64,000 bases of DNA. It comes from Ferruginibacter sp. HRS2-29 (GTDB taxonomy: Bacteria; Bacteroidota; Bacteroidia; Chitinophagales; Chitinophagaceae). The notes beneath the pieces are model-generated. The model was not told the DNA's origin. It worked only from the letters and a program-made list of their open reading frames with translations, and made no database searches. Within the stretch, counting starts at the first letter, position 1. Every line of letters begins with the position of its first letter. This document shows, one piece after another, positions 1-64,000 of the stretch. The DNA lies in NCBI RefSeq assembly GCF_024343615.1, contig NZ_RJUB01000125.1:1-64000 (forward strand), written 5' to 3'. The position numbers and the translations under genes are program-made.

Positions 1-1613
1 CTTGTCTGGAAAGTAGTTCCGTTGATGCTGTATTCCAGGCCGGTGCCGGTTGGTGCCGTAATTACGATCGTTCCGGTTGGAGTGGCACAGGTAGGTTGGG
101 TGACTGTAGCCGTGGCTGCAGCCGGCGCTGATGGAGCGGCATTCACCGTTGCGGTAGCAGTGGAAGTACAACCTGCGGCGTTACGTACTGTAATAGTGTA
201 AGTATTTGGCGCAAGACCGGCAAAAGTGGTACTTGCCTGGAAAGTAGTTCCGTTGATACTGTATTCCAGGCCGGTGCCGGTTGGTGCCGTAATTACGATC
301 GTTCCGGTTGGAGTGGCACAGGTAGGTTGGGTGACTGTAGCCGTGGCTGCAGCTGGCGCTGATGGAACGGCATTTAAAGTTGCAGTAGTAGTGGAGGTAC
401 AACCCGCGGCATTTCGCACCGAAATAGTATAGGTTCCCGGAGCAACGCCGGTAAATATATTACTTGCCTGGAAAGTAGTTCCATTGATGCTGTAAGTCAA
501 GCCGGTTCCTGTTGGTGTATTGATGGTAATGGTACCGGTAGGTGTAGTACAGCTTGGCTGGGTAAGTGTGTAAGTTGCCACCGCAGGCGCACCCGGAACG
601 GAGTTGATGGTGATCGTTGCGGTAACGGCACAACCTGTCGCATTTTTCACTGTGATGGTATATACACCGGGAGCCAGTCCTGTAAAAACCGGGCTTACCT
701 GGAAGTTCACGCCATCGATGCTGTAAGTATAACCTGTTCCGGTAGGACCGGTAACGGTGATCGAGCCTGTTGGAACGGCACAGGTAGGCTGCGTGATATT
801 CCCGGAAACGCTGCCGGGCAAAGTGGCCTGCACCCGCATGCTGTTGATCCAGGTGGCATTGGCGGTTGTATTGGCAGCACCCGGGGTTTCATCCGTGGTT
901 CCGGCATCGCCGATGATCCAGCTGGCGGCATTGGTATACAGGGCGTTGCTCAAATATAAGTTTGCCCCGCCATCCACATTCGCTTTCTGCACGGTAGGCA
1001 CCTGGAAGGCACCGCCACCGGCACCAAGACCGAATATGATGGAGAAATGCGCCACTCCACTGTTGGCAGGGTTCACTATTATAACACCATCGCCGCTGTT
1101 GGCAAGCCCGATGGATACCCAGTTGGAACTGGTGCCGTACCCCGTAGTCGGGTATACATAGCTGGGGGATGAGGGCGTCACCGGGGTGGCGTCGTTCTGC
1201 TGTATCAAAGTGTTGGTGATAGGAAGCTGGTATTTGTAATCGTGGTTGGCGTCGGTGGGATCGTCGGTTCCGGCAGGTATTTTAGTATTCCTGTCGGCAT
1301 TGTTGTAGATCAGGATGATTGACCCGTAGGGAACTTTTTCCCAGTTGGAACTGTTGGCGAAACGATAATGCCCCGCGGCGATACCGGAGCCCGCGCCGGC
1401 ATACCATCCGTTATGATCATCGAAGATCCAGTTGCGAAGGTCGGCGGTACTGTCCGTACAGGTACGGGTACCCACCACCAAAAGTTCTATAAACTCCTTA
1501 GAGCCATTGGTGCCCTGAGATAACTCATTAACTATCAGGTTAAATTGAGCTTTTACCGAACTTGTTGACAGGCATAGGAACAGGATGAGGACAAGTGTAA
1601 CATTACGTCTCAT
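1..1613 (-). CDS. SprB-repeat secreted adhesin-like protein, N-terminal part (runs off window)
   Basis: The minus-strand frame stays open from the ATG at 1613 to base 1, so the 3' end lies outside the window. Residues 1-22 form a signal peptide ending near VKAQ. A lamin-tail-like region follows (NELSQG...KEFIELLV), then a serine/glycine-rich stretch. From about base 810 downwards come tandem ~77-aa repeats of the SprB type (QPTCATPTGTI...TGTGLEYSING...AGC). Repeat units lie about 231 bp apart, and the two nearest the window edge are almost identical at DNA level. SprB-repeat proteins are large cell-surface T9SS cargo, some acting as gliding adhesins in flavobacteria; here a surface or extracellular adhesin role is inferred. 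The sorting domain expected at the C-terminus cannot be seen. It is divergent from tsaD. Confidence 0.8.
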   Translation of the reverse strand, partial: MRRNVTLVLILFLCLSTSSVKAQFNLIVNELSQGTNGSKEFIELLVVGTRTCTDSTADLRNWIFDDHNGWYAGAGSGIAAGHYRFANSSNWEKVPYGSIILIYNNADRNTKIPAGTDDPTDANHDYKYQLPITNTLIQQNDATPVTPSSPSYVYPTTGYGTSSNWVSIGLANSGDGVIIVNPANSGVAHFSIIFGLGAGGGAFQVPTVQKANVDGGANLYLSNALYTNAASWIIGDAGTTDETPGAANTTANATWINSMRVQATLPGSVSGNITQPTCAVPTGSITVTGPTGTGYTYSIDGVNFQVSPVFTGLAPGVYTITVKNATGCAVTATITINSVPGAPAVATYTLTQPSCTTPTGTITINTPTGTGLTYSINGTTFQASNIFTGVAPGTYTISVRNAAGCTSTTTATLNAVPSAPAAATATVTQPTCATPTGTIVITAPTGTGLEYSINGTTFQASTTFAGLAPNTYTITVRNAAGCTSTATATVNAAPSAPAAATATVTQPTCATPTGTIVITAPTGTGLEYSINGTTFQT

Positions 1614-1630
1614 GCAGTAGTTTTTTGTCT

Positions 1631-1675
1631 GCGAATGTAGGGAAAAACAGTTAGAAGACCGTAATATTACGGGTC
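1631..1675 (-). promoter_or_regulatory. Weak promoter candidate plus palindrome upstream of the SprB-repeat gene
   Basis: On the minus strand, TACATTCG (complement of 1632-1639) resembles the Bacteroidota -7 box TAnnTTTG. It lies about 20 bp upstream of the ATG at 1613. A near-perfect palindrome (gaccgtaat / attacgggtc, 1657-1675, one bulged base) covers the place where the -33 element would be. It could be an operator. No exact -33 TTG was found, so this is tentative. Confidence 0.3.
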
Positions 1676-1707
1676 AATTAAGAATTAATAATCAAGAATT
1701 AATAATG
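1676..1707. repeat. Heptamer tandem array (AATTAAK), 4 copies
   Basis: Four 7-bp units read AATTAAG, AATTAAT, AATCAAG, AATTAAT. The array lies in the gap between the divergent SprB-repeat gene and tsaD. It belongs to the set of 7-bp arrays found throughout this window. Confidence 0.75.
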
Positions 1708-1748
1708 CGGTTTTGCAGGGATGGCAACCCTGCAGGTGTTGCAATTAC

Positions 1749-2000
1749 GGGTTGACTACCGAGGGTTGACTACCGGGAGTTGACTACCGAAGGTTGACTA
1801 CTCGGAGTTGACTACCGAAGGTTGACTACTCGGAGTTGACTACCGAGGGTTGACTACCAGGAGTTGACTACCGGGAGTAGACTACCCGGAGTTGACTACC
1901 GAAGGTTGACTACCGAGGGTTGACTACCGAGGGTTGACTACCGAAGGTTGACTACCGGGAGTTGACTACCAAAGGTTGACTACCGGAGGTTGACTACCCT
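1749..2000. repeat. 14-bp tandem array, 18 copies
   Basis: Eighteen contiguous units of 14 bp, consensus RRGTTGACTACCGR, fill 252 bp without spacers. Divergence is confined mostly to the two or three purine positions between the invariant TTGACTAC cores; one unit has TAGACTAC. The period is not a multiple of three and the array is not part of an ORF. With no spacers, it is not a CRISPR array. The unit length is twice the 7-bp period seen in the other arrays of this window. Confidence 0.95.
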
Positions 2001-2018
2001 TTCTTAACTATCTTCGCA

Positions 2019-2083
2019 TTCTTAATTCTTAATTCTTAATTCTTAATTCTTAATTCTTAATTCTTAATTCTTAATTCTTAATT
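2019..2083. repeat. Heptamer tandem array (ATTCTTA), ~9 copies, abutting the tsaD start
   Basis: About nine perfect copies of the 7-bp unit ATTCTTA (65 bp) end 3 bp before the TTG start of tsaD. The leader of this housekeeping gene therefore consists of repeat DNA. Confidence 0.95.
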
Positions 2084-2086
2084 GCC

Positions 2087-3124
2087 TTGGCAACTATTTT
2101 AGCTATAGAATCTTCCTGCGACGAGACCGCCGCTTCCGTCTGCCGCGATGGCCGCATCCTTTCCAATATCATTGCTACTCAAAAAGTTCATGCGCAATAC
2201 GGTGGCGTGGTTCCCGAACTGGCCAGCAGGGCGCATATGCAGAATATCGTCCCTGTAGTAGATACCGCGTTAAAAGAAGCCAATTGCAGCCTCCCGGAAA
2301 TTGACGCGGTAGCCTTTACCCAGGCTCCGGGATTAATAGGTGCATTGCTGGTAGGCACCGAATTCGCCAAATCACTGGCACTGTCGCTCGATAAACCGCT
2401 GATAGCCGTTCATCATATGCAGGCACATGTACTGGCCAACCTGATCGAGCAGCCAGCACCGGCATTCCCGTTCCTTTGCCTCACGGTGAGTGGCGGGCAT
2501 ACGCAGATCGTGCTTTGCCGTTCGGGCAACGATATGGAGATATTGGGACAAACCATCGACGATGCCGCAGGAGAAGCGTTTGACAAAACCGCCAAACTAC
2601 TCGGACTTCCCTACCCCGGCGGTCCGCTTGTAGACAAATATGCCCGTGAAGGAAAAGCCATTTACCACTTTCCCGAACCCAGGATACAGGGATACGATTT
2701 CAGCTTTTCCGGGTTAAAGACTTCCATACTCTACTTTTTGCAGAATGCCGGCGCCGCCAATATTTATAAGGAAGAGTTCCTTGCGGATGAAGCCACTAAA
2801 AAACAATTCATCGAAACCCACCTCAATGATATCTGTGCTTCTGTACAGGACCGCATCATCAGCATTTTACTGAATAAACTGAAAAAAGCCGCTAACGATA
2901 CCGGCATCAAAGACATCTGTATCGCCGGTGGTGTGAGTGCCAACAGCGGGTTGCGGAATGGCCTCAAAACGCTGGGCGAAAAAGAGGGCTGGAATACCTT
3001 CATTCCAAAATTTGAATATTGCACCGATAATGCCGCTATGATCGCCATCACAGCATACCATAAATACCTCGACAAAAAATTTGAAACCATGGAAGTGATT
3101 CCTGGAGCAAGAGGGGACTGGTAA
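2087..3124 (+). CDS. tsaD: tRNA N6-adenosine threonylcarbamoyltransferase TsaD
   Basis: TsaD (Kae1/Gcp) transfers threonylcarbamoyl from TC-AMP to A37 of ANN-decoding tRNAs, working with TsaB and TsaE in the cytoplasm. The 345-aa product has the family length. It begins ATILAIESSCDETAASV and carries the metal-binding HHMQAH motif (around residue 110), SGGHTQ, and the C-terminal CTDNAAM motif. The start is TTG at 2087: an in-frame TAA at 2072 leaves only TTC-TTA-ATT-GCC upstream, and no ATG fits the conserved N-terminus. No Shine-Dalgarno is visible, and a 7-bp tandem array reaches to within 3 bp of the start. The stop codon is followed immediately by a CCTCCG-type repeat. The function call is firm. 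Confidence 0.97.
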   Translation: MATILAIESSCDETAASVCRDGRILSNIIATQKVHAQYGGVVPELASRAHMQNIVPVVDTALKEANCSLPEIDAVAFTQAPGLIGALLVGTEFAKSLALSLDKPLIAVHHMQAHVLANLIEQPAPAFPFLCLTVSGGHTQIVLCRSGNDMEILGQTIDDAAGEAFDKTAKLLGLPYPGGPLVDKYAREGKAIYHFPEPRIQGYDFSFSGLKTSILYFLQNAGAANIYKEEFLADEATKKQFIETHLNDICASVQDRIISILLNKLKKAANDTGIKDICIAGGVSANSGLRNGLKTLGEKEGWNTFIPKFEYCTDNAAMIAITAYHKYLDKKFETMEVIPGARGDW

Positions 3125-3226
3125 AAAACCTCCGTGGTTTTCTTAACCCCGGAGTGTTTTGTTTATAAATCAACCGAAGATAATTTAACACACACCGAGG
3201 TTAGAAGAAAACCTCCGGGGTTATAA
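3124..3226. repeat. CCTCCGGGG palindromic repeat cluster between tsaD and trmN6
   Basis: Diverged units of the family (AACCTCCGTGG, CCCCGGAGTG, then AACCTCCGGGGTT) start at the tsaD stop codon and end about 12 bp before the trmN6 ATG. They thus fill nearly the whole intergenic space. The sense and antisense cores can pair into hairpins. Confidence 0.8.
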
Positions 3227-3237
3227 TTTTTGAGCCA

Positions 3238-3948
3238 ATGTTTTCTTTCAAAAAATTCACCATACACCAAGACAAATGCGCCATGAAAGTGTGCACAGAT
3301 GCGTGTTTGTTTGGAGCATGGGTGGCGGAAAAAATGAAGGGTGAAAACGAAACGGAGTTTAATGTGCTGGATATCGGCACCGGAACGGGATTACTTAGCC
3401 TTATGCTGGCGCAACAATTAAAAGGAAAGATCGAATCGATAGAACTGGATGCCCCGGCGGCTACCCAGGCGGCAGAAAATTTTGCCGCTTCGCCATGGAA
3501 GGAAAGATTGAAAGTACATACCGGGAAGATCCAGGGTTTTGTGTCCGGGGAAAAATACGGGCTGATCATTTCAAACCCGCCATTCTTTGAAGCCGATCTG
3601 CGTTCGCCTGATGCTTCGCGAAATGCGGCCATGCATGATACCACATTGACCCTTGAAGAATTAATGAAACAGTTCAGCCTCCATATTGCTGTGGAAGGAT
3701 CGGGAGCTGTGCTCATTCCATTTCATCGAACTGAATACCTGGAATCGTTGCTGGACCGGCATGGATTTTTTACGTTCAGCAAAGCTGTAGTAAAACAAAC
3801 AACCACACATGCCTGCTTCAGGACAATGCTGTTGTTTTCAAAAAAAGAAAGGGAGAAAAAAGAGGAAGAGATCATCATACACGATGGAGAACGTGTATAT
3901 ACGGAGCGGTTTGCGGAGTTGTTGAGGCCTTATTATCTCAAACTGTGA
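3238..3948 (+). CDS. trmN6: tRNA1(Val) (adenine37-N6)-methyltransferase TrmN6-type
   Basis: This is a 236-aa class I SAM-dependent methyltransferase with the SAM-binding loop LDIGTGTGLLSL (around residue 45) and the catalytic NPPF motif of N6-adenine methyltransferases (around residue 106). The N-terminus (FTIHQDKCAMKV.TDACLFG) is typical of the YfiC/TrmN6 family, which methylates A37 of tRNA1(Val). It sits directly behind tsaD on the same strand, so two tRNA position-37 modification genes are adjacent, separated by a palindromic repeat cluster. An RlmF/HemK-like substrate cannot be excluded, but the N-terminal signature favours TrmN6. Confidence 0.88.
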   Translation: MFSFKKFTIHQDKCAMKVCTDACLFGAWVAEKMKGENETEFNVLDIGTGTGLLSLMLAQQLKGKIESIELDAPAATQAAENFAASPWKERLKVHTGKIQGFVSGEKYGLIISNPPFFEADLRSPDASRNAAMHDTTLTLEELMKQFSLHIAVEGSGAVLIPFHRTEYLESLLDRHGFFTFSKAVVKQTTTHACFRTMLLFSKKEREKKEEEIIIHDGERVYTERFAELLRPYYLKL

Positions 3949-4050
3949 AAAGAGTTACAGGTTGCAGATGACGGGTTGGTTGATCGTATGCGAAAGTTTT
4001 TTTGGAGATAACTTTCGTAATGGAGGCTCTTTTATTTTTGAAGTTTTTAA

Positions 4051-4140
4051 ACCGCAGAGAACGAGGAAAGCAGAGTTTTCGCAGAGAAAAATATATAATC
4101 ATACTCCGCGAAAACTCTGCTAACTCCTATTCTCTGCGGT
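4051..4140. repeat. Long imperfect inverted repeat between convergent genes
   Basis: Two arms of ~32 bp face each other: 4051-4082 (accgcagaga...gttttcgc) and 4108-4140 (gcgaaaactc...tctctgcggt), with a 25-bp AT-rich centre. The structure lies between convergent trmN6 and the CpsB-like gene. It could act as a bidirectional transcription stop or be a small non-autonomous palindromic element. No transposase is attached to it. Confidence 0.8.
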
Positions 4141-4182
4141 GAAGAAAAATGCAGGATCTATGATATCCCGAACCTTAAAGAT

Positions 4183-4923
4183 TTAAAGCCCGTTGTTCAG
4201 CAACATCGAATCTTCAAATACTTCCGCAAATAATTTACGGCTTCTGCGATCGGTGAGTGCGGCAAGGTGGCGTTCGTGGTGCATATCTGTTCCGGCAAAA
4301 GATGCCAGTCCGCTCTTGATGATATACTTTGCCGCTTTGGCTGTTTCCTTACCGTAATACCCGGTAAGCGAAAGCAGGTTGACCTGCAATACAAAACCGA
4401 GATCTTTCAGGTGATCGTACTGTTTGAGATTTCCATGGTAATAAGCATACCGCTCAGGATGCGCCAATATTGGTGTGTAACCTTCTGTGAGGATGGTGAA
4501 TGCCATTTGCTCCGGATTTGAAGGTATGGACGAGTAAGAAAATTCTGTGAGGATCAGGCTATCCTTTACCGTTAGTAAGGGTACTTTGGAAGAAAGTAAT
4601 TCAAAGAAATAGCTATCCAGCATATATTCCGCTGCAGCAGATACGTCGAAAGTAATCGACTCATCTTGCAAAGCCTGCTTCAGCTGGCTGAGCGCATGGC
4701 CGATCGTGTCGGGATTGTTACGGTACATATCACCAATGATATGCGGAGTGGCGATCGCTTTCGTGACACCCAGGTTCAGCATCCCTTTCACCAATAAAAT
4801 GGAAGAAGCGATATCCTGCGAACCATCATCGATCCCCGGCAAAATATGAGAATGCATATCTGCCTGGATGGGGAAATAATCTTCGGTGAAACCAGAAGTC
4901 TTCTTTTTAAATAATCCGAACAA
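4183..4923 (-). CDS. CpsB/YwqE-type PHP-domain tyrosine phosphatase
   Basis: The 246-aa PHP-superfamily protein has the metal-binding start DMHSHILPGIDDG (around residues 22-34), IATPHI (around 60), a LAHPERY motif (around 155) and a C-terminal GTDMHHER. Members (CpsB of Streptococcus, YwqE of Bacillus) dephosphorylate the bacterial tyrosine kinases that control capsule chain length. The cognate kinase here would be the Wzc-like protein at 37786-40221, at the other end of the same locus. This is the last gene of the EPS strand run. The start used is TTG at 4923; a 7-bp tandem array begins 3 bp upstream. Confidence 0.9.
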   Translation of the reverse strand: MFGLFKKKTSGFTEDYFPIQADMHSHILPGIDDGSQDIASSILLVKGMLNLGVTKAIATPHIIGDMYRNNPDTIGHALSQLKQALQDESITFDVSAAAEYMLDSYFFELLSSKVPLLTVKDSLILTEFSYSSIPSNPEQMAFTILTEGYTPILAHPERYAYYHGNLKQYDHLKDLGFVLQVNLLSLTGYYGKETAKAAKYIIKSGLASFAGTDMHHERHLAALTDRRSRKLFAEVFEDSMLLNNGL

Positions 4924-4926
4924 AGG

Positions 4927-4960
4927 AATTAATAATTAATAATTAACAATTAATAATTGA
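4927..4960. repeat. Heptamer tandem array (AATTAAT) abutting the phosphatase start
   Basis: Four full 7-bp units (AATTAAT, AATTAAT, AATTAAC, AATTAAT) and a partial one begin 3 bp upstream of the TTG start codon of the minus-strand phosphatase gene. Confidence 0.9.
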
Positions 4961-5052
4961 GCGGCCTCTACAATTATTAAATACTTAATTATTGGATGAT
5001 TGAATTAGTATTTTAAAAATCCCGATAAATATCACAAACCTGAACTCTGAAG

Positions 5053-5080
5053 AATTATTAATTATTAATTATTAATTCTT
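5053..5080. repeat. Heptamer tandem array (AATTATT) covering a stop codon
   Basis: Four 7-bp units (AATTATT three times, then AATTCTT) overlap the TAA stop of the minus-strand glycosyltransferase that ends at 5072. The last coding codons of that gene are therefore repeat-derived. Confidence 0.9.
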
Positions 5081-5824
5081 CTTATAGAATTGATGCAGTT
5101 TGCTCAACGGTTTCAGTATCGATACAAAGAACGCAAACGGTATCTTATTCTTTTTCATCGCCAGGTAATCTCTCCTGTTGGCCCTGAAACGCTGCTGAAA
5201 ATTCCGGTTGCTTTGCCCGCCGACCCGCATCTTCACGATCAGTTTTGGCAGATAATAAGCCGTTACCCGGTGGTGAAATAAATAACGGGCCATGAACTCA
5301 TAATCCGCCGCGGTAAAATAATGCGATTCATATCCGCCAAACTCTTCTACCAGGCTCCTCTTGATATAAAATGTAGGATGTGCCGGCATCCAGCCAACTT
5401 TGAACAGCGACCTGTCGTACACTTTTCCTTTCCATATCCTGAAAACCTTGTCGGTATCGTCGGAATGTACGTATTCTAGATCGCCATATACAGCGCCTAC
5501 CCGCTGCCGTTCGAATACCTCTACGATAGCTGAGATCACATCTTCTGTTTCCAGCATATCATCGCTGTTGAGTATACCTATCACATCGCCGGTAGCCATC
5601 GCCATGCCTTTATTGATGGCATCGTACATGCCCCTGTCTGTTTCCGACACCCATCTGGCGATATGTGATTCGTATTTTTTGATGATCCCAACGGTCCCGT
5701 CGTTGGATTTCCCGTCGATGATGATGTGCTCAATAGACCGGTGCTGCTGTTTTACAACAGAAAGGATACAATCCTCCAGATACTTTTCCGAATTGTAAGT
5801 GACCGTTATGATTGATACTTTCAT
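5072..5824 (-). CDS. Family 2 glycosyltransferase
   Basis: The 250-aa GT-A fold enzyme starts MKVSIITVTYNSEKYLEDC, with the nucleotide-binding DGKSNDGT and the metal-binding region NSDD (around residue 88). The region AHPTFYIKR and the W/Y-rich C-terminal half are typical of WcaE-like EPS glycosyltransferases that add one sugar to a lipid-linked acceptor at the cytoplasmic membrane. It is separated from the upstream carbamoyltransferase gene by a repeat cluster and a small terminator-like hairpin, so it may have its own transcript. The sugar specificity cannot be read. The C-terminus (FYKKN-stop) lies in a 7-bp tandem array. Confidence 0.88.
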   Translation of the reverse strand: MKVSIITVTYNSEKYLEDCILSVVKQQHRSIEHIIIDGKSNDGTVGIIKKYESHIARWVSETDRGMYDAINKGMAMATGDVIGILNSDDMLETEDVISAIVEVFERQRVGAVYGDLEYVHSDDTDKVFRIWKGKVYDRSLFKVGWMPAHPTFYIKRSLVEEFGGYESHYFTAADYEFMARYLFHHRVTAYYLPKLIVKMRVGGQSNRNFQQRFRANRRDYLAMKKNKIPFAFFVSILKPLSKLHQFYKKN

Positions 5825-5935
5825 TGCTGCCGGTATGATTACTAAGCTGTTGTGGTTGTTGCAAAATACGGTAATAAAAATAAATATTCATTAGGGAGGG
5901 ACATTTATTAATATTTTGCAAACCTGTAAATGAAA

Positions 5936-5950
5936 AAACCTGAAAGGTTT
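5936..5950 (-). terminator. Small terminator-like hairpin
   Basis: On the minus strand AAACCT-TTC-AGGTTT is followed by TTTC. It lies about 250 bp after the carbamoyltransferase stop and before the GT2 gene at 5824. The 6-bp AT-rich stem makes it a weak candidate. Confidence 0.35.
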
Positions 5951-6000
5951 ATTCGGTTACTCGTTTGCAAATAGCACGCCAAATCAGGTTGCGGGCAGGT

Positions 6001-6203
6001 GTTTCTTTCAACTTCCGGGGTTTGGTTTAACCCCGGAGCGTTTTGAACAAACGCCCGGAGGTCGAAGAAAGCCTCCGGGGTTTGGTGTACCCCGGAGCGT
6101 TTTAAACAAACGCCCGGAGGTTGAAGAAAGCCTCCGGGGTTTGGTGTAACCCCGGAGCGTTTTAAACAAACGCCCGGAGGTTGAAAGAAACCTCCGGGGT
6201 TTA
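6001..6203. repeat. CCTCCGGGG repeat cluster, ~60-bp units, abutting a stop codon
   Basis: About three units of ~60 bp follow one another. Each has an AACCTCCGGGGTTTGG half, a CCCCGGAGCG half and a spacer (ttttaaacaaacgcccgg). The cluster reaches exactly to the TAA stop of the carbamoyltransferase at 6201. A 69-codon minus-strand ORF across it is only a translation of the repeat. Confidence 0.9.
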
Positions 6204-7925
6204 CCTCGACACCACAATATTCTCCATCACCAGCATATCCATACTTGTACGTAAATAACAGGCCAGCGCTTCCTCGGGCGTATTTACGATAGGCTCATTT
6301 TCGTTAAACGAAGTATTGAGCAATATAGGGACACCGGTTTTTTTCCGGAAAGTATCTATAAGCGCATAATAGGCCGGGGAAATTTCCTTGTCAACAGACT
6401 GCAGGCGGCCTGTTCCATCCACATGTGTCACAGCCGGGATCGAAGCCTGTTTTTCTTTTTTGATCGGAAAAACTTTTTCCATGAACGGCACAGCTTCATC
6501 CAGCTCGAAATATTCTGCTACATATTCTTTCAGAATGGATGGTGCGAAAGGCCGAAAACTCTCCCGGCGTTTTATTTTGCTGTTGAGCAATTCTTTGGCA
6601 TCGTTGCGGCGTGGGTCGGCAATGATGGATCTCCCCCCCAGGGCACGCGGGCCAAACTCGGCCCTTCCGCTGAACCAGCCTACTACCCCGCCATTGATCA
6701 GGCGATCGGTTACCACATCATATAATTGTTCACCATCGTATTGGGTATAAGCGATGTTCTTTTCATCGAGCATTTTGCGGATAACAGCGTTATCATAACG
6801 GCTACCTGTATACGCAGAATAGATGGCATGGCGTGGCTGGTCTTTTTCCTGGTGTTGCACATACAATGCAGCGCCCATCGAAATCCCGGCATCATGGCCG
6901 GCAGAAGGAATATATACTTCTTTGAATGGGGTGTTGCGGGTGATCTTACCATTGGCCACACTATTTTGCGCCACCCCACCTGCTATACACACTTTATCGA
7001 GCCCGGTGGCCGCATGCAGGTGATTGAGGATATGAAAGATCACCAGTTCGGTCATGCGCTGTACAGACGCCGCAAGGTCTTTGTGGTATTGCGACAAAGG
7101 TTCTTCCTTCAACCTTACGGCGCCAAATTTTTTCACCATATGCTCGCTGTACATCGGCGCTACTACGGGTACATGATTTTCATCATATCCTATCACCCCC
7201 GATGTCCCTTTGCGGAAATACTCCAGGTTGAGTTTGAAAAGCCCGTCGCCGGTGAGTTTGATCACATCATACAATGCATCCACATACTTTGGTTCGCCAT
7301 AAGGCGCCATCCCCATCACTTTGTATTCATCGCCATAATGAGGAAAGCCGAGCAGTTGTGTAAATGCCGTATAAAAAATCCCGATGGAATGTGGAAAGTC
7401 TACCGATTGCAATACTTTAATGTGATTTCCTTTGCCGATGCCCGTCATGGTGGTACTGAAATCGCCGGAGCCATCTATCGACAGGCAGGCGGCTTCTTCA
7501 AACGGCGAAGCAAAGAACGCGGAAGCAAGGTGGCTGCGATGATGCTCCACGTTACGCACCTTATGCGTGAAGTCCTCTTCCGGCAAGCCGGAAATTTCAC
7601 TCAGTTCCTTCTGGATGGAAGATACTTTTTTGCTGTTGCCCAGCCTGTCTTTCACCGTTTTGAAACTGCCCGACGGGTTAGCCGCCAGGTACAATATTTT
7701 CTTCAGGAACTTTGCTTTAGGATCCCTGCCTATCGCGAAAAAGTCTACGTCTTTGAAGGAAACCCCTGCTTCCTGCAGACAAAATTTTATCGCCAGCTGC
7801 GGAAAGCCAGCCCAATGCTTCACACGGGTGAACCGCTCTTCCTCAATTGCCGCTACCATTTTTCCATTTACAAAAATCGCCGCCGAAGCATCTGCGTGGT
7901 ATGCGTTAATTCCTACTATGATCAT
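6201..7925 (-). CDS. NodU/CmcH-family carbamoyltransferase
   Basis: The 574-aa protein has the two-domain architecture of O-carbamoyltransferases (NodU, CmcH, TobZ). An N-terminal Kae1-like ATPase domain (GINAYHADASAAIF at residues 4-17; HHRSHLASAF around 128, the metal-binding HxxxH) is followed by a YrdC-like C-terminal domain (around 380-574, with GRAEFGPRALGGRS and FRPFAPSI). Such enzymes make carbamoyl-AMP from carbamoyl phosphate and ATP and transfer the carbamoyl group to a sugar hydroxyl. In this locus it probably decorates the EPS repeat unit. The N-terminal domain is a distant homologue of TsaD nearby, but the C-terminal domain makes the assignment clear. Confidence 0.92.
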   Translation of the reverse strand: MIIVGINAYHADASAAIFVNGKMVAAIEEERFTRVKHWAGFPQLAIKFCLQEAGVSFKDVDFFAIGRDPKAKFLKKILYLAANPSGSFKTVKDRLGNSKKVSSIQKELSEISGLPEEDFTHKVRNVEHHRSHLASAFFASPFEEAACLSIDGSGDFSTTMTGIGKGNHIKVLQSVDFPHSIGIFYTAFTQLLGFPHYGDEYKVMGMAPYGEPKYVDALYDVIKLTGDGLFKLNLEYFRKGTSGVIGYDENHVPVVAPMYSEHMVKKFGAVRLKEEPLSQYHKDLAASVQRMTELVIFHILNHLHAATGLDKVCIAGGVAQNSVANGKITRNTPFKEVYIPSAGHDAGISMGAALYVQHQEKDQPRHAIYSAYTGSRYDNAVIRKMLDEKNIAYTQYDGEQLYDVVTDRLINGGVVGWFSGRAEFGPRALGGRSIIADPRRNDAKELLNSKIKRRESFRPFAPSILKEYVAEYFELDEAVPFMEKVFPIKKEKQASIPAVTHVDGTGRLQSVDKEISPAYYALIDTFRKKTGVPILLNTSFNENEPIVNTPEEALACYLRTSMDMLVMENIVVSR

Positions 7926-7975
7926 CCAAATACTTTTAAGATGTTGTTTTAAATCTTATTACCAAAATGTAAAAC

Positions 7976-9052
7976 CTATTTCAAATAGACTTTTAAATCA
8001 TTGAGAGGCTTTTCAAATATAAACCAGGAAAGTGAGGCTATTCCCACTAATAATGCTAAGTGTAAACCCATTGCTACATAAGGATTTGCGATTGCAGCCG
8101 CAGGTATCAATACCGGCACATTTATTGGAAATTCTGTTTCCTTTCCTGAAATACAACGCACCAGCCAGGGTACAAAATTATGATATACATATAAGCCGTA
8201 GCTTATTTTTCCAAGATACCGGATCATCCTGTTCTGCAGAAAAAAGCTCGCCCATCCACCTGAATATTCTTTTGAAAAAAAAATGATCAGTGCTGACAAA
8301 ATGGATATCAACACTCCTAAAATAAAACCGATCTTAAAATAACCGGCTAAAATCGTGATAAAAAAAACGATCAGGAACGTTGTCCATCTTTTTCCGGAAC
8401 CTGAATTAACAGGCAGCTCTTTAAGATCCATCCGGTATGCCAAAATAGCCCCTATGCCAAAAGCATCAAAGCAACTAACAGGAAGCACTTCGAGATAACC
8501 CGTTCTGCTAAAGATAAATTTGAAGACAATGCTGGCGATCACGATACCGGGTAATACATATTTTAACCAGCGGCGCTTTAAAAAAAGAATGATGAACGGC
8601 CACACCAGGTAAAATTGTTCTTCTACTGCCAAGCTCCAGAAATGTGAAAGCCCCCCTGCCCATTTTTTTTCTTCAAAGATCAAAAAATTGGAAGTATAGG
8701 TGAGATAGTAAAAAAAGTGTCCGTTGAAAATATTTTTGTTTAAAAAATATACCAGGAATATTACTAAAAAATAAAGGGGGAATATCCTGAGACTTCTCCG
8801 GTAGTAAAATATTTTCAGTGCATGCCAAAATGTTACTTTACGCTCCTGGAACAGCTGCCGTGTTATAAACAGGTTGGAAGAGATCAGAAACCCGCTGATC
8901 ACAAAAAAAAATGTTACCCCGATAAACCCGTTCGGAATTGTATTTACAATATTACCCGGTGCCCAATGATATATTATCACCAGTAACACGGCAAAGAAAC
9001 GGAGGTTGTCTAACTGGGGAATGTATGCTATCTTTTTTGTCGGCTTGGTCAT
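7976..9052 (-). CDS. OafA/YrhL-type membrane O-acyltransferase
   Basis: The 358-aa acyltransferase-3 family protein has about ten hydrophobic helices. The motif LDNLRFFAVLLVIIYHW (around residues 13-29) holds the catalytic His; FFVISGFLIS and the family signature HFWSLAVEEQFYLVWP (around 137) are also present. Such proteins O-acetylate surface polysaccharide sugars from cytoplasmic acyl-CoA. It begins 1 bp after the stop of the exosortase gene, so the two are co-transcribed. It is a paralogue of the acyltransferase at 20686-21744. Its DNA looks more AT-rich than that of its neighbours (by eye). Confidence 0.9.
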   Translation of the reverse strand: MTKPTKKIAYIPQLDNLRFFAVLLVIIYHWAPGNIVNTIPNGFIGVTFFFVISGFLISSNLFITRQLFQERKVTFWHALKIFYYRRSLRIFPLYFLVIFLVYFLNKNIFNGHFFYYLTYTSNFLIFEEKKWAGGLSHFWSLAVEEQFYLVWPFIILFLKRRWLKYVLPGIVIASIVFKFIFSRTGYLEVLPVSCFDAFGIGAILAYRMDLKELPVNSGSGKRWTTFLIVFFITILAGYFKIGFILGVLISILSALIIFFSKEYSGGWASFFLQNRMIRYLGKISYGLYVYHNFVPWLVRCISGKETEFPINVPVLIPAAAIANPYVAMGLHLALLVGIASLSWFIFEKPLNDLKVYLK

Positions 9053-9053
9053 A

Positions 9054-9641
9054 TTAACTAGTTGGCTTCTCGTTGCTTTTCTGGCCGGATGAAATTTTCA
9101 TACTTTTTTCAAACCTCCATATCATTAAAAAGATAGCCAGATAAGCTGCAATATTGAACCACGTGTGATGATCGACGCCTAAAGGCATCTCCCAGTTGCG
9201 GTTAATGGCAGTGAGATATAAGGAGATCCGGATGACGTTGATGATGAACAACAGCAATACGCCGCCAAATGACCAGATGATCTTTTTGCCAATGCTGATG
9301 CTGTTCGATAGCACATAAGCCAGCCAGAAACTATACACTCCATAGCCCACACAATCCATCGCGATGAAGACCGATTTACCCATCACGAAACGGATGAGAA
9401 AACCGGGTTCTACCTGGGTTTTGATACCGCATAAAGAAAGCAGCCACTGCGTACAAAGCAGTAACATGTTTTTTATACCGCTTACATAATCAAAATATTC
9501 AGCAACGAACGGACTGTAATAACCTTCGGGTGAAGCGAGACCGATAACGGCTAATGTGCCGAAATACAAGACACAAAAGATCAGCAGGAATTTCGCTACA
9601 AACCACAAAAATTTTTTATCACCCAGGAAACTCCCTTTCAT
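9054..9641 (-). CDS. Exosortase-family membrane transpeptidase (XrtY-like)
   Basis: The 195-aa protein with about six hydrophobic segments carries the exosortase/archaeosortase catalytic pattern: Cys97 in MDCVGYG, Arg138 in NVIRIS and His158/159 in VDHHTW, each at or next to a membrane helix. Exosortases cleave a C-terminal tripartite sorting tag (motif, membrane helix, basic tail) and probably transfer the protein to an acceptor; they typically sit in EPS loci. The ATG overlaps the stop of the upstream GT4 gene by 4 bp, and the acyltransferase follows 1 bp later. The only tag-bearing candidate seen in the window is the 71-aa protein at 41233-41448. The subfamily name is from memory and was not checked against a profile. 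Confidence 0.85.
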   Translation of the reverse strand: MKGSFLGDKKFLWFVAKFLLIFCVLYFGTLAVIGLASPEGYYSPFVAEYFDYVSGIKNMLLLCTQWLLSLCGIKTQVEPGFLIRFVMGKSVFIAMDCVGYGVYSFWLAYVLSNSISIGKKIIWSFGGVLLLFIINVIRISLYLTAINRNWEMPLGVDHHTWFNIAAYLAIFLMIWRFEKSMKISSGQKSNEKPTS

Positions 9642-10753
9642 AATTCAAACATTCTTTTATATTGTTTTTCCAGAAACGCATGATCGGTATGGCTTGCGGC
9701 ATAATCGATCGCGGCCTGCTGGTAAGGGGTATATTGCTTTTTGTCGAGCCTGATAAATTCTTCTATCGCTGTGGCTACCGCGTCTTCGGTGAGTTCCACA
9801 TTTTTGCCTGCCCCGCTTTCTGCCAGGCCATTCCATGGCGTATTGTTGCTAGTAATCACCGGCAATCCGGCACTCAATGCTTCTATGATGGAGTGCCCGT
9901 AATTTTCACTCTTACTCGGCAAGATGAAAACATCGGCTTCCTGCAATACTTCGTTCACAAACCGTGGCTCAAGGTTACCGTGATAATTCACTTTAACATT
10001 CCACCTGAATTTTTTCATCACATCCAGGCATACATTCCAGTACTCCATATCTTTCACCGGCCCGTAGATATCGTACGTCACTTTATAATTGGTGCGCCTC
10101 AATGCATTCAATACCAGCAGATGGTTTTTCATGGGGCTTATCAATGCCACACTCACCAGCCGCAGGATGCCATATTGTTTGGTGATGTTGGGCGCCTTCA
10201 GCAATTTCCTTGGAAAATTGCCCGCGATATCCACTTTCACTTTTGGCCCGAAAACCGCTTTTACAAAACCCTCTTCTTTTTCATCAGTAGCATGAAACGT
10301 AATTTTTTTATGCAGCCGTGCCATCTTCCATGAGCGAAGAAAAATATTTTTTTTCCAGCTTTTCTGCGACAAAGCACCGGGATGCAACATCCCCCTTACA
10401 GATACTATTTTCTTTTTTGCTTCGCAAAATAACAAGGGTACCAGGTTGAAATGCCAGTCGTACAGGCCAATGATGTACAGCACTTCCGGTTTTTCCTCCT
10501 TCACTAACCGCAGCAATGTTTCACTTTTATTTTTTGCCGAAGCATACCACACTTTGGTGTAAACATTATAATCTGTCCACCTGCCGCTTTCTATATTCAA
10601 TAAAGGCTCATTATTGAGATCGGTAGACGAACAGAATATCCTGTATTGCACACCATCTGTAAAAGAATCTACCAGGTTGGCGATGGATTGCACGGGCCCC
10701 CCGGCTTTATAAGCAGGGCGGAACCAGGGAATGCTGATGAAGATGGTTTTCAA
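9638..10753 (-). CDS. GT4-type glycosyltransferase coupled to Wzy-like and exosortase genes
   Basis: This GT-B enzyme starts LKTIFISIPWFRPAYKAGGPV and has a C-terminal donor-binding domain with an EX7E motif (ENYGHSIIE, around residue 305). A longer frame is open to an ATG at 10807, but the TTG at 10753 is preferred. It gives the usual GT4 N-terminus and overlaps the upstream Wzy stop as TTGA, a translational-coupling arrangement. The downstream exosortase ATG overlaps this gene's stop in the same way. The conserved trio (Wzy-like, GT4, exosortase) suggests this enzyme works on the substrate handled by the exosortase or polymerase. Donor and acceptor are unknown. Confidence 0.85.
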   Translation of the reverse strand: MKTIFISIPWFRPAYKAGGPVQSIANLVDSFTDGVQYRIFCSSTDLNNEPLLNIESGRWTDYNVYTKVWYASAKNKSETLLRLVKEEKPEVLYIIGLYDWHFNLVPLLFCEAKKKIVSVRGMLHPGALSQKSWKKNIFLRSWKMARLHKKITFHATDEKEEGFVKAVFGPKVKVDIAGNFPRKLLKAPNITKQYGILRLVSVALISPMKNHLLVLNALRRTNYKVTYDIYGPVKDMEYWNVCLDVMKKFRWNVKVNYHGNLEPRFVNEVLQEADVFILPSKSENYGHSIIEALSAGLPVITSNNTPWNGLAESGAGKNVELTEDAVATAIEEFIRLDKKQYTPYQQAAIDYAASHTDHAFLEKQYKRMFEL

Positions 10754-12141
10754 GTGGTGGGTTGTAATACGGGTATTTTGCGGCGTACATAAAATTTGTG
10801 TTTCCACACCTGCAACATGATAAATATCAGGAAGCTGGATTTCACTACGTGGCCGAGGATCGTTTGCAATTCACAATCGGGACGTATCGGATAATAAAAT
10901 ACCAAAGGCGTGATCACCATCAATATCGGGAAGCGGTAGGAATGCCGGGCAAAGCTGTTCAGTACCCAGCTGAAGAACAGCCCGTAAAAGAACATGAATA
11001 TCGAGCCGCCCATTTCACCCCAGTTTACATAGGCATCCCCGAGTGAACTCAGCCCCATGGAAGTACCTTTCTGCAAAGGGATGCCGGTATATTTTGTAAA
11101 TATTTTCCTGTCGCCGGCATTCAGTTTATTGGGAGCGAGTATCCTTGGAAGTATGGCGGATTGTACAATGAGCAACATTTCCTCCCCGTTTTCAAAGGGC
11201 TGCTTGGCAGGTACCGTTGCCATGATGTTGGTAATGATGAATCCCTGGTTGATCCTGATATTACTTTCTGCAAGCCTTTCAACACTGAATATGCCCCCGT
11301 CTTTTCCACGCCTGTCTTCTTCAATAACTTTATTCAATGTTTCCAGGCCTGCCTCCTGCCCTTCCTTCCAGGTAGATTCGCGGTAATCGGATTTGATCAG
11401 CTGAATGAAAGTGGCAAGGGTCATAAAAGCGAGCACAAATCCACCTTTCACCAGATTGCTTGGTTGATATTTGAGCGCAAACACTGCCCCGAGAAAGATC
11501 AGCCATATCAACAGATCATGAAACATACCTGCCGACAGCGAAGAGATAAATATAGCTCCATATACTACAATGAGCGTGAGCGGTTTCAATTTACGATCAC
11601 CTAAGATCAGCAGACTTGTACCGATAAATTTCAACCCGCCCAGCAATACAAATACGAAACCCAGTTCTGATCCGAAAAATCCTGAAACGACACTGGAGAA
11701 AAAACCTATCGCAATAAATACATAAGGTAACCGGGGGTTGAACTTTACGAATTTTTGTATTGCAATCCGGTCGATTGTTTCCCCTTTGAATTTGCCCGCA
11801 AAAAAATGTAATCCCATGATGAATAAGATCACAGCCGGTATTGCGTATGCAAAGTATTGCTCTTCGGGCACCTGCATCTTGTAGTACATCAGCTGGTATT
11901 CATCCAGGCCGCTGTAGGCAAATGCGGGCCCAAGAAACATCTGAAGACACATGAAACTTCCCAGCAGGTAACGTATAGGAAGCACATAACCGAAGCTATA
12001 AAACAACAAAAAAAACTGGTGCAAGGTGATCGCAATAGCAAAGAAACTCAGCCAGGTAATATCCATGAACAATACCCTGATGAGCAATAAAGACACCAGA
12101 TATATAGGCCAACTGAATTTTACTTGAAATAATGAGTACAT
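10750..12141 (-). CDS. Wzy-like oligosaccharide repeat-unit polymerase (membrane protein)
   Basis: The 463-aa polytopic protein has about 11-12 hydrophobic helices and a large soluble loop around residues 255-345 (SDYRESTWKEGQEAG ... LNAGDRKIFTKYTG), the layout of O-antigen/EPS polymerases. Sequence conservation in this class is poor, so the call rests on topology, the EPS context and coupling to the exosortase gene. Wzy enzymes polymerise undecaprenyl-linked repeat units on the periplasmic face. It overlaps the following GT4 start (TTGA) and lies 10 bp after the upstream GT. An O-antigen ligase-like role is the main alternative. Confidence 0.75.
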   Translation of the reverse strand: MYSLFQVKFSWPIYLVSLLLIRVLFMDITWLSFFAIAITLHQFFLLFYSFGYVLPIRYLLGSFMCLQMFLGPAFAYSGLDEYQLMYYKMQVPEEQYFAYAIPAVILFIMGLHFFAGKFKGETIDRIAIQKFVKFNPRLPYVFIAIGFFSSVVSGFFGSELGFVFVLLGGLKFIGTSLLILGDRKLKPLTLIVVYGAIFISSLSAGMFHDLLIWLIFLGAVFALKYQPSNLVKGGFVLAFMTLATFIQLIKSDYRESTWKEGQEAGLETLNKVIEEDRRGKDGGIFSVERLAESNIRINQGFIITNIMATVPAKQPFENGEEMLLIVQSAILPRILAPNKLNAGDRKIFTKYTGIPLQKGTSMGLSSLGDAYVNWGEMGGSIFMFFYGLFFSWVLNSFARHSYRFPILMVITPLVFYYPIRPDCELQTILGHVVKSSFLIFIMLQVWKHKFYVRRKIPVLQPTT

Positions 12142-12151
12142 AATTGGAAAC

Positions 12152-13309
12152 TTAGCTTTTTTCTGCTTCCCGGATCTTATCTAATACAGGCAAAAATACA
12201 TATTCAAAATTTAGTTGCCCGGCAAAAGACTCCCTGGCCGCTTCTGAATATACATCATAATTATCCGCTATCTGTATCAGTATGTTTTTTAATGATTCCC
12301 GGGTGCCGTCAGTAAAGAATGCCCAGGGATATTTTTGAAGGTATTTGGTAAACTGCTCCGAATCGTACAATATCACCGGTAAGCCACAAGCCGCGTATTC
12401 ATATATTTTATTGGAAGCCGTTCCCAGCGTCTTACTTACATTATCAGTATTCATGTGCACCCCAATGCCCATATGACAGGATGCCGTGAGCTTTGGCAAT
12501 TCAGCATACGGCCCTATACCCACCCACTCCACCTGTTGCGAAACATCTTTACTTTCCGCCTGCGCATTCAACTGTTCCACATATTCTTTTTTCACCGAGC
12601 CTTTCAGGATAAGTTTCAATTGTTTTCCCTTTATCTGATCATTAAGCAGGTCAACGATCTCTTCCAATGCATGCCCCTTACCGATAAATCCCTGGAAAAT
12701 GATCCTGAGATCATCGCCTTGTTTTTTGATGGAAAGATTTTGCGCCGTATACACTTTCAGCGAAGGATAATTCGGGATGATGAATGCATCCAGTCCCGGC
12801 TTCAGCCCGGGGTAAAATCTTGTCCTGTCGGGAGAAGGCAGGGAAAAATAATCGATGTGCCGCATGGCGTTCTTTTCATAACGCCCCGCCATTCCGCCTA
12901 GGGTGAACCTACTCAGCCTCGTCATATCCGGCATATCGTGATTGTGATACCAGACCTTTATTTTTTTTGATAAAAATTTCCTGGATACAAAATAAGAAAA
13001 CAATGGAAACGGGTCGTACAGCACCAGCATCTCCGTTCCCTTCTGCCGGCAGGCGCTTACCAGTGTTTTGGTAAAACGATAGAAGGAACTGAACTTCTGA
13101 AACGTGGATACTTCTGCCGATTCGCGGACCGACATGAACTTGCCGATCTTTTTCAATACCACATTCGATGGATAATTAAAATCGGACAGGCTATGGTTGC
13201 GGGTTACCACCACCACTTCATCATATAACTCCGCGAAATTGAGGATCGCGTTGATGGTAGGCGGATAAAAATCCGGGTCTATATAAATAGCTACAACAAT
13301 TCTTCTCAT
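12152..13309 (-). CDS. GT-B glycosyltransferase (family 4-like)
   Basis: This 385-aa protein has a Rossmann-like N-terminal half (MRRIVVAIYIDPDFYPP) and a C-terminal donor domain (IIFQGFIGKGHALEE; NKIYEYAACGLPVIL around residue 315). The usual EX7E motif is replaced by a KIYEYAACGLP version, as in some GT1/GT4 relatives. It probably adds a sugar to the EPS repeat unit at the cytoplasmic face. It starts 2 bp before the stop of the CgeB-like gene region and is followed 10 bp later by Wzy, so it belongs to the same transcript. Confidence 0.75.
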   Translation of the reverse strand: MRRIVVAIYIDPDFYPPTINAILNFAELYDEVVVVTRNHSLSDFNYPSNVVLKKIGKFMSVRESAEVSTFQKFSSFYRFTKTLVSACRQKGTEMLVLYDPFPLFSYFVSRKFLSKKIKVWYHNHDMPDMTRLSRFTLGGMAGRYEKNAMRHIDYFSLPSPDRTRFYPGLKPGLDAFIIPNYPSLKVYTAQNLSIKKQGDDLRIIFQGFIGKGHALEEIVDLLNDQIKGKQLKLILKGSVKKEYVEQLNAQAESKDVSQQVEWVGIGPYAELPKLTASCHMGIGVHMNTDNVSKTLGTASNKIYEYAACGLPVILYDSEQFTKYLQKYPWAFFTDGTRESLKNILIQIADNYDVYSEAARESFAGQLNFEYVFLPVLDKIREAEKS

Positions 13310-13311
13310 GT

Positions 13312-14334
13312 TCAGATCTTTTCAATTACCCTCGTAAGCCTCGAGCGATGATCGTAGCCGCTCCGGATGGACCTTTCCAATCCCGCGGCAGCGATCGCTT
13401 TCCTTTCTTCGGGATGAGCGAGGTAATAATTTACTTTTTCAAGCATTTCTTCCTTCGTGTTTACAAATACGGCTTCTTGTCCGTTGTCAAAAAGATCAAG
13501 ATGCAGCTCACTCGTTTCGCCCAGCATGAACACTCCGCAGGCCGGTATTTCAAAAGTGCGGCTATCCTGTTCATCGCGGTTCACATGGCGGAGAAAGTGT
13601 AACGCGATATCCATGCCGTTGATGGTTTTTATATAATCTTCGCCATACACCGAGCGCCCCCTGTAAAACGGTTTTATCTTTTCCCAGTTCTTCGCATTCT
13701 CCCAATCGTTGCCGGTAACCCAAACTTTTATTCCATGGTCGAGCAGGTACACGATCCAGTCTTCGCGATAAGATTCGTGCGTTCCTACAAAACCAACTTC
13801 CGCATCAAACTTTTTATGCTCTTCGGCCGAAAGCAATAACGGCCGGTGAAAAGACGGATCGAATGAACGATAACATATTTCAACCCGCTTGGCCCCGCGA
13901 TCTTTTAACTCCTGTATGTTGATGCTGCGCTGTACAAAATGAACATCGAAACAGGGAGCCGTATTTAAATACAAGCGCCATTTCCTGCCCAGCGGATCAT
14001 CCGTAAGCAGGCTGATGATCTTTGTTGAAGGATGATCCCTGCGGATCTTTTTCAGCAATGCGGCCTGCAGATAACTTTTATTATCCACCCATATTATTTC
14101 GGGCTGATGTTGCTGAACTGCTTTCCACACGGCGTTATTGAGACGATGGATGCCGGGGCCGATGTTCAGGTGAAAATGAAATTTTGTAAAGATATTTCCG
14201 AAAATGAACGGATCGGTATCCAATCCATGTACCGTGTGGCCCATTGCCTGCAACGTCTGGAACCGCCTGTAACAATTTCCCGATTGGTCGAGTGTGCCGA
14301 TGTATAATATATTCAACGATGCGGTGCTGTTCAC
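13312..14334 (-). CDS. CgeB/YkvP-like glycosyltransferase
   Basis: The 340-aa protein with a GTG start has NILYIGTLDQSGNCYRRF at the N-terminus, VGFVGTHESYREDWI in the middle and a C-terminal DSRTFEIPACGVFMLGE...LFDNGQEAVFV block. That block matches the glycosyl-transferases-group-1-like domain of Bacillus CgeB and related maturation proteins. Proteins of this type in polysaccharide loci are assumed to be GT-B glycosyltransferases; the substrate is unknown. It follows the AsnB-like gene by 4 bp and precedes another GT by 2 bp. Confidence 0.78.
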   Translation of the reverse strand: MNSTASLNILYIGTLDQSGNCYRRFQTLQAMGHTVHGLDTDPFIFGNIFTKFHFHLNIGPGIHRLNNAVWKAVQQHQPEIIWVDNKSYLQAALLKKIRRDHPSTKIISLLTDDPLGRKWRLYLNTAPCFDVHFVQRSINIQELKDRGAKRVEICYRSFDPSFHRPLLLSAEEHKKFDAEVGFVGTHESYREDWIVYLLDHGIKVWVTGNDWENAKNWEKIKPFYRGRSVYGEDYIKTINGMDIALHFLRHVNRDEQDSRTFEIPACGVFMLGETSELHLDLFDNGQEAVFVNTKEEMLEKVNYYLAHPEERKAIAAAGLERSIRSGYDHRSRLTRVIEKI

Positions 14335-14338
14335 GGAA

Positions 14339-16147
14339 TTATACTAAGTTTTTTTTGAAAAATACCTGGTACCACAAAACATAACTGAGGGTGCGCCAGT
14401 AAATAGATACATCCCCATTGTTATTATAAAAATTATCGCCCAGGGCAAGCGCTTCTTTTTCTTCCAGGAAAGGCGTTTCCTTTACATGTCCGTAAAACAA
14501 TTCACGCCCGCGTTCATCCGTCCGCAGTGCATGATCGATCGGTGAAGGAAACCCGTACTTCCCTTTCTGATCCAGCACTTCATCGGGCACCCTGCCCCTG
14601 AAGGCATTGCGCATGACTGATTTCGTACGGCCCGTAATAATTTCTTCCGTAGCAAATTGCAACACAAATTCTATGAGCACATGATCGAAAAAAGGCACAC
14701 GTGTTTCCACGCCAAATGCCATCGAATTACGATCCTCGTAATGAAGGAACGGCGGCGCCGTCCAGCTGCGGTAATTATTTACCAGGTTGGCAAAATAGGG
14801 GTTGCGATGTTGATGATAATAATGCGGAACTTTTTCTTCCTGTACAATATGCCTGATCTTTTTCTGCAGGCTGCGGTTCTTGATCATCGTACGCAGCGAT
14901 TGCGGAATGGTTTCGTACATACTTTTGATAAGCAGGTGCGATGCGCTGTAAGTGCCCATCTTTGAAAACTTCTTTACATCTTTCAGGTAAGAAACTATCT
15001 TCAACCCTTTGAGTAAAGTAGCATGATGCGCATGTATGTAGGAAGCATAACCGCCAAACAATTCATCGCCGCCGGATCCCGACAGCAATACTTTTATCTT
15101 ATGCTCACTGGCCAGCTGGCAAAGTTTATAATGCGCATACATAGATCCATCCATCACCGGTTCATCGTGATGAAAAATGACGGAAGGCATATCCCTGAAA
15201 AAATCTTTTCCATCGAGCGGAAACGTATGCGGCTTCAATTTACTGTTGCCTTTGAGCACTCCTTCAATCAATGCATTCTCCGGATGGAAATACGGCAATA
15301 TCCCGGAAAAGGTATGCAGCGCCGGTTGCGACATCTGTGCTGCCGCGAAACAGGTAACAGAAGTAGAATCGATACCGCCGGAAAGAAATGAGCCAACCGG
15401 CACATCGGATCGCAGGTGAAGACTGATTGTTTGCGAAAAAAGAGCCACAAATTCTTCGGCAGCAGCCGCATCGAATTTCTTCCTGCCGGGTGATGGAAAG
15501 TCCCAGTACATCTTTTGTTCCGACATACGCCCCTCCGCATCTACCCACGCATAATGCGCAGGATGTAGCTGCAGCACATTTTCAAAAAAAGTTTCCTCGT
15601 TGGTATCCAGCTGGCAATTGGCCAGGAACTCATACACTTTAAAAGCATTGATATTTTCCTGTTCGCGAAGCAAAGCCTTGATCTCCGAAGCGAAGTAAAA
15701 ACCTTCATTATCCTGCCGGTAATAAAATGGTTTTATCCCAAACCTGTCGCGAACGACCAGCGTTTTGTTTTGTTGTTTATCATACAATGCAAAGGCGAAC
15801 ATGCCCCGCAGCATGTTGATGAATTCTATTCCATACACCGCATACGCGGCAAGGATCACTTCCGAATCGGAATCATTTTTGAAATCATAACGGTTACCAA
15901 TAGCCGCTTTTATCTCAAGGTAATTATATATCTCCCCGTTAAACACCAGCATGTTGCCGCTGGCACTATCCTGCATCGGCTGATCGGCATTGGAAGACAG
16001 ATCGATGATGCTGAGCCTTGCATGCCCGAACGCGATGGAAGGTTCGGCCCAGTAATGCAACCCATCGGGGCCACGGTGCCGGATCGATTCCAGCATCGGC
16101 TGTATCAGTGTTGTATTACCTCCTATTATCCCTGCGATTCCGCACAT
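14339..16147 (-). CDS. Asparagine synthase-like glutamine amidotransferase (EPS type)
   Basis: This 602-aa class II amidotransferase begins MCGIAGIIG, with the catalytic Cys2 and RHRGPDG (around residue 24). It has an NTN-hydrolase glutaminase domain (about 1-190) and an AsnB synthetase domain with the PP-loop SGGIDSTSV (around 257) and SGSGGDELFGGY. In polysaccharide loci such enzymes (for example WbpS-like) amidate uronic acid residues rather than make asparagine. It sits between GT genes with gaps of 4-6 bp, so a role in EPS sugar amidation is inferred. A second, clearly different copy lies at 35167-36960. Confidence 0.88.
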   Translation of the reverse strand: MCGIAGIIGGNTTLIQPMLESIRHRGPDGLHYWAEPSIAFGHARLSIIDLSSNADQPMQDSASGNMLVFNGEIYNYLEIKAAIGNRYDFKNDSDSEVILAAYAVYGIEFINMLRGMFAFALYDKQQNKTLVVRDRFGIKPFYYRQDNEGFYFASEIKALLREQENINAFKVYEFLANCQLDTNEETFFENVLQLHPAHYAWVDAEGRMSEQKMYWDFPSPGRKKFDAAAAEEFVALFSQTISLHLRSDVPVGSFLSGGIDSTSVTCFAAAQMSQPALHTFSGILPYFHPENALIEGVLKGNSKLKPHTFPLDGKDFFRDMPSVIFHHDEPVMDGSMYAHYKLCQLASEHKIKVLLSGSGGDELFGGYASYIHAHHATLLKGLKIVSYLKDVKKFSKMGTYSASHLLIKSMYETIPQSLRTMIKNRSLQKKIRHIVQEEKVPHYYHQHRNPYFANLVNNYRSWTAPPFLHYEDRNSMAFGVETRVPFFDHVLIEFVLQFATEEIITGRTKSVMRNAFRGRVPDEVLDQKGKYGFPSPIDHALRTDERGRELFYGHVKETPFLEEKEALALGDNFYNNNGDVSIYWRTLSYVLWYQVFFKKNLV

Positions 16148-16153
16148 ACTGAT

Positions 16154-17326
16154 TTAATTTTCTGCCGCGATCTTTAGTTCCCCGACAATTTTATCTATAG
16201 AAAAATCCGCCACTATTTTTTTTGAAGCCTCGCCGGCGCTGATGCGGAGTGATTCATCCGACAGCAACTGATTGAGCTTTTTTGATAACTCTTCAATATC
16301 CCCTTCGTCATACACAAACCCGTTTACACCCTGCTGAACAAGATCGTGTGCGCTGCCACAGGTGGAAGATACGATCACCGGCATGCTGAAGTTCATCGCT
16401 TCGTTTACCGATAAACCCCAGGTCTCGCCCATGCCCGAGCACATTACAAAAACATCCGCGGCCGCGTAATACTTCACAATTTCAGATTGGTTCACAAAGC
16501 CCGTCAGCACTACATCCGCTATATTATTCTGCGCAATATAAGTTTCCATTTCCTTTCTCAATCCACCTTCTCCCATCATCAACAGCGTAGCATCATCCCG
16601 ACGTAGCTGCGCAAATGCTTTAACCAGGTCCAGCGGGCGTTTCTTCTCAATATATTTCCCGGAAAATAACACTACTTTTTTCTGGGGATCAACACCAAGT
16701 TCCTTTTTGATCATTCCCTTATCGAAAAACTTTTTCGCCTCTTCCCGGAAGAAATCATTGTCGACCGCATAAGGTGTGTACACCAGTTTTTTAGGATTGA
16801 CCCCATAGTATATAAAAAACTCTTTGCTCTGCGAGCCGATGTATAAAAACCTGCTTACAAAAGGAAATAATAAATATCCCAGTAACACTTTTTTGATCTT
16901 TAATACCTTTCCGCTTTTCCTCAACTCCTGGTTCAGCGGGTTTTCTGCACGAAGCCATACTTTTTTTCTGAAAAGAACGGAAAAGAAGATCACCATCAGT
17001 GTAGAGCTGTAACTCCATCCGTTTACGATCACAATTTTAGCAGGGCTTCTGAACAATGTAGAAATGACCGAAGGATTGAATACATCAAAAAAACGATTGG
17101 AAAGCGATTTTCTCCCCGAAAGATTTTTCAGGAAACTGTGTTCATAACCTTCCAGCAAAGGGATATCCCATTTCACTTTTTGTCCGAAACCAACATCGTA
17201 ATTTCCGCGGATACTCGCGTCTGAAAAGTAATACACATGCAGGTCCAGTTCCTTATCCATTTTTCTCAGCAAAGGAGAAAAATATTGTATCGGGTGGCTC
17301 AGGAAATAAATGACTTTGGGTTTCAC
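16154..17326 (-). CDS. Family 4 glycosyltransferase
   Basis: The 390-aa GT-B enzyme has a GTG start (KPKVIYFLSHPIQYFSP) and a donor domain with VVLFSGKYIEKKRP (around residue 213) and the EX7E motif in ETWGLSVNEA (around 305). The HPIQYFSP N-terminus is typical of a Bacteroidota EPS GT4 group. It ends 6 bp before the AsnB-like gene starts. Donor and acceptor cannot be deduced. Confidence 0.88.
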   Translation of the reverse strand: MKPKVIYFLSHPIQYFSPLLRKMDKELDLHVYYFSDASIRGNYDVGFGQKVKWDIPLLEGYEHSFLKNLSGRKSLSNRFFDVFNPSVISTLFRSPAKIVIVNGWSYSSTLMVIFFSVLFRKKVWLRAENPLNQELRKSGKVLKIKKVLLGYLLFPFVSRFLYIGSQSKEFFIYYGVNPKKLVYTPYAVDNDFFREEAKKFFDKGMIKKELGVDPQKKVVLFSGKYIEKKRPLDLVKAFAQLRRDDATLLMMGEGGLRKEMETYIAQNNIADVVLTGFVNQSEIVKYYAAADVFVMCSGMGETWGLSVNEAMNFSMPVIVSSTCGSAHDLVQQGVNGFVYDEGDIEELSKKLNQLLSDESLRISAGEASKKIVADFSIDKIVGELKIAAEN

Positions 17327-17365
17327 GCTGTATTTAATTATTGATAAGGCTTTTGAAAACCCATT

Positions 17366-18574
17366 TTAATTTAAGTAATAAGAAACAAGTTCGGCCGTAC
17401 TTTTCGCGGCATCGGTCCTTTCAAAAGACGGTTTCCACCCCGCCGCTTTTTTTTCATAAGCAAGCCGGATGGTCTCTGTGAGGCTTGCTGCACTTCCGTA
17501 TTCAAACAGGAAACCTTTTTCCGCACTGTTCACCACATCACGGTTACCCTTACTCGAAGACGCGATCACCGGCAATGAATGCTGAAACGCATCCAATATT
17601 ACCAATGGCAGCATTTCCGGAACAACACTGGGCAGCACCAGGAAATCATACTGTTTCAATTGCGCCAGCAACACCTCCTGGCTGACCGTTCCTTTATAAT
17701 TGAAATGGTAAATAGCTTTACAGGAATCGAAATAATCCGCTTCCATGATATCGCCGTAAACATCTACCTGCAGTTCTTTATTTTCCAGCCGGCTCATCGC
17801 TTCACACAAAAGGTGCAGCCCTTTGATCTGTTGTATGCGCCCGATGAAAACCAACCTGTGTTTTGTTATGGCATTATCGGCCTCATCGCCTGAAGCTACC
17901 GGTTTCAATGGCTTGTGTGGCAACAGCACAATATTTTCCGAATCGTATCCATTGTCCGCCAGCAATTGTTTGAACCAGTTCGCAAGCACAAATACTTTGT
18001 CACACAAACTGATCAACGCGTCAAGATCTTTTGTCCGTGCAGCAACACGGTGCCTGAATTTACCGGTGATACCAGAATAACTGATCGCTTTTTCCAGCAC
18101 ACCTGCCAGCGGCCCTTTTTGCAGCATCCCGATATTCAGTTTACTGATAAGGTTGCAATTGGCACATCTGCCGGCATCGGTAAATGTATTGCAATCGCTT
18201 ACACCCTTATACCGGAAATCGCCTTTGTAACAAGTAAGGTATGGAATATGAAAAGTGAAATATACTTTTTTGCAGAATTCTTTCGCGATGCGAAACCAGG
18301 GAATCTCAATTCCACCGAAGGATGAATATTCATGGAAGTGGCAGATATCGAACTGTTTTTCCCTGAGCAGTTTTGAAAAATTCTCCGTGCTCCTTCCTGT
18401 AAGGTTTACCAATACCTCATCAAAAATATAATCATGCCCTTCCTGCACCGACAAAGCTGCCACTTCTACGTGGAAACCCTGCGTTTGCAATAGCTTTGCC
18501 AGGTAATGGGTGTAATTCTCAATACCACCTTTTTTGCCCGGCAAATAATTTCCTGTTACAAATAAGATCTTCAT
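17366..18574 (-). CDS. Family 4 glycosyltransferase
   Basis: The 402-aa GT-B protein starts MKILFVTGNYLPGKKGGIENYTHYLAKLL, a typical GT4 acceptor-domain N-terminus. Its donor domain contains LVFIGRIQQIKGLHLL (around residue 230) and PEMLPLVILDAFQHSLPVI, an EX7D variant of the usual EX7E. A cysteine-rich insert (YKGVSDCN...GRCANCN, around residues 120-142) resembles the CxxC-containing insert of some EPS GT4 enzymes and may bind metal. It lies in the middle of the GT block, with 39 bp to the next gene. Confidence 0.87.
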   Translation of the reverse strand: MKILFVTGNYLPGKKGGIENYTHYLAKLLQTQGFHVEVAALSVQEGHDYIFDEVLVNLTGRSTENFSKLLREKQFDICHFHEYSSFGGIEIPWFRIAKEFCKKVYFTFHIPYLTCYKGDFRYKGVSDCNTFTDAGRCANCNLISKLNIGMLQKGPLAGVLEKAISYSGITGKFRHRVAARTKDLDALISLCDKVFVLANWFKQLLADNGYDSENIVLLPHKPLKPVASGDEADNAITKHRLVFIGRIQQIKGLHLLCEAMSRLENKELQVDVYGDIMEADYFDSCKAIYHFNYKGTVSQEVLLAQLKQYDFLVLPSVVPEMLPLVILDAFQHSLPVIASSSKGNRDVVNSAEKGFLFEYGSAASLTETIRLAYEKKAAGWKPSFERTDAAKSTAELVSYYLN

Positions 18575-18589
18575 GTCAGCTCTTCGCCA

Positions 18590-19459
18590 TTATTTCAATC
18601 GTCCGAAAATGTTACGGACAGAAATGCCGGACATGCTGAGTGCCTTCGCGGCTTTTTTCAGGTTACCGGTCTTTTTCAGGTAGTATAAAAGGCTGTATAA
18701 ATTTTCACCGGTCTTTTTACGGATCACGCGCCGTTTATCTCTTGCCGATAAAGGGATCGCCTGTTCATTAAAAACATCCACGATCACGCGGTGATTGTTG
18801 TACAGGTAACTGTATTTATTATTCGCTTCCTGACCGTCGTGGATGCGGTAATTCAGGTAGATGTAAGGCAGCAATAAAAGGTTGGTGTTGCTTGCCATCT
18901 TCAGATCGTAATACAGGTCATTCGCGGGGCCATACTTTTCAGGGAAACGCCCAAGTTTTTCAAATACGGATCTCCGTACGATGGTACCACCAGGCCCGAT
19001 ATTGAGAAAACTTTTTTCAAAAAAATGTTTCTGAAGGCTTTGTTCCGGCGTAAGCATTACCGGCCCCGTAATATCTTTTTTATAATACAACAAAGAAAAA
19101 TCCGCCTGCGGGAACAATGCAAAATTTTTAACTACATACTCCATTGCATCCGCTTCTATCGAATCATCGGAATCAACGTACATCAAAAATTCCCCTTTGG
19201 CATAAGACGCTGCTTTGTTCCTGTTTGGATAATCCCCAAGGTTCTTTTCATTCAGGTAAAGTTTCACCCTCGGGTCGCGGCGCTCATATTCCCTTGCGAT
19301 GCTTATCGTTTCATCCTTCGAACCATCATCTACAATGATAAGCTCGAAATTTTCGTAGGTAGATCGTAATATGCTATCAATTGCTTCGGCGATAAATTTT
19401 TCACGGTTGTAAGCCGTCATCAAAACGCTGATCAAAGGATTGTTGCTATCTGTGCTCAT
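18590..19459 (-). CDS. Family 2 glycosyltransferase
   Basis: The 289-aa GT-A enzyme has PLISVLMTAYNREKFI at the N-terminus, IIVDDGSKDET for UDP binding and the metal-binding MYVDSDDSIE (DxD, around residue 97). The GPGGTIVRRSVF region fits GT2 acceptor recognition. It is part of the continuous minus-strand GT block, with gaps of 15 and 27 bp to its neighbours. It likely adds one residue to the lipid-linked EPS unit. Confidence 0.9.
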   Translation of the reverse strand: MSTDSNNPLISVLMTAYNREKFIAEAIDSILRSTYENFELIIVDDGSKDETISIAREYERRDPRVKLYLNEKNLGDYPNRNKAASYAKGEFLMYVDSDDSIEADAMEYVVKNFALFPQADFSLLYYKKDITGPVMLTPEQSLQKHFFEKSFLNIGPGGTIVRRSVFEKLGRFPEKYGPANDLYYDLKMASNTNLLLLPYIYLNYRIHDGQEANNKYSYLYNNHRVIVDVFNEQAIPLSARDKRRVIRKKTGENLYSLLYYLKKTGNLKKAAKALSMSGISVRNIFGRLK

Positions 19460-19486
19460 GGTATGCTAACGTGCGTTCTGCTTTAA

Positions 19487-20665
19487 TTATAATTTCGGGT
19501 TGCGTATGATCTTCCTCAAAAAAAATACGATCCACCCGGGTATCCACTTCCTGTCGAGTACGCGACCGCGGATGTAAGGGGGATAAATCTTTCCTTCCCT
19601 TTTATGCTGCGAAATTTCAACGATTGCTTTTTCATACGCATCAGCCTGTGCGAACGGTTCAAATTTCTGCAGCATCGCGGCAGAATTATTGCGCAGCATT
19701 TCAAATTTGGCGTGATCGTGATATAAGCCTGTAACGGCATCCGCGATAGCATTAGCATCACCTACCGGCAACAATATTCCGTTTACCCCATTCCTGATCA
19801 CATCAGACACTCCGCTCTCAATATCAAACGCAACGGGTACCGCCCCGGCTGAAAGTGTTTCTATCAGTACATTTGGTAACCCTTCCAAAAACGAAGGGAA
19901 TAAAAAAATATCCGCCTGCTTCATTTCCTGCATCACGGCTGCTTCATTCAGCCAGCCGGCAAAACTTACCCCAGGCTGATCGCCCAGTTGTTGCTTAAGG
20001 GCATTTTCGAGCGGGCCATTTCCTGCTATGGTGAATTGAAAATTATCTACCCCGTTCTTTTTTATACGCTCATAAATGGCCGGCAACAGGTGGGCCCCTT
20101 TTCTTTCGATCAGCGATCCTGCAAACAAGATCTTCAGCTTTTCGCCCCGGGGTTGTTTTTTATTCCCTGGTTCGTCCGCAGCCGCAGCTGATGGATAATA
20201 TATCTTCCGGGTTCTGCCGGCCCCGTTTTCAAATGCCGCTACATCCTTTTCTATTTTATTGCTGTAAGCGATGAACCCATCCACAACAGTTCCATAGTGT
20301 TTGGCCATGGAATAATAATAGGGAAAATCACCATGCAAAATATACACAACAGGGTTTTGCAAACGCATAGTGGCCACCATCTTTATTTCCAGTCCGTCAT
20401 TGCCAACAATGATGTCCCACTGGCTTTTCAGTGTTTTGCTCAACCTGCGAAAAGTACTGAAAGCACTCTCTTCCGAAGGGTAATAAAAACGGATGACCTC
20501 GTCGGCCGCGAAGTTTCCATCGCAGGCATCCATCTGCTGATTATCCGACCGGAACAGTACTACCGCATACGTATAGCCGCTGTTTTTTTTCCGGTAGCGC
20601 AGCAGATTTTTAACGATCCGTGAAACACCCGCTTCCACATCCGGAAGAAAATAAACGATCCTCAT
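19487..20665 (-). CDS. Family 4 glycosyltransferase
   Basis: The 392-aa GT-B enzyme starts MRIVYFLPDVEAGVSRIV. Its donor domain has ILFAGSLIERKGAHLL (around residue 200) and an EX7E motif in EGLPNVLIETLSAG (around 285). The motif set is complete, so it is probably active. It is encoded 20 bp after the acyltransferase gene that precedes it in transcription order. Confidence 0.9.
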   Translation of the reverse strand: MRIVYFLPDVEAGVSRIVKNLLRYRKKNSGYTYAVVLFRSDNQQMDACDGNFAADEVIRFYYPSEESAFSTFRRLSKTLKSQWDIIVGNDGLEIKMVATMRLQNPVVYILHGDFPYYYSMAKHYGTVVDGFIAYSNKIEKDVAAFENGAGRTRKIYYPSAAAADEPGNKKQPRGEKLKILFAGSLIERKGAHLLPAIYERIKKNGVDNFQFTIAGNGPLENALKQQLGDQPGVSFAGWLNEAAVMQEMKQADIFLFPSFLEGLPNVLIETLSAGAVPVAFDIESGVSDVIRNGVNGILLPVGDANAIADAVTGLYHDHAKFEMLRNNSAAMLQKFEPFAQADAYEKAIVEISQHKREGKIYPPYIRGRVLDRKWIPGWIVFFLRKIIRNPKL

Positions 20666-20685
20666 ATCAGTTAAGCGCCGGCATT

Positions 20686-21744
20686 TTATTTAAACAAACG
20701 ATCTTTCAGTTTCAGTAAAGGCCGCTCCAGGAACCGCATAGACAAGGCTGCAAAGCCGATGGTGATGGCAAGATATAAAGGCAGTTTAAATATCCATGGA
20801 TGAAATTCCAGCACAGGAAAAAAACTAAAATCGATGCTGTTCCATATCGGGCTAAAGGCATATTCATTCAGGTAATATTGTATCGGCCCGTGATAAACAT
20901 AAATGCCGTACGAGATGGATGCGATGTATAATACAAAACGGTGATGTAAAAACTTATTGATACCGCCGATCCGGAAACCGAAGAAGGCCGCTTTCAATAC
21001 CAGGTACAGGGATACAAGCCCCAGGACGACCGGTTTTAATTTAAAGAAAAAAACAAGCGACAAAGGCAATACCAGCAGCAACACGAGGCATTCCAACAAA
21101 ACCGACCTGAATAATTTTTCAGGTAATTTATAGTTCAACGTATACACCGCACCAAATGCGCCTAACCCAAGTGATGCCATCCTGGTCAGTATTCCTGCTC
21201 CATTATAAGGGCTTAAAGAAGGAAAAATATCCAGGGTAGTTTGTAAAAATCCAACAGAAACGATCGCGGCAATGACCACCAATAAAATCTGTTGTTTTTT
21301 ACGAAGTCCCAGAACAACCAGTGGCCAAAAAAGATAGAATTGCTCTTCCACACAAAGCGACCAGAAATGGTGCACATCACTCACCGGTATTTTGTAATAT
21401 ACCCAGGCATAATTGTACGTATAGGTTACAAAATAAACCAGGTACTCGCGGATGACAGGATATTGCAGTATATACAACACCAGGATCGCGAAATAGTATA
21501 CCGGGAAGATCCTCAATGTCCTTCTTCCCATGAATATGCCATATGCTTTGAAGAAGCTGGTCTCCCTTGACTTGCAAAGGATGCGGGTGATCAAAAAACC
21601 ACTGATGACAAAGAAGAGGTCTACGCCATAATACCCCGCAGAAATATATTTACCGATCCACGGGGGAAAATGCTCGAGTAATACCAGCAATATCGCAACA
21701 CACCGTAATCCATCGATCCCCGAAAAATATTTCTGATCGTTCAA
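20686..21744 (-). CDS. OafA/YrhL-type membrane O-acyltransferase
   Basis: This 352-aa polytopic acyltransferase-3 protein contains GIDGLRCVAILLVLLEHF (catalytic His region, residues 9-26), FFVISGFLITRIL and HFWSLCVEEQFYLFWP (around residue 125). It is a paralogue of the enzyme at 7976-9052 and probably acylates a different position or sugar of the EPS. The start is TTG at 21744, 1 bp after the upstream stop. Confidence 0.9.
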   Translation of the reverse strand: MNDQKYFSGIDGLRCVAILLVLLEHFPPWIGKYISAGYYGVDLFFVISGFLITRILCKSRETSFFKAYGIFMGRRTLRIFPVYYFAILVLYILQYPVIREYLVYFVTYTYNYAWVYYKIPVSDVHHFWSLCVEEQFYLFWPLVVLGLRKKQQILLVVIAAIVSVGFLQTTLDIFPSLSPYNGAGILTRMASLGLGAFGAVYTLNYKLPEKLFRSVLLECLVLLLVLPLSLVFFFKLKPVVLGLVSLYLVLKAAFFGFRIGGINKFLHHRFVLYIASISYGIYVYHGPIQYYLNEYAFSPIWNSIDFSFFPVLEFHPWIFKLPLYLAITIGFAALSMRFLERPLLKLKDRLFK

Positions 21745-21745
21745 T

Positions 21746-22591
21746 TTATTTCCGGGATTTCAACAATGCTTTCACCAATGTAATATTCGGTTTACTGAAA
21801 GGTTTTAATGTAAATGCTTTAACAATATATTTCATTGCCTGTTGCCGTGTTTTTTTAAACCGAAGCAATTTATTGATGTAATCTACCAAAGCATAATACT
21901 CCAATGCTGCCATTTGTTTTTTATCGAACCCATCGGTGTATGCCGGCAACAAGGCCTGGTTATCCCGGTGAAAATTTTCGGAAGCTGTTAACCAGCGTTC
22001 GCTGAAATTGCCTTCAGATAAATGTTCTATCGTGATGGTATTGGCTACAACTACCCGGTACTTTTGCCGTACCCGCACACTGATGTCGATATCGTACATA
22101 TCAAATCCATTCAGCGATCCTTCATTCCACGGAAACTCATCAAATACTTCTTTTCTTCCTGCCATGAAAAAACCATCCAGCACTGCCACTTCGGAAAAAT
22201 TTCCTTCATCCAATATCTTATAAGGAACTTTTTCGCCACCTGCTTTTCGTTGTATCATATTGATACGATAGTATTGCTGCGGCACCGCTACCCACGAAGC
22301 GGGGAAACGCGATTTAAAGATTGCCCCGGCTGCACCAGCAAGGCCGATGCTCCCGTTATTTAACAATGACACCAGTTCCCGGCCCCACCCTTTTGTTTCA
22401 AACAAAATATCTTCATGGCAGAAGCAGCAATATTTTCCGGTGGCCGCTGCCAGCCCATGATTGTACACGCTGCAAAGGCTTTGCTGAAAAATGGTATTAT
22501 CCACCACTATCAACTCATAATTAAAATCTATGGTGGCTTCAATATTTTCTTTCAATGCCGCTAAAAGCGCAGCATTGCGGGAACATACCAC
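21746..22591 (-). CDS. StrF-like GT-A glycosyltransferase with an unclear start
   Basis: The GT-A type protein has VVCSRNAALL at the N-terminus, ELIVVDNT, and a HEDILF motif (around residue 58) in place of DxD, as in StrF/Glyco_tranf_2_5 proteins; WGREL and FDMYDIDISVR follow. The GTG at 22591 removes the lysine-isoleucine-serine beta strand that normally opens the domain. The frame is open upstream to a TAA just inside the preceding gene, but holds no ATG, GTG or TTG. An ATT codon at 22657, overlapping the upstream TAA, is the only start-like candidate that restores the strand. The true N-terminus is therefore uncertain, while the family call is fair. Confidence 0.72.
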   Translation of the reverse strand: MVCSRNAALLAALKENIEATIDFNYELIVVDNTIFQQSLCSVYNHGLAAATGKYCCFCHEDILFETKGWGRELVSLLNNGSIGLAGAAGAIFKSRFPASWVAVPQQYYRINMIQRKAGGEKVPYKILDEGNFSEVAVLDGFFMAGRKEVFDEFPWNEGSLNGFDMYDIDISVRVRQKYRVVVANTITIEHLSEGNFSERWLTASENFHRDNQALLPAYTDGFDKKQMAALEYYALVDYINKLLRFKKTRQQAMKYIVKAFTLKPFSKPNITLVKALLKSRK

Positions 22592-22652
22592 GATGCTTAT
22601 TTTCTCTGTATCCCCTTTGGCGGGGAAGATGGTAACGGCATTGCTGATACGC

Positions 22653-23468
22653 TTAATATTTTACCAGGGGCTTGCCCAGGATCGTTTTCAATATACTCTT
22701 GAGTTTGTTGTTGCGAAGAAAGGATTTGAGGTTTTCAAATTTCTTCTTTTCATCGTACAACTGTGCATAATGACGGGCATATTGCACCGCATATTTCTTC
22801 ACGATATATTCGTTGATCTCATCCTGCCGCGGGGTGGATTCCCTGCGGGACAATGACCGGTTGATGATGCGGTAATCAAAACCCGTCTCGCGGAGGTAGA
22901 ACATTCTTTTGTTTTCAAAATACATACGCAGCCAGAGATCCCAGTCTTCATTGCCGTATACGGGTATCTTATCATCGTACCCTCCCATCGCTATCAAGTC
23001 TTTGGTACGCATGAGCGAGCAGGTATCGATGTGGTTGCGGGCCAGTAACAGGTCGGGGTTCAATTCGCCGGGCTCCCACAGATAAGTTTCATCGCCGAAA
23101 CATTGCGCATTCGGGTACACTACCGAGATCGACGGATCAGCTTCCATGATATCCAATGCTTTCTCAAAAACAGCGGGCCTGAGTTTGTTGTCCGTATCTA
23201 ACGGCAACACATATACGCCTTTTGCAGATCTTAAAGCAGTATTGCGGGCATTGGCCGGGCCACCATTTTCCTGGTCGATGATATGCACACCGGCAGCTTT
23301 CAGCTGCGCCAGTTTTTCAATGGTAGCGGGATCGGTAGAGCCGTCATTTACAATGATATGTTCTACCGGCACTTTCCAGTTATAGTCTTTCACACTGGCG
23401 ATCGCTTCATCCAGGTATGCACCATGATTGAAACACGCCGATATCACCGATACAACTACTTCCGCCAT
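22653..23468 (-). CDS. Family 2 glycosyltransferase
   Basis: The 271-aa GT-A enzyme has VSVISACFNHGAYLDEAI, IIVNDGSTDP and the metal site LPLDTDNKLR (DTDN, around residue 97). A C-terminal GNEDWDLWLRM (around 173) follows, the ED-Y/W-D catalytic-base motif of many GT2 enzymes. It lies 2 bp before the next GT2 gene in the same direction and is part of the EPS transcript. Confidence 0.9.
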   Translation of the reverse strand: MAEVVVSVISACFNHGAYLDEAIASVKDYNWKVPVEHIIVNDGSTDPATIEKLAQLKAAGVHIIDQENGGPANARNTALRSAKGVYVLPLDTDNKLRPAVFEKALDIMEADPSISVVYPNAQCFGDETYLWEPGELNPDLLLARNHIDTCSLMRTKDLIAMGGYDDKIPVYGNEDWDLWLRMYFENKRMFYLRETGFDYRIINRSLSRRESTPRQDEINEYIVKKYAVQYARHYAQLYDEKKKFENLKSFLRNNKLKSILKTILGKPLVKY

Positions 23469-23470
23469 AA

Positions 23471-24292
23471 TTATTTTTTGAAAAGCTTTTTGAATTTTCC
23501 GGAGATGGCCCGGCTTTTCAACTGCAACGCAAATATTTTTCTTACAAAAAAATTCTTTGTCAGGTCTTCGAAATGCCGTTTCAGGTAACGCAATTCTTCC
23601 AGCTCGCTATAGCTGTCCGCATGCAAGGGATAACCCGATAAAAGCACTTTCTTTTTTTCAGCCAGCTGCACTTCAAAATATTCAGGCCTCGAACTGATAC
23701 CGGTATAATCATACACGGTGATCACCAGCGGAACATATTTTGTTGCAGCCTCATACCTGCATACCGCATCCAGGAAGAATTTCCAGTCGGCCACTATCTT
23801 GAGGCCCTCATCATATTTACCCGCTTTTATCAGCAGGTCACGCGAAATGAACGAACCCTGGTGGGGCAATGTATCCCGCATGAAATATTCAAACGTCAAC
23901 CGTTCGTTGTAATGTTTCACCCATTCCTTTGCCGGTTCTTTGATCAGCAGATCGCCGTACACGATGTCGGCATCCTGCAAAGAAGGCACTATGGTTTCAA
24001 GTACGGTGTTATTGGATAACACATCACCCGAATTAAGAAAAAGTAAATATTTGCCTGTAGCGGCATCAATGCCTTTGTTCATGGCATTGTAGATACCCTT
24101 ATCTTTTTCACTGACGCTGTAGGCGATATCCTGCTGATATTTCTCCAGCAGCGTTTTGCTTTCATCGGCAGACCCTCCGTCAATCACAATGAATTCTACC
24201 TCCCGGTATGTTTGTGAGATCACACTCGCGATGGTAGCTTCGAGCCCCGCCGCATCGTTGTAATTGATGGTGATGATGGATAATAACTTCAA
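23471..24292 (-). CDS. Family 2 glycosyltransferase (WcaE-like)
   Basis: The 273-aa protein has a TTG start overlapping the upstream stop by 4 bp (TTGA). LLSIITINYNDAAGLE, FIVIDGGSADES and LFLNSGDVL (NSGD instead of a classic DxD) place it in the WcaE-like group. It is a clear paralogue of the enzyme at 29836-30648, which shares the same opening and NSGD motif, so the two probably add related sugars. Confidence 0.88.
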   Translation of the reverse strand: MKLLSIITINYNDAAGLEATIASVISQTYREVEFIVIDGGSADESKTLLEKYQQDIAYSVSEKDKGIYNAMNKGIDAATGKYLLFLNSGDVLSNNTVLETIVPSLQDADIVYGDLLIKEPAKEWVKHYNERLTFEYFMRDTLPHQGSFISRDLLIKAGKYDEGLKIVADWKFFLDAVCRYEAATKYVPLVITVYDYTGISSRPEYFEVQLAEKKKVLLSGYPLHADSYSELEELRYLKRHFEDLTKNFFVRKIFALQLKSRAISGKFKKLFKK

Positions 24293-25440
24293 CCTGCTTC
24301 TTTTGATGAAATGACCTGATCGATGATCTGCGAAAAGGCTTCGCCGAAGGCGTTTATATTTTTACTGTAATCATTGCCTGCATGTTCGCTGTATCCCTGT
24401 GGCAACGCGGCCGCCAGCGCTTCCGCGGAGGCAGGATCAAAGAAATACGATGGCCCGTAATTTTCCAGTTGCTCACGATGTACTTCTATATCCGATACTA
24501 CCAGCGCCACTCCCAATGATTTGGCGTCTTCCACCACCGTACTCCATCCTTCAAAAAAAGAAGGCTGTATCACCGCCTGCGACAGCGTCATCAGCCCGAG
24601 CTGATCGGCACGATCGATGAAGCCCAGGAAACGAATATTTTCTTCAATACCCAATTCTGCCACCTGCGCTTTTATTTCTTCAAAATAACCCGGGTAACGA
24701 TAATCGTTTTCCTTACCGGTGAACGCCACAAAAATATCCGGGCGTATGTTTTTGATGAGTGCAATTGCTTCGAGCACCACTTTGTGATTCTTGTGCCGCC
24801 AGAACTGGTTGCTGCAGATGAAAAATTTTTGCGGCAGCCCGTATCGGTCATGCAATGCAGATGTATCAGGCGCTACCACATGTGATACCGCGAAAGGAAG
24901 CACAAACTGACGGATTGCCGAACCGGGAAAAAACCGGTTGAAATGTTGCTGCGCCGTCTTGCTGCTGAATACGATCTGCTGGCCCTGCTCCGCTATCTTT
25001 TGCTGCGTCCCTTTCCTTAAAACGATCTCTTCTTTGGAAAAAAATTCCGGAAGAAAATGTTCCTGGAAATCGGGGATCCAGAAAATATTGCCGGTGGCCG
25101 GAAACAGCGGATTGCTGAGGTCTGCAGGAAACACCACCGGTATATCCTGCCGGTAGGGCGAAACGATGAATTTTTTCGCGGCGGTAAATGAGAGTTTATT
25201 CAGCAACTTCGAAACGATATCCAGCTTTCTGAGCTTCGTTCCTTCCTGCAGGTATGCATAACCGGTAGCTGCTTTCAGTTTTTGAAAATGCCCCGGTTCT
25301 GCGGTAAATACATGTAACTCCGGCTGATCGGCTTCAGGCAGTTTTCCCAATGCAGATACGAGGTTCTCGATGTAATAAGTACCCCCTATCCAGTTCTCAT
25401 TGTATTCGTATATTATAGCAACTTTTCTTCGCGTAGCCAT
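24289..25440 (-). CDS. Family 4 glycosyltransferase
   Basis: This 383-aa GT-B enzyme has KVAIIYEYNENWIGGTYYIENL at the N-terminus and a donor domain with FICSNQFWRHKNHKVVLEA (around residue 205) and FFEGWSTVVEDAKSLG (around 310), a shortened variant of the EX7E motif. The ATG at 25440 lies inside the upstream epimerase gene (28-bp overlap) and the stop overlaps the next GT2, so translation is tightly coupled. It is probably a mannosyl- or similar transferase by family, but the donor is unproven. Confidence 0.87.
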   Translation of the reverse strand: MATRRKVAIIYEYNENWIGGTYYIENLVSALGKLPEADQPELHVFTAEPGHFQKLKAATGYAYLQEGTKLRKLDIVSKLLNKLSFTAAKKFIVSPYRQDIPVVFPADLSNPLFPATGNIFWIPDFQEHFLPEFFSKEEIVLRKGTQQKIAEQGQQIVFSSKTAQQHFNRFFPGSAIRQFVLPFAVSHVVAPDTSALHDRYGLPQKFFICSNQFWRHKNHKVVLEAIALIKNIRPDIFVAFTGKENDYRYPGYFEEIKAQVAELGIEENIRFLGFIDRADQLGLMTLSQAVIQPSFFEGWSTVVEDAKSLGVALVVSDIEVHREQLENYGPSYFFDPASAEALAAALPQGYSEHAGNDYSKNINAFGEAFSQIIDQVISSKEAG

Positions 25441-26321
25441 TGTACATAACGGTCGATGCCCGCATCCAGCGATACTGCCGGGGCATAACCCAATTGTTTT
25501 ATTTTAGCAATATCGGCGCTCCATCTTGTAGGGTCGCCTTCCCGCTGCTCCCCGTTGAAACCGAGCGTTCCGTTGAAGCCGATCTTTGCCAGCAGTACCG
25601 ACGCCAGTTCCTGCACACTCACTTCCTGCCCGTTGGCTATATTGTAAACAGCTCCTTCAAACACTCCCTGCCCCACTACAAGTTCCAGTGAGCGGATGAT
25701 GTCACTTACATAAATAAAATCCCTTGTTTCTTTTCCTGTTCCAAATAACAGCACTTCTTTTCCCGCGAGTGTTTTTTGAAAAATATCCCACAGCAATTGT
25801 TTTTTCAATCCCGGGCCATAGGCCGAAAAGATGCGCAGCGAGCAGGTATGCAAACCGAAATGCCCGGCATATTCCTTACAGATATCTTCGGCCATGAGCT
25901 TGTGATAACCGTATGGCGACATGGGTTTCCTGGCCGCATTTTCATTCACCGGTAAAGATTCGGGGTTCCCATATACCGCGGCGCTCGACAGGTTGATGAA
26001 CCTGCAGCTGCCCGAATGCCTGCGGATAGAATCAAGCACTTTTACTACATTGAATACATTGAGGTTGAAATCACGCAGCGGGTGCTTCAATGAATCCGGC
26101 ACACTCGCCGCCCCGCTGCAATTGATGCATACATCAAAACGATGTGCTTCGAAGATCTCATCGAAATCACTGATGCCCGCATCAATGGTAAAATAATTCC
26201 GTGCGCCATGATCGGTCACCACATCACAGCCATAACAATCATATGCTGCATTAGCAGAAAAATGATCCATGGCATGGCTTCCGATGAACCCCTTCGACCC
26301 TATGATGAGTATTTTTTTCAT
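25413..26321 (-). CDS. NAD-dependent sugar-nucleotide epimerase/dehydratase (SDR)
   Basis: The 302-aa extended SDR protein has the Rossmann nucleotide loop IIGSKGFIGSHAMDHF (around residues 5-20), the catalytic YGYHK (YxxxK, around residue 138) with a Ser in INLSSAAVYG, and DFIYVSD in the substrate domain. It converts a nucleotide-activated sugar (epimerisation, dehydration or reduction) for EPS assembly; the exact reaction cannot be read from sequence. It overlaps the methyltransferase stop by 4 bp and the GT4 start by 28 bp. Confidence 0.87.
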   Translation of the reverse strand: MKKILIIGSKGFIGSHAMDHFSANAAYDCYGCDVVTDHGARNYFTIDAGISDFDEIFEAHRFDVCINCSGAASVPDSLKHPLRDFNLNVFNVVKVLDSIRRHSGSCRFINLSSAAVYGNPESLPVNENAARKPMSPYGYHKLMAEDICKEYAGHFGLHTCSLRIFSAYGPGLKKQLLWDIFQKTLAGKEVLLFGTGKETRDFIYVSDIIRSLELVVGQGVFEGAVYNIANGQEVSVQELASVLLAKIGFNGTLGFNGEQREGDPTRWSADIAKIKQLGYAPAVSLDAGIDRYVQWLREEKLL

Positions 26322-27181
26322 TTTTTTTGAGCGATATAACTGTACATCCTGCCGGCAATGTCTTTTTCATTCAGCTCCAGCAGGTGCCTGTTCTTTCTTT
26401 TATAAACAGCGAACAACCCCGGTATGGCCCGCATGGCGCCTACACGTGTATTGAATGCCGAGCGGAACTGCAACCTCTTCGTTTCCTTCTGCTTTTCGAT
26501 ATCCGCATGGGTCATCGGGAAATAATTGATAATGGAATCGTAGTAGGACAGTTCCTGCAAAACCGCCAGCCCCGCGGCTTCCATCGCTTCCCGGTATTCG
26601 GCCGATGTGAACGCATTTTCGCCGCCGTAAAATTTCTGCAAAGGATGCTCCCGCAAAAATCTTTCCTTATCATCTTCATCATAGATCACATGATCGCGGA
26701 TGGTGAAAAGAAAACCTCCCGGTTTGAGCAGCGTTGCCAGGTTGGCAATAAACTGCCGGAGATCATACGCATGGTGCATGGCCTGCCGCACATACACGAT
26801 ATCGAACGATGCTTTCTCCACATCGATGTCTTCGGCAAACTGCTCATATACTTTCATCCCGGCTATGTCGTACTGCGCCTGCAACTGGCGTATGGCACCC
26901 GCGCCCACCGTATCACTCGGGTCGGGTTCCGAAACCGTTACCTCGTAGCCTTCCAATGCCAGTGCAATGGCACTGATGCCGTTGCCGCTTCCTATGTCGA
27001 GCAGCGATTTAGCTCCCGGTGAATATTGCCGCAGCAACTTCAACGTTTGCAAAAACTCTTCGCTCTTCCTGAACCGTTCTACATTGGCTGCCAGGTCTTC
27101 TTCAAAATATGCTTTCTCTACGAGTTCGGCATATTCGGGCAATGTTCTGATATATCGTATGGTTTCTTCCCAGGTGCGCAT
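26318..27181 (-). CDS. Class I SAM-dependent methyltransferase
   Basis: The 287-aa protein has motif I LLDIGSGNGISAIALAL (around residues 57-73), an acidic motif II (VTVSEPDP) and FDIVYVRQAMHHAYDLR (motif IV), followed by LLKPGGFLFTIRD. This is the Methyltransf_11/25 pattern for small-molecule acceptors. In context it probably methylates an EPS sugar or a sugar nucleotide. The next gene (epimerase) overlaps its stop by 4 bp. The acceptor is unknown. Confidence 0.85.
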   Translation of the reverse strand: MRTWEETIRYIRTLPEYAELVEKAYFEEDLAANVERFRKSEEFLQTLKLLRQYSPGAKSLLDIGSGNGISAIALALEGYEVTVSEPDPSDTVGAGAIRQLQAQYDIAGMKVYEQFAEDIDVEKASFDIVYVRQAMHHAYDLRQFIANLATLLKPGGFLFTIRDHVIYDEDDKERFLREHPLQKFYGGENAFTSAEYREAMEAAGLAVLQELSYYDSIINYFPMTHADIEKQKETKRLQFRSAFNTRVGAMRAIPGLFAVYKRKNRHLLELNEKDIAGRMYSYIAQKK

Positions 27182-27185
27182 AAAA

Positions 27186-27818
27186 TTATGTTGTGTATTT
27201 GACGATAGTGGCAGGATTGCCCGCTACCACCGCATAATCGGGAACATCTTTGGTAACCACGCTGCCAGCCGCCACCACAGCGCCTTCGCCGATGGTGACG
27301 CCTTTGAGGATGATGCAGTTGAAACCAATCCACGCTTTACTTTTAATGTTGACAGGATTGCGACTAACTTTTGTCCAATCTTTATATGCCCCTATTTTGC
27401 CTTCATCAATTCCCCTCTTCCAATCCAACACATCATTCATACGATCTGTGGAAACTAAAGAATGTGCATTGTTATCCATAACGGTACAACCCCAGGAAAA
27501 CATGACATCGTCCCCGATATTAATTTCATTTATGCTGATGAAAGTTCCGCCGCCAATAAATGTGCGATCTCCAATATTTATTTTTCCGGTAGGCAATTCA
27601 AAAACAAATGTCCCGGTTACCATCGAATCATTACCGATTTTCAATAATTTTTGATTGGGATCCTGGGCATTTCTTACAGAAATATTTATTCCTGAAACAT
27701 TTGTCCTGTCTCCAATAATCATATGGGAATCAATTGTAGCGTGAACAACTTTTTTTACAGATTGCAATTGCAACCCCACTTTCCTCAGAAGATAATTTAT
27801 TGCTCTTTTAAATAACAT
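27186..27818 (-). CDS. Left-handed beta-helix (hexapeptide) O-acetyltransferase
   Basis: The 210-aa protein consists largely of hexapeptide repeats ([LIV]Gxxxx pattern; IGDRTFIGGGTFISINEINIG and IGFNCIILKGVTIGEGAVVAAGSVVTKDV) and ends in PDYAVVAGNPATIVK, the standard XAT-class C-terminal coil. Family members acetylate sugars using acetyl-CoA in the cytoplasm. With two OafA-type enzymes it makes three predicted acyltransferases in the locus. Its DNA appears AT-richer than the flanking genes. Confidence 0.88.
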   Translation of the reverse strand: MLFKRAINYLLRKVGLQLQSVKKVVHATIDSHMIIGDRTNVSGINISVRNAQDPNQKLLKIGNDSMVTGTFVFELPTGKINIGDRTFIGGGTFISINEINIGDDVMFSWGCTVMDNNAHSLVSTDRMNDVLDWKRGIDEGKIGAYKDWTKVSRNPVNIKSKAWIGFNCIILKGVTIGEGAVVAAGSVVTKDVPDYAVVAGNPATIVKYTT

Positions 27819-27824
27819 TACTGA

Positions 27825-28790
27825 TTATTTTTTCCTCCCTTTTATAAATCCTTTTAATCGATTTATATTTTTTTCAAGCAATCCTTTTTTAGGAGAATTG
27901 AAAGCAGCGTAAAGATATTTTTTTAACTGGCTAAATTTTTTACTATCCGCTTTTACAGCCTTCGGGAAATGCGTGATCTCATATCCTTCCTCCCAATCCT
28001 TTTCTTCAAAAGGATTTTCGCCACCCGAGTGTGTACCTGAATTATCCCAGCCGGTATTTTTCACCAGGCTTTTATCGGGGTACAATACCAGGCCTTTTTG
28101 CCGGAATACCGACCACCACCAGCGGATGGCCCAGGAACTGATCCTGTCGGATTCCATCTGCTCCACCAGCATCGAGGTATAATCAAAATTACCATCGAGG
28201 TTGAAAGAGTTGCGCAATGCAGCATCCGTTTTGAGCGCTTCATACCCGGTGGCTTTCGTATCGAAGCTGTTCCAGGCCCGCTCCCATGTACCCCATGCCT
28301 GGGTAGTGGTTAAAGGTAAAAAGAAAGAACGGTTGCTGCGGGCGATCTTTTTTACCGGGAAAATATAACCGGCTATCATGTATACATTTTGTGTATTGGC
28401 ATATTTATGCAAAGCCCTGTTCATGTATTTCAAAAAAAAACGGCCGGCCACTACATCGTCTTCCAGCGTGATCACGCTTCCGTGTTTGCGCACCACCGCG
28501 GTAGTGCCTTCTATCACCGAAGCCGCCAATCCTTTATTGGAAGCGGATTCCACTATATGAACATTCCCGCACCATTGCTGCTGCCTGATCACGGCACGTG
28601 TTTGTGCAATGCGGTCGAGGTCTTCCTGCGATGCCCCTGCTTTAGCGCCATCGGCATAAATATACAGGTCGGAACCTGCCGCTTCCCTGTTGGCAGCCAG
28701 CGCCTGCAGTGTCTGCAAGGTATGCGCAGGCCTGTTGTACACAAACACCACGATGGGCGCCAGCGGCGATGTATGTGTGGTGCTTGTCAT
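27825..28790 (-). CDS. GT-A fold glycosyltransferase (GNT-I/HlpA-like)
   Basis: The 321-aa protein starts PIVVFVYNRPAHTLQTLQAL, has the acidic metal site ITLEDDVV (around residue 111) and AGYIFPV, followed by WGTWERAWNSFD. This is the signature of a GT2-like family related to GNT-I and often called hemolytic protein HlpA-like in genomes. It is likely an EPS sugar transferase. Its ATG overlaps the upstream GT2 stop by 4 bp. No donor can be assigned. Confidence 0.8.
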   Translation of the reverse strand: MTSTTHTSPLAPIVVFVYNRPAHTLQTLQALAANREAAGSDLYIYADGAKAGASQEDLDRIAQTRAVIRQQQWCGNVHIVESASNKGLAASVIEGTTAVVRKHGSVITLEDDVVAGRFFLKYMNRALHKYANTQNVYMIAGYIFPVKKIARSNRSFFLPLTTTQAWGTWERAWNSFDTKATGYEALKTDAALRNSFNLDGNFDYTSMLVEQMESDRISSWAIRWWWSVFRQKGLVLYPDKSLVKNTGWDNSGTHSGGENPFEEKDWEEGYEITHFPKAVKADSKKFSQLKKYLYAAFNSPKKGLLEKNINRLKGFIKGRKK

Positions 28791-29830
28791 GATTGCTGAC
28801 GGGAAGTATTCATTCGTAATAGTGACTTCAGCCGGGTACGCAATCCCAGTTTCATCCTCATCGACACCAGCGATTGCTGCAACTGCCCGAATTTTTTATA
28901 CTTCAGGTGCATGGTCGTTTTGAAACCTATGTCGATATTTTTTGTCACCGGCGAGCGCAGCAACTGGCGAAGCACTTTGTCATATTCGGCTGTACGTTCT
29001 TTGAATGTAAGCAGCCAGTCGATCGTCCAGCGGACAAATTGTTTGCTGTCGTCCCGCAAAGCGGTAATGGAATATTTTTTATACAATTCTTCAATCCCTT
29101 CGGCTACAGTGAGCAATGAAAATGCCTTATGCGGATCGGGGTTGCGGGTAGAAACTGAATTGGCCCGGATGCGGCGCTGGTAAAACGGTTGTTTCAAAAA
29201 ATAAACGTTTTCCGCAGCCAGGAAAAGGGTACGCGAAAACAATTCGTCTTCGTGCATGATGCCTTCATGAAAGTGTATCTGCTGTTGTGTGAGCAGTCCG
29301 CGTTTTACGGCAAACAAACAAACACTCGCCACAAAATTGTTTTCATCTGTCATGCACTGATAAAATTCCCTCCCGGTATATTTTTTTTCCGCAAGAAAAT
29401 TACGTGCATAAAAATTAGAACTGAGGTCGGGCACAGTATTATCGGCACCCGCAAAATCCTTATCCAGGAATGAAACCGCCGTGAATGCCACAAGATCGGT
29501 GCCTTGTGTATCAAAAACATTGTTGAGCTGCTCCAGCATACCGGGCGCCACAATATCATCGCTGTCCATGCAGTAGATGTAGGTACCTGTGGCATGTTTC
29601 AACCCGAGGTTGCGGGCCGTACTGGCGCCACCGCCTTTCTTTTTGTATACGCTGATGCGTTGATCGGACGCAGCCAGTTCGTCGGCTATCGCTGCGCTGT
29701 TGTCGGTAGAACCGTCATCTACCAGAATGATCTCAATATCCGTGAAGGATTGCTGCTGCAGGCTGCCCACAGATTCCCTGAGGTAAGCTTCCACATTGTA
29801 AACCGGCACTATGATACTGAAAACGGGCAA
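28787..29830 (-). CDS. Family 2 glycosyltransferase
   Basis: The 347-aa GT-A enzyme has a TTG start (PVFSIIVPVYNVEAYLRES), IILVDDGSTDNS and YCMDSDDIV (DxD around residue 94), plus a HEDELFSRTLFLA catalytic-base motif (around 193). It is the standard capsule/EPS GT2 of the EpsH/EpsJ type with a ~100-aa C-terminal extension. It is followed after a 4-bp overlap by the HlpA-like gene. Confidence 0.92.
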   Translation of the reverse strand: MPVFSIIVPVYNVEAYLRESVGSLQQQSFTDIEIILVDDGSTDNSAAIADELAASDQRISVYKKKGGGASTARNLGLKHATGTYIYCMDSDDIVAPGMLEQLNNVFDTQGTDLVAFTAVSFLDKDFAGADNTVPDLSSNFYARNFLAEKKYTGREFYQCMTDENNFVASVCLFAVKRGLLTQQQIHFHEGIMHEDELFSRTLFLAAENVYFLKQPFYQRRIRANSVSTRNPDPHKAFSLLTVAEGIEELYKKYSITALRDDSKQFVRWTIDWLLTFKERTAEYDKVLRQLLRSPVTKNIDIGFKTTMHLKYKKFGQLQQSLVSMRMKLGLRTRLKSLLRMNTSRQQS

Positions 29831-29835
29831 GGGTT

Positions 29836-30648
29836 TTATTTGAGCCTGCGCAGGATATCTTCCCGCAGTTTTTTCATGAATTGTTTGAGTAAGACTTTTT
29901 TATTGTTGAAGGCATAATATTGCCGCCTGTTCTCTTCGGTCAATGTTCCGTGTTCGTGCAGCAGGTTGCGCACAGCGTGAGGAAAATTCGCATCGATGTA
30001 ATCCTGCCGTTCCTTCAGCAGCAACTGCCGGTTATCGGGGTGGCTGCTGATGCCATCTTTGTAAAAAACGGAAACGGTTTTATTGTGGTGCACACAACGT
30101 GCATTGCCGGTAACGATCGTTTTGAAAAAGAAAGCCCAGTCCGAAACGATCTTCATGTCTTCACTGTACAATCCGTACTCGTCAAACAGCCGGCGGCTGA
30201 TAACGGTTGCCGGGTGGAACAAACTTCCTTTGAGCAGGTAATCGACCGTGAGCTGCGGCGGCGCGATGAACATCGTGGTGCTGCCATCAGGCAGTATCAC
30301 TTTGAGGTTACCATAAAGGATATCTACATCGTCTTTGATGGCATCGAGCAGGTGACGGCAGGCATCGTTGTTTTCAAATGTATCGCCGCTGTTAAGGAAC
30401 AGCAGGTATTTACCTGTCGATAAACGGATGCCTTTGTTCATGGCATTGTAAATGCCGGTATCCGGTTCGCTCACCCATCTGGAAATGGAAGCGCTGTTTT
30501 TTTCCAGTAATGCCCTGCTTCCATCGGTGCTGTTCCCATCTACTACCACATATTCAACATCGCGGCAGGTTTGGGAAAAAACGCTTTGCAGGGTTTTTTC
30601 GAGGCCGGCAGCGTTGTTATAGTTGATGGTGATGATGGAGAGAAGCAA
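29836..30648 (-). CDS. Family 2 glycosyltransferase (WcaE-like)
   Basis: The 270-aa protein has LLSIITINYNNAAGLEKT, VVVDGNSTDGS and LFLNSGDTF (NSGD), and FHPATVISRRLFDEYG. It is a paralogue of the enzyme at 23471-24292. The start is TTG at 30648. The codon is immediately preceded by ten copies of a 7-bp tandem repeat, so repeat DNA supplies the whole leader. The 164-bp gap to the FkbM gene is one of the few larger gaps in the locus. Confidence 0.88.
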   Translation of the reverse strand: MLLSIITINYNNAAGLEKTLQSVFSQTCRDVEYVVVDGNSTDGSRALLEKNSASISRWVSEPDTGIYNAMNKGIRLSTGKYLLFLNSGDTFENNDACRHLLDAIKDDVDILYGNLKVILPDGSTTMFIAPPQLTVDYLLKGSLFHPATVISRRLFDEYGLYSEDMKIVSDWAFFFKTIVTGNARCVHHNKTVSVFYKDGISSHPDNRQLLLKERQDYIDANFPHAVRNLLHEHGTLTEENRRQYYAFNNKKVLLKQFMKKLREDILRRLK

Positions 30649-30718
30649 TGTATGATGTATGATGTATGATCTATGATCTATGATCTGTGATCTGTGATGT
30701 ATGATCTATGATCGGTGA
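30649..30718. repeat. Heptamer tandem array (TSTATGA), 10 copies, touching a start codon
   Basis: Ten contiguous 7-bp units (TGTATGA, TCTATGA or TCTGTGA variants, last TCGGTGA) begin at the base next to the TTG start of the minus-strand GT2 gene at 30648. Confidence 0.97.
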
Positions 30719-30812
30719 TGCCAGCCCGGCTGACGCTGTTCGGACGGGTATGATCTGTGAAGTCCGTTCGGTTGGATGTTCAGTGACGGGTAGCTTACAT
30801 TTGCGGTATTGT

Positions 30813-31742
30813 TTAAGCGATCCCGATGCGTTGGCGAACGTTTGCTTCGTTCTTTGTAGCGATGAGATTATTGTATGGGTAATGCAGCCGCATTTTTTCA
30901 ACGGCAAGCTGATCGTTCTCGTACGTGAACCATTGATAGCCGAGGCTTTCGAGCAGGGTGAAAATATCCTGCACAAAATATCCTGCAGCAAATGTATTGG
31001 AATCGGTAAATTCTATGATGAGTGTGGGTGAATGATCGCGGAGGAATTGCAACCCACCTTCCAGCACATATTTTTCCCAGCCTTCCACATCGAGTTTTAT
31101 CAGGGCTACCTTTTCCTTTTCTACTCCCGCAAGCTCATCGTCCAATGTAGCGACAGGAACGGAGATCGATTTATGGAATTTGCCGGAATCGGCCGGCGCG
31201 AAAGTGTTCCATGCATCGTAGCCATTATCGGACTGCTGCATTTCGAGTGTGCCGGGCTTGTCGGACAAACCGATATTCCTTGCGGTAATATTGGTGAAAT
31301 TATTGAGCGTGATATTTTCCATCAGCCTGCTGTAAGTGAGCGGCGATGGCTCAAAAGCGATGATCTTCCCGTTGGCGCCAACGATGCCGGAAGCCAGGAG
31401 CGAGAACAGGCCGATGTTGGAACCGATGTCGAGGAACGTGTCGCCCGGCTTCAAAAATTTCTGCATGAATACGATCTCATTCTCCTCAAATCCATCCACG
31501 ATCACTTTTGAAAGGATGCTGTCTTTGTAAAGATTGATCCGGATGGAATTGTTGATCGTATGCTCAAAATAAGATCTCCCCTGGAAGCGGTCGTCCCATT
31601 CCTTTTCGGCCCTCTTCACATTTCGGTCGTGTGAACCGGCCAATATCTTACCGGTCTTGCGGTTGATGGAACGCACGACCATATTGAATTTTATCTCGAG
31701 ATAAGACCCGAGCCTTTCTAGAGTGAATTTTTTGTTTCCCAT
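30813..31742 (-). CDS. FkbM-family methyltransferase
   Basis: This 309-aa protein has the FkbM-type SAM-binding region DTFLDIGSNIGLFSLLAS (around residues 96-113), IIAFEPSP, and LIKLDVEGWEKYVLEG (around 205), which is diagnostic of the family. FkbM proteins O-methylate sugars or polyketides; in EPS loci they usually methylate a glycan residue. The ATG lies 25 bp inside the end of the Wzt gene. Placement directly after the ABC transporter could mean that it caps chain ends, as terminal methylation does in Wzm/Wzt O-antigens, but this is inference. Confidence 0.9.
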   Translation of the reverse strand: MGNKKFTLERLGSYLEIKFNMVVRSINRKTGKILAGSHDRNVKRAEKEWDDRFQGRSYFEHTINNSIRINLYKDSILSKVIVDGFEENEIVFMQKFLKPGDTFLDIGSNIGLFSLLASGIVGANGKIIAFEPSPLTYSRLMENITLNNFTNITARNIGLSDKPGTLEMQQSDNGYDAWNTFAPADSGKFHKSISVPVATLDDELAGVEKEKVALIKLDVEGWEKYVLEGGLQFLRDHSPTLIIEFTDSNTFAAGYFVQDIFTLLESLGYQWFTYENDQLAVEKMRLHYPYNNLIATKNEANVRQRIGIA

Positions 31743-33004
31743 TTGATTCTTGGCATTATGAGGCCTGGCCTTGTGTCTGAATAAAATTTATTAAGTCCGA
31801 ACAATGTGGTGATCGCCAGCGGCACCCGGATGCTGTCGTAGGAGATCCATCTTACATTATGGATGCCTACCGAGAGGCTGATGAGGTAATTGCCGGCATT
31901 GAGGAAATCGCTGTCGAGTGTCATTTCCGAAGTGTAGGTGCCGGGCTGTGTGTAATTCATTTCCTGGTACTCATCATCGTGAAAAGTGCGGAACAACACG
32001 ATCTCCGATTGTTGCTCTATCAAATCAATACCAACCCGGAGGCCGAGTACGGCTTTTTTAACTTTGTACTGAAACCTTACTACGATCTCTTTTCCGGAAC
32101 CGTATTCCTGTTTGGCTTCGCCTTCCTGCAATATCTCTACATCGATGAATTCAAAATGTTCATCCTCGATCTTCTTCAGTTGCTCAAGGATCGTTTCTTT
32201 TGATAACTGATTGTCGCGATCCTGGTACCTGCGGATCCCTTCAAATGTATCGCCCTGGAATGTCTTGGTACCATTTTGCAGAAGGATCACATTGTTGCAG
32301 AGATTGGAAATGGCGCCCATATTGTGGCTTACGAACAACACCGTCCGCCCTTCTTTTCCGCTTACGTCTTTCATTTTGCCGAGGGCTTTTTTTTGAAACT
32401 CCGCGTCGCCAACAGCCAGCACTTCGTCCACGATCAATATTTCCGGCTCCAGGTGTGCGGCTACGCCAAATGCAAGGCGCACGTACATCCCGGAGGAATA
32501 TCTTTTTACGGGGGTATCGATGTAGCGTTCCACACCGGCGAAATCCACTATTTCGTCAAACTTTGATTTGATCTCTTTTTTCGTCATGCCCAATATGGCG
32601 CCATTCAAAAAGATATTATCGCGGCCGCTGAGTTCGGGATGAAACCCGGTGCCTACTTCCAGCAGTGATGCCACCCTTCCTTTGATCTTTATCTGGCCGG
32701 TAGTAGGAGCAGTAGTACGACTGAGTATTTTAAGCAACGTACTTTTGCCGGCGCCGTTTCGTCCGATGATGCCGGTGACTTCGCCCTGCGCTACTTCAAA
32801 ATTGATGTCGCGGAGCGCCCATACATAATCGCTGCTGGCTTTCTGCGAACGGTCGTTCACATCGCCGATCTGCAGGTAAGGGTCTTCCTTTCCGCGGATG
32901 CGGTGCCATGTCCTGTTGAGGTCATGCGCCAGGGAGCCCGTACCTACTGCACCCAGGCGGTATTGCTTGGAGATATTTTCTACTTTTATGACGGTTTGGT
33001 TCAT
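31718..33004 (-). CDS. wzt: Polysaccharide ABC exporter ATPase Wzt with C-terminal glycan-binding domain
   Basis: The 428-aa ATPase has Walker A GRNGAGKSTLLK (around residue 80), the signature YSSGMYVRLAF (around 168), Walker B EILIVDEVLAVGD and an SHNMG switch His. A C-terminal beta-sandwich of about 140 residues (around 290-428) matches the Wzt_C type that recognises chain-terminal modifications. The frame extends 61 codons further upstream into the permease gene, but MNQTVIKVENISKQY at 33004 is the conserved start. It pairs with the permease 14 bp upstream. Confidence 0.93.
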   Translation of the reverse strand: MNQTVIKVENISKQYRLGAVGTGSLAHDLNRTWHRIRGKEDPYLQIGDVNDRSQKASSDYVWALRDINFEVAQGEVTGIIGRNGAGKSTLLKILSRTTAPTTGQIKIKGRVASLLEVGTGFHPELSGRDNIFLNGAILGMTKKEIKSKFDEIVDFAGVERYIDTPVKRYSSGMYVRLAFGVAAHLEPEILIVDEVLAVGDAEFQKKALGKMKDVSGKEGRTVLFVSHNMGAISNLCNNVILLQNGTKTFQGDTFEGIRRYQDRDNQLSKETILEQLKKIEDEHFEFIDVEILQEGEAKQEYGSGKEIVVRFQYKVKKAVLGLRVGIDLIEQQSEIVLFRTFHDDEYQEMNYTQPGTYTSEMTLDSDFLNAGNYLISLSVGIHNVRWISYDSIRVPLAITTLFGLNKFYSDTRPGLIMPRIKWETKNSL

Positions 33005-33018
33005 GTTGTCGGAAAAAA

Positions 33019-33897
33019 TTAAACGGTATCCATAAATGATCTTTCCACTTTGCTGAACATGACGAGCCCTATCATCACTACGATGATGATGAACGTGCCG
33101 CTGAACAGCAATCCCTGTACATCCAATTGCCCTACGCCGAATATTGAATAACGGAATGCTTCCACGATAGGTGAAAGCGGGTTCCATGCCACCCAGCCCC
33201 CGAGCCCTTTATCTTTCAGGTAAGAAAGCGGGTACGCCACAGGAGTGGCATACATCAGCAGCTGCACGGCAAAACCGATAAGTACGTTGAAATCGCGGTA
33301 CTTGGTGGTGAGGGATGAAATGATGATGCCCATCCCAAGCCCGAGGCCCGCCATCATCAACACCAGCAATGGTATGAGCAGCCAGCTGAGGCCGAAATGA
33401 AAATGCCCGTTCTTTACGCCAAACCAACTGAGCACTACCAGCAATAAAAAAAACTGGATACCGAATTTTACGATATTGCTCATTACGCTGCTCAACGGTA
33501 TCACCAGCCTTGGAAAATATACTTTACCGAAAATATTGGCATTGGCTACAAAAGTGGAAGAAGTGGCGGTAAGGCAACTGCTGAAATAATTCCAGATCGC
33601 GATCCCGCTCATGTAGAAAGGGATGCGGTCGATACCATCGGTAGGAATGCCGGCCACCTGTCCGAAGATGAACATGTAAATGACAGTGGTAAAGATGGGC
33701 TGAATAAAATGCCATAGCGGACCGAGTATGGTCTGTTTGTATTGCGATACAAAATCGCGTTTTACAAAAAGCCACAACAGATCGCGGTAGCGCCACACTT
33801 CAGCCAGGTTGAGGTCGAGCAGCTTTGCACGGGGTTCTATGACGGTATCCCAATGTTCGGCGGTACTGTCAGAACCCCGGGTGGTTTGCGTATCCAT
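33019..33897 (-). CDS. wzm: Polysaccharide ABC exporter permease Wzm
   Basis: The ABC-2 type permease is about 292 aa, with the N-terminal amphipathic YRDLLWLFVKRDF motif (around residues 37-49), QTILGPLWHFIQPIFTT and six hydrophobic helices. MDTQTTRGSD at 33897 is chosen as start because the 15 residues before it in the longer frame are hydrophobic and untypical. With Wzt it would export an undecaprenyl-linked finished glycan across the inner membrane. It coexists with a Wzy-like gene, which is mechanistically redundant for a single polymer. Confidence 0.92.
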   Translation of the reverse strand: MDTQTTRGSDSTAEHWDTVIEPRAKLLDLNLAEVWRYRDLLWLFVKRDFVSQYKQTILGPLWHFIQPIFTTVIYMFIFGQVAGIPTDGIDRIPFYMSGIAIWNYFSSCLTATSSTFVANANIFGKVYFPRLVIPLSSVMSNIVKFGIQFFLLLVVLSWFGVKNGHFHFGLSWLLIPLLVLMMAGLGLGMGIIISSLTTKYRDFNVLIGFAVQLLMYATPVAYPLSYLKDKGLGGWVAWNPLSPIVEAFRYSIFGVGQLDVQGLLFSGTFIIIVVMIGLVMFSKVERSFMDTV

Positions 33898-33947
33898 ATT
33901 TAATTCGTTCGTAATGAGTTGTAAGTTATATAAGATTATCACTTACG

Positions 33948-34014
33948 CTGTCAGCCTGAGCTTGTCGAAGGTTTTCTTTGCCTGATTTCGCCTTCGACAA
34001 GCTCAGGCTGACAG
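33948..34014. repeat. Perfect 24-bp inverted repeat between GT4 and wzm
   Basis: Arms 33948-33971 (starts ctgtcagcctgagcttg) and 33991-34014 are exact reverse complements separated by 19 bp. The structure lies 5 bp after the stop of the minus-strand GT4 gene and about 50 bp before wzm. No T-run follows, so it resembles a dispersed palindromic element more than a terminator. It could still reduce read-through or protect mRNA ends. Confidence 0.9.
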
Positions 34015-34019
34015 CTATT

Positions 34020-35150
34020 CTAATTTGTAACTGGTGCGTTGGTAAGCTGCAACAATCGATGCAGTTTTCTTTTATAAGTTTCATACCCGAAATTATTCAT
34101 CAGTAGCTGATGATCGGGTTTATATGTCAGCGGGTTTTCAAGAACGGTTTCGAGCGCCCGGGTTATTTCTTCCGTATTTTCAGGGTCTACGAGCTGCCCC
34201 AGTTTACCATCGAGCAAGGCATCGGTAGATCCGTCTTTATTACCCGCTATCACCGGCAGGCCGTAATACATCGCTTCGATGAATACGATGCCGAACCCTT
34301 CTTTCCTGCTGGGCATCACGTATACTTCCGACAGGGCGAAATGTGCTTCCAGTTCTTCATCCTGTATGAAACCGGCGAGTATCACCCTATCCTGCAATTG
34401 CAGGTTGTTGATGATCTCCTGCAAAAATTTCTTTTCCTGCTCATCATAACTTCCGGCGATGAGGTATTTTACTTCCAGCCTGTCTTTCAGATTTGCGATA
34501 GCAGAGATCACTTTATCATATCCTTTGTAACGTTCTTTGGAAGACAGCCGGGTAAGCGTCATCAATATCCTGTCGTCTTTGTTGAGGCCATATTTTTGAA
34601 GTAACGCCGGTAGTTTCTTATTGACCGATGGAATGGCCAGGAAGGGATCCAGGCAATTATTCAATACAGAACAACGTTTTTTATCCAGCCCATGCGAAGC
34701 GATGATGTTGTTCATGGTATACCTGCTTACTGAAACTACCTGGTCGCAGCTTCTCAGCATCTTTCTTTTGTGATTGCTGATAGCATCCCATATCTCAATG
34801 CCGTGCGCCAGCAATATGATCTTCGTGGAGGGGGATATTTTTTTGATCATCCACCCTACCATCAACAGATTGATATGGCTGAGTATCACGGTATCGGCTT
34901 TCACGCCTTTTTTTACCATGGCGGCAATGAAGTTCAATTTTTTTACCCCATACCCGTTGAAATTTTCCGCAGGAAAGTAGAGGTTCCCTTCGGCATCGGA
35001 ACTGTTGTCGTACATGCTGGACATCTCGAACGGCTGATGGTTTTCGATGCTGTTCTCATACAATGCTTTGCCGAGGATGCGGCATACTTTTTCGATCCCG
35101 CCGGTGGCGGAAAAAGTACGAAGCGTCAGAAAAAGTATATTATTTGCCAA
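34020..35150 (-). CDS. Family 4 glycosyltransferase
   Basis: The 376-aa GT-B enzyme has NNILFLTLRTFSATGGIEKVCRIL at the N-terminus and ILMTLTRLSSKERYKGYDKVI (around residue 192). An EX7E motif lies in EGFGIVFIEAMYYG (around 290). The motif set is complete. It lies 16 bp after the AsnB-like gene and before the ABC transporter pair. The sugar donor is unknown. Confidence 0.9.
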   Translation of the reverse strand: MANNILFLTLRTFSATGGIEKVCRILGKALYENSIENHQPFEMSSMYDNSSDAEGNLYFPAENFNGYGVKKLNFIAAMVKKGVKADTVILSHINLLMVGWMIKKISPSTKIILLAHGIEIWDAISNHKRKMLRSCDQVVSVSRYTMNNIIASHGLDKKRCSVLNNCLDPFLAIPSVNKKLPALLQKYGLNKDDRILMTLTRLSSKERYKGYDKVISAIANLKDRLEVKYLIAGSYDEQEKKFLQEIINNLQLQDRVILAGFIQDEELEAHFALSEVYVMPSRKEGFGIVFIEAMYYGLPVIAGNKDGSTDALLDGKLGQLVDPENTEEITRALETVLENPLTYKPDHQLLMNNFGYETYKRKLHRLLQLTNAPVTN

Positions 35151-35166
35151 AACTATCTGTTTGTTT

Positions 35167-36960
35167 TTATGCGGCTTTTCTTTTGCGCAGCAATATCAGC
35201 GACATCAGGTTGCTCCAATGCAGGTTTCCCGAACGGAATTTCTGGTAATTGAGTTGGGTGTTCTTTTCGCTTCCGGCCATCAGTTCTTTTACATATTCAC
35301 TGTTTCCCAGCCACTCGGTGAACGGAAAGCTGAAGCCCATTTTTTTGCGATTGAAGATGGCATCCGGCAGATCGGTCCTGAATGCATCGATGAGCAGTTG
35401 TTTCGGATGTTCACCGGCGTATTTTACTTCGGGTGCTATGGAGCAGGTTTGGCGGATGAGTGTATCATCCAGGAACGGCACGCGTATTTCAAGCCCGTGC
35501 GCCATGCTCATCACATCCGCATCCCGCAGCAACTGGTTTTGCATATAGAGGTTCATCTCCATCCAGCTGGCTTCGTTTTTAGGGGCAAGACTATCGGTTA
35601 CCGGAAAAACGGGTGTGCTTTCGAGCGTATCCCAGACTTCCTTTTCGGTACAGCCAAGCTGTGTGGCGATCTGTATTGGGGTGAATTGCCCGCGCAGAAA
35701 AAGATAGAGCCCTTTGATGCCCTCCAGCTGAAGGTAAGCCAGGCGGCTGACGCGTTTATTCGAATTTCTTTTTCCGGCGTTGAGTACCGCATCCGGCAGG
35801 CGTTGTAATTTTTTGGCGGTAGCAATTCTTCCGAAGGAAGGATAACCTCCGAATAATTCATCGCCACCTATGCCGGACAAAACGGCTTTGAGGCCTTGTT
35901 TTGCCGCATGCTTGCTGATGAACCAGGTATTGATGCCATCGCAGCTCGGCATATCCATATCATCCAGTATCGTGGCGAAGGATGCTTCAAATTCCTGCTC
36001 TACCAGTAAATGCTGCGATGATCTGCATTGCAGCTTTTCGATCAGGATATCCTGGTATCGTTTTTCGGAAAACGCTTCTTCGTTGAAATAAAGTGATAAT
36101 GTATTGAGATGTTCCTGCTGCGTTGCTGCCGCAATATTGGTGATGATGCTGGAATCGACACCGCCGCTCAGGAACACGCCTATCGGGGCATCGGAAAGTA
36201 AATGGCCGGTGACGGCCTTTTCAAAATTATTTTTTGTATCGCTGACCGCCTGTCCGCGGCTGGTGATCTTTTCGGAAAAAGTATAAAAGGAAAAACTCTG
36301 AAGGCTGGTAGTTGCTGTTGCAGCTTTATATTTCAGGAAACAACCCTTGTGCAGCGGCCTCACATTGCTGAGGGTTGTTACCGGCTCGGGAATATGCCCA
36401 TAGGCGAGCTGGAGCACCGGCCATTCCTTGCTTTCCACGTGCCTGTGGCCGGAATAGGAGAACGCCCGTATTTCAGAAGCGAACTCGAGACCGGTATCCG
36501 ACAGATGATAATAGAGCGGTTTGATGCCCGCCGCATCACGGACAAGAAATAATTCCTTTTCCTGCCGGTCCCACAGGGCGAATGCGAACATTCCCTGCAG
36601 CCGCGAAAAACCCTGCGTATTCCATCTTGCAAAAGCCGCCAGGACCACTTCGGTATCGGAGTGAGCATGAAACTCATATCCTTCTTTTTTCAATTCGGTC
36701 CTGAGCTCTTTGTAATTGTAAATTTCTCCGTTGAATGTGATCACGTACCGGTCGCGGTAATGCATGGGCTGATGGCCGAGGGCCGAAAGCTCTATCAATG
36801 CCAGCCGGCGATGCCCCAGTACCAGCTGATCTTCGGGTGATACATAACGGCCTTCCCCATCGGGACCGCCGTGGCGCTGCAGGTCGCACATATGGTCTAC
36901 CTGCTGCCGGATGGTTTCAAAAGGAATGGATCTGTCTATTTTGCCTGCTATCCTGCACAT
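35167..36960 (-). CDS. asnB: Asparagine synthase-like amidotransferase, second type
   Basis: The 597-aa class II amidotransferase has catalytic Cys2 in MCRIAGK, RHGGPDG in place of the common RHRGPDG, NGEIYNY, and the synthetase PP-loop SGGVDSSII (around residue 267) with SGIGGDELFGGY. The Arg3 and HGG variants distinguish it from the copy at 14339-16147. It is the first enzyme gene after the UpxY antiterminator. As with the other copy, uronic acid amidation of the glycan is more plausible than bulk asparagine synthesis, but true AsnB activity cannot be excluded. Confidence 0.87.
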   Translation of the reverse strand: MCRIAGKIDRSIPFETIRQQVDHMCDLQRHGGPDGEGRYVSPEDQLVLGHRRLALIELSALGHQPMHYRDRYVITFNGEIYNYKELRTELKKEGYEFHAHSDTEVVLAAFARWNTQGFSRLQGMFAFALWDRQEKELFLVRDAAGIKPLYYHLSDTGLEFASEIRAFSYSGHRHVESKEWPVLQLAYGHIPEPVTTLSNVRPLHKGCFLKYKAATATTSLQSFSFYTFSEKITSRGQAVSDTKNNFEKAVTGHLLSDAPIGVFLSGGVDSSIITNIAAATQQEHLNTLSLYFNEEAFSEKRYQDILIEKLQCRSSQHLLVEQEFEASFATILDDMDMPSCDGINTWFISKHAAKQGLKAVLSGIGGDELFGGYPSFGRIATAKKLQRLPDAVLNAGKRNSNKRVSRLAYLQLEGIKGLYLFLRGQFTPIQIATQLGCTEKEVWDTLESTPVFPVTDSLAPKNEASWMEMNLYMQNQLLRDADVMSMAHGLEIRVPFLDDTLIRQTCSIAPEVKYAGEHPKQLLIDAFRTDLPDAIFNRKKMGFSFPFTEWLGNSEYVKELMAGSEKNTQLNYQKFRSGNLHWSNLMSLILLRKRKAA

Positions 36961-37144
36961 AAGAGAAAACGACGGCGGAAGGACGACGGATAACCGACGA
37001 CCGACAACCGCGGGGTTGTTTAGGTTTGGAAGTGTATTAGGTTAGGTGGTAGATGCTGGATGGTGGTTGCTGGATGCTGGATCATCGCAGCAAGGAACTG
37101 AGCGAAGTTCTGAAATTATGAACTGCCAGTATCCAGCATTTTCC

Positions 37145-37645
37145 TCAAACTGCTTCGAGGTTGCTTTTATCGAATATCGCACTCAGCTCCAGCCCCATGC
37201 TGTCTATTTTTACTTTTGCTTTGTTGCCGCTTACTTCTACTATGATACCTTTGTAATTCATGAGCACCCCTTGTTTTACGATCACGGTCTTGTTCACGTC
37301 AAGGTTTTTATCTGTCACTTCCACATTTTCAAATTCCTGCAGGAACTTCCGGATGGTCACGATGTCTTCTTCCCGCACTACCGCCGGTTTGCCCAGCCAG
37401 TATACATAATTCACGATGCCGTCTACCAGTTTCACATCCCATTTGGCGGCTTCATGGATGTTTACAAAAACATAGCCTTTGAATAGCGGTTCGAGTACTA
37501 CTTTTTTCCGGTCGCTCCATTGTTTCTGTACCCTGTTGAGCGGACAATAATATTCGATGCCTTTGGATTCAAGGTTGGAAGCCACTTTCTTTTCCCATCT
37601 GGGGCGGGTATAAACTACGTACCAGGTTGAATTACTTTCGGTCAT
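37145..37645 (-). CDS. UpxY-type NusG paralogue, EPS-locus transcription antiterminator
   Basis: The ~166-aa protein has an NGN domain (TWYVVYTRPRWEKKVASNL...LFKGYVFVNI, about residues 7-105) and a KOW domain (VLMNYKGIIVEVSGNKAKVKID, about 130-152). Specialised NusG paralogues of the UpxY/RfaH type promote full-length transcription of long polysaccharide operons. The ATG at 37645 is preferred over a TTG eight codons upstream. It is the third gene after wza and wzc and stands just before ~33 kb of biosynthesis genes. A terminator-like hairpin follows wzc, upstream of it, which fits a control point here. Confidence 0.9.
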   Translation of the reverse strand: MTESNSTWYVVYTRPRWEKKVASNLESKGIEYYCPLNRVQKQWSDRKKVVLEPLFKGYVFVNIHEAAKWDVKLVDGIVNYVYWLGKPAVVREEDIVTIRKFLQEFENVEVTDKNLDVNKTVIVKQGVLMNYKGIIVEVSGNKAKVKIDSMGLELSAIFDKSNLEAV

Positions 37646-37743
37646 GGACAAAGCTTCGCTGCTCCTCAATCACAGTTATTCTGTAACGGAAGAGAAAATG
37701 GCTTGAAAACTACAGTATGCAATCCCTGTAGCGGTATGTCTGA

Positions 37744-37774
37744 AAAACAGTAAACATCCCCCGTGAGAGGGATG
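37744..37774 (-). terminator. Terminator-like hairpin after wzc
   Basis: On the minus strand CATCCC (37774-37769) pairs with GGGATG (37760-37755) and is followed by TTTACTGTTTTTC. It lies 12 bp after the wzc stop, before upxY. It may be a regulated stop rather than the end of the operon. Confidence 0.55.
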
Positions 37775-37785
37775 CCCGGCTGCCT

Positions 37786-40221
37786 TTATCTTTTACGTTT
37801 TCCTTTAAATAATTTCTTCACTTTGCCTACCACACCAAACAGGTTTTTAAAGCCTGGTTGTTCCCCTTCGGAAGTATAGTAACTGCTTGCCTCGTTGCCA
37901 TAGCCGTAACCATAGCCGTAGCCATATCCATAGCCATAACCGTACCCGTTTCCATAACCACCAAAACCATAGTTGAATATAGAAACCCCCCGTGGTTTTA
38001 TCCCGTTGAAAACTACGCACATGTTCTTGAAGCGTTTTTCCCTGTTGAGGCTTTCCACCAGGTTGAGGAAGCTGTGAGGGGTAACGGCATGGCGTATCAC
38101 GTATACGGTAATATCAACATACTTGTTGAGCAATTGCGCATCGGTAACCGGACCGATCGGCGCTGAATCGACAATGATATAATCGAAGCGTTCTTTCAGC
38201 TTTTCCATCATTTCGGCGAAGCTGGGTTTACCGATCAACTCTGTAGGGTTAGGTGGTATCGGCCCTGCCGTAACAAGGAATAAGTTGGCATGATCTGTTG
38301 GCTTGATGATCTCATCGAGGGTGGTTTTTCCCACGAGATAACTGGAGATACCCGGATCACGTTTTACATTCAGATGCCTGCTGAGCTTGGGTTTACGAAG
38401 ATCCATCTCCAGCAACGCCACTTTTTTTCCGGTCAATGTGATACTGATGGCAAGATTGGTGGCCACAAAGCTTTTTCCTTCACCGGAAATACTGGAGGTC
38501 ACCAGCAAGGTTTTTTCCTTGTCGTTGAAGCCCATGAAACCAAGGTTGGTGCGGAGTGCCCGGAACTGTTCGGCAATAACGGTTCTCTTACCTTCCGAAA
38601 TAGCTACGTGCATTTTGGTAGGGGATTGTACGATCTCGCCTATCACCGGCACTTTGGTCTTATCTTCCACTTCCCTTCTGAAAAGTATCTTATTGTTGAA
38701 CTGCTCCTGTATCTGCACATACAAAATGAACGCGAGCAGGCCTATGATGAAACCCGTCCAGTAAAATTTACTTGGTATCGGGCGGATCGGGCCACCGGAC
38801 GAAGCGTTTTCCAGCACCCTCAGGTCAGCGGATGTAGACGCTGAGGAAATGGCGGTCTCTTCCCTTTTTTGCAAAAGGAAGGTGTAGATGTTATTTTTGA
38901 TAGCCTGCTGACGGCTGATCTCGAGCAACCCTTTTTCTTTGCCGGGTACGCTGCGAAGCAGGCTGTTGTTGAGTGAAATATTATCGTTGATGCTCCTTGA
39001 TTCTGTCAGGAAGGTATTGCGGATGTTGCCGATGTTCTCGCGGATATCTTTTTTGATACGGCTCACTTTTTCTTCCGCCAGTACCACGGCATTGCTTTGC
39101 GCACCGCCTTCGGCATTGGCTTTTCCGGCATCGAATTCGGCCGCGTACAATTGCGTGAGCAATGAGCTCAGGATCGGATCGGTCACCAGTTGCAATGCAG
39201 GAACCGTACCGGCACGCTGCCCTTTGCTGTTTACGTAACGCTCGAGGCCATTGAGTACATCCAGTTGCAGATCAAGATCGCTTTTACGCTTGTCGAGTTC
39301 CCTTACATTGTTGAAATAAATGGAAGCCTGCCCGGTAAGGTCGGTGATGCCTTCGCGTGATTTATACGTTTCGATGTTGCGTTCTACACTGTCGAGCTGG
39401 GCGATCACGGTATTCAGACGATCATCGATGAAGTTGATGGTATTGGCCGCGATCTGGTTTTTGTCTTTTATCCCGGCAACGTTATATACTTCAAACAGTT
39501 TGTTGAGTACATTTTTAGCTTTTTCCGGAACGGGCGTTTCTATCTTCAGGTCGAGTACGGTAGACTGGTAAGACAAAGGCGCTGCCTTGATACTTCCACT
39601 GAGCGGGCCCGCTGCCGAAGCGATGGTATTGAATACTACGAAATAATTTTTTCCGTGGAGGTTGGTATTATACGTGGGATTGATGCGGAGCCTGTAAGAG
39701 GTCCTGTTGTTGGTGTATACCCCGTCGAAAGGGATATTTTTTCCATCTATCTGCACGATGCGTTTATCCCAGAGGATATCAAATTCGTGGCGGCCTCCCC
39801 CGTTGATACTATCCTTGTCAATGGCTTCAAATACAATGGGGGAATTATCTCCGTACAGCTCTTCTGTCTGAACATTTCCTTTGTTGAAAACGGAGGCATA
39901 AATATTCAGCGATTTCACCACTTCCTGCATCAGCGAGGAGCTCTTCAATACGAGGATCTCATTTTCAACAATTTTCTTTTCGCCGAAAATATTCAAGGCG
40001 TCGAGCACTTTGCTGTCGCTTCCACCCTTCTGTGGATCCTTGAGGAGTACTTTCGCGGAAGCTACATAAATTTTGGTCTGGGAACGGAGATATACATAAG
40101 CGATACTGAGCGCAATACCGGTGAATAATATGAATATTGGCCAATAGGGCAGAAAACGGTTTACAATCTGACGTAAAATATTTGCCTGCGGCTTTTCATT
40201 AAAAAACTGCTCTTCGCTCAT
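37786..40221 (-). CDS. wzc: Wzc-like polysaccharide co-polymerase / BY-kinase
   Basis: The 811-aa protein has a Wzz domain with the first membrane helix at about residues 28-48, a long periplasmic coiled-coil region and a second helix at about 488-508. The cytoplasmic BY-kinase has Walker A SISGEGKSFVATNLA (around 580), Walker A' LLEMDLRKPKL and Walker B IIVDSAPIG (around 682). The tail (around 754-790) is a run of Gly-Tyr dipeptides, the autophosphorylation cluster. Wzc controls chain length and Wza opening through cycles of Tyr phosphorylation, which the PHP phosphatase at 4183-4923 would reverse. It is followed by a terminator-like hairpin and upxY. Confidence 0.95.
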   Translation of the reverse strand: MSEEQFFNEKPQANILRQIVNRFLPYWPIFILFTGIALSIAYVYLRSQTKIYVASAKVLLKDPQKGGSDSKVLDALNIFGEKKIVENEILVLKSSSLMQEVVKSLNIYASVFNKGNVQTEELYGDNSPIVFEAIDKDSINGGGRHEFDILWDKRIVQIDGKNIPFDGVYTNNRTSYRLRINPTYNTNLHGKNYFVVFNTIASAAGPLSGSIKAAPLSYQSTVLDLKIETPVPEKAKNVLNKLFEVYNVAGIKDKNQIAANTINFIDDRLNTVIAQLDSVERNIETYKSREGITDLTGQASIYFNNVRELDKRKSDLDLQLDVLNGLERYVNSKGQRAGTVPALQLVTDPILSSLLTQLYAAEFDAGKANAEGGAQSNAVVLAEEKVSRIKKDIRENIGNIRNTFLTESRSINDNISLNNSLLRSVPGKEKGLLEISRQQAIKNNIYTFLLQKREETAISSASTSADLRVLENASSGGPIRPIPSKFYWTGFIIGLLAFILYVQIQEQFNNKILFRREVEDKTKVPVIGEIVQSPTKMHVAISEGKRTVIAEQFRALRTNLGFMGFNDKEKTLLVTSSISGEGKSFVATNLAISITLTGKKVALLEMDLRKPKLSRHLNVKRDPGISSYLVGKTTLDEIIKPTDHANLFLVTAGPIPPNPTELIGKPSFAEMMEKLKERFDYIIVDSAPIGPVTDAQLLNKYVDITVYVIRHAVTPHSFLNLVESLNREKRFKNMCVVFNGIKPRGVSIFNYGFGGYGNGYGYGYGYGYGYGYGYGNEASSYYTSEGEQPGFKNLFGVVGKVKKLFKGKRKR
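37896..37959. repeat. Hexamer microsatellite encoding the Gly-Tyr tail of Wzc
   Basis: In-frame 6-bp units (GGNTAY on the coding strand) code for about nine consecutive Gly-Tyr pairs. Unit gain or loss would change tyrosine number without a frameshift. Confidence 0.85.
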
Positions 40222-40233
40222 AAAAAAATTGGT

Positions 40234-41010
40234 TTACCTGAAAATCCTGTCGGCTATGATAAGGATCAATGAAACTCCGGAAGCGATCAATGTTACGGTA
40301 GTCTGGACACGCCTGCGTTTTTCTTCGCGTTCCATTTTTTCGATATCCGGTTTCACATATACGATATCGTTGGGTTGTACATAATACCAGGGAGATTTAA
40401 ATAAGGAATGGTCTTCCAGGTTGATATGTTTTACTGTTTTTTCATTTCCTGTTTCGCGTATGATCATCACATCGTCTTTCCTGCTTGCTTCTATCATATC
40501 GCCGCTGAGCACGATCGCATCCAGCAGGCTGAGCGGTTCACCCGGCAGGCTCAATACCTGTGGCGATTTTACTGCCCCCATTACTGTTACACGGTGATTT
40601 AAGAAATATACATTCGCGATAGGGTCTTTCATGTAAGGCAACATCGCATTCTGCAGGTAGAGCGCAAACTCTTTCCTGGTTTTACCTTCCGCTTTTACAC
40701 TACCCAGCCGGTGCAATGCTACTGTTCCATCTGTGGCAACGAGAAAACCGATACCGGTTGTGGCAGTGGAATTGCCGCTGACGATCTCCCCCGCAGCCTG
40801 GTTGAACAATATATCTTCATCTTTGCTCAGGCTGGTGATAACGATACTGAGGTTGTCGCCCGCTTTGATCTTTGCTTCAAAATCATTGTTTACAAAACCG
40901 GTAATGGTAGTGTCTTTAGTCATGGTCTTGAAATACTGGGATTCTTTGGCTGTTTTACAGGAAGTAAAAAGCAGCATCAGACATGACAGGCACACCAGAA
41001 GTTTTGACAT
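40234..41010 (-). CDS. wza: Wza-type outer-membrane polysaccharide export lipoprotein
   Basis: The ~258-aa Poly_export/SLBB protein has a lipobox LLFTSC (lipidated Cys at about residue 18 when starting at the ATG at 41010). A Poly_export domain (YLQNAMLPYMKDPIANVYFL) and an SLBB repeat (VTVMGAVKSPQVLSLPGEPLSLLDAI) follow, and a C-terminal hydrophobic helix (TVTLIASGVSLILIIADRIF). A 12-codon longer frame from 41046 would give an untypical signal peptide. It forms the export channel with Wzc, encoded 12 bp downstream. The C-terminal helix is the likely outer-membrane segment. Confidence 0.93.
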   Translation of the reverse strand: MSKLLVCLSCLMLLFTSCKTAKESQYFKTMTKDTTITGFVNNDFEAKIKAGDNLSIVITSLSKDEDILFNQAAGEIVSGNSTATTGIGFLVATDGTVALHRLGSVKAEGKTRKEFALYLQNAMLPYMKDPIANVYFLNHRVTVMGAVKSPQVLSLPGEPLSLLDAIVLSGDMIEASRKDDVMIIRETGNEKTVKHINLEDHSLFKSPWYYVQPNDIVYVKPDIEKMEREEKRRRVQTTVTLIASGVSLILIIADRIFR

Positions 41011-41175
41011 CGGGACTGGCTTTAGAAAAAAGGGAGATCTATTCATTGAAATTTGACAATATTTCCATCCTTAATGGAGGTTTACAAAACTCGTAAAAAT
41101 TATCCAGAATCTGAAACATAAATTCCGGAAGCGTATGTTATGTTTAAATAACTAAATATCAAGCCTTTAGTAAGC

Positions 41176-41200
41176 TAAAAAGGCAACCTTTCGATTGCCT
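41176..41200 (-). terminator. Terminator-like hairpin after the sorting-tag minipeptide gene
   Basis: On the minus strand AGGCAA-TCGAAAGG-TTGCCT is followed by TTTTAG. It lies 33 bp after the stop of the 71-aa gene and before wza. The 6-bp stem is modest, so partial read-through into wza is plausible. Confidence 0.5.
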
Positions 41201-41232
41201 ATGTTACAAAAACTTATATTGAAACTGATGGA

Positions 41233-41448
41233 TTAATATTTCCTGATTTCAGTCTTTTTTTTCTGATCGTACGCTTTTTTTGCCCCCAGGCCAATTCCGG
41301 CCGCTATCAATAAACTCACTCCCCCGTCGATCGGGCAAGGCACCGGGTTGTCCGGATCACCTGGATCACAAGGTTGCGCTTTCAGCGTTAGCGCTGAAAA
41401 TGAGAACATTAGCACTACCAAAACCCTCACCATCAAAGTCTTTTTCAT
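41233..41448 (-). CDS. Small exosortase-substrate-like protein (PID-type C-terminal sorting tag)
   Basis: The 71-aa protein has a signal peptide (residues 1-24, cleavage after LKA), then a 14-residue acidic, Pro-rich segment with two cysteines (PCDPGDPDNPVPC). The tag follows: PID (39-41), a hydrophobic helix GGVSLLIAAGIGLGA (42-56) and a basic tail KKAYDQKKK. This tripartite C-terminus is the exosortase recognition pattern, similar to Bacteroidota PID-CTERM tags. Almost no cargo remains between signal and tag. It has its own promoter and a terminator-like hairpin and sits at the head of the EPS locus; the exosortase is encoded 32 kb downstream. The function (anchor, primer or signal) is unknown. 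Confidence 0.82.
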   Translation of the reverse strand: MKKTLMVRVLVVLMFSFSALTLKAQPCDPGDPDNPVPCPIDGGVSLLIAAGIGLGAKKAYDQKKKTEIRKY

Positions 41449-41475
41449 ATTGATCTGTATTCGTTACTCTTTTTA

Positions 41476-41507
41476 CAAAAATAAGCCGTTATTTCAATTT
41501 TCAGCAA
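41476..41507 (-). promoter_or_regulatory. Bacteroidota-type promoter (TTG-N21-TATTTTTG)
   Basis: On the minus strand an exact -7 box TATTTTTG (complement of 41476-41483) is preceded by TTG (complement of 41505-41507) at 21 bp spacing. Transcription would begin about 20-25 bp before the ATG at 41448. This is probably the head promoter of the EPS locus. Confidence 0.65.
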
Positions 41508-42026
41508 TATAGGCAAAATATTTATACCCACTCCGTGGCTTTTACTTTACTTAACGCAGACTTAAAGACCATATTGCCGGTTTTGTGCCGGGAAGGCGGA
41601 AAGAAATACGGAAAAAACTGACTCAAAGATTTAGCCAGGGTTGAAGGATTTCAGATGGGATCACGGATTTTAAATGATCAGGTGATCACACAGATCCTCG
41701 CCGTTGTTGGTGTTATCACCGACAACGTTCTCTTTCCTGTAAACTTATTTTAGGACGAGTCAGTCATTTCTTTCTCCTATCATCGTTGGTGATAACACCA
41801 ACAATGGCTTTCTTTCTCCCATTATCGTTGGTGCCGTTCATTGCCGTTGTTGGTGTTATTACCAACAACGTTCTCTTTCCTGTAAACTTATTTTAGGACG
41901 AGTCAGTCATTTCTTTCTCCTATCATCGTTGGTGCCGTTCATTGCCGTTGTTGGTGTTATCACCAACAACGTTTTTTTCTCCCATCATCGTTTGTGATAA
42001 CACCAACAATGGCCGTGATCCAAATT
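41508..42026. repeat. Repeated hairpin cluster (gttggtgNNNNcaccaac) with a 91-bp direct repeat
   Basis: No gene is visible in this gap. A segment at 41701-41791 recurs almost exactly at 41844-41934 (143-bp period) and partly again from 41945. Each copy carries palindromes of the form GTTGTTGGTG-TTAT-CACCAACAAC or GTTGGTG-ATAA-CACCAAC; the last ends near 42010, about 17 bp from the stop of the giant T9SS gene. The hairpins could terminate or stabilise that mRNA. Bases 41508-41700 show nothing recognisable. Confidence 0.85.
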
Positions 42027-45000
42027 CTATTTCACCAAAATCTCCTGGCTCATCAATTCCCCCCTGGTATTTAAGATCAGCACACTGTAACTACCGGCCA
42101 CTATATTTCCTAATTCAATCTTTTTCAAAAAGTTACCTCCACTCACCTTCACTTGTTGATCAAATACAACCTGCCCGATCTTGTTGAAGATCTTCACCTG
42201 GTAATTACCGGCCGGCTGGTTTACAAACCGCAACTGTGCCGTCTTGTTTTCCACCGGGTTGGGCGCTATCGTGATCGAAGATGGCAGATTGATGGCTGCT
42301 ACTTTCACGATGTTGCTGTAAGTGATCGCGCCACCCGGGCCTGTAGCTTTGATGCGGTAATAATTGTCTGCCGCCAATGGGCCTAAGTCATCTTTCTGAT
42401 AGGTTGAAATGCCTGAAGCATCCGCTGTCAATATGCCCGTAAAGTGTTGCCCGTCGGCGCTGCGTTCTACCGTATAGCCGGTAATATTGAGCTCGTTTTC
42501 CACTTTCCATTGAACGCGTATGCTCCTTTCGGCATTGCGGGTAGCCGTTACCGAAACAAATGTCACCGGTGTTGGCCCCGCTATCTGGCGGTTGAATACG
42601 ATCTTGAAGCGATCGCGTGCAGAAGACAACGGATCAGCTGTTACCACAAAATCTACCAGCGTTTGTCCATTCAGGTCGATGGGTGTTTTTAATTGCAGGA
42701 AACGGTCGTAAACCCAGGCGGTACGTCCCGGCAGCAACATATTCCTCGTATCCAGCTGCCATTGGTAGGCTACCTGGCGGGTGCCGGTCAGTTCAAGGTG
42801 CAGCGTATCGTTGTTTTCCGGCGAAGGGCGCCTTTCTACCGCCGCCAGCGAATTGCCGGCCCGGAAGCTGGTATTCTCGTTGGTGCCCGGTATTTTCTGC
42901 CCGTCGTTGTTGTCGTAATTCCTGGAGTAATTACCAAAAATGGCCATGGCCCCATCGAGTAAAGTATTTTCACCACCCGGAATCTTTTCCAGCAGGTTTA
43001 TTTTCAGGAGTTCCACCTCTTCCCCGCTTCCGCCACGGTTCACCAGCCTGCTGCTATCTGTTTTGGCTGCTTCGCTGAAAGCGATCTTTCCGACCAATCC
43101 GGTTTGTGCCTTGATAAAAAATGCCTGTCCGGATTGCAACCTGTTCACAATATCTACAGGATAAACCCCACCCGTTGGAGTGATCTCGTAGTTGGAGCCC
43201 ACCACGGTAAGGGTACGGTATTTTCCAAAGCCAAAGCTTCCGCCCAGTGTTGGATCCCAGATGTATATTTCATCGGTCAGGTTTGTTTTCAGCAATGCCC
43301 TGATGTCGATAGAAGATGCATAAGGATTACCTACTGACTGGTATTTACCTGGTTCAGTCACTACTTCACCCGGTAGGTTGCCCGGGGCATATATCTGTCC
43401 GCGGGTGCGGAGTACCGTTGCGGAGGATGGATTGTTGTGCGTTTGAGTGCTGGTGCGGTCCCCACGTACAAACAGCATGTAACCTTTCGGATCGTTGACA
43501 GGTTCGCTGGTGCTGGCCGGGCCGTTGTCCCATTGGTCAACCAGGGGCAGGTAACGCTTGAGATTGGCGCTGGCCCCGGTATTGTCAAATCCGCCGGCGG
43601 TACCATAAGGGCTATAAATAAGTGTTCCAAAACCTGCTTTCGCATTCGCCATCGGCGCATTGTTTTCCTGCCATGCTTCGCGGATGGTTTGTGAACCGGT
43701 GGTTGGTGTGCTCAGGAACTGCCAGGCACGGCCATGGGTATTGGTAGGGATATAACGCTCTACGATGAACCTTCCGGTTCCGCTGTAATCCAGTGTGGCA
43801 GTGCCTATCGGCGCAATACTGGCTGTGTTGGCAGCCGTGGACCTGATCACTATGTCGCCGGTACCAAAACGCAGGCCGGAGTTATTTTCGAAGAACATCC
43901 TTCCAAGAACGTTCACATTCCTGTCAGGGATCACCACCCTTCCGGGGTTTGCCAGGCGGAGTTCCCAGATATTCATATTTTCTGCCCCGGTCCCGTTGAT
44001 GGCCTGGTCGGCTGCACCGGATAATTTCAATACGCCTTTACTGCCGCTGTTTACGGTAAACGTACCATCCACAGTAATATCACCCTTCACTTCAAACCCT
44101 GTTCCTGCGGTACTTGCAAAGCTGGACAATGTATTTCCGGTACGGACGATGATGCCGCCCAGCACCTGCATAGGCAGGGCGTTGGTATTTTCGTTGTATA
44201 CAGCCATGGTGCCTGTACCGGTTCCACCGATGTCCAGCGTACCTTTCACCGTGGTATAACCGCTTGCCCCTGTAAATTTCTCTGCAAGCGCATTGGCATT
44301 ATGTGCCCCATTGGTGCTTTCAAATACCAGGTTAGGGTAAAACATATCGATCGCTATCACAGGCACGGTAGTACCATCTGTAGTAAATCGGTAGATCCAG
44401 GTGGCGGTAGCCGGAATGCTGCTGATGCCGGCCTGGTAAGCGGCGCGGTAATGCGCCACTGCCCCGTTGTTGGTTTTAATGAATGTTCCCGCGGTACCCA
44501 TTTGCCAGGTAGCAGATGTGGCAAACGTTACCCCATTTCCGCTACCCGAATTGCTGCGGTCGATGAAAGTACCTTCCACCACCAGGTCGGCGCCCCCGGT
44601 ATTCCCGTTGCGGATATTCAATCCATCCACCGTTCCAAGTTCGAGCGTACCGCCATTGACGATGGTCACTTTATCGATGTCTACGGTTATATCTCCCGAA
44701 ATATTAATTTTAGAACCGTTCTTGATGATCACTTCCTGGCTGTTGGCTTCTGTAGGGTATACACAGGCATTCACCCATGTATTGCCGTCGTTGCTCATTT
44801 CCCAGCTGGCGGCGCTTGTCCAGTTGCCATTGGCAACCCTGCTGCGGTAGATGATCCTTGTTTCCGCCACCACTTTGATGTTCACCGCTGTTGAAGCGAT
44901 GAAACAGGTAGCATCATCTTCCCTTACCTGCACATAATATTGGTAACCGTCTTTGGCGGCTGGTGTAATGGTGATGGTTGAACTGGTAGCATTCGATACA

Positions 45001-48000
45001 ACTCCCGTGCTGATGGTTACCCAGTTTGCCGCACCCGGTGCCAGCTCATACCATTGAAACACCAATGATCTGCCGCCCGATACCCCTTGTGTGGCATTGA
45101 CGGTATAACTGGCCGTTGTTGAATTACAGGTCAAGGCCTGGTTGGCAGGCTGTACACTGATAGCCGGGGAATTGCCGAGTGACTGAGGGGTGATACCTAC
45201 CACGCTGCAATCGAACCCGTCGCCGATATCGGTGATAATCCAATCGGAAGCGGTGAAAGTGGCGCGGGGATAATATTGTCCTAACGCACGTTTGAGGTAA
45301 TACCCTGCGGAGCCGATGGTAACATCCACATCATCCACTACTACTGCCCCGCTGCTTTTCCTCAGCTGGATACCGTCATTACCATTGTAGCCACTGCCCA
45401 TGGTGCCGTTGGTGGCCGGCAACGCACAATCGCTTCCTGTAACACCGGCCACACCGATGCTTCCGGCGGCAATGCTTCCTGTGAGGTTCAGGTAATTGGT
45501 ATAAGTGCCGCCGTAATTATCAGCCCTGTAAATGGAATATCCTGAAAGGTTGATGGTGGAAGATGTTCCGTTGAATAAAACGATCTTACCGCCACTACCC
45601 GTCTGCTCGTCGAGTATCTCGTAAATGATCAGGTCTGTTGCGGCGCCGCCCCCTGCGGTCAGTTCACAACCGTTGTCGGCTGATGTGATGACCGTAAAAG
45701 GCGCTTCCGAATCGCAGGCGAGTGAGGTATTCACCGTAACCGTACCGCTCGTAGCCCCGGCAGGCACTACCACACTGAGTTCGGTAGCGCTTACAAATGT
45801 AGTGGTAGCGGCTGTTCCGTTGAAATCAACCGTGGTTCCGGCGGTGAAATTGCTGCCGGTTATTTTCACGATCGTTCCAACAGGACCGGTTGCTGGCTGC
45901 AAAGTGATGGCAGCCGGGATACAATTGGGCAGACAGAAAACTTTTACGTTTTCGATATAAACCCTTTCGTCTGTATTGGCCGAAAATTTCAGGACCGAGC
46001 CTGCCGGCACGCCGGTAAAATTCATTACTTTTTCCTGGTAAGCAGTGTTGAACATATTGATCGTTTGCGAAGCGGCACCAAAAGAAACGGTAACAGTTCC
46101 TTCCGAAGCCGACCAGCCCTTGCCCTGAAATTTCACACTAACATTTCCTGAAACACCCGTCAATGCTGCTGTTGCGATACTGCCTGCGGAACTTCCCGAT
46201 GCAAGCCGCATTGCTGTGCCCGATATTTCGGTGTAACCTGTTCGTGCTGGAAAATCAGCGCCGTTCATTTCAAAACATGGGCCGTCTGCCACCGTAAGTA
46301 TCGCGGTGCCGGATGTTTTGCTGCCGCAAAAATTGCTTACCAGTACACGGTAGCGGTAACCGTTTTTACTCAATGGTACCGATGTAAGGTTAAGTGTTGC
46401 AGAGTTGGTACCGATGTTTGTCCAGTTAACCCCGTCCGGGCTTTCCTGCCATTGATAGGCAAGCGCTGCGGTACCGGTAGCAGCCACGGTAAATGTGGCA
46501 TTACCGCCGGTGGTGATGCTCAGGTTGGCTGGCGATGTACCGATCGTCACGGCTGTATTGATGGTGATGGTCCCGCTGGCTATCGCCGGGCCCCAGCAGC
46601 CTGTGGCGTTCCTTCCCCTCACATAAATATTGGCGGTAGTGGTTGTTACGGTATAGCTGGTGGTACCTGCGTTGATGGCGGTAGATACACCTGTTGAAGT
46701 GGTCTGCCAGTAATAGGTCACGCCTGCTTCCGGGGTGCTGTTGTTGTAAGTGAGTATGGCCGATCCGCACGCCGGGTTATCGCTCGGTGTGATGGTGCCC
46801 GCCGGGGCCTGCGGCAATGCCACCACATTCATGGTGATATTGGCGGATTGTGCAGTATTTGTTGTGATACAACCTCCCGTAACGGTGATGGCGCAGGATA
46901 CCAGGTCGCCATTCACCAACGTGGTAGTGGTGAATGTAGCGGCAGTCTGCCCCGCAACATTTCCCCCGTTAATTTTCCATTGATAAGCATTGGATGCTAC
47001 CGTACCTCCGCCCAAAGTGGCCGGCGTAGCGGTAAATGTTGCGGAGGCTCCTGTACATATCGGGTTGGTGCCGCTTGTTTGAGCGATGGTAACTGTGGGG
47101 GTTACAGGCGTCGTGATAGTTGCGTTGATGGTATTGGAAGTGGCTGTTGAAGAAAGCACACAACCACCGGTGATGCTGATGGCACAGGAAACCTGGTCGC
47201 CATTAACGAGTGTATTGGTGGTAAATGCAGCGGCTGTTTGCCCCGCAACATCCACCCCACCTATTTTCCATTGATAACCGGTAGTAGCATTTACGCTTCC
47301 GCCACCAAGGTTGGCAGGTGTAGCGGTAAAAGTGATGTTATTCCCTGAACAAACAGCGCCCGTTAGACTTGCGGCAATCGTTACAGTTGGTGTAACTGCA
47401 GCCGTAATGATGATGTTGCTGTTGTTGTTGGTGCTGATCACAGGCGTACTGTTGGTACTTTTTATCCGCACGCGGTACGCCGTGCCTGCGGCAGTTCCGG
47501 AAGGCAGGGTTGCTGTGATGGTAAATGTACCGCTGCCCGAAACAGTACCGCCGAGGTTGGTGGTAACGCCGGCAAAACTTCCGAGGTTACTGCTCAGTTC
47601 GATAAACGGGGCGGTGATCGTTCCGGTAGTAGTATACGTAAGTGATATCGTATTATCAGCAGCATTACAATAGGAACCTAATGCCTGCGTGGCGGGAGAT
47701 AATGTAATTGTTCCCGCGGGGATGGCGGGCACCAGTTCGCCATCGGCCCTGAGCATGGCGCCTGCGGTAAATCCGTTGAAAGTGATCTTCGCCAGCTGAT
47801 CGTCTGTAAGGCCGGTGGCATCTGTTCCAACATAAATTCGTCCGGCAGTACCACTTCCGCCTGCCACGCCGGCCCAACCGGTGATGGACAGCGTTGTACC
47901 GGCCCAGGTGAGTGCACTGCTGTTATTGAAACGTAAAGTATGCACACCTGTGCCCAATGCCAGGGTCGAGTTAGCTGAAAGATCAAGTGTGCCGACAACA

Positions 48001-49364
48001 TCTGAAAAACCTGTACTGGCACCGGTCCTGAATGTTCCGCCGGCTAATACCATGTTACTTGCATCGGCGATAGCGTTGTTGACTCCGGACTGTAAGGTGC
48101 CCGCGTTCACGATCGTGTTACCGGTATAGGTATGAGCGGTGGCCAGCAAGACTGTTCCCGCCGTAGCGGTGAGGCTGCCCGAACCTGTAACAATATTTGT
48201 CAGGGTGATCGTTCCGCCGGTAGCATCGAATAAGCCACCGCTGGCCCCGAGTGTGATACCGCGGTTACTCGAAAAATTGATCGCCCCGCCGGAAGCCAGG
48301 ATCCCCCCTCCGTTGAGGGTGATCTGGTTGGCGGTGAATGAAGCCGGGTTGGCCCCAAACCTGCTTTCACCGCTGGCGCCGATATATCCCTGGTTGATGA
48401 CCACTTTACCGGTGAAGGTGTTGGCCGCACCCGGAAACAGGAGGTTGCCCGCGCCATTTTTGGTTAACGCCACATTCGCCGCCGCAGTGGTGCCGCTGAC
48501 TACATCGTTGACTGTAAGCGTAGAACCAGCCATGGGGGAGAAAGTGATGTTATTGGTAGAGAGGATGATATCGCCGTTCAATACTTTTGCGCCTGCAGAC
48601 ACCGTAGAGATAGCATAGCTGCCTACATTGAAGGTCAGCGAGGCCACTTCAGTGGTAGCGGCGGTAAGGCCAACCGTTCCGGCAGTACCCTGGAAAACTG
48701 CCTGGGCAGTGATAGGCGCCGTTACAAGTGCCGTATTGCCAGCTACTGCGGTTGTGAAAGTGGTACCCCAGGTAGCAGAGCCCCCAAGTCCGGCAGCAGT
48801 GGATACATCCCAGTAATAAGTGGAAGGCATTTTATAGAACGTAAGATCGGCCTGGCTGCCTGTGTAGCAGGCAAAACGCGGGGCGCTGGTATTGTACTGC
48901 AGTTCCCGTGTGCCGACTGCCACATTTGTGATGGTTGCCATCCCGCCTGAAGTATACGCAAGTGTCCAGCGTTGGTTATTGGCTGTTACCGCATCTACCA
49001 CCTGCACATTGTTGGAGCTTCCTGTATAAGATATATATTTAGCGGTGGCTTCGTTGTAAATGCTTTTGCCGCTTCCGTTGGTTTCCACTTTCCATACAAT
49101 GGATGTTGCAGGATTGGTAATAGTAGTACCAGACGTGGGGGAAATGGCAGTCCTGTCCAGGTAAGTAGTGCTTACATAGCTGTTGTTCATTGCATAGGTA
49201 GTACCGTAAGCAATTACATAATACCCATCGGTAAGGTCTGCCGCTGCGGTTATTTTGGTAAACACACCGGTACCGGAGTATTGCGCCTGTGCATTTCCCA
49301 TAGCAAGGAAAAACAGTAGAAACAAGGCCGTAATGTTTCGGATGGAAGTGTAAATTTTACTCAT
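42027..49364 (-). CDS. Giant T9SS-secreted multidomain surface protein (2445 aa)
   Basis: A signal peptide (residues 1-27, NAQAQ) is followed by a ~150-aa domain ending in RFACYTGSQ that is shared with the protein at 54464-62497. Next come autotransporter-associated beta-strand repeats (about 185-555), several Ig-like domains (about 555-1030), a jelly-roll-like region, an IPT/TIG domain (about 1145-1225) and a lamin-tail-like domain (about 1235-1385). A long beta-rich module with SRAWQFLSTPTTGSQ (around 1880) follows. The C-terminus is a type A T9SS sorting domain (IAPNPVENKTAQL ... MSQEILVK). It would be exported by the Por system and attached to the surface or released. An adhesin or matrix role is inferred; no catalytic domain was recognised. 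Confidence 0.88.
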   Translation of the reverse strand: MSKIYTSIRNITALFLLFFLAMGNAQAQYSGTGVFTKITAAADLTDGYYVIAYGTTYAMNNSYVSTTYLDRTAISPTSGTTITNPATSIVWKVETNGSGKSIYNEATAKYISYTGSSNNVQVVDAVTANNQRWTLAYTSGGMATITNVAVGTRELQYNTSAPRFACYTGSQADLTFYKMPSTYYWDVSTAAGLGGSATWGTTFTTAVAGNTALVTAPITAQAVFQGTAGTVGLTAATTEVASLTFNVGSYAISTVSAGAKVLNGDIILSTNNITFSPMAGSTLTVNDVVSGTTAAANVALTKNGAGNLLFPGAANTFTGKVVINQGYIGASGESRFGANPASFTANQITLNGGGILASGGAINFSSNRGITLGASGGLFDATGGTITLTNIVTGSGSLTATAGTVLLATAHTYTGNTIVNAGTLQSGVNNAIADASNMVLAGGTFRTGASTGFSDVVGTLDLSANSTLALGTGVHTLRFNNSSALTWAGTTLSITGWAGVAGGSGTAGRIYVGTDATGLTDDQLAKITFNGFTAGAMLRADGELVPAIPAGTITLSPATQALGSYCNAADNTISLTYTTTGTITAPFIELSSNLGSFAGVTTNLGGTVSGSGTFTITATLPSGTAAGTAYRVRIKSTNSTPVISTNNNSNIIITAAVTPTVTIAASLTGAVCSGNNITFTATPANLGGGSVNATTGYQWKIGGVDVAGQTAAAFTTNTLVNGDQVSCAISITGGCVLSSTATSNTINATITTPVTPTVTIAQTSGTNPICTGASATFTATPATLGGGTVASNAYQWKINGGNVAGQTAATFTTTTLVNGDLVSCAITVTGGCITTNTAQSANITMNVVALPQAPAGTITPSDNPACGSAILTYNNSTPEAGVTYYWQTTSTGVSTAINAGTTSYTVTTTTANIYVRGRNATGCWGPAIASGTITINTAVTIGTSPANLSITTGGNATFTVAATGTAALAYQWQESPDGVNWTNIGTNSATLNLTSVPLSKNGYRYRVLVSNFCGSKTSGTAILTVADGPCFEMNGADFPARTGYTEISGTAMRLASGSSAGSIATAALTGVSGNVSVKFQGKGWSASEGTVTVSFGAASQTINMFNTAYQEKVMNFTGVPAGSVLKFSANTDERVYIENVKVFCLPNCIPAAITLQPATGPVGTIVKITGSNFTAGTTVDFNGTAATTTFVSATELSVVVPAGATSGTVTVNTSLACDSEAPFTVITSADNGCELTAGGGAATDLIIYEILDEQTGSGGKIVLFNGTSSTINLSGYSIYRADNYGGTYTNYLNLTGSIAAGSIGVAGVTGSDCALPATNGTMGSGYNGNDGIQLRKSSGAVVVDDVDVTIGSAGYYLKRALGQYYPRATFTASDWIITDIGDGFDCSVVGITPQSLGNSPAISVQPANQALTCNSTTASYTVNATQGVSGGRSLVFQWYELAPGAANWVTISTGVVSNATSSTITITPAAKDGYQYYVQVREDDATCFIASTAVNIKVVAETRIIYRSRVANGNWTSAASWEMSNDGNTWVNACVYPTEANSQEVIIKNGSKINISGDITVDIDKVTIVNGGTLELGTVDGLNIRNGNTGGADLVVEGTFIDRSNSGSGNGVTFATSATWQMGTAGTFIKTNNGAVAHYRAAYQAGISSIPATATWIYRFTTDGTTVPVIAIDMFYPNLVFESTNGAHNANALAEKFTGASGYTTVKGTLDIGGTGTGTMAVYNENTNALPMQVLGGIIVRTGNTLSSFASTAGTGFEVKGDITVDGTFTVNSGSKGVLKLSGAADQAINGTGAENMNIWELRLANPGRVVIPDRNVNVLGRMFFENNSGLRFGTGDIVIRSTAANTASIAPIGTATLDYSGTGRFIVERYIPTNTHGRAWQFLSTPTTGSQTIREAWQENNAPMANAKAGFGTLIYSPYGTAGGFDNTGASANLKRYLPLVDQWDNGPASTSEPVNDPKGYMLFVRGDRTSTQTHNNPSSATVLRTRGQIYAPGNLPGEVVTEPGKYQSVGNPYASSIDIRALLKTNLTDEIYIWDPTLGGSFGFGKYRTLTVVGSNYEITPTGGVYPVDIVNRLQSGQAFFIKAQTGLVGKIAFSEAAKTDSSRLVNRGGSGEEVELLKINLLEKIPGGENTLLDGAMAIFGNYSRNYDNNDGQKIPGTNENTSFRAGNSLAAVERRPSPENNDTLHLELTGTRQVAYQWQLDTRNMLLPGRTAWVYDRFLQLKTPIDLNGQTLVDFVVTADPLSSARDRFKIVFNRQIAGPTPVTFVSVTATRNAERSIRVQWKVENELNITGYTVERSADGQHFTGILTADASGISTYQKDDLGPLAADNYYRIKATGPGGAITYSNIVKVAAINLPSSITIAPNPVENKTAQLRFVNQPAGNYQVKIFNKIGQVVFDQQVKVSGGNFLKKIELGNIVAGSYSVLILNTRGELMSQEILVK

Positions 49365-49694
49365 GACATTGTTGATATAGTGAATGATGTTTTATTAGTT
49401 TTTTTCTGTTCCCAACCGGGCAAAGCAGTAGCTAAGGCAAGGCCGTTGGCGGGTTGCTGCAATGTTGAGAACAGGTTAAAAAATGTGAATCAGACCGGAG
49501 ATCTTTCGGAGGGATATTGCTAAGGAAGCGCTAAAGTAAACCCTTGATTTTTTTTGGAGGCTGTTTCTGTGTTAAGTATTTATGACTGGAGAAATGATAA
49601 TATTAATGTAACGGAAATTTAATATAAACGATCCTGGAATGGTATGGTGGAAGGAGTGGTATGGGTGATATGAGTGGTATCGTTGGCATGGGTC
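49365..49694. other. Intergenic region, no gene seen
   Basis: The AT-rich upstream region of the giant T9SS gene was read on both strands. No ORF, tRNA-like fold or exact TAnnTTTG box with a matching -33 element was found. Its distal end runs into the REP-like element at 49695. Confidence 0.5.
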
Positions 49695-49745
49695 GGCATG
49701 GGTCGCGACCCATGCCGAAGATAGATTCAACCCCTTCGGGGTTGG
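49695..49745 (+). repeat. REP-like two-hairpin element, copy 1
   Basis: A perfect 22-bp palindrome (49695-49716; core GGGTCGCGACCC flanked by GGCAT/ATGCC) is followed after 12 bp by the hairpin AACCCCTTCGGGGTT (49729-49743). It has the same layout and orientation as the copies around the RAYT gene. Confidence 0.85.
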
Positions 49746-49970
49746 TACGAAGACCCCGGAGGTTTTCTTTTCAACCTCCGTGCGTCTTGCTCCGACCCCG
49801 GAGGTTTTTCTTCAACCTCCGGGCGTCTCCCTCCGGCCCCGGAGGTTTTCTTTCAACCTCCGGGCGTCTGCCTCCGACCCCGGAGGTTTTCTTTCAACCT
49901 CCGGGCGTCTGGCTCCGGAAGAGCAACAAACGCTCCGGCGTTGGGGCAAAACGCCGGAGGTTTGATCCCT
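49746..49970. repeat. CCTCCGGGG palindromic repeat cluster
   Basis: Four to five units, each CCCCGGAGGTTTTCTTT-AACCTCCGGGCG plus a short spacer, spaced about 37-39 bp apart and ending in a diverged GCCGGAGGTTTG unit. It runs directly on from the REP-like element. ORFs here are translations of the repeat. Confidence 0.9.
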
Positions 49971-49985
49971 TCTCAAAACTTAACA

Positions 49986-50014
49986 TTGGCAACATTATCT
50001 TATCGTTAATTTTG
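49986..50014 (+). promoter_or_regulatory. Bacteroidota-type promoter of the lysine-rich gene
   Basis: An exact -7 box TAATTTTG (50007-50014) is preceded by TTG (49986-49988) with an 18-bp spacer. The ATG at 50030 lies 16 bp downstream, giving a very short leader. Confidence 0.65.
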
Positions 50015-50029
50015 CCTAAAATATATAAC

Positions 50030-50296
50030 ATGTCAGGTAAGAAAGAAAAAAACGAAAAGAAGGTAAAAAAAGAGAAACCTTCCAAAAAAGTATCTGCGGC
50101 CAAAGCGTCTAAGAATGTGATCAAGAATAAGATGATCGAAGTATTGTTAACGATTGACCCGGCAATGAAAGAAAAAAAAGTGCTGAAGAAAGCAGAAAAA
50201 GCCACTAAGATACTCAGCAAAGGGGTGAAGAAACAAAAATCCAAAGGGGCCGTTTTGGTAGCAGAAGTATTTGAAGTAAAAACGGAAGTAAAATAG
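50030..50296 (+). CDS. Small lysine-rich basic protein of unknown function
   Basis: The 88-aa product starts MSGKKEKNEKKVKKEK; about a third of its residues are Lys. A central segment NVIKNKMIEVLLTIDPAMKEK looks helical and is followed by Lys/Ala-rich repeats and the acidic-hydrophobic end VAEVFEVKTEVK. A longer frame opens upstream to 49661, but that part is repeat DNA, and the promoter box at 50007-50014 lies inside it, so the ATG at 50030 is the start. Lys/Ala-rich composition recalls histone H1-like or nucleoid proteins; this is a compositional resemblance only. Confidence 0.7.
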   Translation: MSGKKEKNEKKVKKEKPSKKVSAAKASKNVIKNKMIEVLLTIDPAMKEKKVLKKAEKATKILSKGVKKQKSKGAVLVAEVFEVKTEVK

Positions 50297-50344
50297 GCAA
50301 AGGATATTTGCAATTTATTTGCAGGAACGTCATTCCTTATCAGT

Positions 50345-50390
50345 ACTGTCATTGCAGGTATCCCGCACTCTCAATGACAGTGCTATTTTA
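50345..50390 (+). terminator. Hairpin between convergent genes
   Basis: ACTGTCATTG (50345-50354) pairs perfectly with CAATGACAGT (50372-50381), followed by GCTATTTTA. It lies 49 bp after the lysine-rich gene and 20 bp beyond the end of the convergent beta-glucosidase gene. Confidence 0.5.
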
Positions 50391-50400
50391 GTAACTGGCT

Positions 50401-51741
50401 TTATTTCAAAAAATCCGCATACCATTTCCCTGAACTTTTCACAATGCGCTCCTGCGTGGCGTGATCTACATGTACGATTCCGAATTTAGGGTAATACCCT
50501 TCGGCCCATTCAAAATTATCGAGCAGCGTCCACACAAAATACCCCCGCACATCCACACCTTCCTTTTTCGCTCTCAACACTTCAGCCATGTGCGCCTGCA
50601 GGAAAGCGAGGCGTTTCGGATCATCTACCTGCTTATCCGAAACAGTATCCGCGAATGCGGCACCACTTTCTGTTACGATGATGGGTGGCACATTCGGGTA
50701 AGCCGCAAATTTTTTCAGCAGGTGATATACCGATGCCGGGTATACCTCCCAATCCATCTGGGTGGTTTCCACCTTACGCTGGCTCGCTTTGATGATCTTC
50801 GCTTTGATGAATGGCATGAATGTGCTGTGCCTTACCAGTTCGCGGGTGTAATTCTGGATACCAATAAAATCCATATCAAATGCCAGCAGCAATTCGTCGC
50901 CGGGTTTCATCACGTGTTCGATACGGCGCAATATTTTCAGTTCGTTTACGGGGTACCCCATTCCCAGCAACGGCTCCAGGAAGAGCCTGTTGAGCAAGAG
51001 GTCAGCCTTTGATGCGGCGACCTGATCTTTTTTTACAGGACGATAAGGTTCGATATGCGAGCACGAAAACGTAGTACCGATATGGGCACCCGCTGCCAGC
51101 TGCCGTATCAATCGTCCGCCGGCCGCCTGGCTTAAAGCCGCATGGTGCACGGCCGCGAGAAAATTTTTCAATCCTTTTTTACCCGGCGCATGCACCCCCA
51201 GGAAATAACCTGCCCCGGTAAACACCATCGGCTCATTGAGCACGATCCAGTTTTTTACCCGATCGCCGAAGTGACGGACACATTGCTCCACGAAATAACA
51301 AAACCATTGCACCACATCGCGGTTTGTCCAGCCGCCCCTGTCCTGCAATGCCTGCGGCAAATCCCAATGATAAAGTGTTACCCAGGGCTCTATGCCGGCT
51401 TCCAGGGAATGATTGATCAGCCGGTTATAAAAATCAATTCCCTTGGTATTCACTTCACCGGTACCGGAAGGCAATATCCTGCTCCAGGAAATCGAAAAGC
51501 GATGGTTCTGAATATTGAGCGTATTGAGCAGATCCGTATCCGGTGCATACAGGTGGTAAAAATCGCAGGCGGTATTGGCATGCTGCCGCTGAAATATCTT
51601 CCGCGGATCTTTTACAAATTCATCCCAGATGGAGGGGCCTTTGCCATCAAGGTTGTGGGCGCCTTCTATCTGGTAAGCGGCAGTGGAAACACCGAAGTGA
51701 AAACCGGGACCGAAATCGGATTTAGTGAGTGAGTGGGTCAA
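50401..51741 (-). CDS. GH1 family beta-glucosidase
   Basis: The 446-aa protein has the GH1 N-terminal signature FHFGVSTAAYQIEGA (residues 15-29), the acid/base Glu in VLNEP (around 168), the nucleophile Glu in IVTESGAAF (around 355) and WTLLDNFEWAEGY near the C-terminus. The length and motif set are those of intracellular (TIM-barrel) beta-glycosidases that hydrolyse cellobiose and related oligosaccharides. No signal peptide is visible. The start is TTG at 51741, inside a short tandem-repeat array, so the first residues (THSLTK) are themselves repeat-coded. A neighbouring GT gene lies upstream; no susC/susD pair is present. Confidence 0.92.
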   Translation of the reverse strand: MTHSLTKSDFGPGFHFGVSTAAYQIEGAHNLDGKGPSIWDEFVKDPRKIFQRQHANTACDFYHLYAPDTDLLNTLNIQNHRFSISWSRILPSGTGEVNTKGIDFYNRLINHSLEAGIEPWVTLYHWDLPQALQDRGGWTNRDVVQWFCYFVEQCVRHFGDRVKNWIVLNEPMVFTGAGYFLGVHAPGKKGLKNFLAAVHHAALSQAAGGRLIRQLAAGAHIGTTFSCSHIEPYRPVKKDQVAASKADLLLNRLFLEPLLGMGYPVNELKILRRIEHVMKPGDELLLAFDMDFIGIQNYTRELVRHSTFMPFIKAKIIKASQRKVETTQMDWEVYPASVYHLLKKFAAYPNVPPIIVTESGAAFADTVSDKQVDDPKRLAFLQAHMAEVLRAKKEGVDVRGYFVWTLLDNFEWAEGYYPKFGIVHVDHATQERIVKSSGKWYADFLK

Positions 51742-51771
51742 TGGGTGAATGGGTGAATGGTGAATGGTGAA
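51724..51771. repeat. 7/8-bp tandem array (GTGAATGg) over the beta-glucosidase start
   Basis: Units of GTGAATGG/GTGAATG and, nearer the gene, GAGT/GGGTCAAT variants span the TTG start codon at 51739-51741. The repeat thus covers both the leader and the first codons. Confidence 0.8.
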
Positions 51772-52046
51772 CCCCGGAGGTTTTCTTTTAACCTCAGGGC
51801 GTTTCGGTGAGCAAACGCTCCGGGGTTGATGAAAAACCCCGGAGGTTTTCTTTTTAACCTCCGGGCATTTCTGTCAGCAAAACCTCCGGGGTTGATGAAA
51901 AACCCCGGAGGTTTTCTTTTTAACCTCCGGGTGTTTCAATCAGCAAAACCCTCCGGGGTTAGAGAAAAACCCCGGAGGTTTTCTTTTAACCTCCGGGGTT
52001 TTCGGTCAGCAAACACTCCGGGGTTGATGAAAAACCCCGGAGGTTT
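51770..52046. repeat. CCTCCGGGG palindromic repeat cluster overlapping a gene end
   Basis: Four to five units of ~63 bp (CCCCGGAGGTTTTCTTTTTAACCTCCGGG plus a spacer containing gtcagcaaa) fill the gap between the GT and beta-glucosidase genes. They run 61 bp into the 3' end of the GT coding frame. Confidence 0.93.
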
Positions 52047-53032
52047 AATACATTTTCTTCAAAAACCTGGTCGATCACCGCTGCGGTGTTATCAGCATAA
52101 TTCACTTCAGGGGGTGTTTTGAAATAAGACCAGCTGATCACCTTCTCCAGGTACTTATCCTCCAGTTTTTTCAATACCGGTACCCCCATTTGCTCCAGTG
52201 CCGCGGCATTGCATTGTTGTTCGTATTGCCCTTTCATGGGGATCACCATCAGTTTTTTCTTCAGGAAAAGTGTTTCGGCAGGTGTTTCAAATCCTGCTCC
52301 GCAAAGAACACCCGAACAGGAGATGAGGGCATTTATGAACTGCTCATTGTTCACCGGGTAGATATAGACATTTCTTTCCTTGTAAGCTTCTTTAGCGGTT
52401 TTGGAAAAAACGTACCACTTGATATCGGGTATATGATCCAGAAAAGCGAGGATGCGTTTGTCGGAATAAGCCGGAAGGTATACCACGTAATGATCCTCTT
52501 CGGTAGGGATGGCGTGCCTGATCTCTGAGCGGATCACAGGGGTGAATATGTTGTTGTGATATGGTTTGAAATGAAACCCATAGGCTTTTGTTACCGGGGC
52601 GTAATTTTTCAATAACATCTGTCCGAGCATATCCGTTTTTTGCGGACGAGGGGCAAACGGGTCCAGCACTGCGGCCTGGTGACTGAGGCCGATGCAGGGT
52701 TTGTTTTTACGACGGCAGGCCCAGGCACTCACCGGTTCAAAATCGCTGATCACCAGGTCATATTGTTCTACCGGAAGACTATCTATTTCTTTGTTCAGGC
52801 GTTTCAGGCTTCCTTTTTTGAATGTTTTCAGAAAGTCTACCCCACCCTTTTTCCCGAATACAAAACTCAATCCTTTGAAGCGATAACGGATCTCGAAGGG
52901 TAATTCTATTTCGGCTTCGGTACCACTAACCAGTATATCTAATTCTCCCTTTTGGCGGAGTAGCGGGATGATGTCGCGTGCCCGGGCAAGATGACCGTTG
53001 CCTGTGCCTTGTATTGCATAAAGGATCTTCAT
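51986..53032 (-). CDS. MurG/UGT-like GT-B glycosyltransferase
   Basis: This 348-aa protein starts MKILYAIQGTGNGHLARARDII, a MurG-like glycine loop. It has VISDFEPVSAWACRRK (around residue 92), PAYSDKRILAFLDHIP (around 198) and the donor-binding GAGFETPAETLFLKKKLMVIP (around 247). It resembles conserved single-gene glycosyltransferases of Bacteroidota that probably make a glycolipid. Its last ~19 residues (NLRGFSSTPECLLTENPGG) are encoded by a CCTCCGGGG palindromic element, so the native C-terminus was probably shorter or different. A short tandem array abuts the ATG at 53032. Confidence 0.82.
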   Translation of the reverse strand: MKILYAIQGTGNGHLARARDIIPLLRQKGELDILVSGTEAEIELPFEIRYRFKGLSFVFGKKGGVDFLKTFKKGSLKRLNKEIDSLPVEQYDLVISDFEPVSAWACRRKNKPCIGLSHQAAVLDPFAPRPQKTDMLGQMLLKNYAPVTKAYGFHFKPYHNNIFTPVIRSEIRHAIPTEEDHYVVYLPAYSDKRILAFLDHIPDIKWYVFSKTAKEAYKERNVYIYPVNNEQFINALISCSGVLCGAGFETPAETLFLKKKLMVIPMKGQYEQQCNAAALEQMGVPVLKKLEDKYLEKVISWSYFKTPPEVNYADNTAAVIDQVFEENVLNLRGFSSTPECLLTENPGG

Positions 53033-53062
53033 GTGAGTGAATGGTGAATGGTGAATGGTGAA
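53033..53062. repeat. Heptamer tandem array (GTGAATG) touching a start codon
   Basis: Three perfect 7-bp units and flanking partial units (gtgagtga..., ...gtgaaat) begin at the base next to the ATG of the minus-strand GT gene. Confidence 0.9.
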
Positions 53063-53428
53063 ATCTTTGAAGGTTTTACTGAGTGGCCATAGTTTGCTTA
53101 AAGCTGTTTAATCGTAACTTATGAGTGCCCTCCGAAAACTCTGTACACTCATGTTCTCTGCTCCTCCCCCGTCGAATGGCGTGGGGTTAAAGCAGGTAAA
53201 CCGTATATAGAATGCGGGGTTAAATTTTTGCATTCAGATCGTAAAATTTCAATGGAGAATACAGATCCCTGAGGCGGTGGATGAATAATCGTATGATGAA
53301 TGCCGTGATGAAATAGCCTGCTTTTTTCATGCCCTTTGTTTTAGATGACGAAAGTTGAAATACCTGTTGTAAAGTTTAGAAGGGCATATGAAATAATTGT
53401 TATTTGAATGATAAGGAATGATTAAGTC
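53063..53428. other. Intergenic region, no gene seen
   Basis: No ORF with coding character, RNA gene or promoter match was recognised on either strand. The region separates the GT gene from the REP-like elements downstream of the RAYT gene. Confidence 0.5.
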
Positions 53429-53480
53429 TCTCCATGGGTTGCAACCCATAGAGAGATAGATTCAACCCCTTCGGGGTTGG
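53429..53480 (+). repeat. REP-like two-hairpin element, copy 2
   Basis: Palindrome ATGGGTTGCAACCCAT (53434-53449), then hairpin AACCCCTTCGGGGTT (53464-53478). The spacing is 14 bp and the orientation the same as in copy 1. Confidence 0.9.
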
Positions 53481-53495
53481 TTGAGAAGAAGATTT

Positions 53496-53548
53496 CGCCA
53501 TGGGTTGCTACCCATGGCGAAGGAGAGATTCAACCCATTCCGGGTTGG
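53496..53548 (+). repeat. REP-like two-hairpin element, copy 3
   Basis: Inverted repeat CGCCATGGGT-TGCT-ACCCATGGCG (53496-53519), then AACCC-ATTCC-GGGTT (53532-53546). The changes keep base pairing in both stems. It ends 5 bp from the RAYT stop codon. Confidence 0.9.
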
Positions 53549-53553
53549 CTGGA

Positions 53554-54000
53554 TTACAATAAATATTTCTCGTCAAATTCGATCCCGTTAGCGATCAGCA
53601 TCGCTTTAAGCTCGTCGTAATAGTTTACGCCCATGTGATGACGTTTCTGATTTTTGACATAATTAAAAACCCTTCTCACATCGTTAAATGAATATGTGAA
53701 TGCGGCGTAGCCCGACTGCCAATAATCAAACAGCGGGAACTTCGGATTGCCTTTCATCATGTCGGAGGTCGATAATTTTATATCTTTTACCAGATCCGCC
53801 AGGCATACGGATGGATGCAGGCCGGTAAGAATATGCAGGTGATCCGGCATTCCATTTACGCCGAGTGGTTTGCAGTTTTTCTCTTTCAACACTTTCGTGA
53901 TGTAGTAATAAAGCTCCTTATCAAATCCATGTGTGATGGTGGGATTTCGGAATTTTGTCGAAAAAACGATCTGGTAGTTGATCTGTGTGAATGCGCCCAT
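53554..54000 (-). CDS. REP-associated tyrosine transposase (RAYT, IS200/IS605 Y1 family)
   Basis: The 148-aa Y1-transposase-like HUH protein has the motif PDHLHIL (HxH, around residues 52-58) and the catalytic Tyr in YVKNQKRHH (around 116). It has the INYQIVFSTKFR N-terminus typical of TnpA_REP-type proteins. Such enzymes nick single-stranded DNA at REP hairpins. No IS200-type end pair encloses it; instead REP-like two-hairpin elements lie 5-125 bp downstream and about 350 bp upstream, as expected for a domesticated RAYT-REP system. The active-site motifs are intact, so it may be functional. Confidence 0.88.
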   Translation of the reverse strand: MGAFTQINYQIVFSTKFRNPTITHGFDKELYYYITKVLKEKNCKPLGVNGMPDHLHILTGLHPSVCLADLVKDIKLSTSDMMKGNPKFPLFDYWQSGYAAFTYSFNDVRRVFNYVKNQKRHHMGVNYYDELKAMLIANGIEFDEKYLL

Positions 54001-54173
54001 ATGATTTTTTTTAAAGCATAAAGATGCGAATCAGCGGATACCTGGCAAGGGGGAAAACAACAGGATTTTGGGAGATTTTCCTGCTCCGGAAAGGGTCAAA
54101 TTTATATTTTAAAACGTGCTGTCCCTGGTATCAAAGGGATTAGCAAACGCTCATCTGATGTATCACCTGCGCA

Positions 54174-54350
54174 ATGGTTTGCAACCATGGCAAACAGCGA
54201 TGACCGGTTCGGCACCTGCTCCATGGGGGCAATGAGGGCAATCATCTACCGGTTCGGCATTTGTAGTACCGGATCGGCATCTGCGCCATGGGGGGCAATG
54301 AGGGCAATCATATACCGGTTCGGCATTTGTAGCACCCGATCGGCACCTGC
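54174..54350. repeat. Tandem ~45/66-bp repeats built on ACCGGTTCGG and a REP fragment
   Basis: A degenerate REP palindrome (54174-54190) is followed by three units beginning ACCGGTTCGG at 54203, 54248 and 54314. Each contains GATCGGCAYCTG, CCATGGG and, in the first two, GGGCAATGAGGGCAATCAT. The last unit runs into REP copy 4. ORFs on both strands here are repeat translations. Confidence 0.8.
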
Positions 54351-54351
54351 A

Positions 54352-54401
54352 CCATGGGTTGCAACCCATGGCAAATATATATTCAACCCCTTCGGGGTTG
54401 G
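54352..54401 (+). repeat. REP-like two-hairpin element, copy 4
   Basis: Palindrome CCATGGGTTGCAACCCATGG (54352-54371), then hairpin AACCCCTTCGGGGTT (54385-54399). It lies about 350 bp upstream of the RAYT start, in the same orientation as the other copies. Confidence 0.92.
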
Positions 54402-54411
54402 TAATAATGAA

Positions 54412-54441
54412 GAACCCGTTCCTCCAGGGAGAAACGGGTTC
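54412..54441 (-). terminator. Hairpin downstream of the 2677-aa T9SS gene
   Basis: GAACCCGTT pairs with AACGGGTTC around a 12-base loop, followed on the minus strand by TTCATTATTA. It lies 23 bp after the stop codon. Confidence 0.55.
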
Positions 54442-54445
54442 CGGC

Positions 54446-54470
54446 ATTCTTAATTTTTAATTCTTAATTG
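54446..54470. repeat. Heptamer tandem array (ATTCTTA) covering a stop codon
   Basis: Three 7-bp units (ATTCTTA, ATTTTTA, ATTCTTA) plus ATTG overlap the TAA stop (54464-54466) of the giant minus-strand gene. Confidence 0.85.
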
Positions 54471-57400
54471 ACAATTATCTTCTGCACGCTCACCTTTCCA
54501 TCTTCTTTCACCACTTTCACCTCATAATTGCCTTGCGTGGTTTTAGCGCCCAGTACGATCGGGTATATGAAGTTATAACCGGATACTTTTACCGAACCGT
54601 TGTAGATCACCTGTCCAAGGTTGTTGATCACCTGTACCTGGTACAATCCTGCGGGCTGGTTAGCAAATACCAGCTGAGCTGTTTTGCCTTCTACAGGGTT
54701 CGGGTAAACGCTGATGTATGCTTTGGTTGACAATGGCGCAACTTTCACTACTTCGCTGTAGGTGATCTCGCCGGCAAGGCCGGAGGCCTTGATACGGTAA
54801 TAATTATCCTGGGCCAGCGGGCTCAGATCATCTTTACCATAAGTTCCCTGGCTGGTCATAGCCGAGTTTACAATTCCGGTGAAGCTGCGGCCATCGGCAC
54901 TGCGTTCGATCGTGTAACCGGTAATGTTGGCCTCATTCTCCACTTTCCATTTCACGTTGATGCTGCGGTCAGTATTTCTTGTAGCACTGATGCTGATAAA
55001 CCTGACTGGCGCTGGTGCCGCGATCTTATCGAACACGATCTTAAAGCGATCTACAGCAGCCGACAGCGGATCAGCAGTTACGGTAAAGTCTAACACCGTT
55101 TCTCCATTGAGGTTTACCGGCGTATTATTTTTCAGGAACTTATCGTAGATCCATCCCCCTCTTCCGGGCTTGTCCATAAACTGTGCGGTTACTGTCCATT
55201 GATAAGCTTTTTGCCCGGCATTGCTGAATTCTACATGCAAAGTATCTCCTGCTACCGGCGAAGGCCTGCGTTCGATTGCCGCCAGCAATGTCTTTACCCT
55301 CAATCCCACATTCTCACCGGTGTTGATGAATTTGGCCCCATCCCTCCAGTCAAGGTCACGGGAGAAATCGCCGAATATCGCCATGGCGCCATCTAACACT
55401 TCCTGATTACCGGCACTGTTCCTGGTATTTAGCTGAACCCTCAAAAGTTCTGCATTACCATCAGCAACTCCGCCACCCCGGGTTACCACCTTATTGGGTT
55501 CTACCTTATTGGTTTCACTGAATGAAACCGTACCTACCTGGCCTGGTCTTGCCTTCACAAAGAATGCCTGGCCTGATTGTATTTCGTCCACGATGGTGCC
55601 AGGATAAGCGCCTCCTACCGGCGTCACTTCGTAATGGGTGCCCACTTTGGCGAGCGTACGGTACCTTCCAAAACCAAAGGCCCCTGATCCAAGTGTTGGA
55701 TCCCATATATAGATATCGTCGGTGATGTTTAGGGTATCGAGTGTACGCAGATCGATCGTTGAAGCGTAAGGGTTTCCAATGGCATGGTATTTACCTGCCT
55801 CGGTTGTTGCTACATATGGCAGATTACCCGGTGCATATATCTGTCCGCGGGTGCGTAATACCGTTGCATTTCCAAAATCGCTGTTCGTCTGTGTGTTATT
55901 TCTATCGCCACGAACAAATACCATCCAGCCATTTGGATTGTTGATCGTTGCTGTCGATGTAGAATTTGGTGAAAGTGCGGAAGTCCATTGATCGGAAGAC
56001 GGTATGTAAGATTTGATGTTCACACCAGTTGGCCCGTCAAAACCATTTGCCGATGTACCACCATTGATACGCGTACCAAATCCATTTATACCAACTGTAC
56101 CGGAACCGCCAAACCCTTCCTGCCATGCCTGGTTGATGGTTTGGCTGCCGGTTGTCGGGGTTGCTAGAAATTGCCATGCACGGCTGTGGGAATTGGTGGC
56201 GATGTAACGTTCTACGATGAAACGGCCGGTACCATAAGTGATGGCTGCTGTACCATCAATTTTGCCAACATTTGCCGTGTTGTTCAAGTCGGATTTAAGG
56301 CTGATATCGCCAGAATTCAGGTTAAGCTTACCTACACCGTTGAACGATAAGGTACGATAAACACTGAAATTCGATTTGACCTCCACTCCAGTTGCATTAT
56401 TAACCTGGAGATTATTGAACACAATCTGTGGGGTTACCAATGAGTCTGTAATATTCTGGGTGGTTGTACCGTTCAGTTTTACGGTACCATCATTATGTTT
56501 AAATATGGATGCTCCGTATTTTTTGATGTTGCCCAAAATGATGAGATCGTCAGAAGGGGCTGTTTTATCGCTTGAACCACCAATGACAAGATTCTGGTAG
56601 TGGGCATTTGCAGGGAAAGTATTCAGCGCATTACTGATGACCTGGTTATCCGGAGCAAGACCATCATATTCTATGGTAGAACCTGCTTTTAAAGTAATAG
56701 ATGGGTTATTTACATTACTCACGGCAGTATTGGAGCCTCCGCTAAAACCATTAATATTTGCGATTTTGAATGTGCCCGTATCCGTTACTGTAAATGATCC
56801 CAGTGGCTGAAATTGCATGAATGAATTGGGCCCGGTGCCTAAAGCGCTTAAGCCAACGTTTGAACCAGAGATAATCACATTGGCATAAAATGGTACAGAA
56901 TTGATCAGTCTTGGGCTTTGAAGAGTAGCTGCCGATTTGTTGTTAAATTCTATGGTGGTATTAGCTCCTAAAGTATAGGCTCCTGTAGCATCTGGTTTTA
57001 CTCCGGTTCCTGCAGTAATATAATGACTATTTCCTGTCATCGTTAGTGTAGTATTATTACCGCCAAGATAATTAGCGCCAGCATCCACTACGGCGTTGTC
57101 CGCAACTGTAATATCGCCTAAAACTACGGAGGCAGAACTTACATTCTTATAATTGGTCCTTAGAATATTATTGTTACTGAACTTGATATTCTGATATGCG
57201 GTACGGTTTGTTCCGTCTGTGCCACGTAATGTTTGAAATGCATGCGCTCCTGTTCCAGATAATTCAATGGTGCTTCCCGAAGCGAGGATATAAGGATTTG
57301 CGGCAGTACTGCCTAACATCCTTGGGATATATGTTCCTCCACTACCTCCGGATTCTATTGTTGCTACATTGTATCCTGTCACTACTTTGTACAGAGTTCC

Positions 57401-60400
57401 TGCAGACATATACAGAGTTCCTGTTGAACCATCAATATATCCGGAAGTGGTTTCAATAAACTTACCTTTCCTGATATCTAATTTACCTCCGCTGGCCACC
57501 AAAGTTGCCGCGCTTGTAATAGTTGTAGGGCTGGTCATTGTTAATTCTGCATTATTATCCACCAGGTCACAGATCAGGATTTTCCCGCTTGCTGTGCCGG
57601 GCAAACCAGTGCCTGTGGACTGAGTGGCGGCCCTGCCTATATACCAAAATGTGGCAAGACTGGTGTAATTCGGTGCATTTGTGACCTGAACGTTTCCGGT
57701 AGTCGGTGTAGAAGATGCACTGATTCCTGCAACAGAAGTTATTTTTAAAGTAGATGCCTGTTCAGACTTAAACATAGTACCTGTACTATAACTGGTTATA
57801 TTAAGAGGTACCCCGGCAGCAAAGTTGAAATCTAATGTACCTCCAACGCTTCCGCTACCATTTACAGTAAACGTACTCTTCTGACCAAGAGGCATATCCT
57901 GGTTAATTAATTGCACGTAAGCCCCTGGTTTGACAAAGAAGTTGATGGCCTGATTTCTTGCTGCTACTGTTGTGGCTATATTAATCGTCTGTGTTAATGC
58001 GGCTGTAGATCCATCGCCCGCGCCATTGAAATTGAAAACTGCACCAGCATTTGTAACATCTGAATTCAGCATATTAGAGCCTGCCCCAATGGACAGATCC
58101 CCTGCAAGGTTTACGGTAGTAGATACGATCGTTCCTGACGACGGTGTGCCCGCATTGAAATTGAATACCCCGCTGTTACTTGTACTAAGATTGCCTTCAA
58201 TTGTAAGGGCAACCGATGAGCCTGCAGTGGTTGTAGAACAAAGCCTTAATACCGCACCAGAAGACGAATTATTTTCTACGTTTCCTTTTACGGTTACAGC
58301 TACCGTACCTGCATTATTCAACATACTTACCGGCTTATTTGCCCATGTACTGTTAACGATAAGATTTCTTCCGATAGTGGCAGTATAACTTGCTGCATTT
58401 ACAAAACGTACTGCGTAATTTGCCCCGGTAGCAGCCGAATTAAAGATCAGATCGTGATTGGTAAGATATCCACTGAACCCATTGTATAACAATTGTAAAG
58501 TTTGCGCATTGGAAGATGAGCTCATATCTATGATGAGGTTGCCAAAATATGCCGTTACGCCCCCATCTGTATAGGTAGAAACATCAGTTGACGAAGCTAT
58601 GAGAAACGTAGTGGACGAATTATCCCATTCCTGGATGTAGAGGTTCGAATTCTTATGAAATTTTTCTACACCTGTCCATAGATTGGCGAGATAAGACTGA
58701 AGGTAAAAATTACCATCATCTTCCACTTCGATCACAGAAGTTGCATTTCTGAGGAAAGTGCCACTGGTGCTGCTTACATAAAAATTTGCATTGGCTGCAA
58801 TATGCAACGTTGCGCCGGCTGTCAGGCTCATTCTTCCACTCATCAAAACATCACCTCCTTTAATATCGAGCGTTTTACCTGAATTTATAGTAAGGCCTGT
58901 ACTGGTATTTCCAGAAAAAACGGTTGTTCCGGCCCCACTCACCACAATATTGTTATAACTCGAACCGGCTGCAACATCTATATAACTACCCGCCAGATAA
59001 ATGGTGGGTGGTTTTGACCCGGCGGCTAACGATTGTGGAGCTTCCGCAGCGAGCGTTACATCCGCCCAACCGGAGGATGTCCATTTCTGCCAGGGATAAA
59101 TACCTGATCCATCGGCGGTGACAGAACTAAAAAAGTAAGTGCCAGTAAACGCAGGATTAGTTTGATAATCGCCTAATGCATATGAAACCGCTGAAATGTT
59201 AAACGAATTTGAAGTGCCCGTTAGAACAGGAGTTGTAACATTTCCTGTAAGTGTGATGCCCGTTTGCACTGAGGCGAATTGAACATTGTTGATGGTTACT
59301 ACCCCGGCAACAAGCGTATACGGTGTAGAGGATGTCATGCCAGTACCCGATGTGGTTAAGTCGACAGATTCAGTTCTATCAAGATCAGTATTTCCCAGAG
59401 CATCTTTTGCACTGATCGTGAAAGCTGCAAGGTTGATAGCCACAGAGCCATTTGCCACTGTGCTAAAAGCAAGCCTGTCTGCAGTTACTTCTATACGATT
59501 TCTGTCATTACCGGCATTATTGTCGGAAACTGCACCAAAAGAAGTAAATGTAGAAGAGGTATTGCTTCCCGCAGCGGTAGCGGCCGTAACAGTAAACACA
59601 AGTTTTTCATTATCTGCAACAACTGTATTAAATACCACACGCAAAATTGCTTGTGTATTTCCACCATCAGTGAGCGTGCTTATAGCAAGCCCGGAGAATG
59701 CAAGTGTATTTGCTCCTACAGTAGTTACATCAGCTATTTTTGAACCGCTGGTAGTAAATAAAGCTGCAGATCTGATAGTATTGGCAGTTCCTGTATAAGT
59801 AAATGTAATTGAGTTTAAAATTGTTGGCAGGTTATCCGCATCCACACCATCTGTGATGATGATATTGTGAACACCTACACTTCCTCCTGCGGCTGCAGGA
59901 ACGGCAGTATTTACGTACGTTAAGTATGGAATATTTTGAGTATAAGAGTAAGTGGCGTCTGTTGTGATAGTGCTTAAGGCACTTGGTGTGCCGGTACCGG
60001 AAACATTGATGAGGTATGCTGCTTCATCGGGATCTGTATTATTAAAGGTAATGTTAGCTGTTCTTGCCCCAATCCCGCCTGGAGCAAATCTTACTGTAAT
60101 ATCCTGTGAACCGCCTGCTACAACAGAAAAAGGAAATGATGGAGGAGTTACCAAAGTGAAATCTCCGGCATTTATACCGGCAAAATTAATACTGTTTACA
60201 CCTAAAGCCGCAGTTCCTGTATTCAATATTCTGAATACTGCAGTCACGTTATCACCCCATGCAACTGTTCCAAAAGAAGCTCTTGTTCCATTTACTGCGA
60301 TAGAGGTTCCTACCGGTGATTGGATGTCAACTTCGGGTGTTGGCGGTGTATATACCAGATTGATATTTCCACCCGTGAATACAATGGAGAAAGATCCTGT

Positions 60401-62497
60401 AATTGTTACTCCGGTTAATGCTGAAGTATTTACGGTAACAAAGGTGGATACCGGCGAACCACTTCCATAAGTACCTATTTGCCAGGTATAACTGAGTGTA
60501 TTGTCAAAGCCAGGCATAGTTCCGTTAATGGCTACTGTAAAAGCACCACTTGCAGGCGTTGTCAATGCACCTGAAGCTGTAATAAAATCCCAATTTGTAC
60601 CGGCATTACCACCTGAAGGCAGCGCATTAATATCGAACCTGTAAGAACCTGTATTGTTCCATGTCATGGCACCTACATTAATTGTTCCGATTCCTGTTCC
60701 TGCAGGTGAGATTGTACCGGTAATGGCCGCAGAACCAGTTGTACCAGCACTGCCGGTGTTAGATAAAGTAGCACCATTTGCCACAGTTATATTACTGACT
60801 AATGTATTGGCATTAATGAGTAATGTACCGGCAGCAACAGTAGTAGCCCCCAGGTATCCATTAGATCCTGAAAGAGTCAATGTCGCAGTTCCATTCTTGG
60901 TAAGTGTATTTCCAGCTATGCCGGTAATACCACCGGTAAGTGTAATATTTGCATTGTTTCCTATGGATGTTGCAGACCCCAGAGTGATCGGGCCGGAATA
61001 TGTAGCCGCGGCAACAACATTTATCATGGCACCAGCCCCGGTACCAGTTCCGTTCAATGTTAATGGTTCGGCAGTACTCAATGTGATACCATTAAGATCA
61101 AACACGGCACCACTTGTTACTGAGGTACCGGCACCTGTTGTTCCCAAAGGCGAATTTATTCCATCACCCGCTGCACCCAGTGTTATAACACCTGCACCGA
61201 TGGTGGTCGCCCCTGTGTAAGTATTATTACCGGATAACGTCATAGTACCTGTTCCGGTTTTGATCAGGGAAAGTACACTCGCCCCGTTTTCGAGTGTACC
61301 TGAAAAAGTGGTGGTGGTATTATTTCCACCTGTGGTCAATGTACGGGCTGTATTAACCGTACTCATTATGTTACCGGCACCAGCAATAGAACCAACCGCT
61401 TCACTTAATCCATTCATATCAAAAAAGGCACCCGAAGCTATGCTCAAAGGGCTTGCATCCGGAATTCCACCGGCTGTTGTACCCAGGCGGATCGTTCCTG
61501 ATGTAATAGTTGTTGCGCCTGAATAGGTATTTATTGCTCCCAGAATAGTGATTCCTGAACCATTTTGAGTAACACCACCTGTACCGCCTATAACATTTGG
61601 CAGCGTAAGAGATGCTGTTGAAACTGGTGCGGCAGTGATCGTATTGGCTCCCAAAGCAATACCATTTGTAGCTGTAAGGCTAAAAGCACCCGTTCCGCTC
61701 GTGGTGATACTGTAATCGTTTGTGTTTACTGTAATCGATTTTGCTGTTTGTGAGGCACTCAGGTTTACAACGTTTGGCGTTCCACCAGTACCTTGAAAAA
61801 TAACATCATCCGTTGTGGCGGCAGTTACCAATGGATTGCTACCAGTGGCTACGGTAGAAAAAGTAGTACCCCATGTAGCAGAGCCACCCGTGTTGGGGTT
61901 GGCAGTAGAGGCATCCCAATATTTACCTGCTGACGCCTTTTTATACAAATAGATCGCCCCTTGTTCGCTACTGTAGCAGGCAAACCTGGTTGCGCTAGCG
62001 TTATGGCTCATAAGGTTCCTAGGACTAGCATTCGTGTTAGGATGACCTGTATTTGTAATGATCGCCTTGGTTGCAAAAGTGATGGTCCAATCACTTGGGG
62101 CGGCCTGGCCATTAAGGTAATTATTTGCAGAAGTACCTGTTGCTGGAATAAGGTAAGTGGAATTGACTGCATCAAAGAGCAGGTATTTTCCGGTACTTCC
62201 GTCACTAATAGTTATTTCAAAAGGCTCAGTACCTGCACTTGCTGTGGCAGGAGTAGTGGAGATAGTCATAACCCCAGAGACATTAGTAATAGTAACAGCA
62301 CTCCTGTTTCGGTAATTCGTATTTTGCGAGCCCAATGCCTGTGCCGCACCTGCCAAATTACTGGAAACGATCAGATATTTTCCACCAGGATCAATGTCTG
62401 CTGTTGAGGTAATGAGAGTATACGTGCTTTGTCCGAAAGCATTTCCGGCAAAACACAATAAACAACCCAATAACAATTTCGCGTAAATCTTCTTCAT
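54464..62497 (-). CDS. Giant T9SS-secreted multidomain surface protein (2677 aa)
   Basis: A signal peptide (residues 1-23, NAFGQ) is followed by an N-terminal domain ending RFACYSSEQ, shared with the 2445-aa protein. Autotransporter-associated beta-strand repeats follow (about 195-680; repeated ITSGTIRLG / TGTGTMTLSGNNTYTGATTI units). An ASH/choice-of-anchor-D-like domain (about 720-835, ASFGTVAWGDNV ... TVRFAP) comes next, then a long beta-solenoid-like region. A module with SRAWQFLATPTTGSQ precedes the C-terminal type A T9SS sorting domain (VYPNPVEGKTAQLVF ... VSVQKIIVN). It is a paralogue of 42027-49364 with different middle domains. A surface or matrix role is inferred; no enzyme domain was recognised. 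Confidence 0.88.
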   Translation of the reverse strand: MKKIYAKLLLGCLLCFAGNAFGQSTYTLITSTADIDPGGKYLIVSSNLAGAAQALGSQNTNYRNRSAVTITNVSGVMTISTTPATASAGTEPFEITISDGSTGKYLLFDAVNSTYLIPATGTSANNYLNGQAAPSDWTITFATKAIITNTGHPNTNASPRNLMSHNASATRFACYSSEQGAIYLYKKASAGKYWDASTANPNTGGSATWGTTFSTVATGSNPLVTAATTDDVIFQGTGGTPNVVNLSASQTAKSITVNTNDYSITTSGTGAFSLTATNGIALGANTITAAPVSTASLTLPNVIGGTGGVTQNGSGITILGAINTYSGATTITSGTIRLGTTAGGIPDASPLSIASGAFFDMNGLSEAVGSIAGAGNIMSTVNTARTLTTGGNNTTTTFSGTLENGASVLSLIKTGTGTMTLSGNNTYTGATTIGAGVITLGAAGDGINSPLGTTGAGTSVTSGAVFDLNGITLSTAEPLTLNGTGTGAGAMINVVAAATYSGPITLGSATSIGNNANITLTGGITGIAGNTLTKNGTATLTLSGSNGYLGATTVAAGTLLINANTLVSNITVANGATLSNTGSAGTTGSAAITGTISPAGTGIGTINVGAMTWNNTGSYRFDINALPSGGNAGTNWDFITASGALTTPASGAFTVAINGTMPGFDNTLSYTWQIGTYGSGSPVSTFVTVNTSALTGVTITGSFSIVFTGGNINLVYTPPTPEVDIQSPVGTSIAVNGTRASFGTVAWGDNVTAVFRILNTGTAALGVNSINFAGINAGDFTLVTPPSFPFSVVAGGSQDITVRFAPGGIGARTANITFNNTDPDEAAYLINVSGTGTPSALSTITTDATYSYTQNIPYLTYVNTAVPAAAGGSVGVHNIIITDGVDADNLPTILNSITFTYTGTANTIRSAALFTTSGSKIADVTTVGANTLAFSGLAISTLTDGGNTQAILRVVFNTVVADNEKLVFTVTAATAAGSNTSSTFTSFGAVSDNNAGNDRNRIEVTADRLAFSTVANGSVAINLAAFTISAKDALGNTDLDRTESVDLTTSGTGMTSSTPYTLVAGVVTINNVQFASVQTGITLTGNVTTPVLTGTSNSFNISAVSYALGDYQTNPAFTGTYFFSSVTADGSGIYPWQKWTSSGWADVTLAAEAPQSLAAGSKPPTIYLAGSYIDVAAGSSYNNIVVSGAGTTVFSGNTSTGLTINSGKTLDIKGGDVLMSGRMSLTAGATLHIAANANFYVSSTSGTFLRNATSVIEVEDDGNFYLQSYLANLWTGVEKFHKNSNLYIQEWDNSSTTFLIASSTDVSTYTDGGVTAYFGNLIIDMSSSSNAQTLQLLYNGFSGYLTNHDLIFNSAATGANYAVRFVNAASYTATIGRNLIVNSTWANKPVSMLNNAGTVAVTVKGNVENNSSSGAVLRLCSTTTAGSSVALTIEGNLSTSNSGVFNFNAGTPSSGTIVSTTVNLAGDLSIGAGSNMLNSDVTNAGAVFNFNGAGDGSTAALTQTINIATTVAARNQAINFFVKPGAYVQLINQDMPLGQKSTFTVNGSGSVGGTLDFNFAAGVPLNITSYSTGTMFKSEQASTLKITSVAGISASSTPTTGNVQVTNAPNYTSLATFWYIGRAATQSTGTGLPGTASGKILICDLVDNNAELTMTSPTTITSAATLVASGGKLDIRKGKFIETTSGYIDGSTGTLYMSAGTLYKVVTGYNVATIESGGSGGTYIPRMLGSTAANPYILASGSTIELSGTGAHAFQTLRGTDGTNRTAYQNIKFSNNNILRTNYKNVSSASVVLGDITVADNAVVDAGANYLGGNNTTLTMTGNSHYITAGTGVKPDATGAYTLGANTTIEFNNKSAATLQSPRLINSVPFYANVIISGSNVGLSALGTGPNSFMQFQPLGSFTVTDTGTFKIANINGFSGGSNTAVSNVNNPSITLKAGSTIEYDGLAPDNQVISNALNTFPANAHYQNLVIGGSSDKTAPSDDLIILGNIKKYGASIFKHNDGTVKLNGTTTQNITDSLVTPQIVFNNLQVNNATGVEVKSNFSVYRTLSFNGVGKLNLNSGDISLKSDLNNTANVGKIDGTAAITYGTGRFIVERYIATNSHSRAWQFLATPTTGSQTINQAWQEGFGGSGTVGINGFGTRINGGTSANGFDGPTGVNIKSYIPSSDQWTSALSPNSTSTATINNPNGWMVFVRGDRNNTQTNSDFGNATVLRTRGQIYAPGNLPYVATTEAGKYHAIGNPYASTIDLRTLDTLNITDDIYIWDPTLGSGAFGFGRYRTLAKVGTHYEVTPVGGAYPGTIVDEIQSGQAFFVKARPGQVGTVSFSETNKVEPNKVVTRGGGVADGNAELLRVQLNTRNSAGNQEVLDGAMAIFGDFSRDLDWRDGAKFINTGENVGLRVKTLLAAIERRPSPVAGDTLHVEFSNAGQKAYQWTVTAQFMDKPGRGGWIYDKFLKNNTPVNLNGETVLDFTVTADPLSAAVDRFKIVFDKIAAPAPVRFISISATRNTDRSINVKWKVENEANITGYTIERSADGRSFTGIVNSAMTSQGTYGKDDLSPLAQDNYYRIKASGLAGEITYSEVVKVAPLSTKAYISVYPNPVEGKTAQLVFANQPAGLYQVQVINNLGQVIYNGSVKVSGYNFIYPIVLGAKTTQGNYEVKVVKEDGKVSVQKIIVN

Positions 62498-63321
62498 AAC
62501 CAGCTATTTAATAACTAATACAATTAATTAAAATTCAGAAAATGTAGAGGTACGGAAGGGGATCGGAAGGAGACTTTACAAAGGATTGGAATCTGCGAAT
62601 ATACAGTCCGCAACCCATATACCGAGTTGCGCCAGCAGGAAGTAATGCTCAATTTACGCACAAAAAATCAACGACATATGCGTAATACATTGATTATGAA
62701 CACATGGTTTTTATGTTACTTCAATATTAACTAAATATTAAATCTGCTAAAAACCAGACTGCAAAAATATACGAAAAGTTGCTCATAACAACTTTCATTG
62801 GTTCTATTGTGCTGTAGTAAAACTACTATATTTTAATAAGCCTGAATGTGGAAATTACTACGGAAAAGAGAAAAACCCAGTCTTACCTCCCCATGATCCT
62901 TTATTAAGCACTGATTTTCAATAAAATGACTAAAAAACGTAATAGGACCATTGCACCACGGGACGTTTCCTAATGAATTACATTTTTTTAGTAATAGTCA
63001 ACAAATATTTCAGGAAGCTGAAGGCCACGGGGTTTTTCTGCCCTGGTTTATAGATCCGGATGTTTTCTTAACTGCCCGGGCCGCGTCTCCAACAAACACA
63101 CCGGGGTTATACGAAAACCCCGGAGGTTTTTCCCAAAGGAAACTGTACAAAAAAAGTACAATATAATTATTTTTATTGCGCACATTTTGTAACTTCGTGC
63201 TACAATTCCCGTTCTGAAATCTGGTACATTAAGGCACAGGGAAGATGAAGTTTTTCGCACGGCAATGCACAACTTTATCAGTATTATTTAATGTACCGCT
63301 CATCATTAAATAATCAACACC
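62498..63321. other. Long intergenic region with one CCTCCGGGG element
   Basis: No gene was seen in these 824 bp. A single palindromic unit of the CCTCCGGGG family lies at 63101-63131. Upstream of the next gene, TAACTTCG (63190-63197) resembles a -7 box but has no clear -33 partner. The AT-rich 62640-62960 part holds nothing recognisable. Confidence 0.55.
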
Positions 63322-63882
63322 ATGAAAACTTTCACACAACCCATCACCACCCTCAGCGAAGCCTACGCCACCATTCATGATTTCTTCAGCTGTTATCACC
63401 TGCACGAAGCCGTAGACGATCTCAACCGTATGTTTGGCTGGGCCTGTAAAGAGGGGTATTACAAAAAATCAGCGCCGGCCAATCTACTCTTTCACGCCCA
63501 ACAGCTTCACCGGCTTTTCTGCGCAGCAGAGATCATCCGGTACAGCACCGGCAGAAAAATGTCACCGGTACTGTTCCATCACACTGTTGATAAAGCATCG
63601 CCTGTTCACTTCAAAGGCACCCATACCCCCTGTACCGAATGGGAATGTTACCCGCGGCACCTCACTGCCGAAGAATACCTGAACCCCTATTGGGCCTTTG
63701 AAAAACTGACCGGTATGCGTAACTGGGAAGCTATGCTACAGGAATTGATGGAATCCGCTTTAAGCAAGGGCAGTATTGAAGGAAATTATACGATCCGTGA
63801 GGTAATGGATTGCAAAGAAAATATGCTGAAAGTTGTGGAAGGCAGCTGGCTGATAGAAATCAGGAACAATAAATTTAACTGA
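63322..63882 (+). CDS. Hypothetical protein, 186 aa
   Basis: This is a soluble, mostly helical-looking protein with no signal peptide or membrane segment and no recognised domain. It has many aromatic residues and histidines (FFSCYHLHEAVDDL near the start; HTPCTEWECYPRHL around residue 105, with two Cys and a His). The composition and codon use look like a real gene, and the ATG sits in a normal A-rich context. The Cys/His cluster could bind metal. It is not part of an operon in this window and I do not recognise the family. Confidence 0.7.
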   Translation: MKTFTQPITTLSEAYATIHDFFSCYHLHEAVDDLNRMFGWACKEGYYKKSAPANLLFHAQQLHRLFCAAEIIRYSTGRKMSPVLFHHTVDKASPVHFKGTHTPCTEWECYPRHLTAEEYLNPYWAFEKLTGMRNWEAMLQELMESALSKGSIEGNYTIREVMDCKENMLKVVEGSWLIEIRNNKFN

Positions 63883-63956
63883 TGCTGCTGCTGATCTCAG
63901 GAAGCCTCTTTGGAAAGCTGATCCATCAAGGCCGGCATCATCAATATCCACCGGAG

Positions 63957-63982
63957 AAAAAATAAAAAACCGGCCAGCCGGT
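63957..63982 (-). terminator. Strong terminator for a minus-strand gene beyond the window
   Basis: On the minus strand a GC-rich stem ACCGG-CTGG-CCGGT (extendable by one pair) is followed by TTTTTTATTTTTTC. Its orientation fits a gene entering from the right edge, convergent with the 186-aa gene. Confidence 0.7.
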
Positions 63983-64000
63983 GAAACTTAAATTTCAGAT

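What the first reader, a model, noticed from the sequence alone, without database searches (positions are those of the whole stretch)
9054..41448. Exosortase paired with a cargo-less PID-tag minipeptide across one EPS locus
The exosortase at 9054-9641 has the Cys97/Arg138/His158 catalytic set. The only tag-bearing protein seen in the window is the 71-aa product at 41233-41448, which is signal peptide + 14 residues (PCDPGDPDNPVPC) + PID motif + helix + basic tail. After both processing steps an acidic peptide of about 15-18 residues would remain. Exosortases normally anchor large proteins. A substrate without cargo at the head of a polysaccharide operon suggests the peptide itself is the point: an anchor, primer or acceptor for the glycan. 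The paired components are seen in the sequence; the role is my inference.
Basis: partly seen in the sequence, partly recalled or inferred. Interest (0 to 1): 0.85.

Follow-up and report, generated by a model that had tools for sequence, protein, structure and literature searches.

The report
Exosortase mini-tags partner giant adhesins
A bacterium of the Bacteroidota encodes a protein-sorting enzyme whose only recognisable client is a 71-residue peptide with almost no content of its own, and in many relatives such mini-clients sit right behind a giant surface protein related to gliding adhesins and, in one subtype, right before the sugar-polymer export genes, which suggests a way of tying surface proteins and slime together that we did not find described.

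Summary
"Cargo-less" is no oddity: all but one of the over-cut-off PID-CTERM matches listed from 147 family and 296 phylum genomes lie in frames under 200 aa, and they co-occur with exosortases (48 of 53 family, 49 of 49 phylum genomes). The window shows it: 2445-aa giant, mini, wza, wzc, nusG. Mini-then-wza recurs in 16 of 74 minis of a second sample, 14 behind a T9SS gene; a linker cysteine pair tracks polysaccharide genes (27 of 35 against 5 of 96). A genus-mate lacks exosortase (XrtY model), mini and module but keeps 66 T9SS hits. Most likely the exosortase conjugates the short peptide and the product couples giants to the envelope or its polysaccharide; conjugation is inferred. New variant of a known kind.

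The parts
41233..41448 (-). 71-aa PID-CTERM mini-protein: signal peptide 41377-41448, linker QPCDPGDPDNPVPC 41335-41376, PID + helix 41266-41334, basic tail to 41233
   Evidence: translation; NF046080 40.0 bits, cut-off 26; genome hit 41266-41334; signal-peptide end set by eye and by a simple rule
9054..9641 (-). exosortase, nearest to XrtY; C97, R138, H158
42027..49364 (-). 2445-aa T9SS-type giant directly upstream of the mini (gap 578 bp)
   Evidence: TIGR04183 20.2 bits for its last 200 aa, 22.7, and 23.1 with its neighbours in the frame, vs cut-off 23
42579..43787 (-). ~400-aa module of that giant, about 270 residues of which align with RemA/RemZ
   Evidence: held-out HMM match E 2.5e-59; profile matches RemA and RemZ; no Pfam or NCBIfam family at E<=0.001; model pLDDT 87.6, pTM 0.85
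42030..42281 (-). C-terminal T9SS sorting domain of the giant
54464..62497 (-). second giant T9SS protein with the same module (2677 aa)
   Evidence: module HMM E 3.4e-59
40234..41046 (-). wza-like polysaccharide export protein, 186 bp after the mini
   Evidence: Poly_export, SLBB_2; gap
37786..40221 (-). wzc-like chain-length/tyrosine-kinase protein
   Evidence: Wzz and AAA_31 over their cut-offs; GNVR just below
37145..37669 (-). NusG-like antiterminator
   Evidence: PF02357
31718..33942 (-). ABC exporter pair (Wzm/Wzt type)
   Evidence: ABC2_membrane; ABC_tran + Wzt_C
9638..10807 (-). glycosyltransferase beside the exosortase, resembling XYAG1
   Evidence: 100.9 bits vs cut-off 400

Best explanation
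The mini is the dedicated substrate of the exosortase. Signal peptidase removes the leader, the PID helix holds the ~14-residue Pro/Asp/Gly peptide in the inner membrane, and the exosortase cuts at the tag and joins the peptide's new C-terminus to an envelope acceptor. The product works with large RemA-like proteins that leave by the type IX system: it is an anchor or adaptor supplied in trans, because the large protein's own C-terminus is taken by the T9SS sorting domain. In the subtype seen here the peptide has a Cys pair, lies between giant and wza, and most likely joins the giants to the exported polysaccharide. Shown by sequence: pairing, lack of cargo, cassette order, the module, the Cys-EPS link. 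Inferred: cleavage, conjugation, the acceptor, and contact with the giant.
For: Co-occurrence: PID and exosortase (XrtY model) 48 both, 5 PID only, 4 exosortase only, 90 neither of 147 family genomes (p 4e-28); in the phylum sample of 296 all 49 PID genomes have an exosortase (TIGR04178), 64 others have one without PID. Cassette: 52 of 83 minis directly follow a T9SS-CTD gene on the same strand, against 25 of 1151 other genes; second sample 50 of 69 follow a gene with CTD or module. Upstream proteins picked as same-strand, >=300 aa, with a hydrophobic start: 58 of 64 match TIGR04183. Module: 13 of 15 held-out partners match, 10 of 37 T9SS genes that do not precede a mini; 49 of 52 exosortase genomes have it against 16 of 95 without. 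Genus-mate G126: 66 T9SS hits but no match to XrtY, PID or module at the thresholds used. About 270 residues of the module are homologous to RemA and RemZ. EPS subtype: wza directly downstream in 16 of 74 minis of sample 2 and in 3 of 85 of sample 1 (window, L098, L148); Cys pair with EPS gene in the piece 27 of 35 vs 5 of 96. The F. johnsoniae xrtF mutant study reports a role of exosortase genes in colonisation and biofilm (PMC10936215, passages).
Against: No biochemistry. In G034 (same genus) the mini follows a Polysacc_synt (flippase-type) gene, not a giant, and the 6 listed of its 11 module hits lie on other contigs. 16 of 95 exosortase-less genomes still carry module proteins, and 64 phylum genomes have an exosortase without a PID match. 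Among listed rows only 57 of 150 module hits have a mini within 2 kb; G000 has 7 listed modules and one mini, so contact must be in trans for most. Mini and CTD distances correlate (r 0.36), but little remains once module distance is allowed for (partial 0.11; 96 of 2000 permutations as large). The acceptor is unknown; nothing read shows that any exosortase uses a glycan acceptor.
Confidence: 0.45

Rival explanations
1. Escort model: the mini is an inner-membrane tether or chaperone for the large T9SS client; it holds the client near the translocon, and the exosortase cut releases it. No peptide reaches the surface.
For: T9SS gene and mini are adjacent with short gaps, mostly under 100 bp, as for co-translated partners; partners are 313-3266 aa.
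Against: Does not explain minis directly before wza or beside the exosortase without a T9SS gene, the Cys pair that tracks EPS genes, or one mini for 7 listed module proteins. Exosortase-less genomes can carry module proteins.
Confidence: 0.2
2. One reading: the peptide is itself the primer or acceptor on which the polysaccharide is built or hung, independent of other proteins.
For: Mini directly upstream of wza in the window, L098, L148 and 16 of 74 minis of the second sample; Cys-pair subtype.
Against: Most sampled minis follow a T9SS gene, and most have no polysaccharide export gene in the fetched piece. The window linker has no Ser/Thr; 47 of 131 unique linkers have none. N-terminal Gln is probably blocked.
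Confidence: 0.12
3. RmpD-like regulator: in the EPS subtype the mini is a small membrane protein that binds Wzc and sets chain length; the tag is only a membrane anchor.
For: RmpD is 49-58 aa with one membrane helix and a basic C-terminal domain, and acts through Wzc (PMC10294653, passages); minis of this subtype sit next to wza/wzc.
Against: Minis have a signal peptide and a tag that follows the exosortase across the phylum; many minis have no wzc in the fetched piece.
Confidence: 0.08
4. The link to EPS is incidental: the mini belongs to the giant only, and wza merely follows it.
For: In the EPS subtype a T9SS gene lies upstream in 14 of 16, often closer than wza.
Against: Same order in many records, Cys pair largely at EPS loci, and L238, L249 and L098 keep mini-wza without an adjacent T9SS gene; the exosortase lies among glycosyltransferase genes on the same contig, about 31 kb away here and 24 kb in G034.
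Confidence: 0.1
5. The processed peptide is a diffusible signal.
For: Short secreted peptide with a Cys pair in one subtype.
Against: Variable linker; up to 17 matches per genome; no receptor family was sought.
Confidence: 0.05

Closest known systems
PID-CTERM / exosortase X and Y (NCBIfam NF046080, NF046081, NF046083)
   Same: Same tag model (40.0 vs 26 bits) and nearest exosortase model
   Different: Exosortase below the XrtY cut-off; none of 147 family genomes passes it. The notes behind the NCBIfam models and Pfam PF28310 were not seen.
PEP-CTERM / exosortase systems (floc formation; cyanoexosortase B)
   Same: Signal peptide, motif, helix, basic tail; exosortase in an EPS locus; speculation that protein joins polysaccharide and leaves by a Wza-type route (PMC12188702, passages)
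   Different: Those clients are described as proteins; here the client is a peptide and the large protein is a separate gene with another export route
RemA/RemZ adhesins of Flavobacterium johnsoniae
   Same: Module homologous over about 270 residues, E 1.3e-35 and 2.3e-34; RemZ is a type A T9SS client (PMC10994853, passages)
   Different: Only the CTD of RemZ is well resolved in that structure; I did not look for a mini at those genes
T9SS cargo joined to a linking sugar (Porphyromonas, Tannerella)
   Same: Surface cargo joined by its C-terminus to a glycan; the authors compare VimA with the pep-cterm_femAB family of exosortase systems (PMC7468200, abstract and passages)
   Different: An analogy between the two systems, with no exosortase client or mini in what was read
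Archaeosortase ArtA
   Same: Sorting-enzyme-dependent anchoring of surface proteins (PMC7157517, abstract and section titles)
   Different: Archaea, lipid anchor, large clients such as the S-layer protein
MYXO-CTERM / myxosortase
   Same: Tripartite tag; Cys next to the tag in our EPS subtype
   Different: Different protease family (CPBP); there the Cys is invariant (PMC11980579, passages)
RmpD, small regulator of Wzc
   Same: Tiny membrane protein tied to capsule genes (PMC10294653, passages)
   Different: No exosortase tag is described in the passages read

Membership tests
Exosortase/archaeosortase superfamily | Conserved Cys, Arg, His; TIGR04178 over cut-off | tested here: met
   C97, R138, H158; 27.6 vs 23 bits
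Exosortase/archaeosortase superfamily | Cleavage or transfer activity | not testable with these tools
   needs bench work
Exosortase Y (NF046083) | Curated cut-off 160 bits | tested here: not met
   104.2 bits; 0 of 147 family genomes reach it
PID-CTERM domain (NF046080) | Curated cut-off 26 bits | tested here: met
   40.0 bits
XYAG1 glycosyltransferase (NF046085) | Curated cut-off 400 bits | tested here: not met
   100.9 bits
T9SS type A client (the giant) | TIGR04183 / PF18962 over cut-off | tested here: inconclusive
   20.2 vs 23, 23.9 vs 27; 23.1 with its frame neighbours, counted as over the cut-off
T9SS type A client (the giant) | CTD fold | tested here: met
RemA/RemZ-like adhesins (the giant) | Homologous module before the CTD | tested here: met
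   profile A2, which includes the window, vs RemA 1.3e-35 and RemZ 2.3e-34
RemA/RemZ-like adhesins (the giant) | Adhesin or gliding function | not testable with these tools
   no experiment
Classical PEP-CTERM client | Tag at the end of a sizeable protein | tested here: not met
   14-residue linker
MYXO-CTERM | Invariant Cys in the signature motif | tested here: not met
   96 of 131 unique linkers have fewer than two Cys
RmpD-like Wzc regulators | Binding to Wzc | not testable with these tools
   no experiment

The most novel reading that the evidence does not exclude
A two-route coupling system: the exosortase ties a peptide small enough to travel with the glycan through Wza to the end of the exopolysaccharide or its lipid carrier, while giant RemA-like proteins leave by the type IX system; outside, the giants' module catches the peptide, so protein and polysaccharide coats are joined although they leave by different gates. 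This would be a sorting tag supplied in trans.
Probability: 0.22. Interest if true: 0.92.

Novelty: new variant of a known kind. Interest (0 to 1): 0.78.

Why it matters
What exosortases do to their clients, what acceptor they use and why they travel with exopolysaccharide genes is, to my knowledge, unsolved. A client of about 14 mature residues is a near-minimal substrate: its product can be read whole by mass spectrometry. The link to RemA-like type IX proteins joins two surface systems; four papers of the library hold both 'exosortase' and 'type IX secretion', I opened passages of two of them, and there found an analogy between the systems but no such partnership. It also gives candidate partners for exosortases in Bacteroidota and marks a ~400-aa module for which Pfam and NCBIfam gave no match.

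Tried and rejected

Limits. Genomes G000 and following are unnamed; the family is read as Chitinophagaceae from names of homologues. Sample 1 comes from 80 stretches picked by hand (two, L099 and L102, are centred on exosortases) plus the window. Gene calls are simple ORF calls. Training sequences match their own HMM by construction; held-out results are. Searches list only their best rows, and one search scored at most 16 candidates per genome. G126 was tested for exosortases with the XrtY model only.
Full report
What was checked. The exosortase (9054-9641) and the mini-protein (41233-41448) are both real and both on the minus strand, like the polysaccharide genes between them. Catalytic Cys97, Arg138 and His158 are as stated. 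The mini passes NCBIfam's PID_CTERM cut-off (40.0 vs 26 bits); the exosortase passes the general model TIGR04178 (27.6 vs 23) but not exosortase Y (104.2 vs 160). In the window's own assembly (5.07 Mb, 161 contigs, rated 100% complete) there is one PID_CTERM over the cut-off and one exosortase.

Cargo-less clients are the rule. In 147 genomes of the family, 53 have a PID_CTERM match at E<=0.01 (46 over the cut-off), and no listed over-cut-off match lies in an open frame longer than 192 aa. In 296 genomes of the phylum 49 have a match at E<=0.001; one listed row, in G306, lies in a 995-aa frame and is the only large-cargo candidate over the cut-off among the listed rows; its protein has no Pfam domain at E<=0.001. 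Over 131 unique parsed minis the linker has a median of 14 residues, 102 being 20 or shorter; Pro, Asp and Gly are the commonest residues.

Pairing. In the family 48 genomes have both, 5 only PID, 4 only exosortase, 90 neither (Fisher p 4e-28). In the phylum all 49 PID genomes have an exosortase, and 64 more have an exosortase without PID. The genus-mate G034 has both on one contig, about 24 kb apart, with polysaccharide genes at both; the genus-mate G126 has neither.

The partner. I fetched 80 stretches and found 85 minis by an HMM, the window's included. 61 of 85 directly follow, on the same strand, a protein of at least 300 aa with a hydrophobic start, against 225 of 1229 other genes. Of 64 upstream proteins picked by a slightly looser rule, 58 match the T9SS type A sorting domain. 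By my own CTD model 52 of 83 minis, against 25 of 1151 other genes, follow a T9SS gene (p 1.5e-50), most with gaps under 100 bp. Of the 31 others, 8 follow a large protein that my CTD model missed but that has the module, and 8 are directly next to an exosortase. In the window the partner is the 2445-aa protein at 42027-49364, 578 bp upstream; the gap holds palindromic repeats.

The module. The partners share more than the sorting domain. A model trained on 34 family partners, the window left out, finds 13 of 15 held-out partners, the window's at 2.5e-59, and 10 of 37 T9SS genes that do not precede a mini. None of the 30 best-scoring T9SS loci of the own genome has it; 4 of 30 in G068 have, one of them before a mini. 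It occurs in 65 of 147 family genomes: 49 of 52 with an exosortase and 16 of 95 without. G126 keeps 66 T9SS hits but has no module match. The own genome has 8 module hits (16 of 22 candidates scored); the 7 listed all lie on the window's contig, upstream of the mini. About 270 residues of the module match the F. johnsoniae adhesin RemA and its homologue RemZ (1.3e-35, 2.3e-34); only the CTD of RemZ is well resolved in that structure (PMC10994853, passages). Pfam and NCBIfam gave no match at E<=0.001 for any of 30 sequences. AlphaFold models it well (pLDDT 87.6, pTM 0.85), with no Foldseek match in the PDB at E<=0.001.

The polysaccharide subtype. The 12 close homologues aligned with the window's mini show, in most, a Cys pair of the type GCDPLDPAC-PIDGG. 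A scan of named genome records gave 138 relatives, the best 80 kept as loci; after dropping 6 that overlap the first sample, 74 minis remain, 69 with an upstream gene, of which 50 carry CTD or module on the same strand. In 16 of 74 the next gene is wza, as in the window, and 14 of these 16 lie behind a T9SS gene; in 17 of 74 the next gene is an exosortase. Over both samples, minis with two or more linker Cys have a wza, wzc or nusG gene in the fetched piece in 27 of 35 cases, others in 5 of 96 (p 4e-16). Some exceptions lie on short contigs. A second, Flavobacteriales-type Cys pair (CGGPFGPAC-PIDGG) sits beside or near an exosortase with a wzc gene in the piece.

How it most likely works. From the literature: exosortase-type enzymes cut C-terminal tags and are thought to attach something to the new end (PMC11980579, passages); T9SS cargo is joined to a sugar at its C-terminus in Porphyromonas and Tannerella (PMC7468200, abstract and passages); exosortase F genes matter for colonisation and biofilm in F. 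johnsoniae (PMC10936215, passages); the authors of PMC12188702 speculate on export of a protein joined to polysaccharide by a Wza-type route (passages). Inferred here: the giant cannot carry the exosortase tag because its C-terminus bears the T9SS domain, so the tag comes as a separate peptide. The peptide, conjugated by the exosortase, serves as adaptor between giant and envelope, and in the Cys subtype between giant and exported polysaccharide. The window linker has no Ser or Thr, and its N-terminal Gln is expected to be cyclised, so conjugation through the new C-terminus is the plausible route.

What speaks against it. Genomes with one mini and several module proteins need action in trans. 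Sixteen exosortase-less family genomes have module proteins. G034's mini has no adjacent giant. Co-variation beyond shared history is weak. No step of chemistry is shown.

Verdict. Searches of 5.39 million open papers for PID-CTERM, XrtX, XrtY, for exosortase with type IX secretion, and for PEP-CTERM with small protein, Bacteroidetes and T9SS showed no description of the cassette among the rows listed; closed papers and database notes were not seen. All 120 listed homologues of the mini carry a Pfam accession PF28310 whose text I could not see and which is not in the Pfam copy used here as judged by no match.

Noticed in passing
G000 contig C125, 42-139 kb (window 42027-62497 shows the first two): Twelve T9SS hits, all on the minus strand, seven in frames of 2035-4551 aa, upstream of the polysaccharide cluster; the 7 listed module hits of the genome all lie here.
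   Followed up: partly
41449-42026: The gap between giant and mini holds repeated palindromes (GTTGTTGGTGTTATCACCAACAAC type) and a 97-nt direct repeat at 96% identity.
   Followed up: no
6014-6202: Tandem array of a 60-bp unit, 3.2 copies, 94% matches, at the 3' end of the gene at 6201-7925:-.
   Followed up: no
31718-33942: The cluster holds an ABC exporter pair (Wzm/Wzt type) as well as Wza/Wzc-like genes, so two polysaccharide export routes may share one locus.
   Followed up: no
L165:10015-12936 (G306): A 973-aa protein with a PID-like tail, the only large-cargo candidate over the cut-off among listed rows; no Pfam domain at E<=0.001.
   Followed up: partly
L168 (G331): Two minis whose called frames are identical over 97 codons (last 60 residues identical) behind two different large proteins whose last 80 residues are identical: a recently copied CTD-mini cassette.
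   Followed up: partly
L155, L254, L259, L272, L277, L280, L281, L304, L306: Flavobacteriales-type Cys minis beside or near an exosortase, most with a wzc gene in opposite orientation: a second lineage with a Cys pair at polysaccharide genes.
   Followed up: partly
L154, L156, L176: Minis with Pro-rich linkers (PPPPPPGLPIDGG type) in genomes of family f5; possible clients of exosortase F, whose targets are said to be unknown.
   Followed up: no
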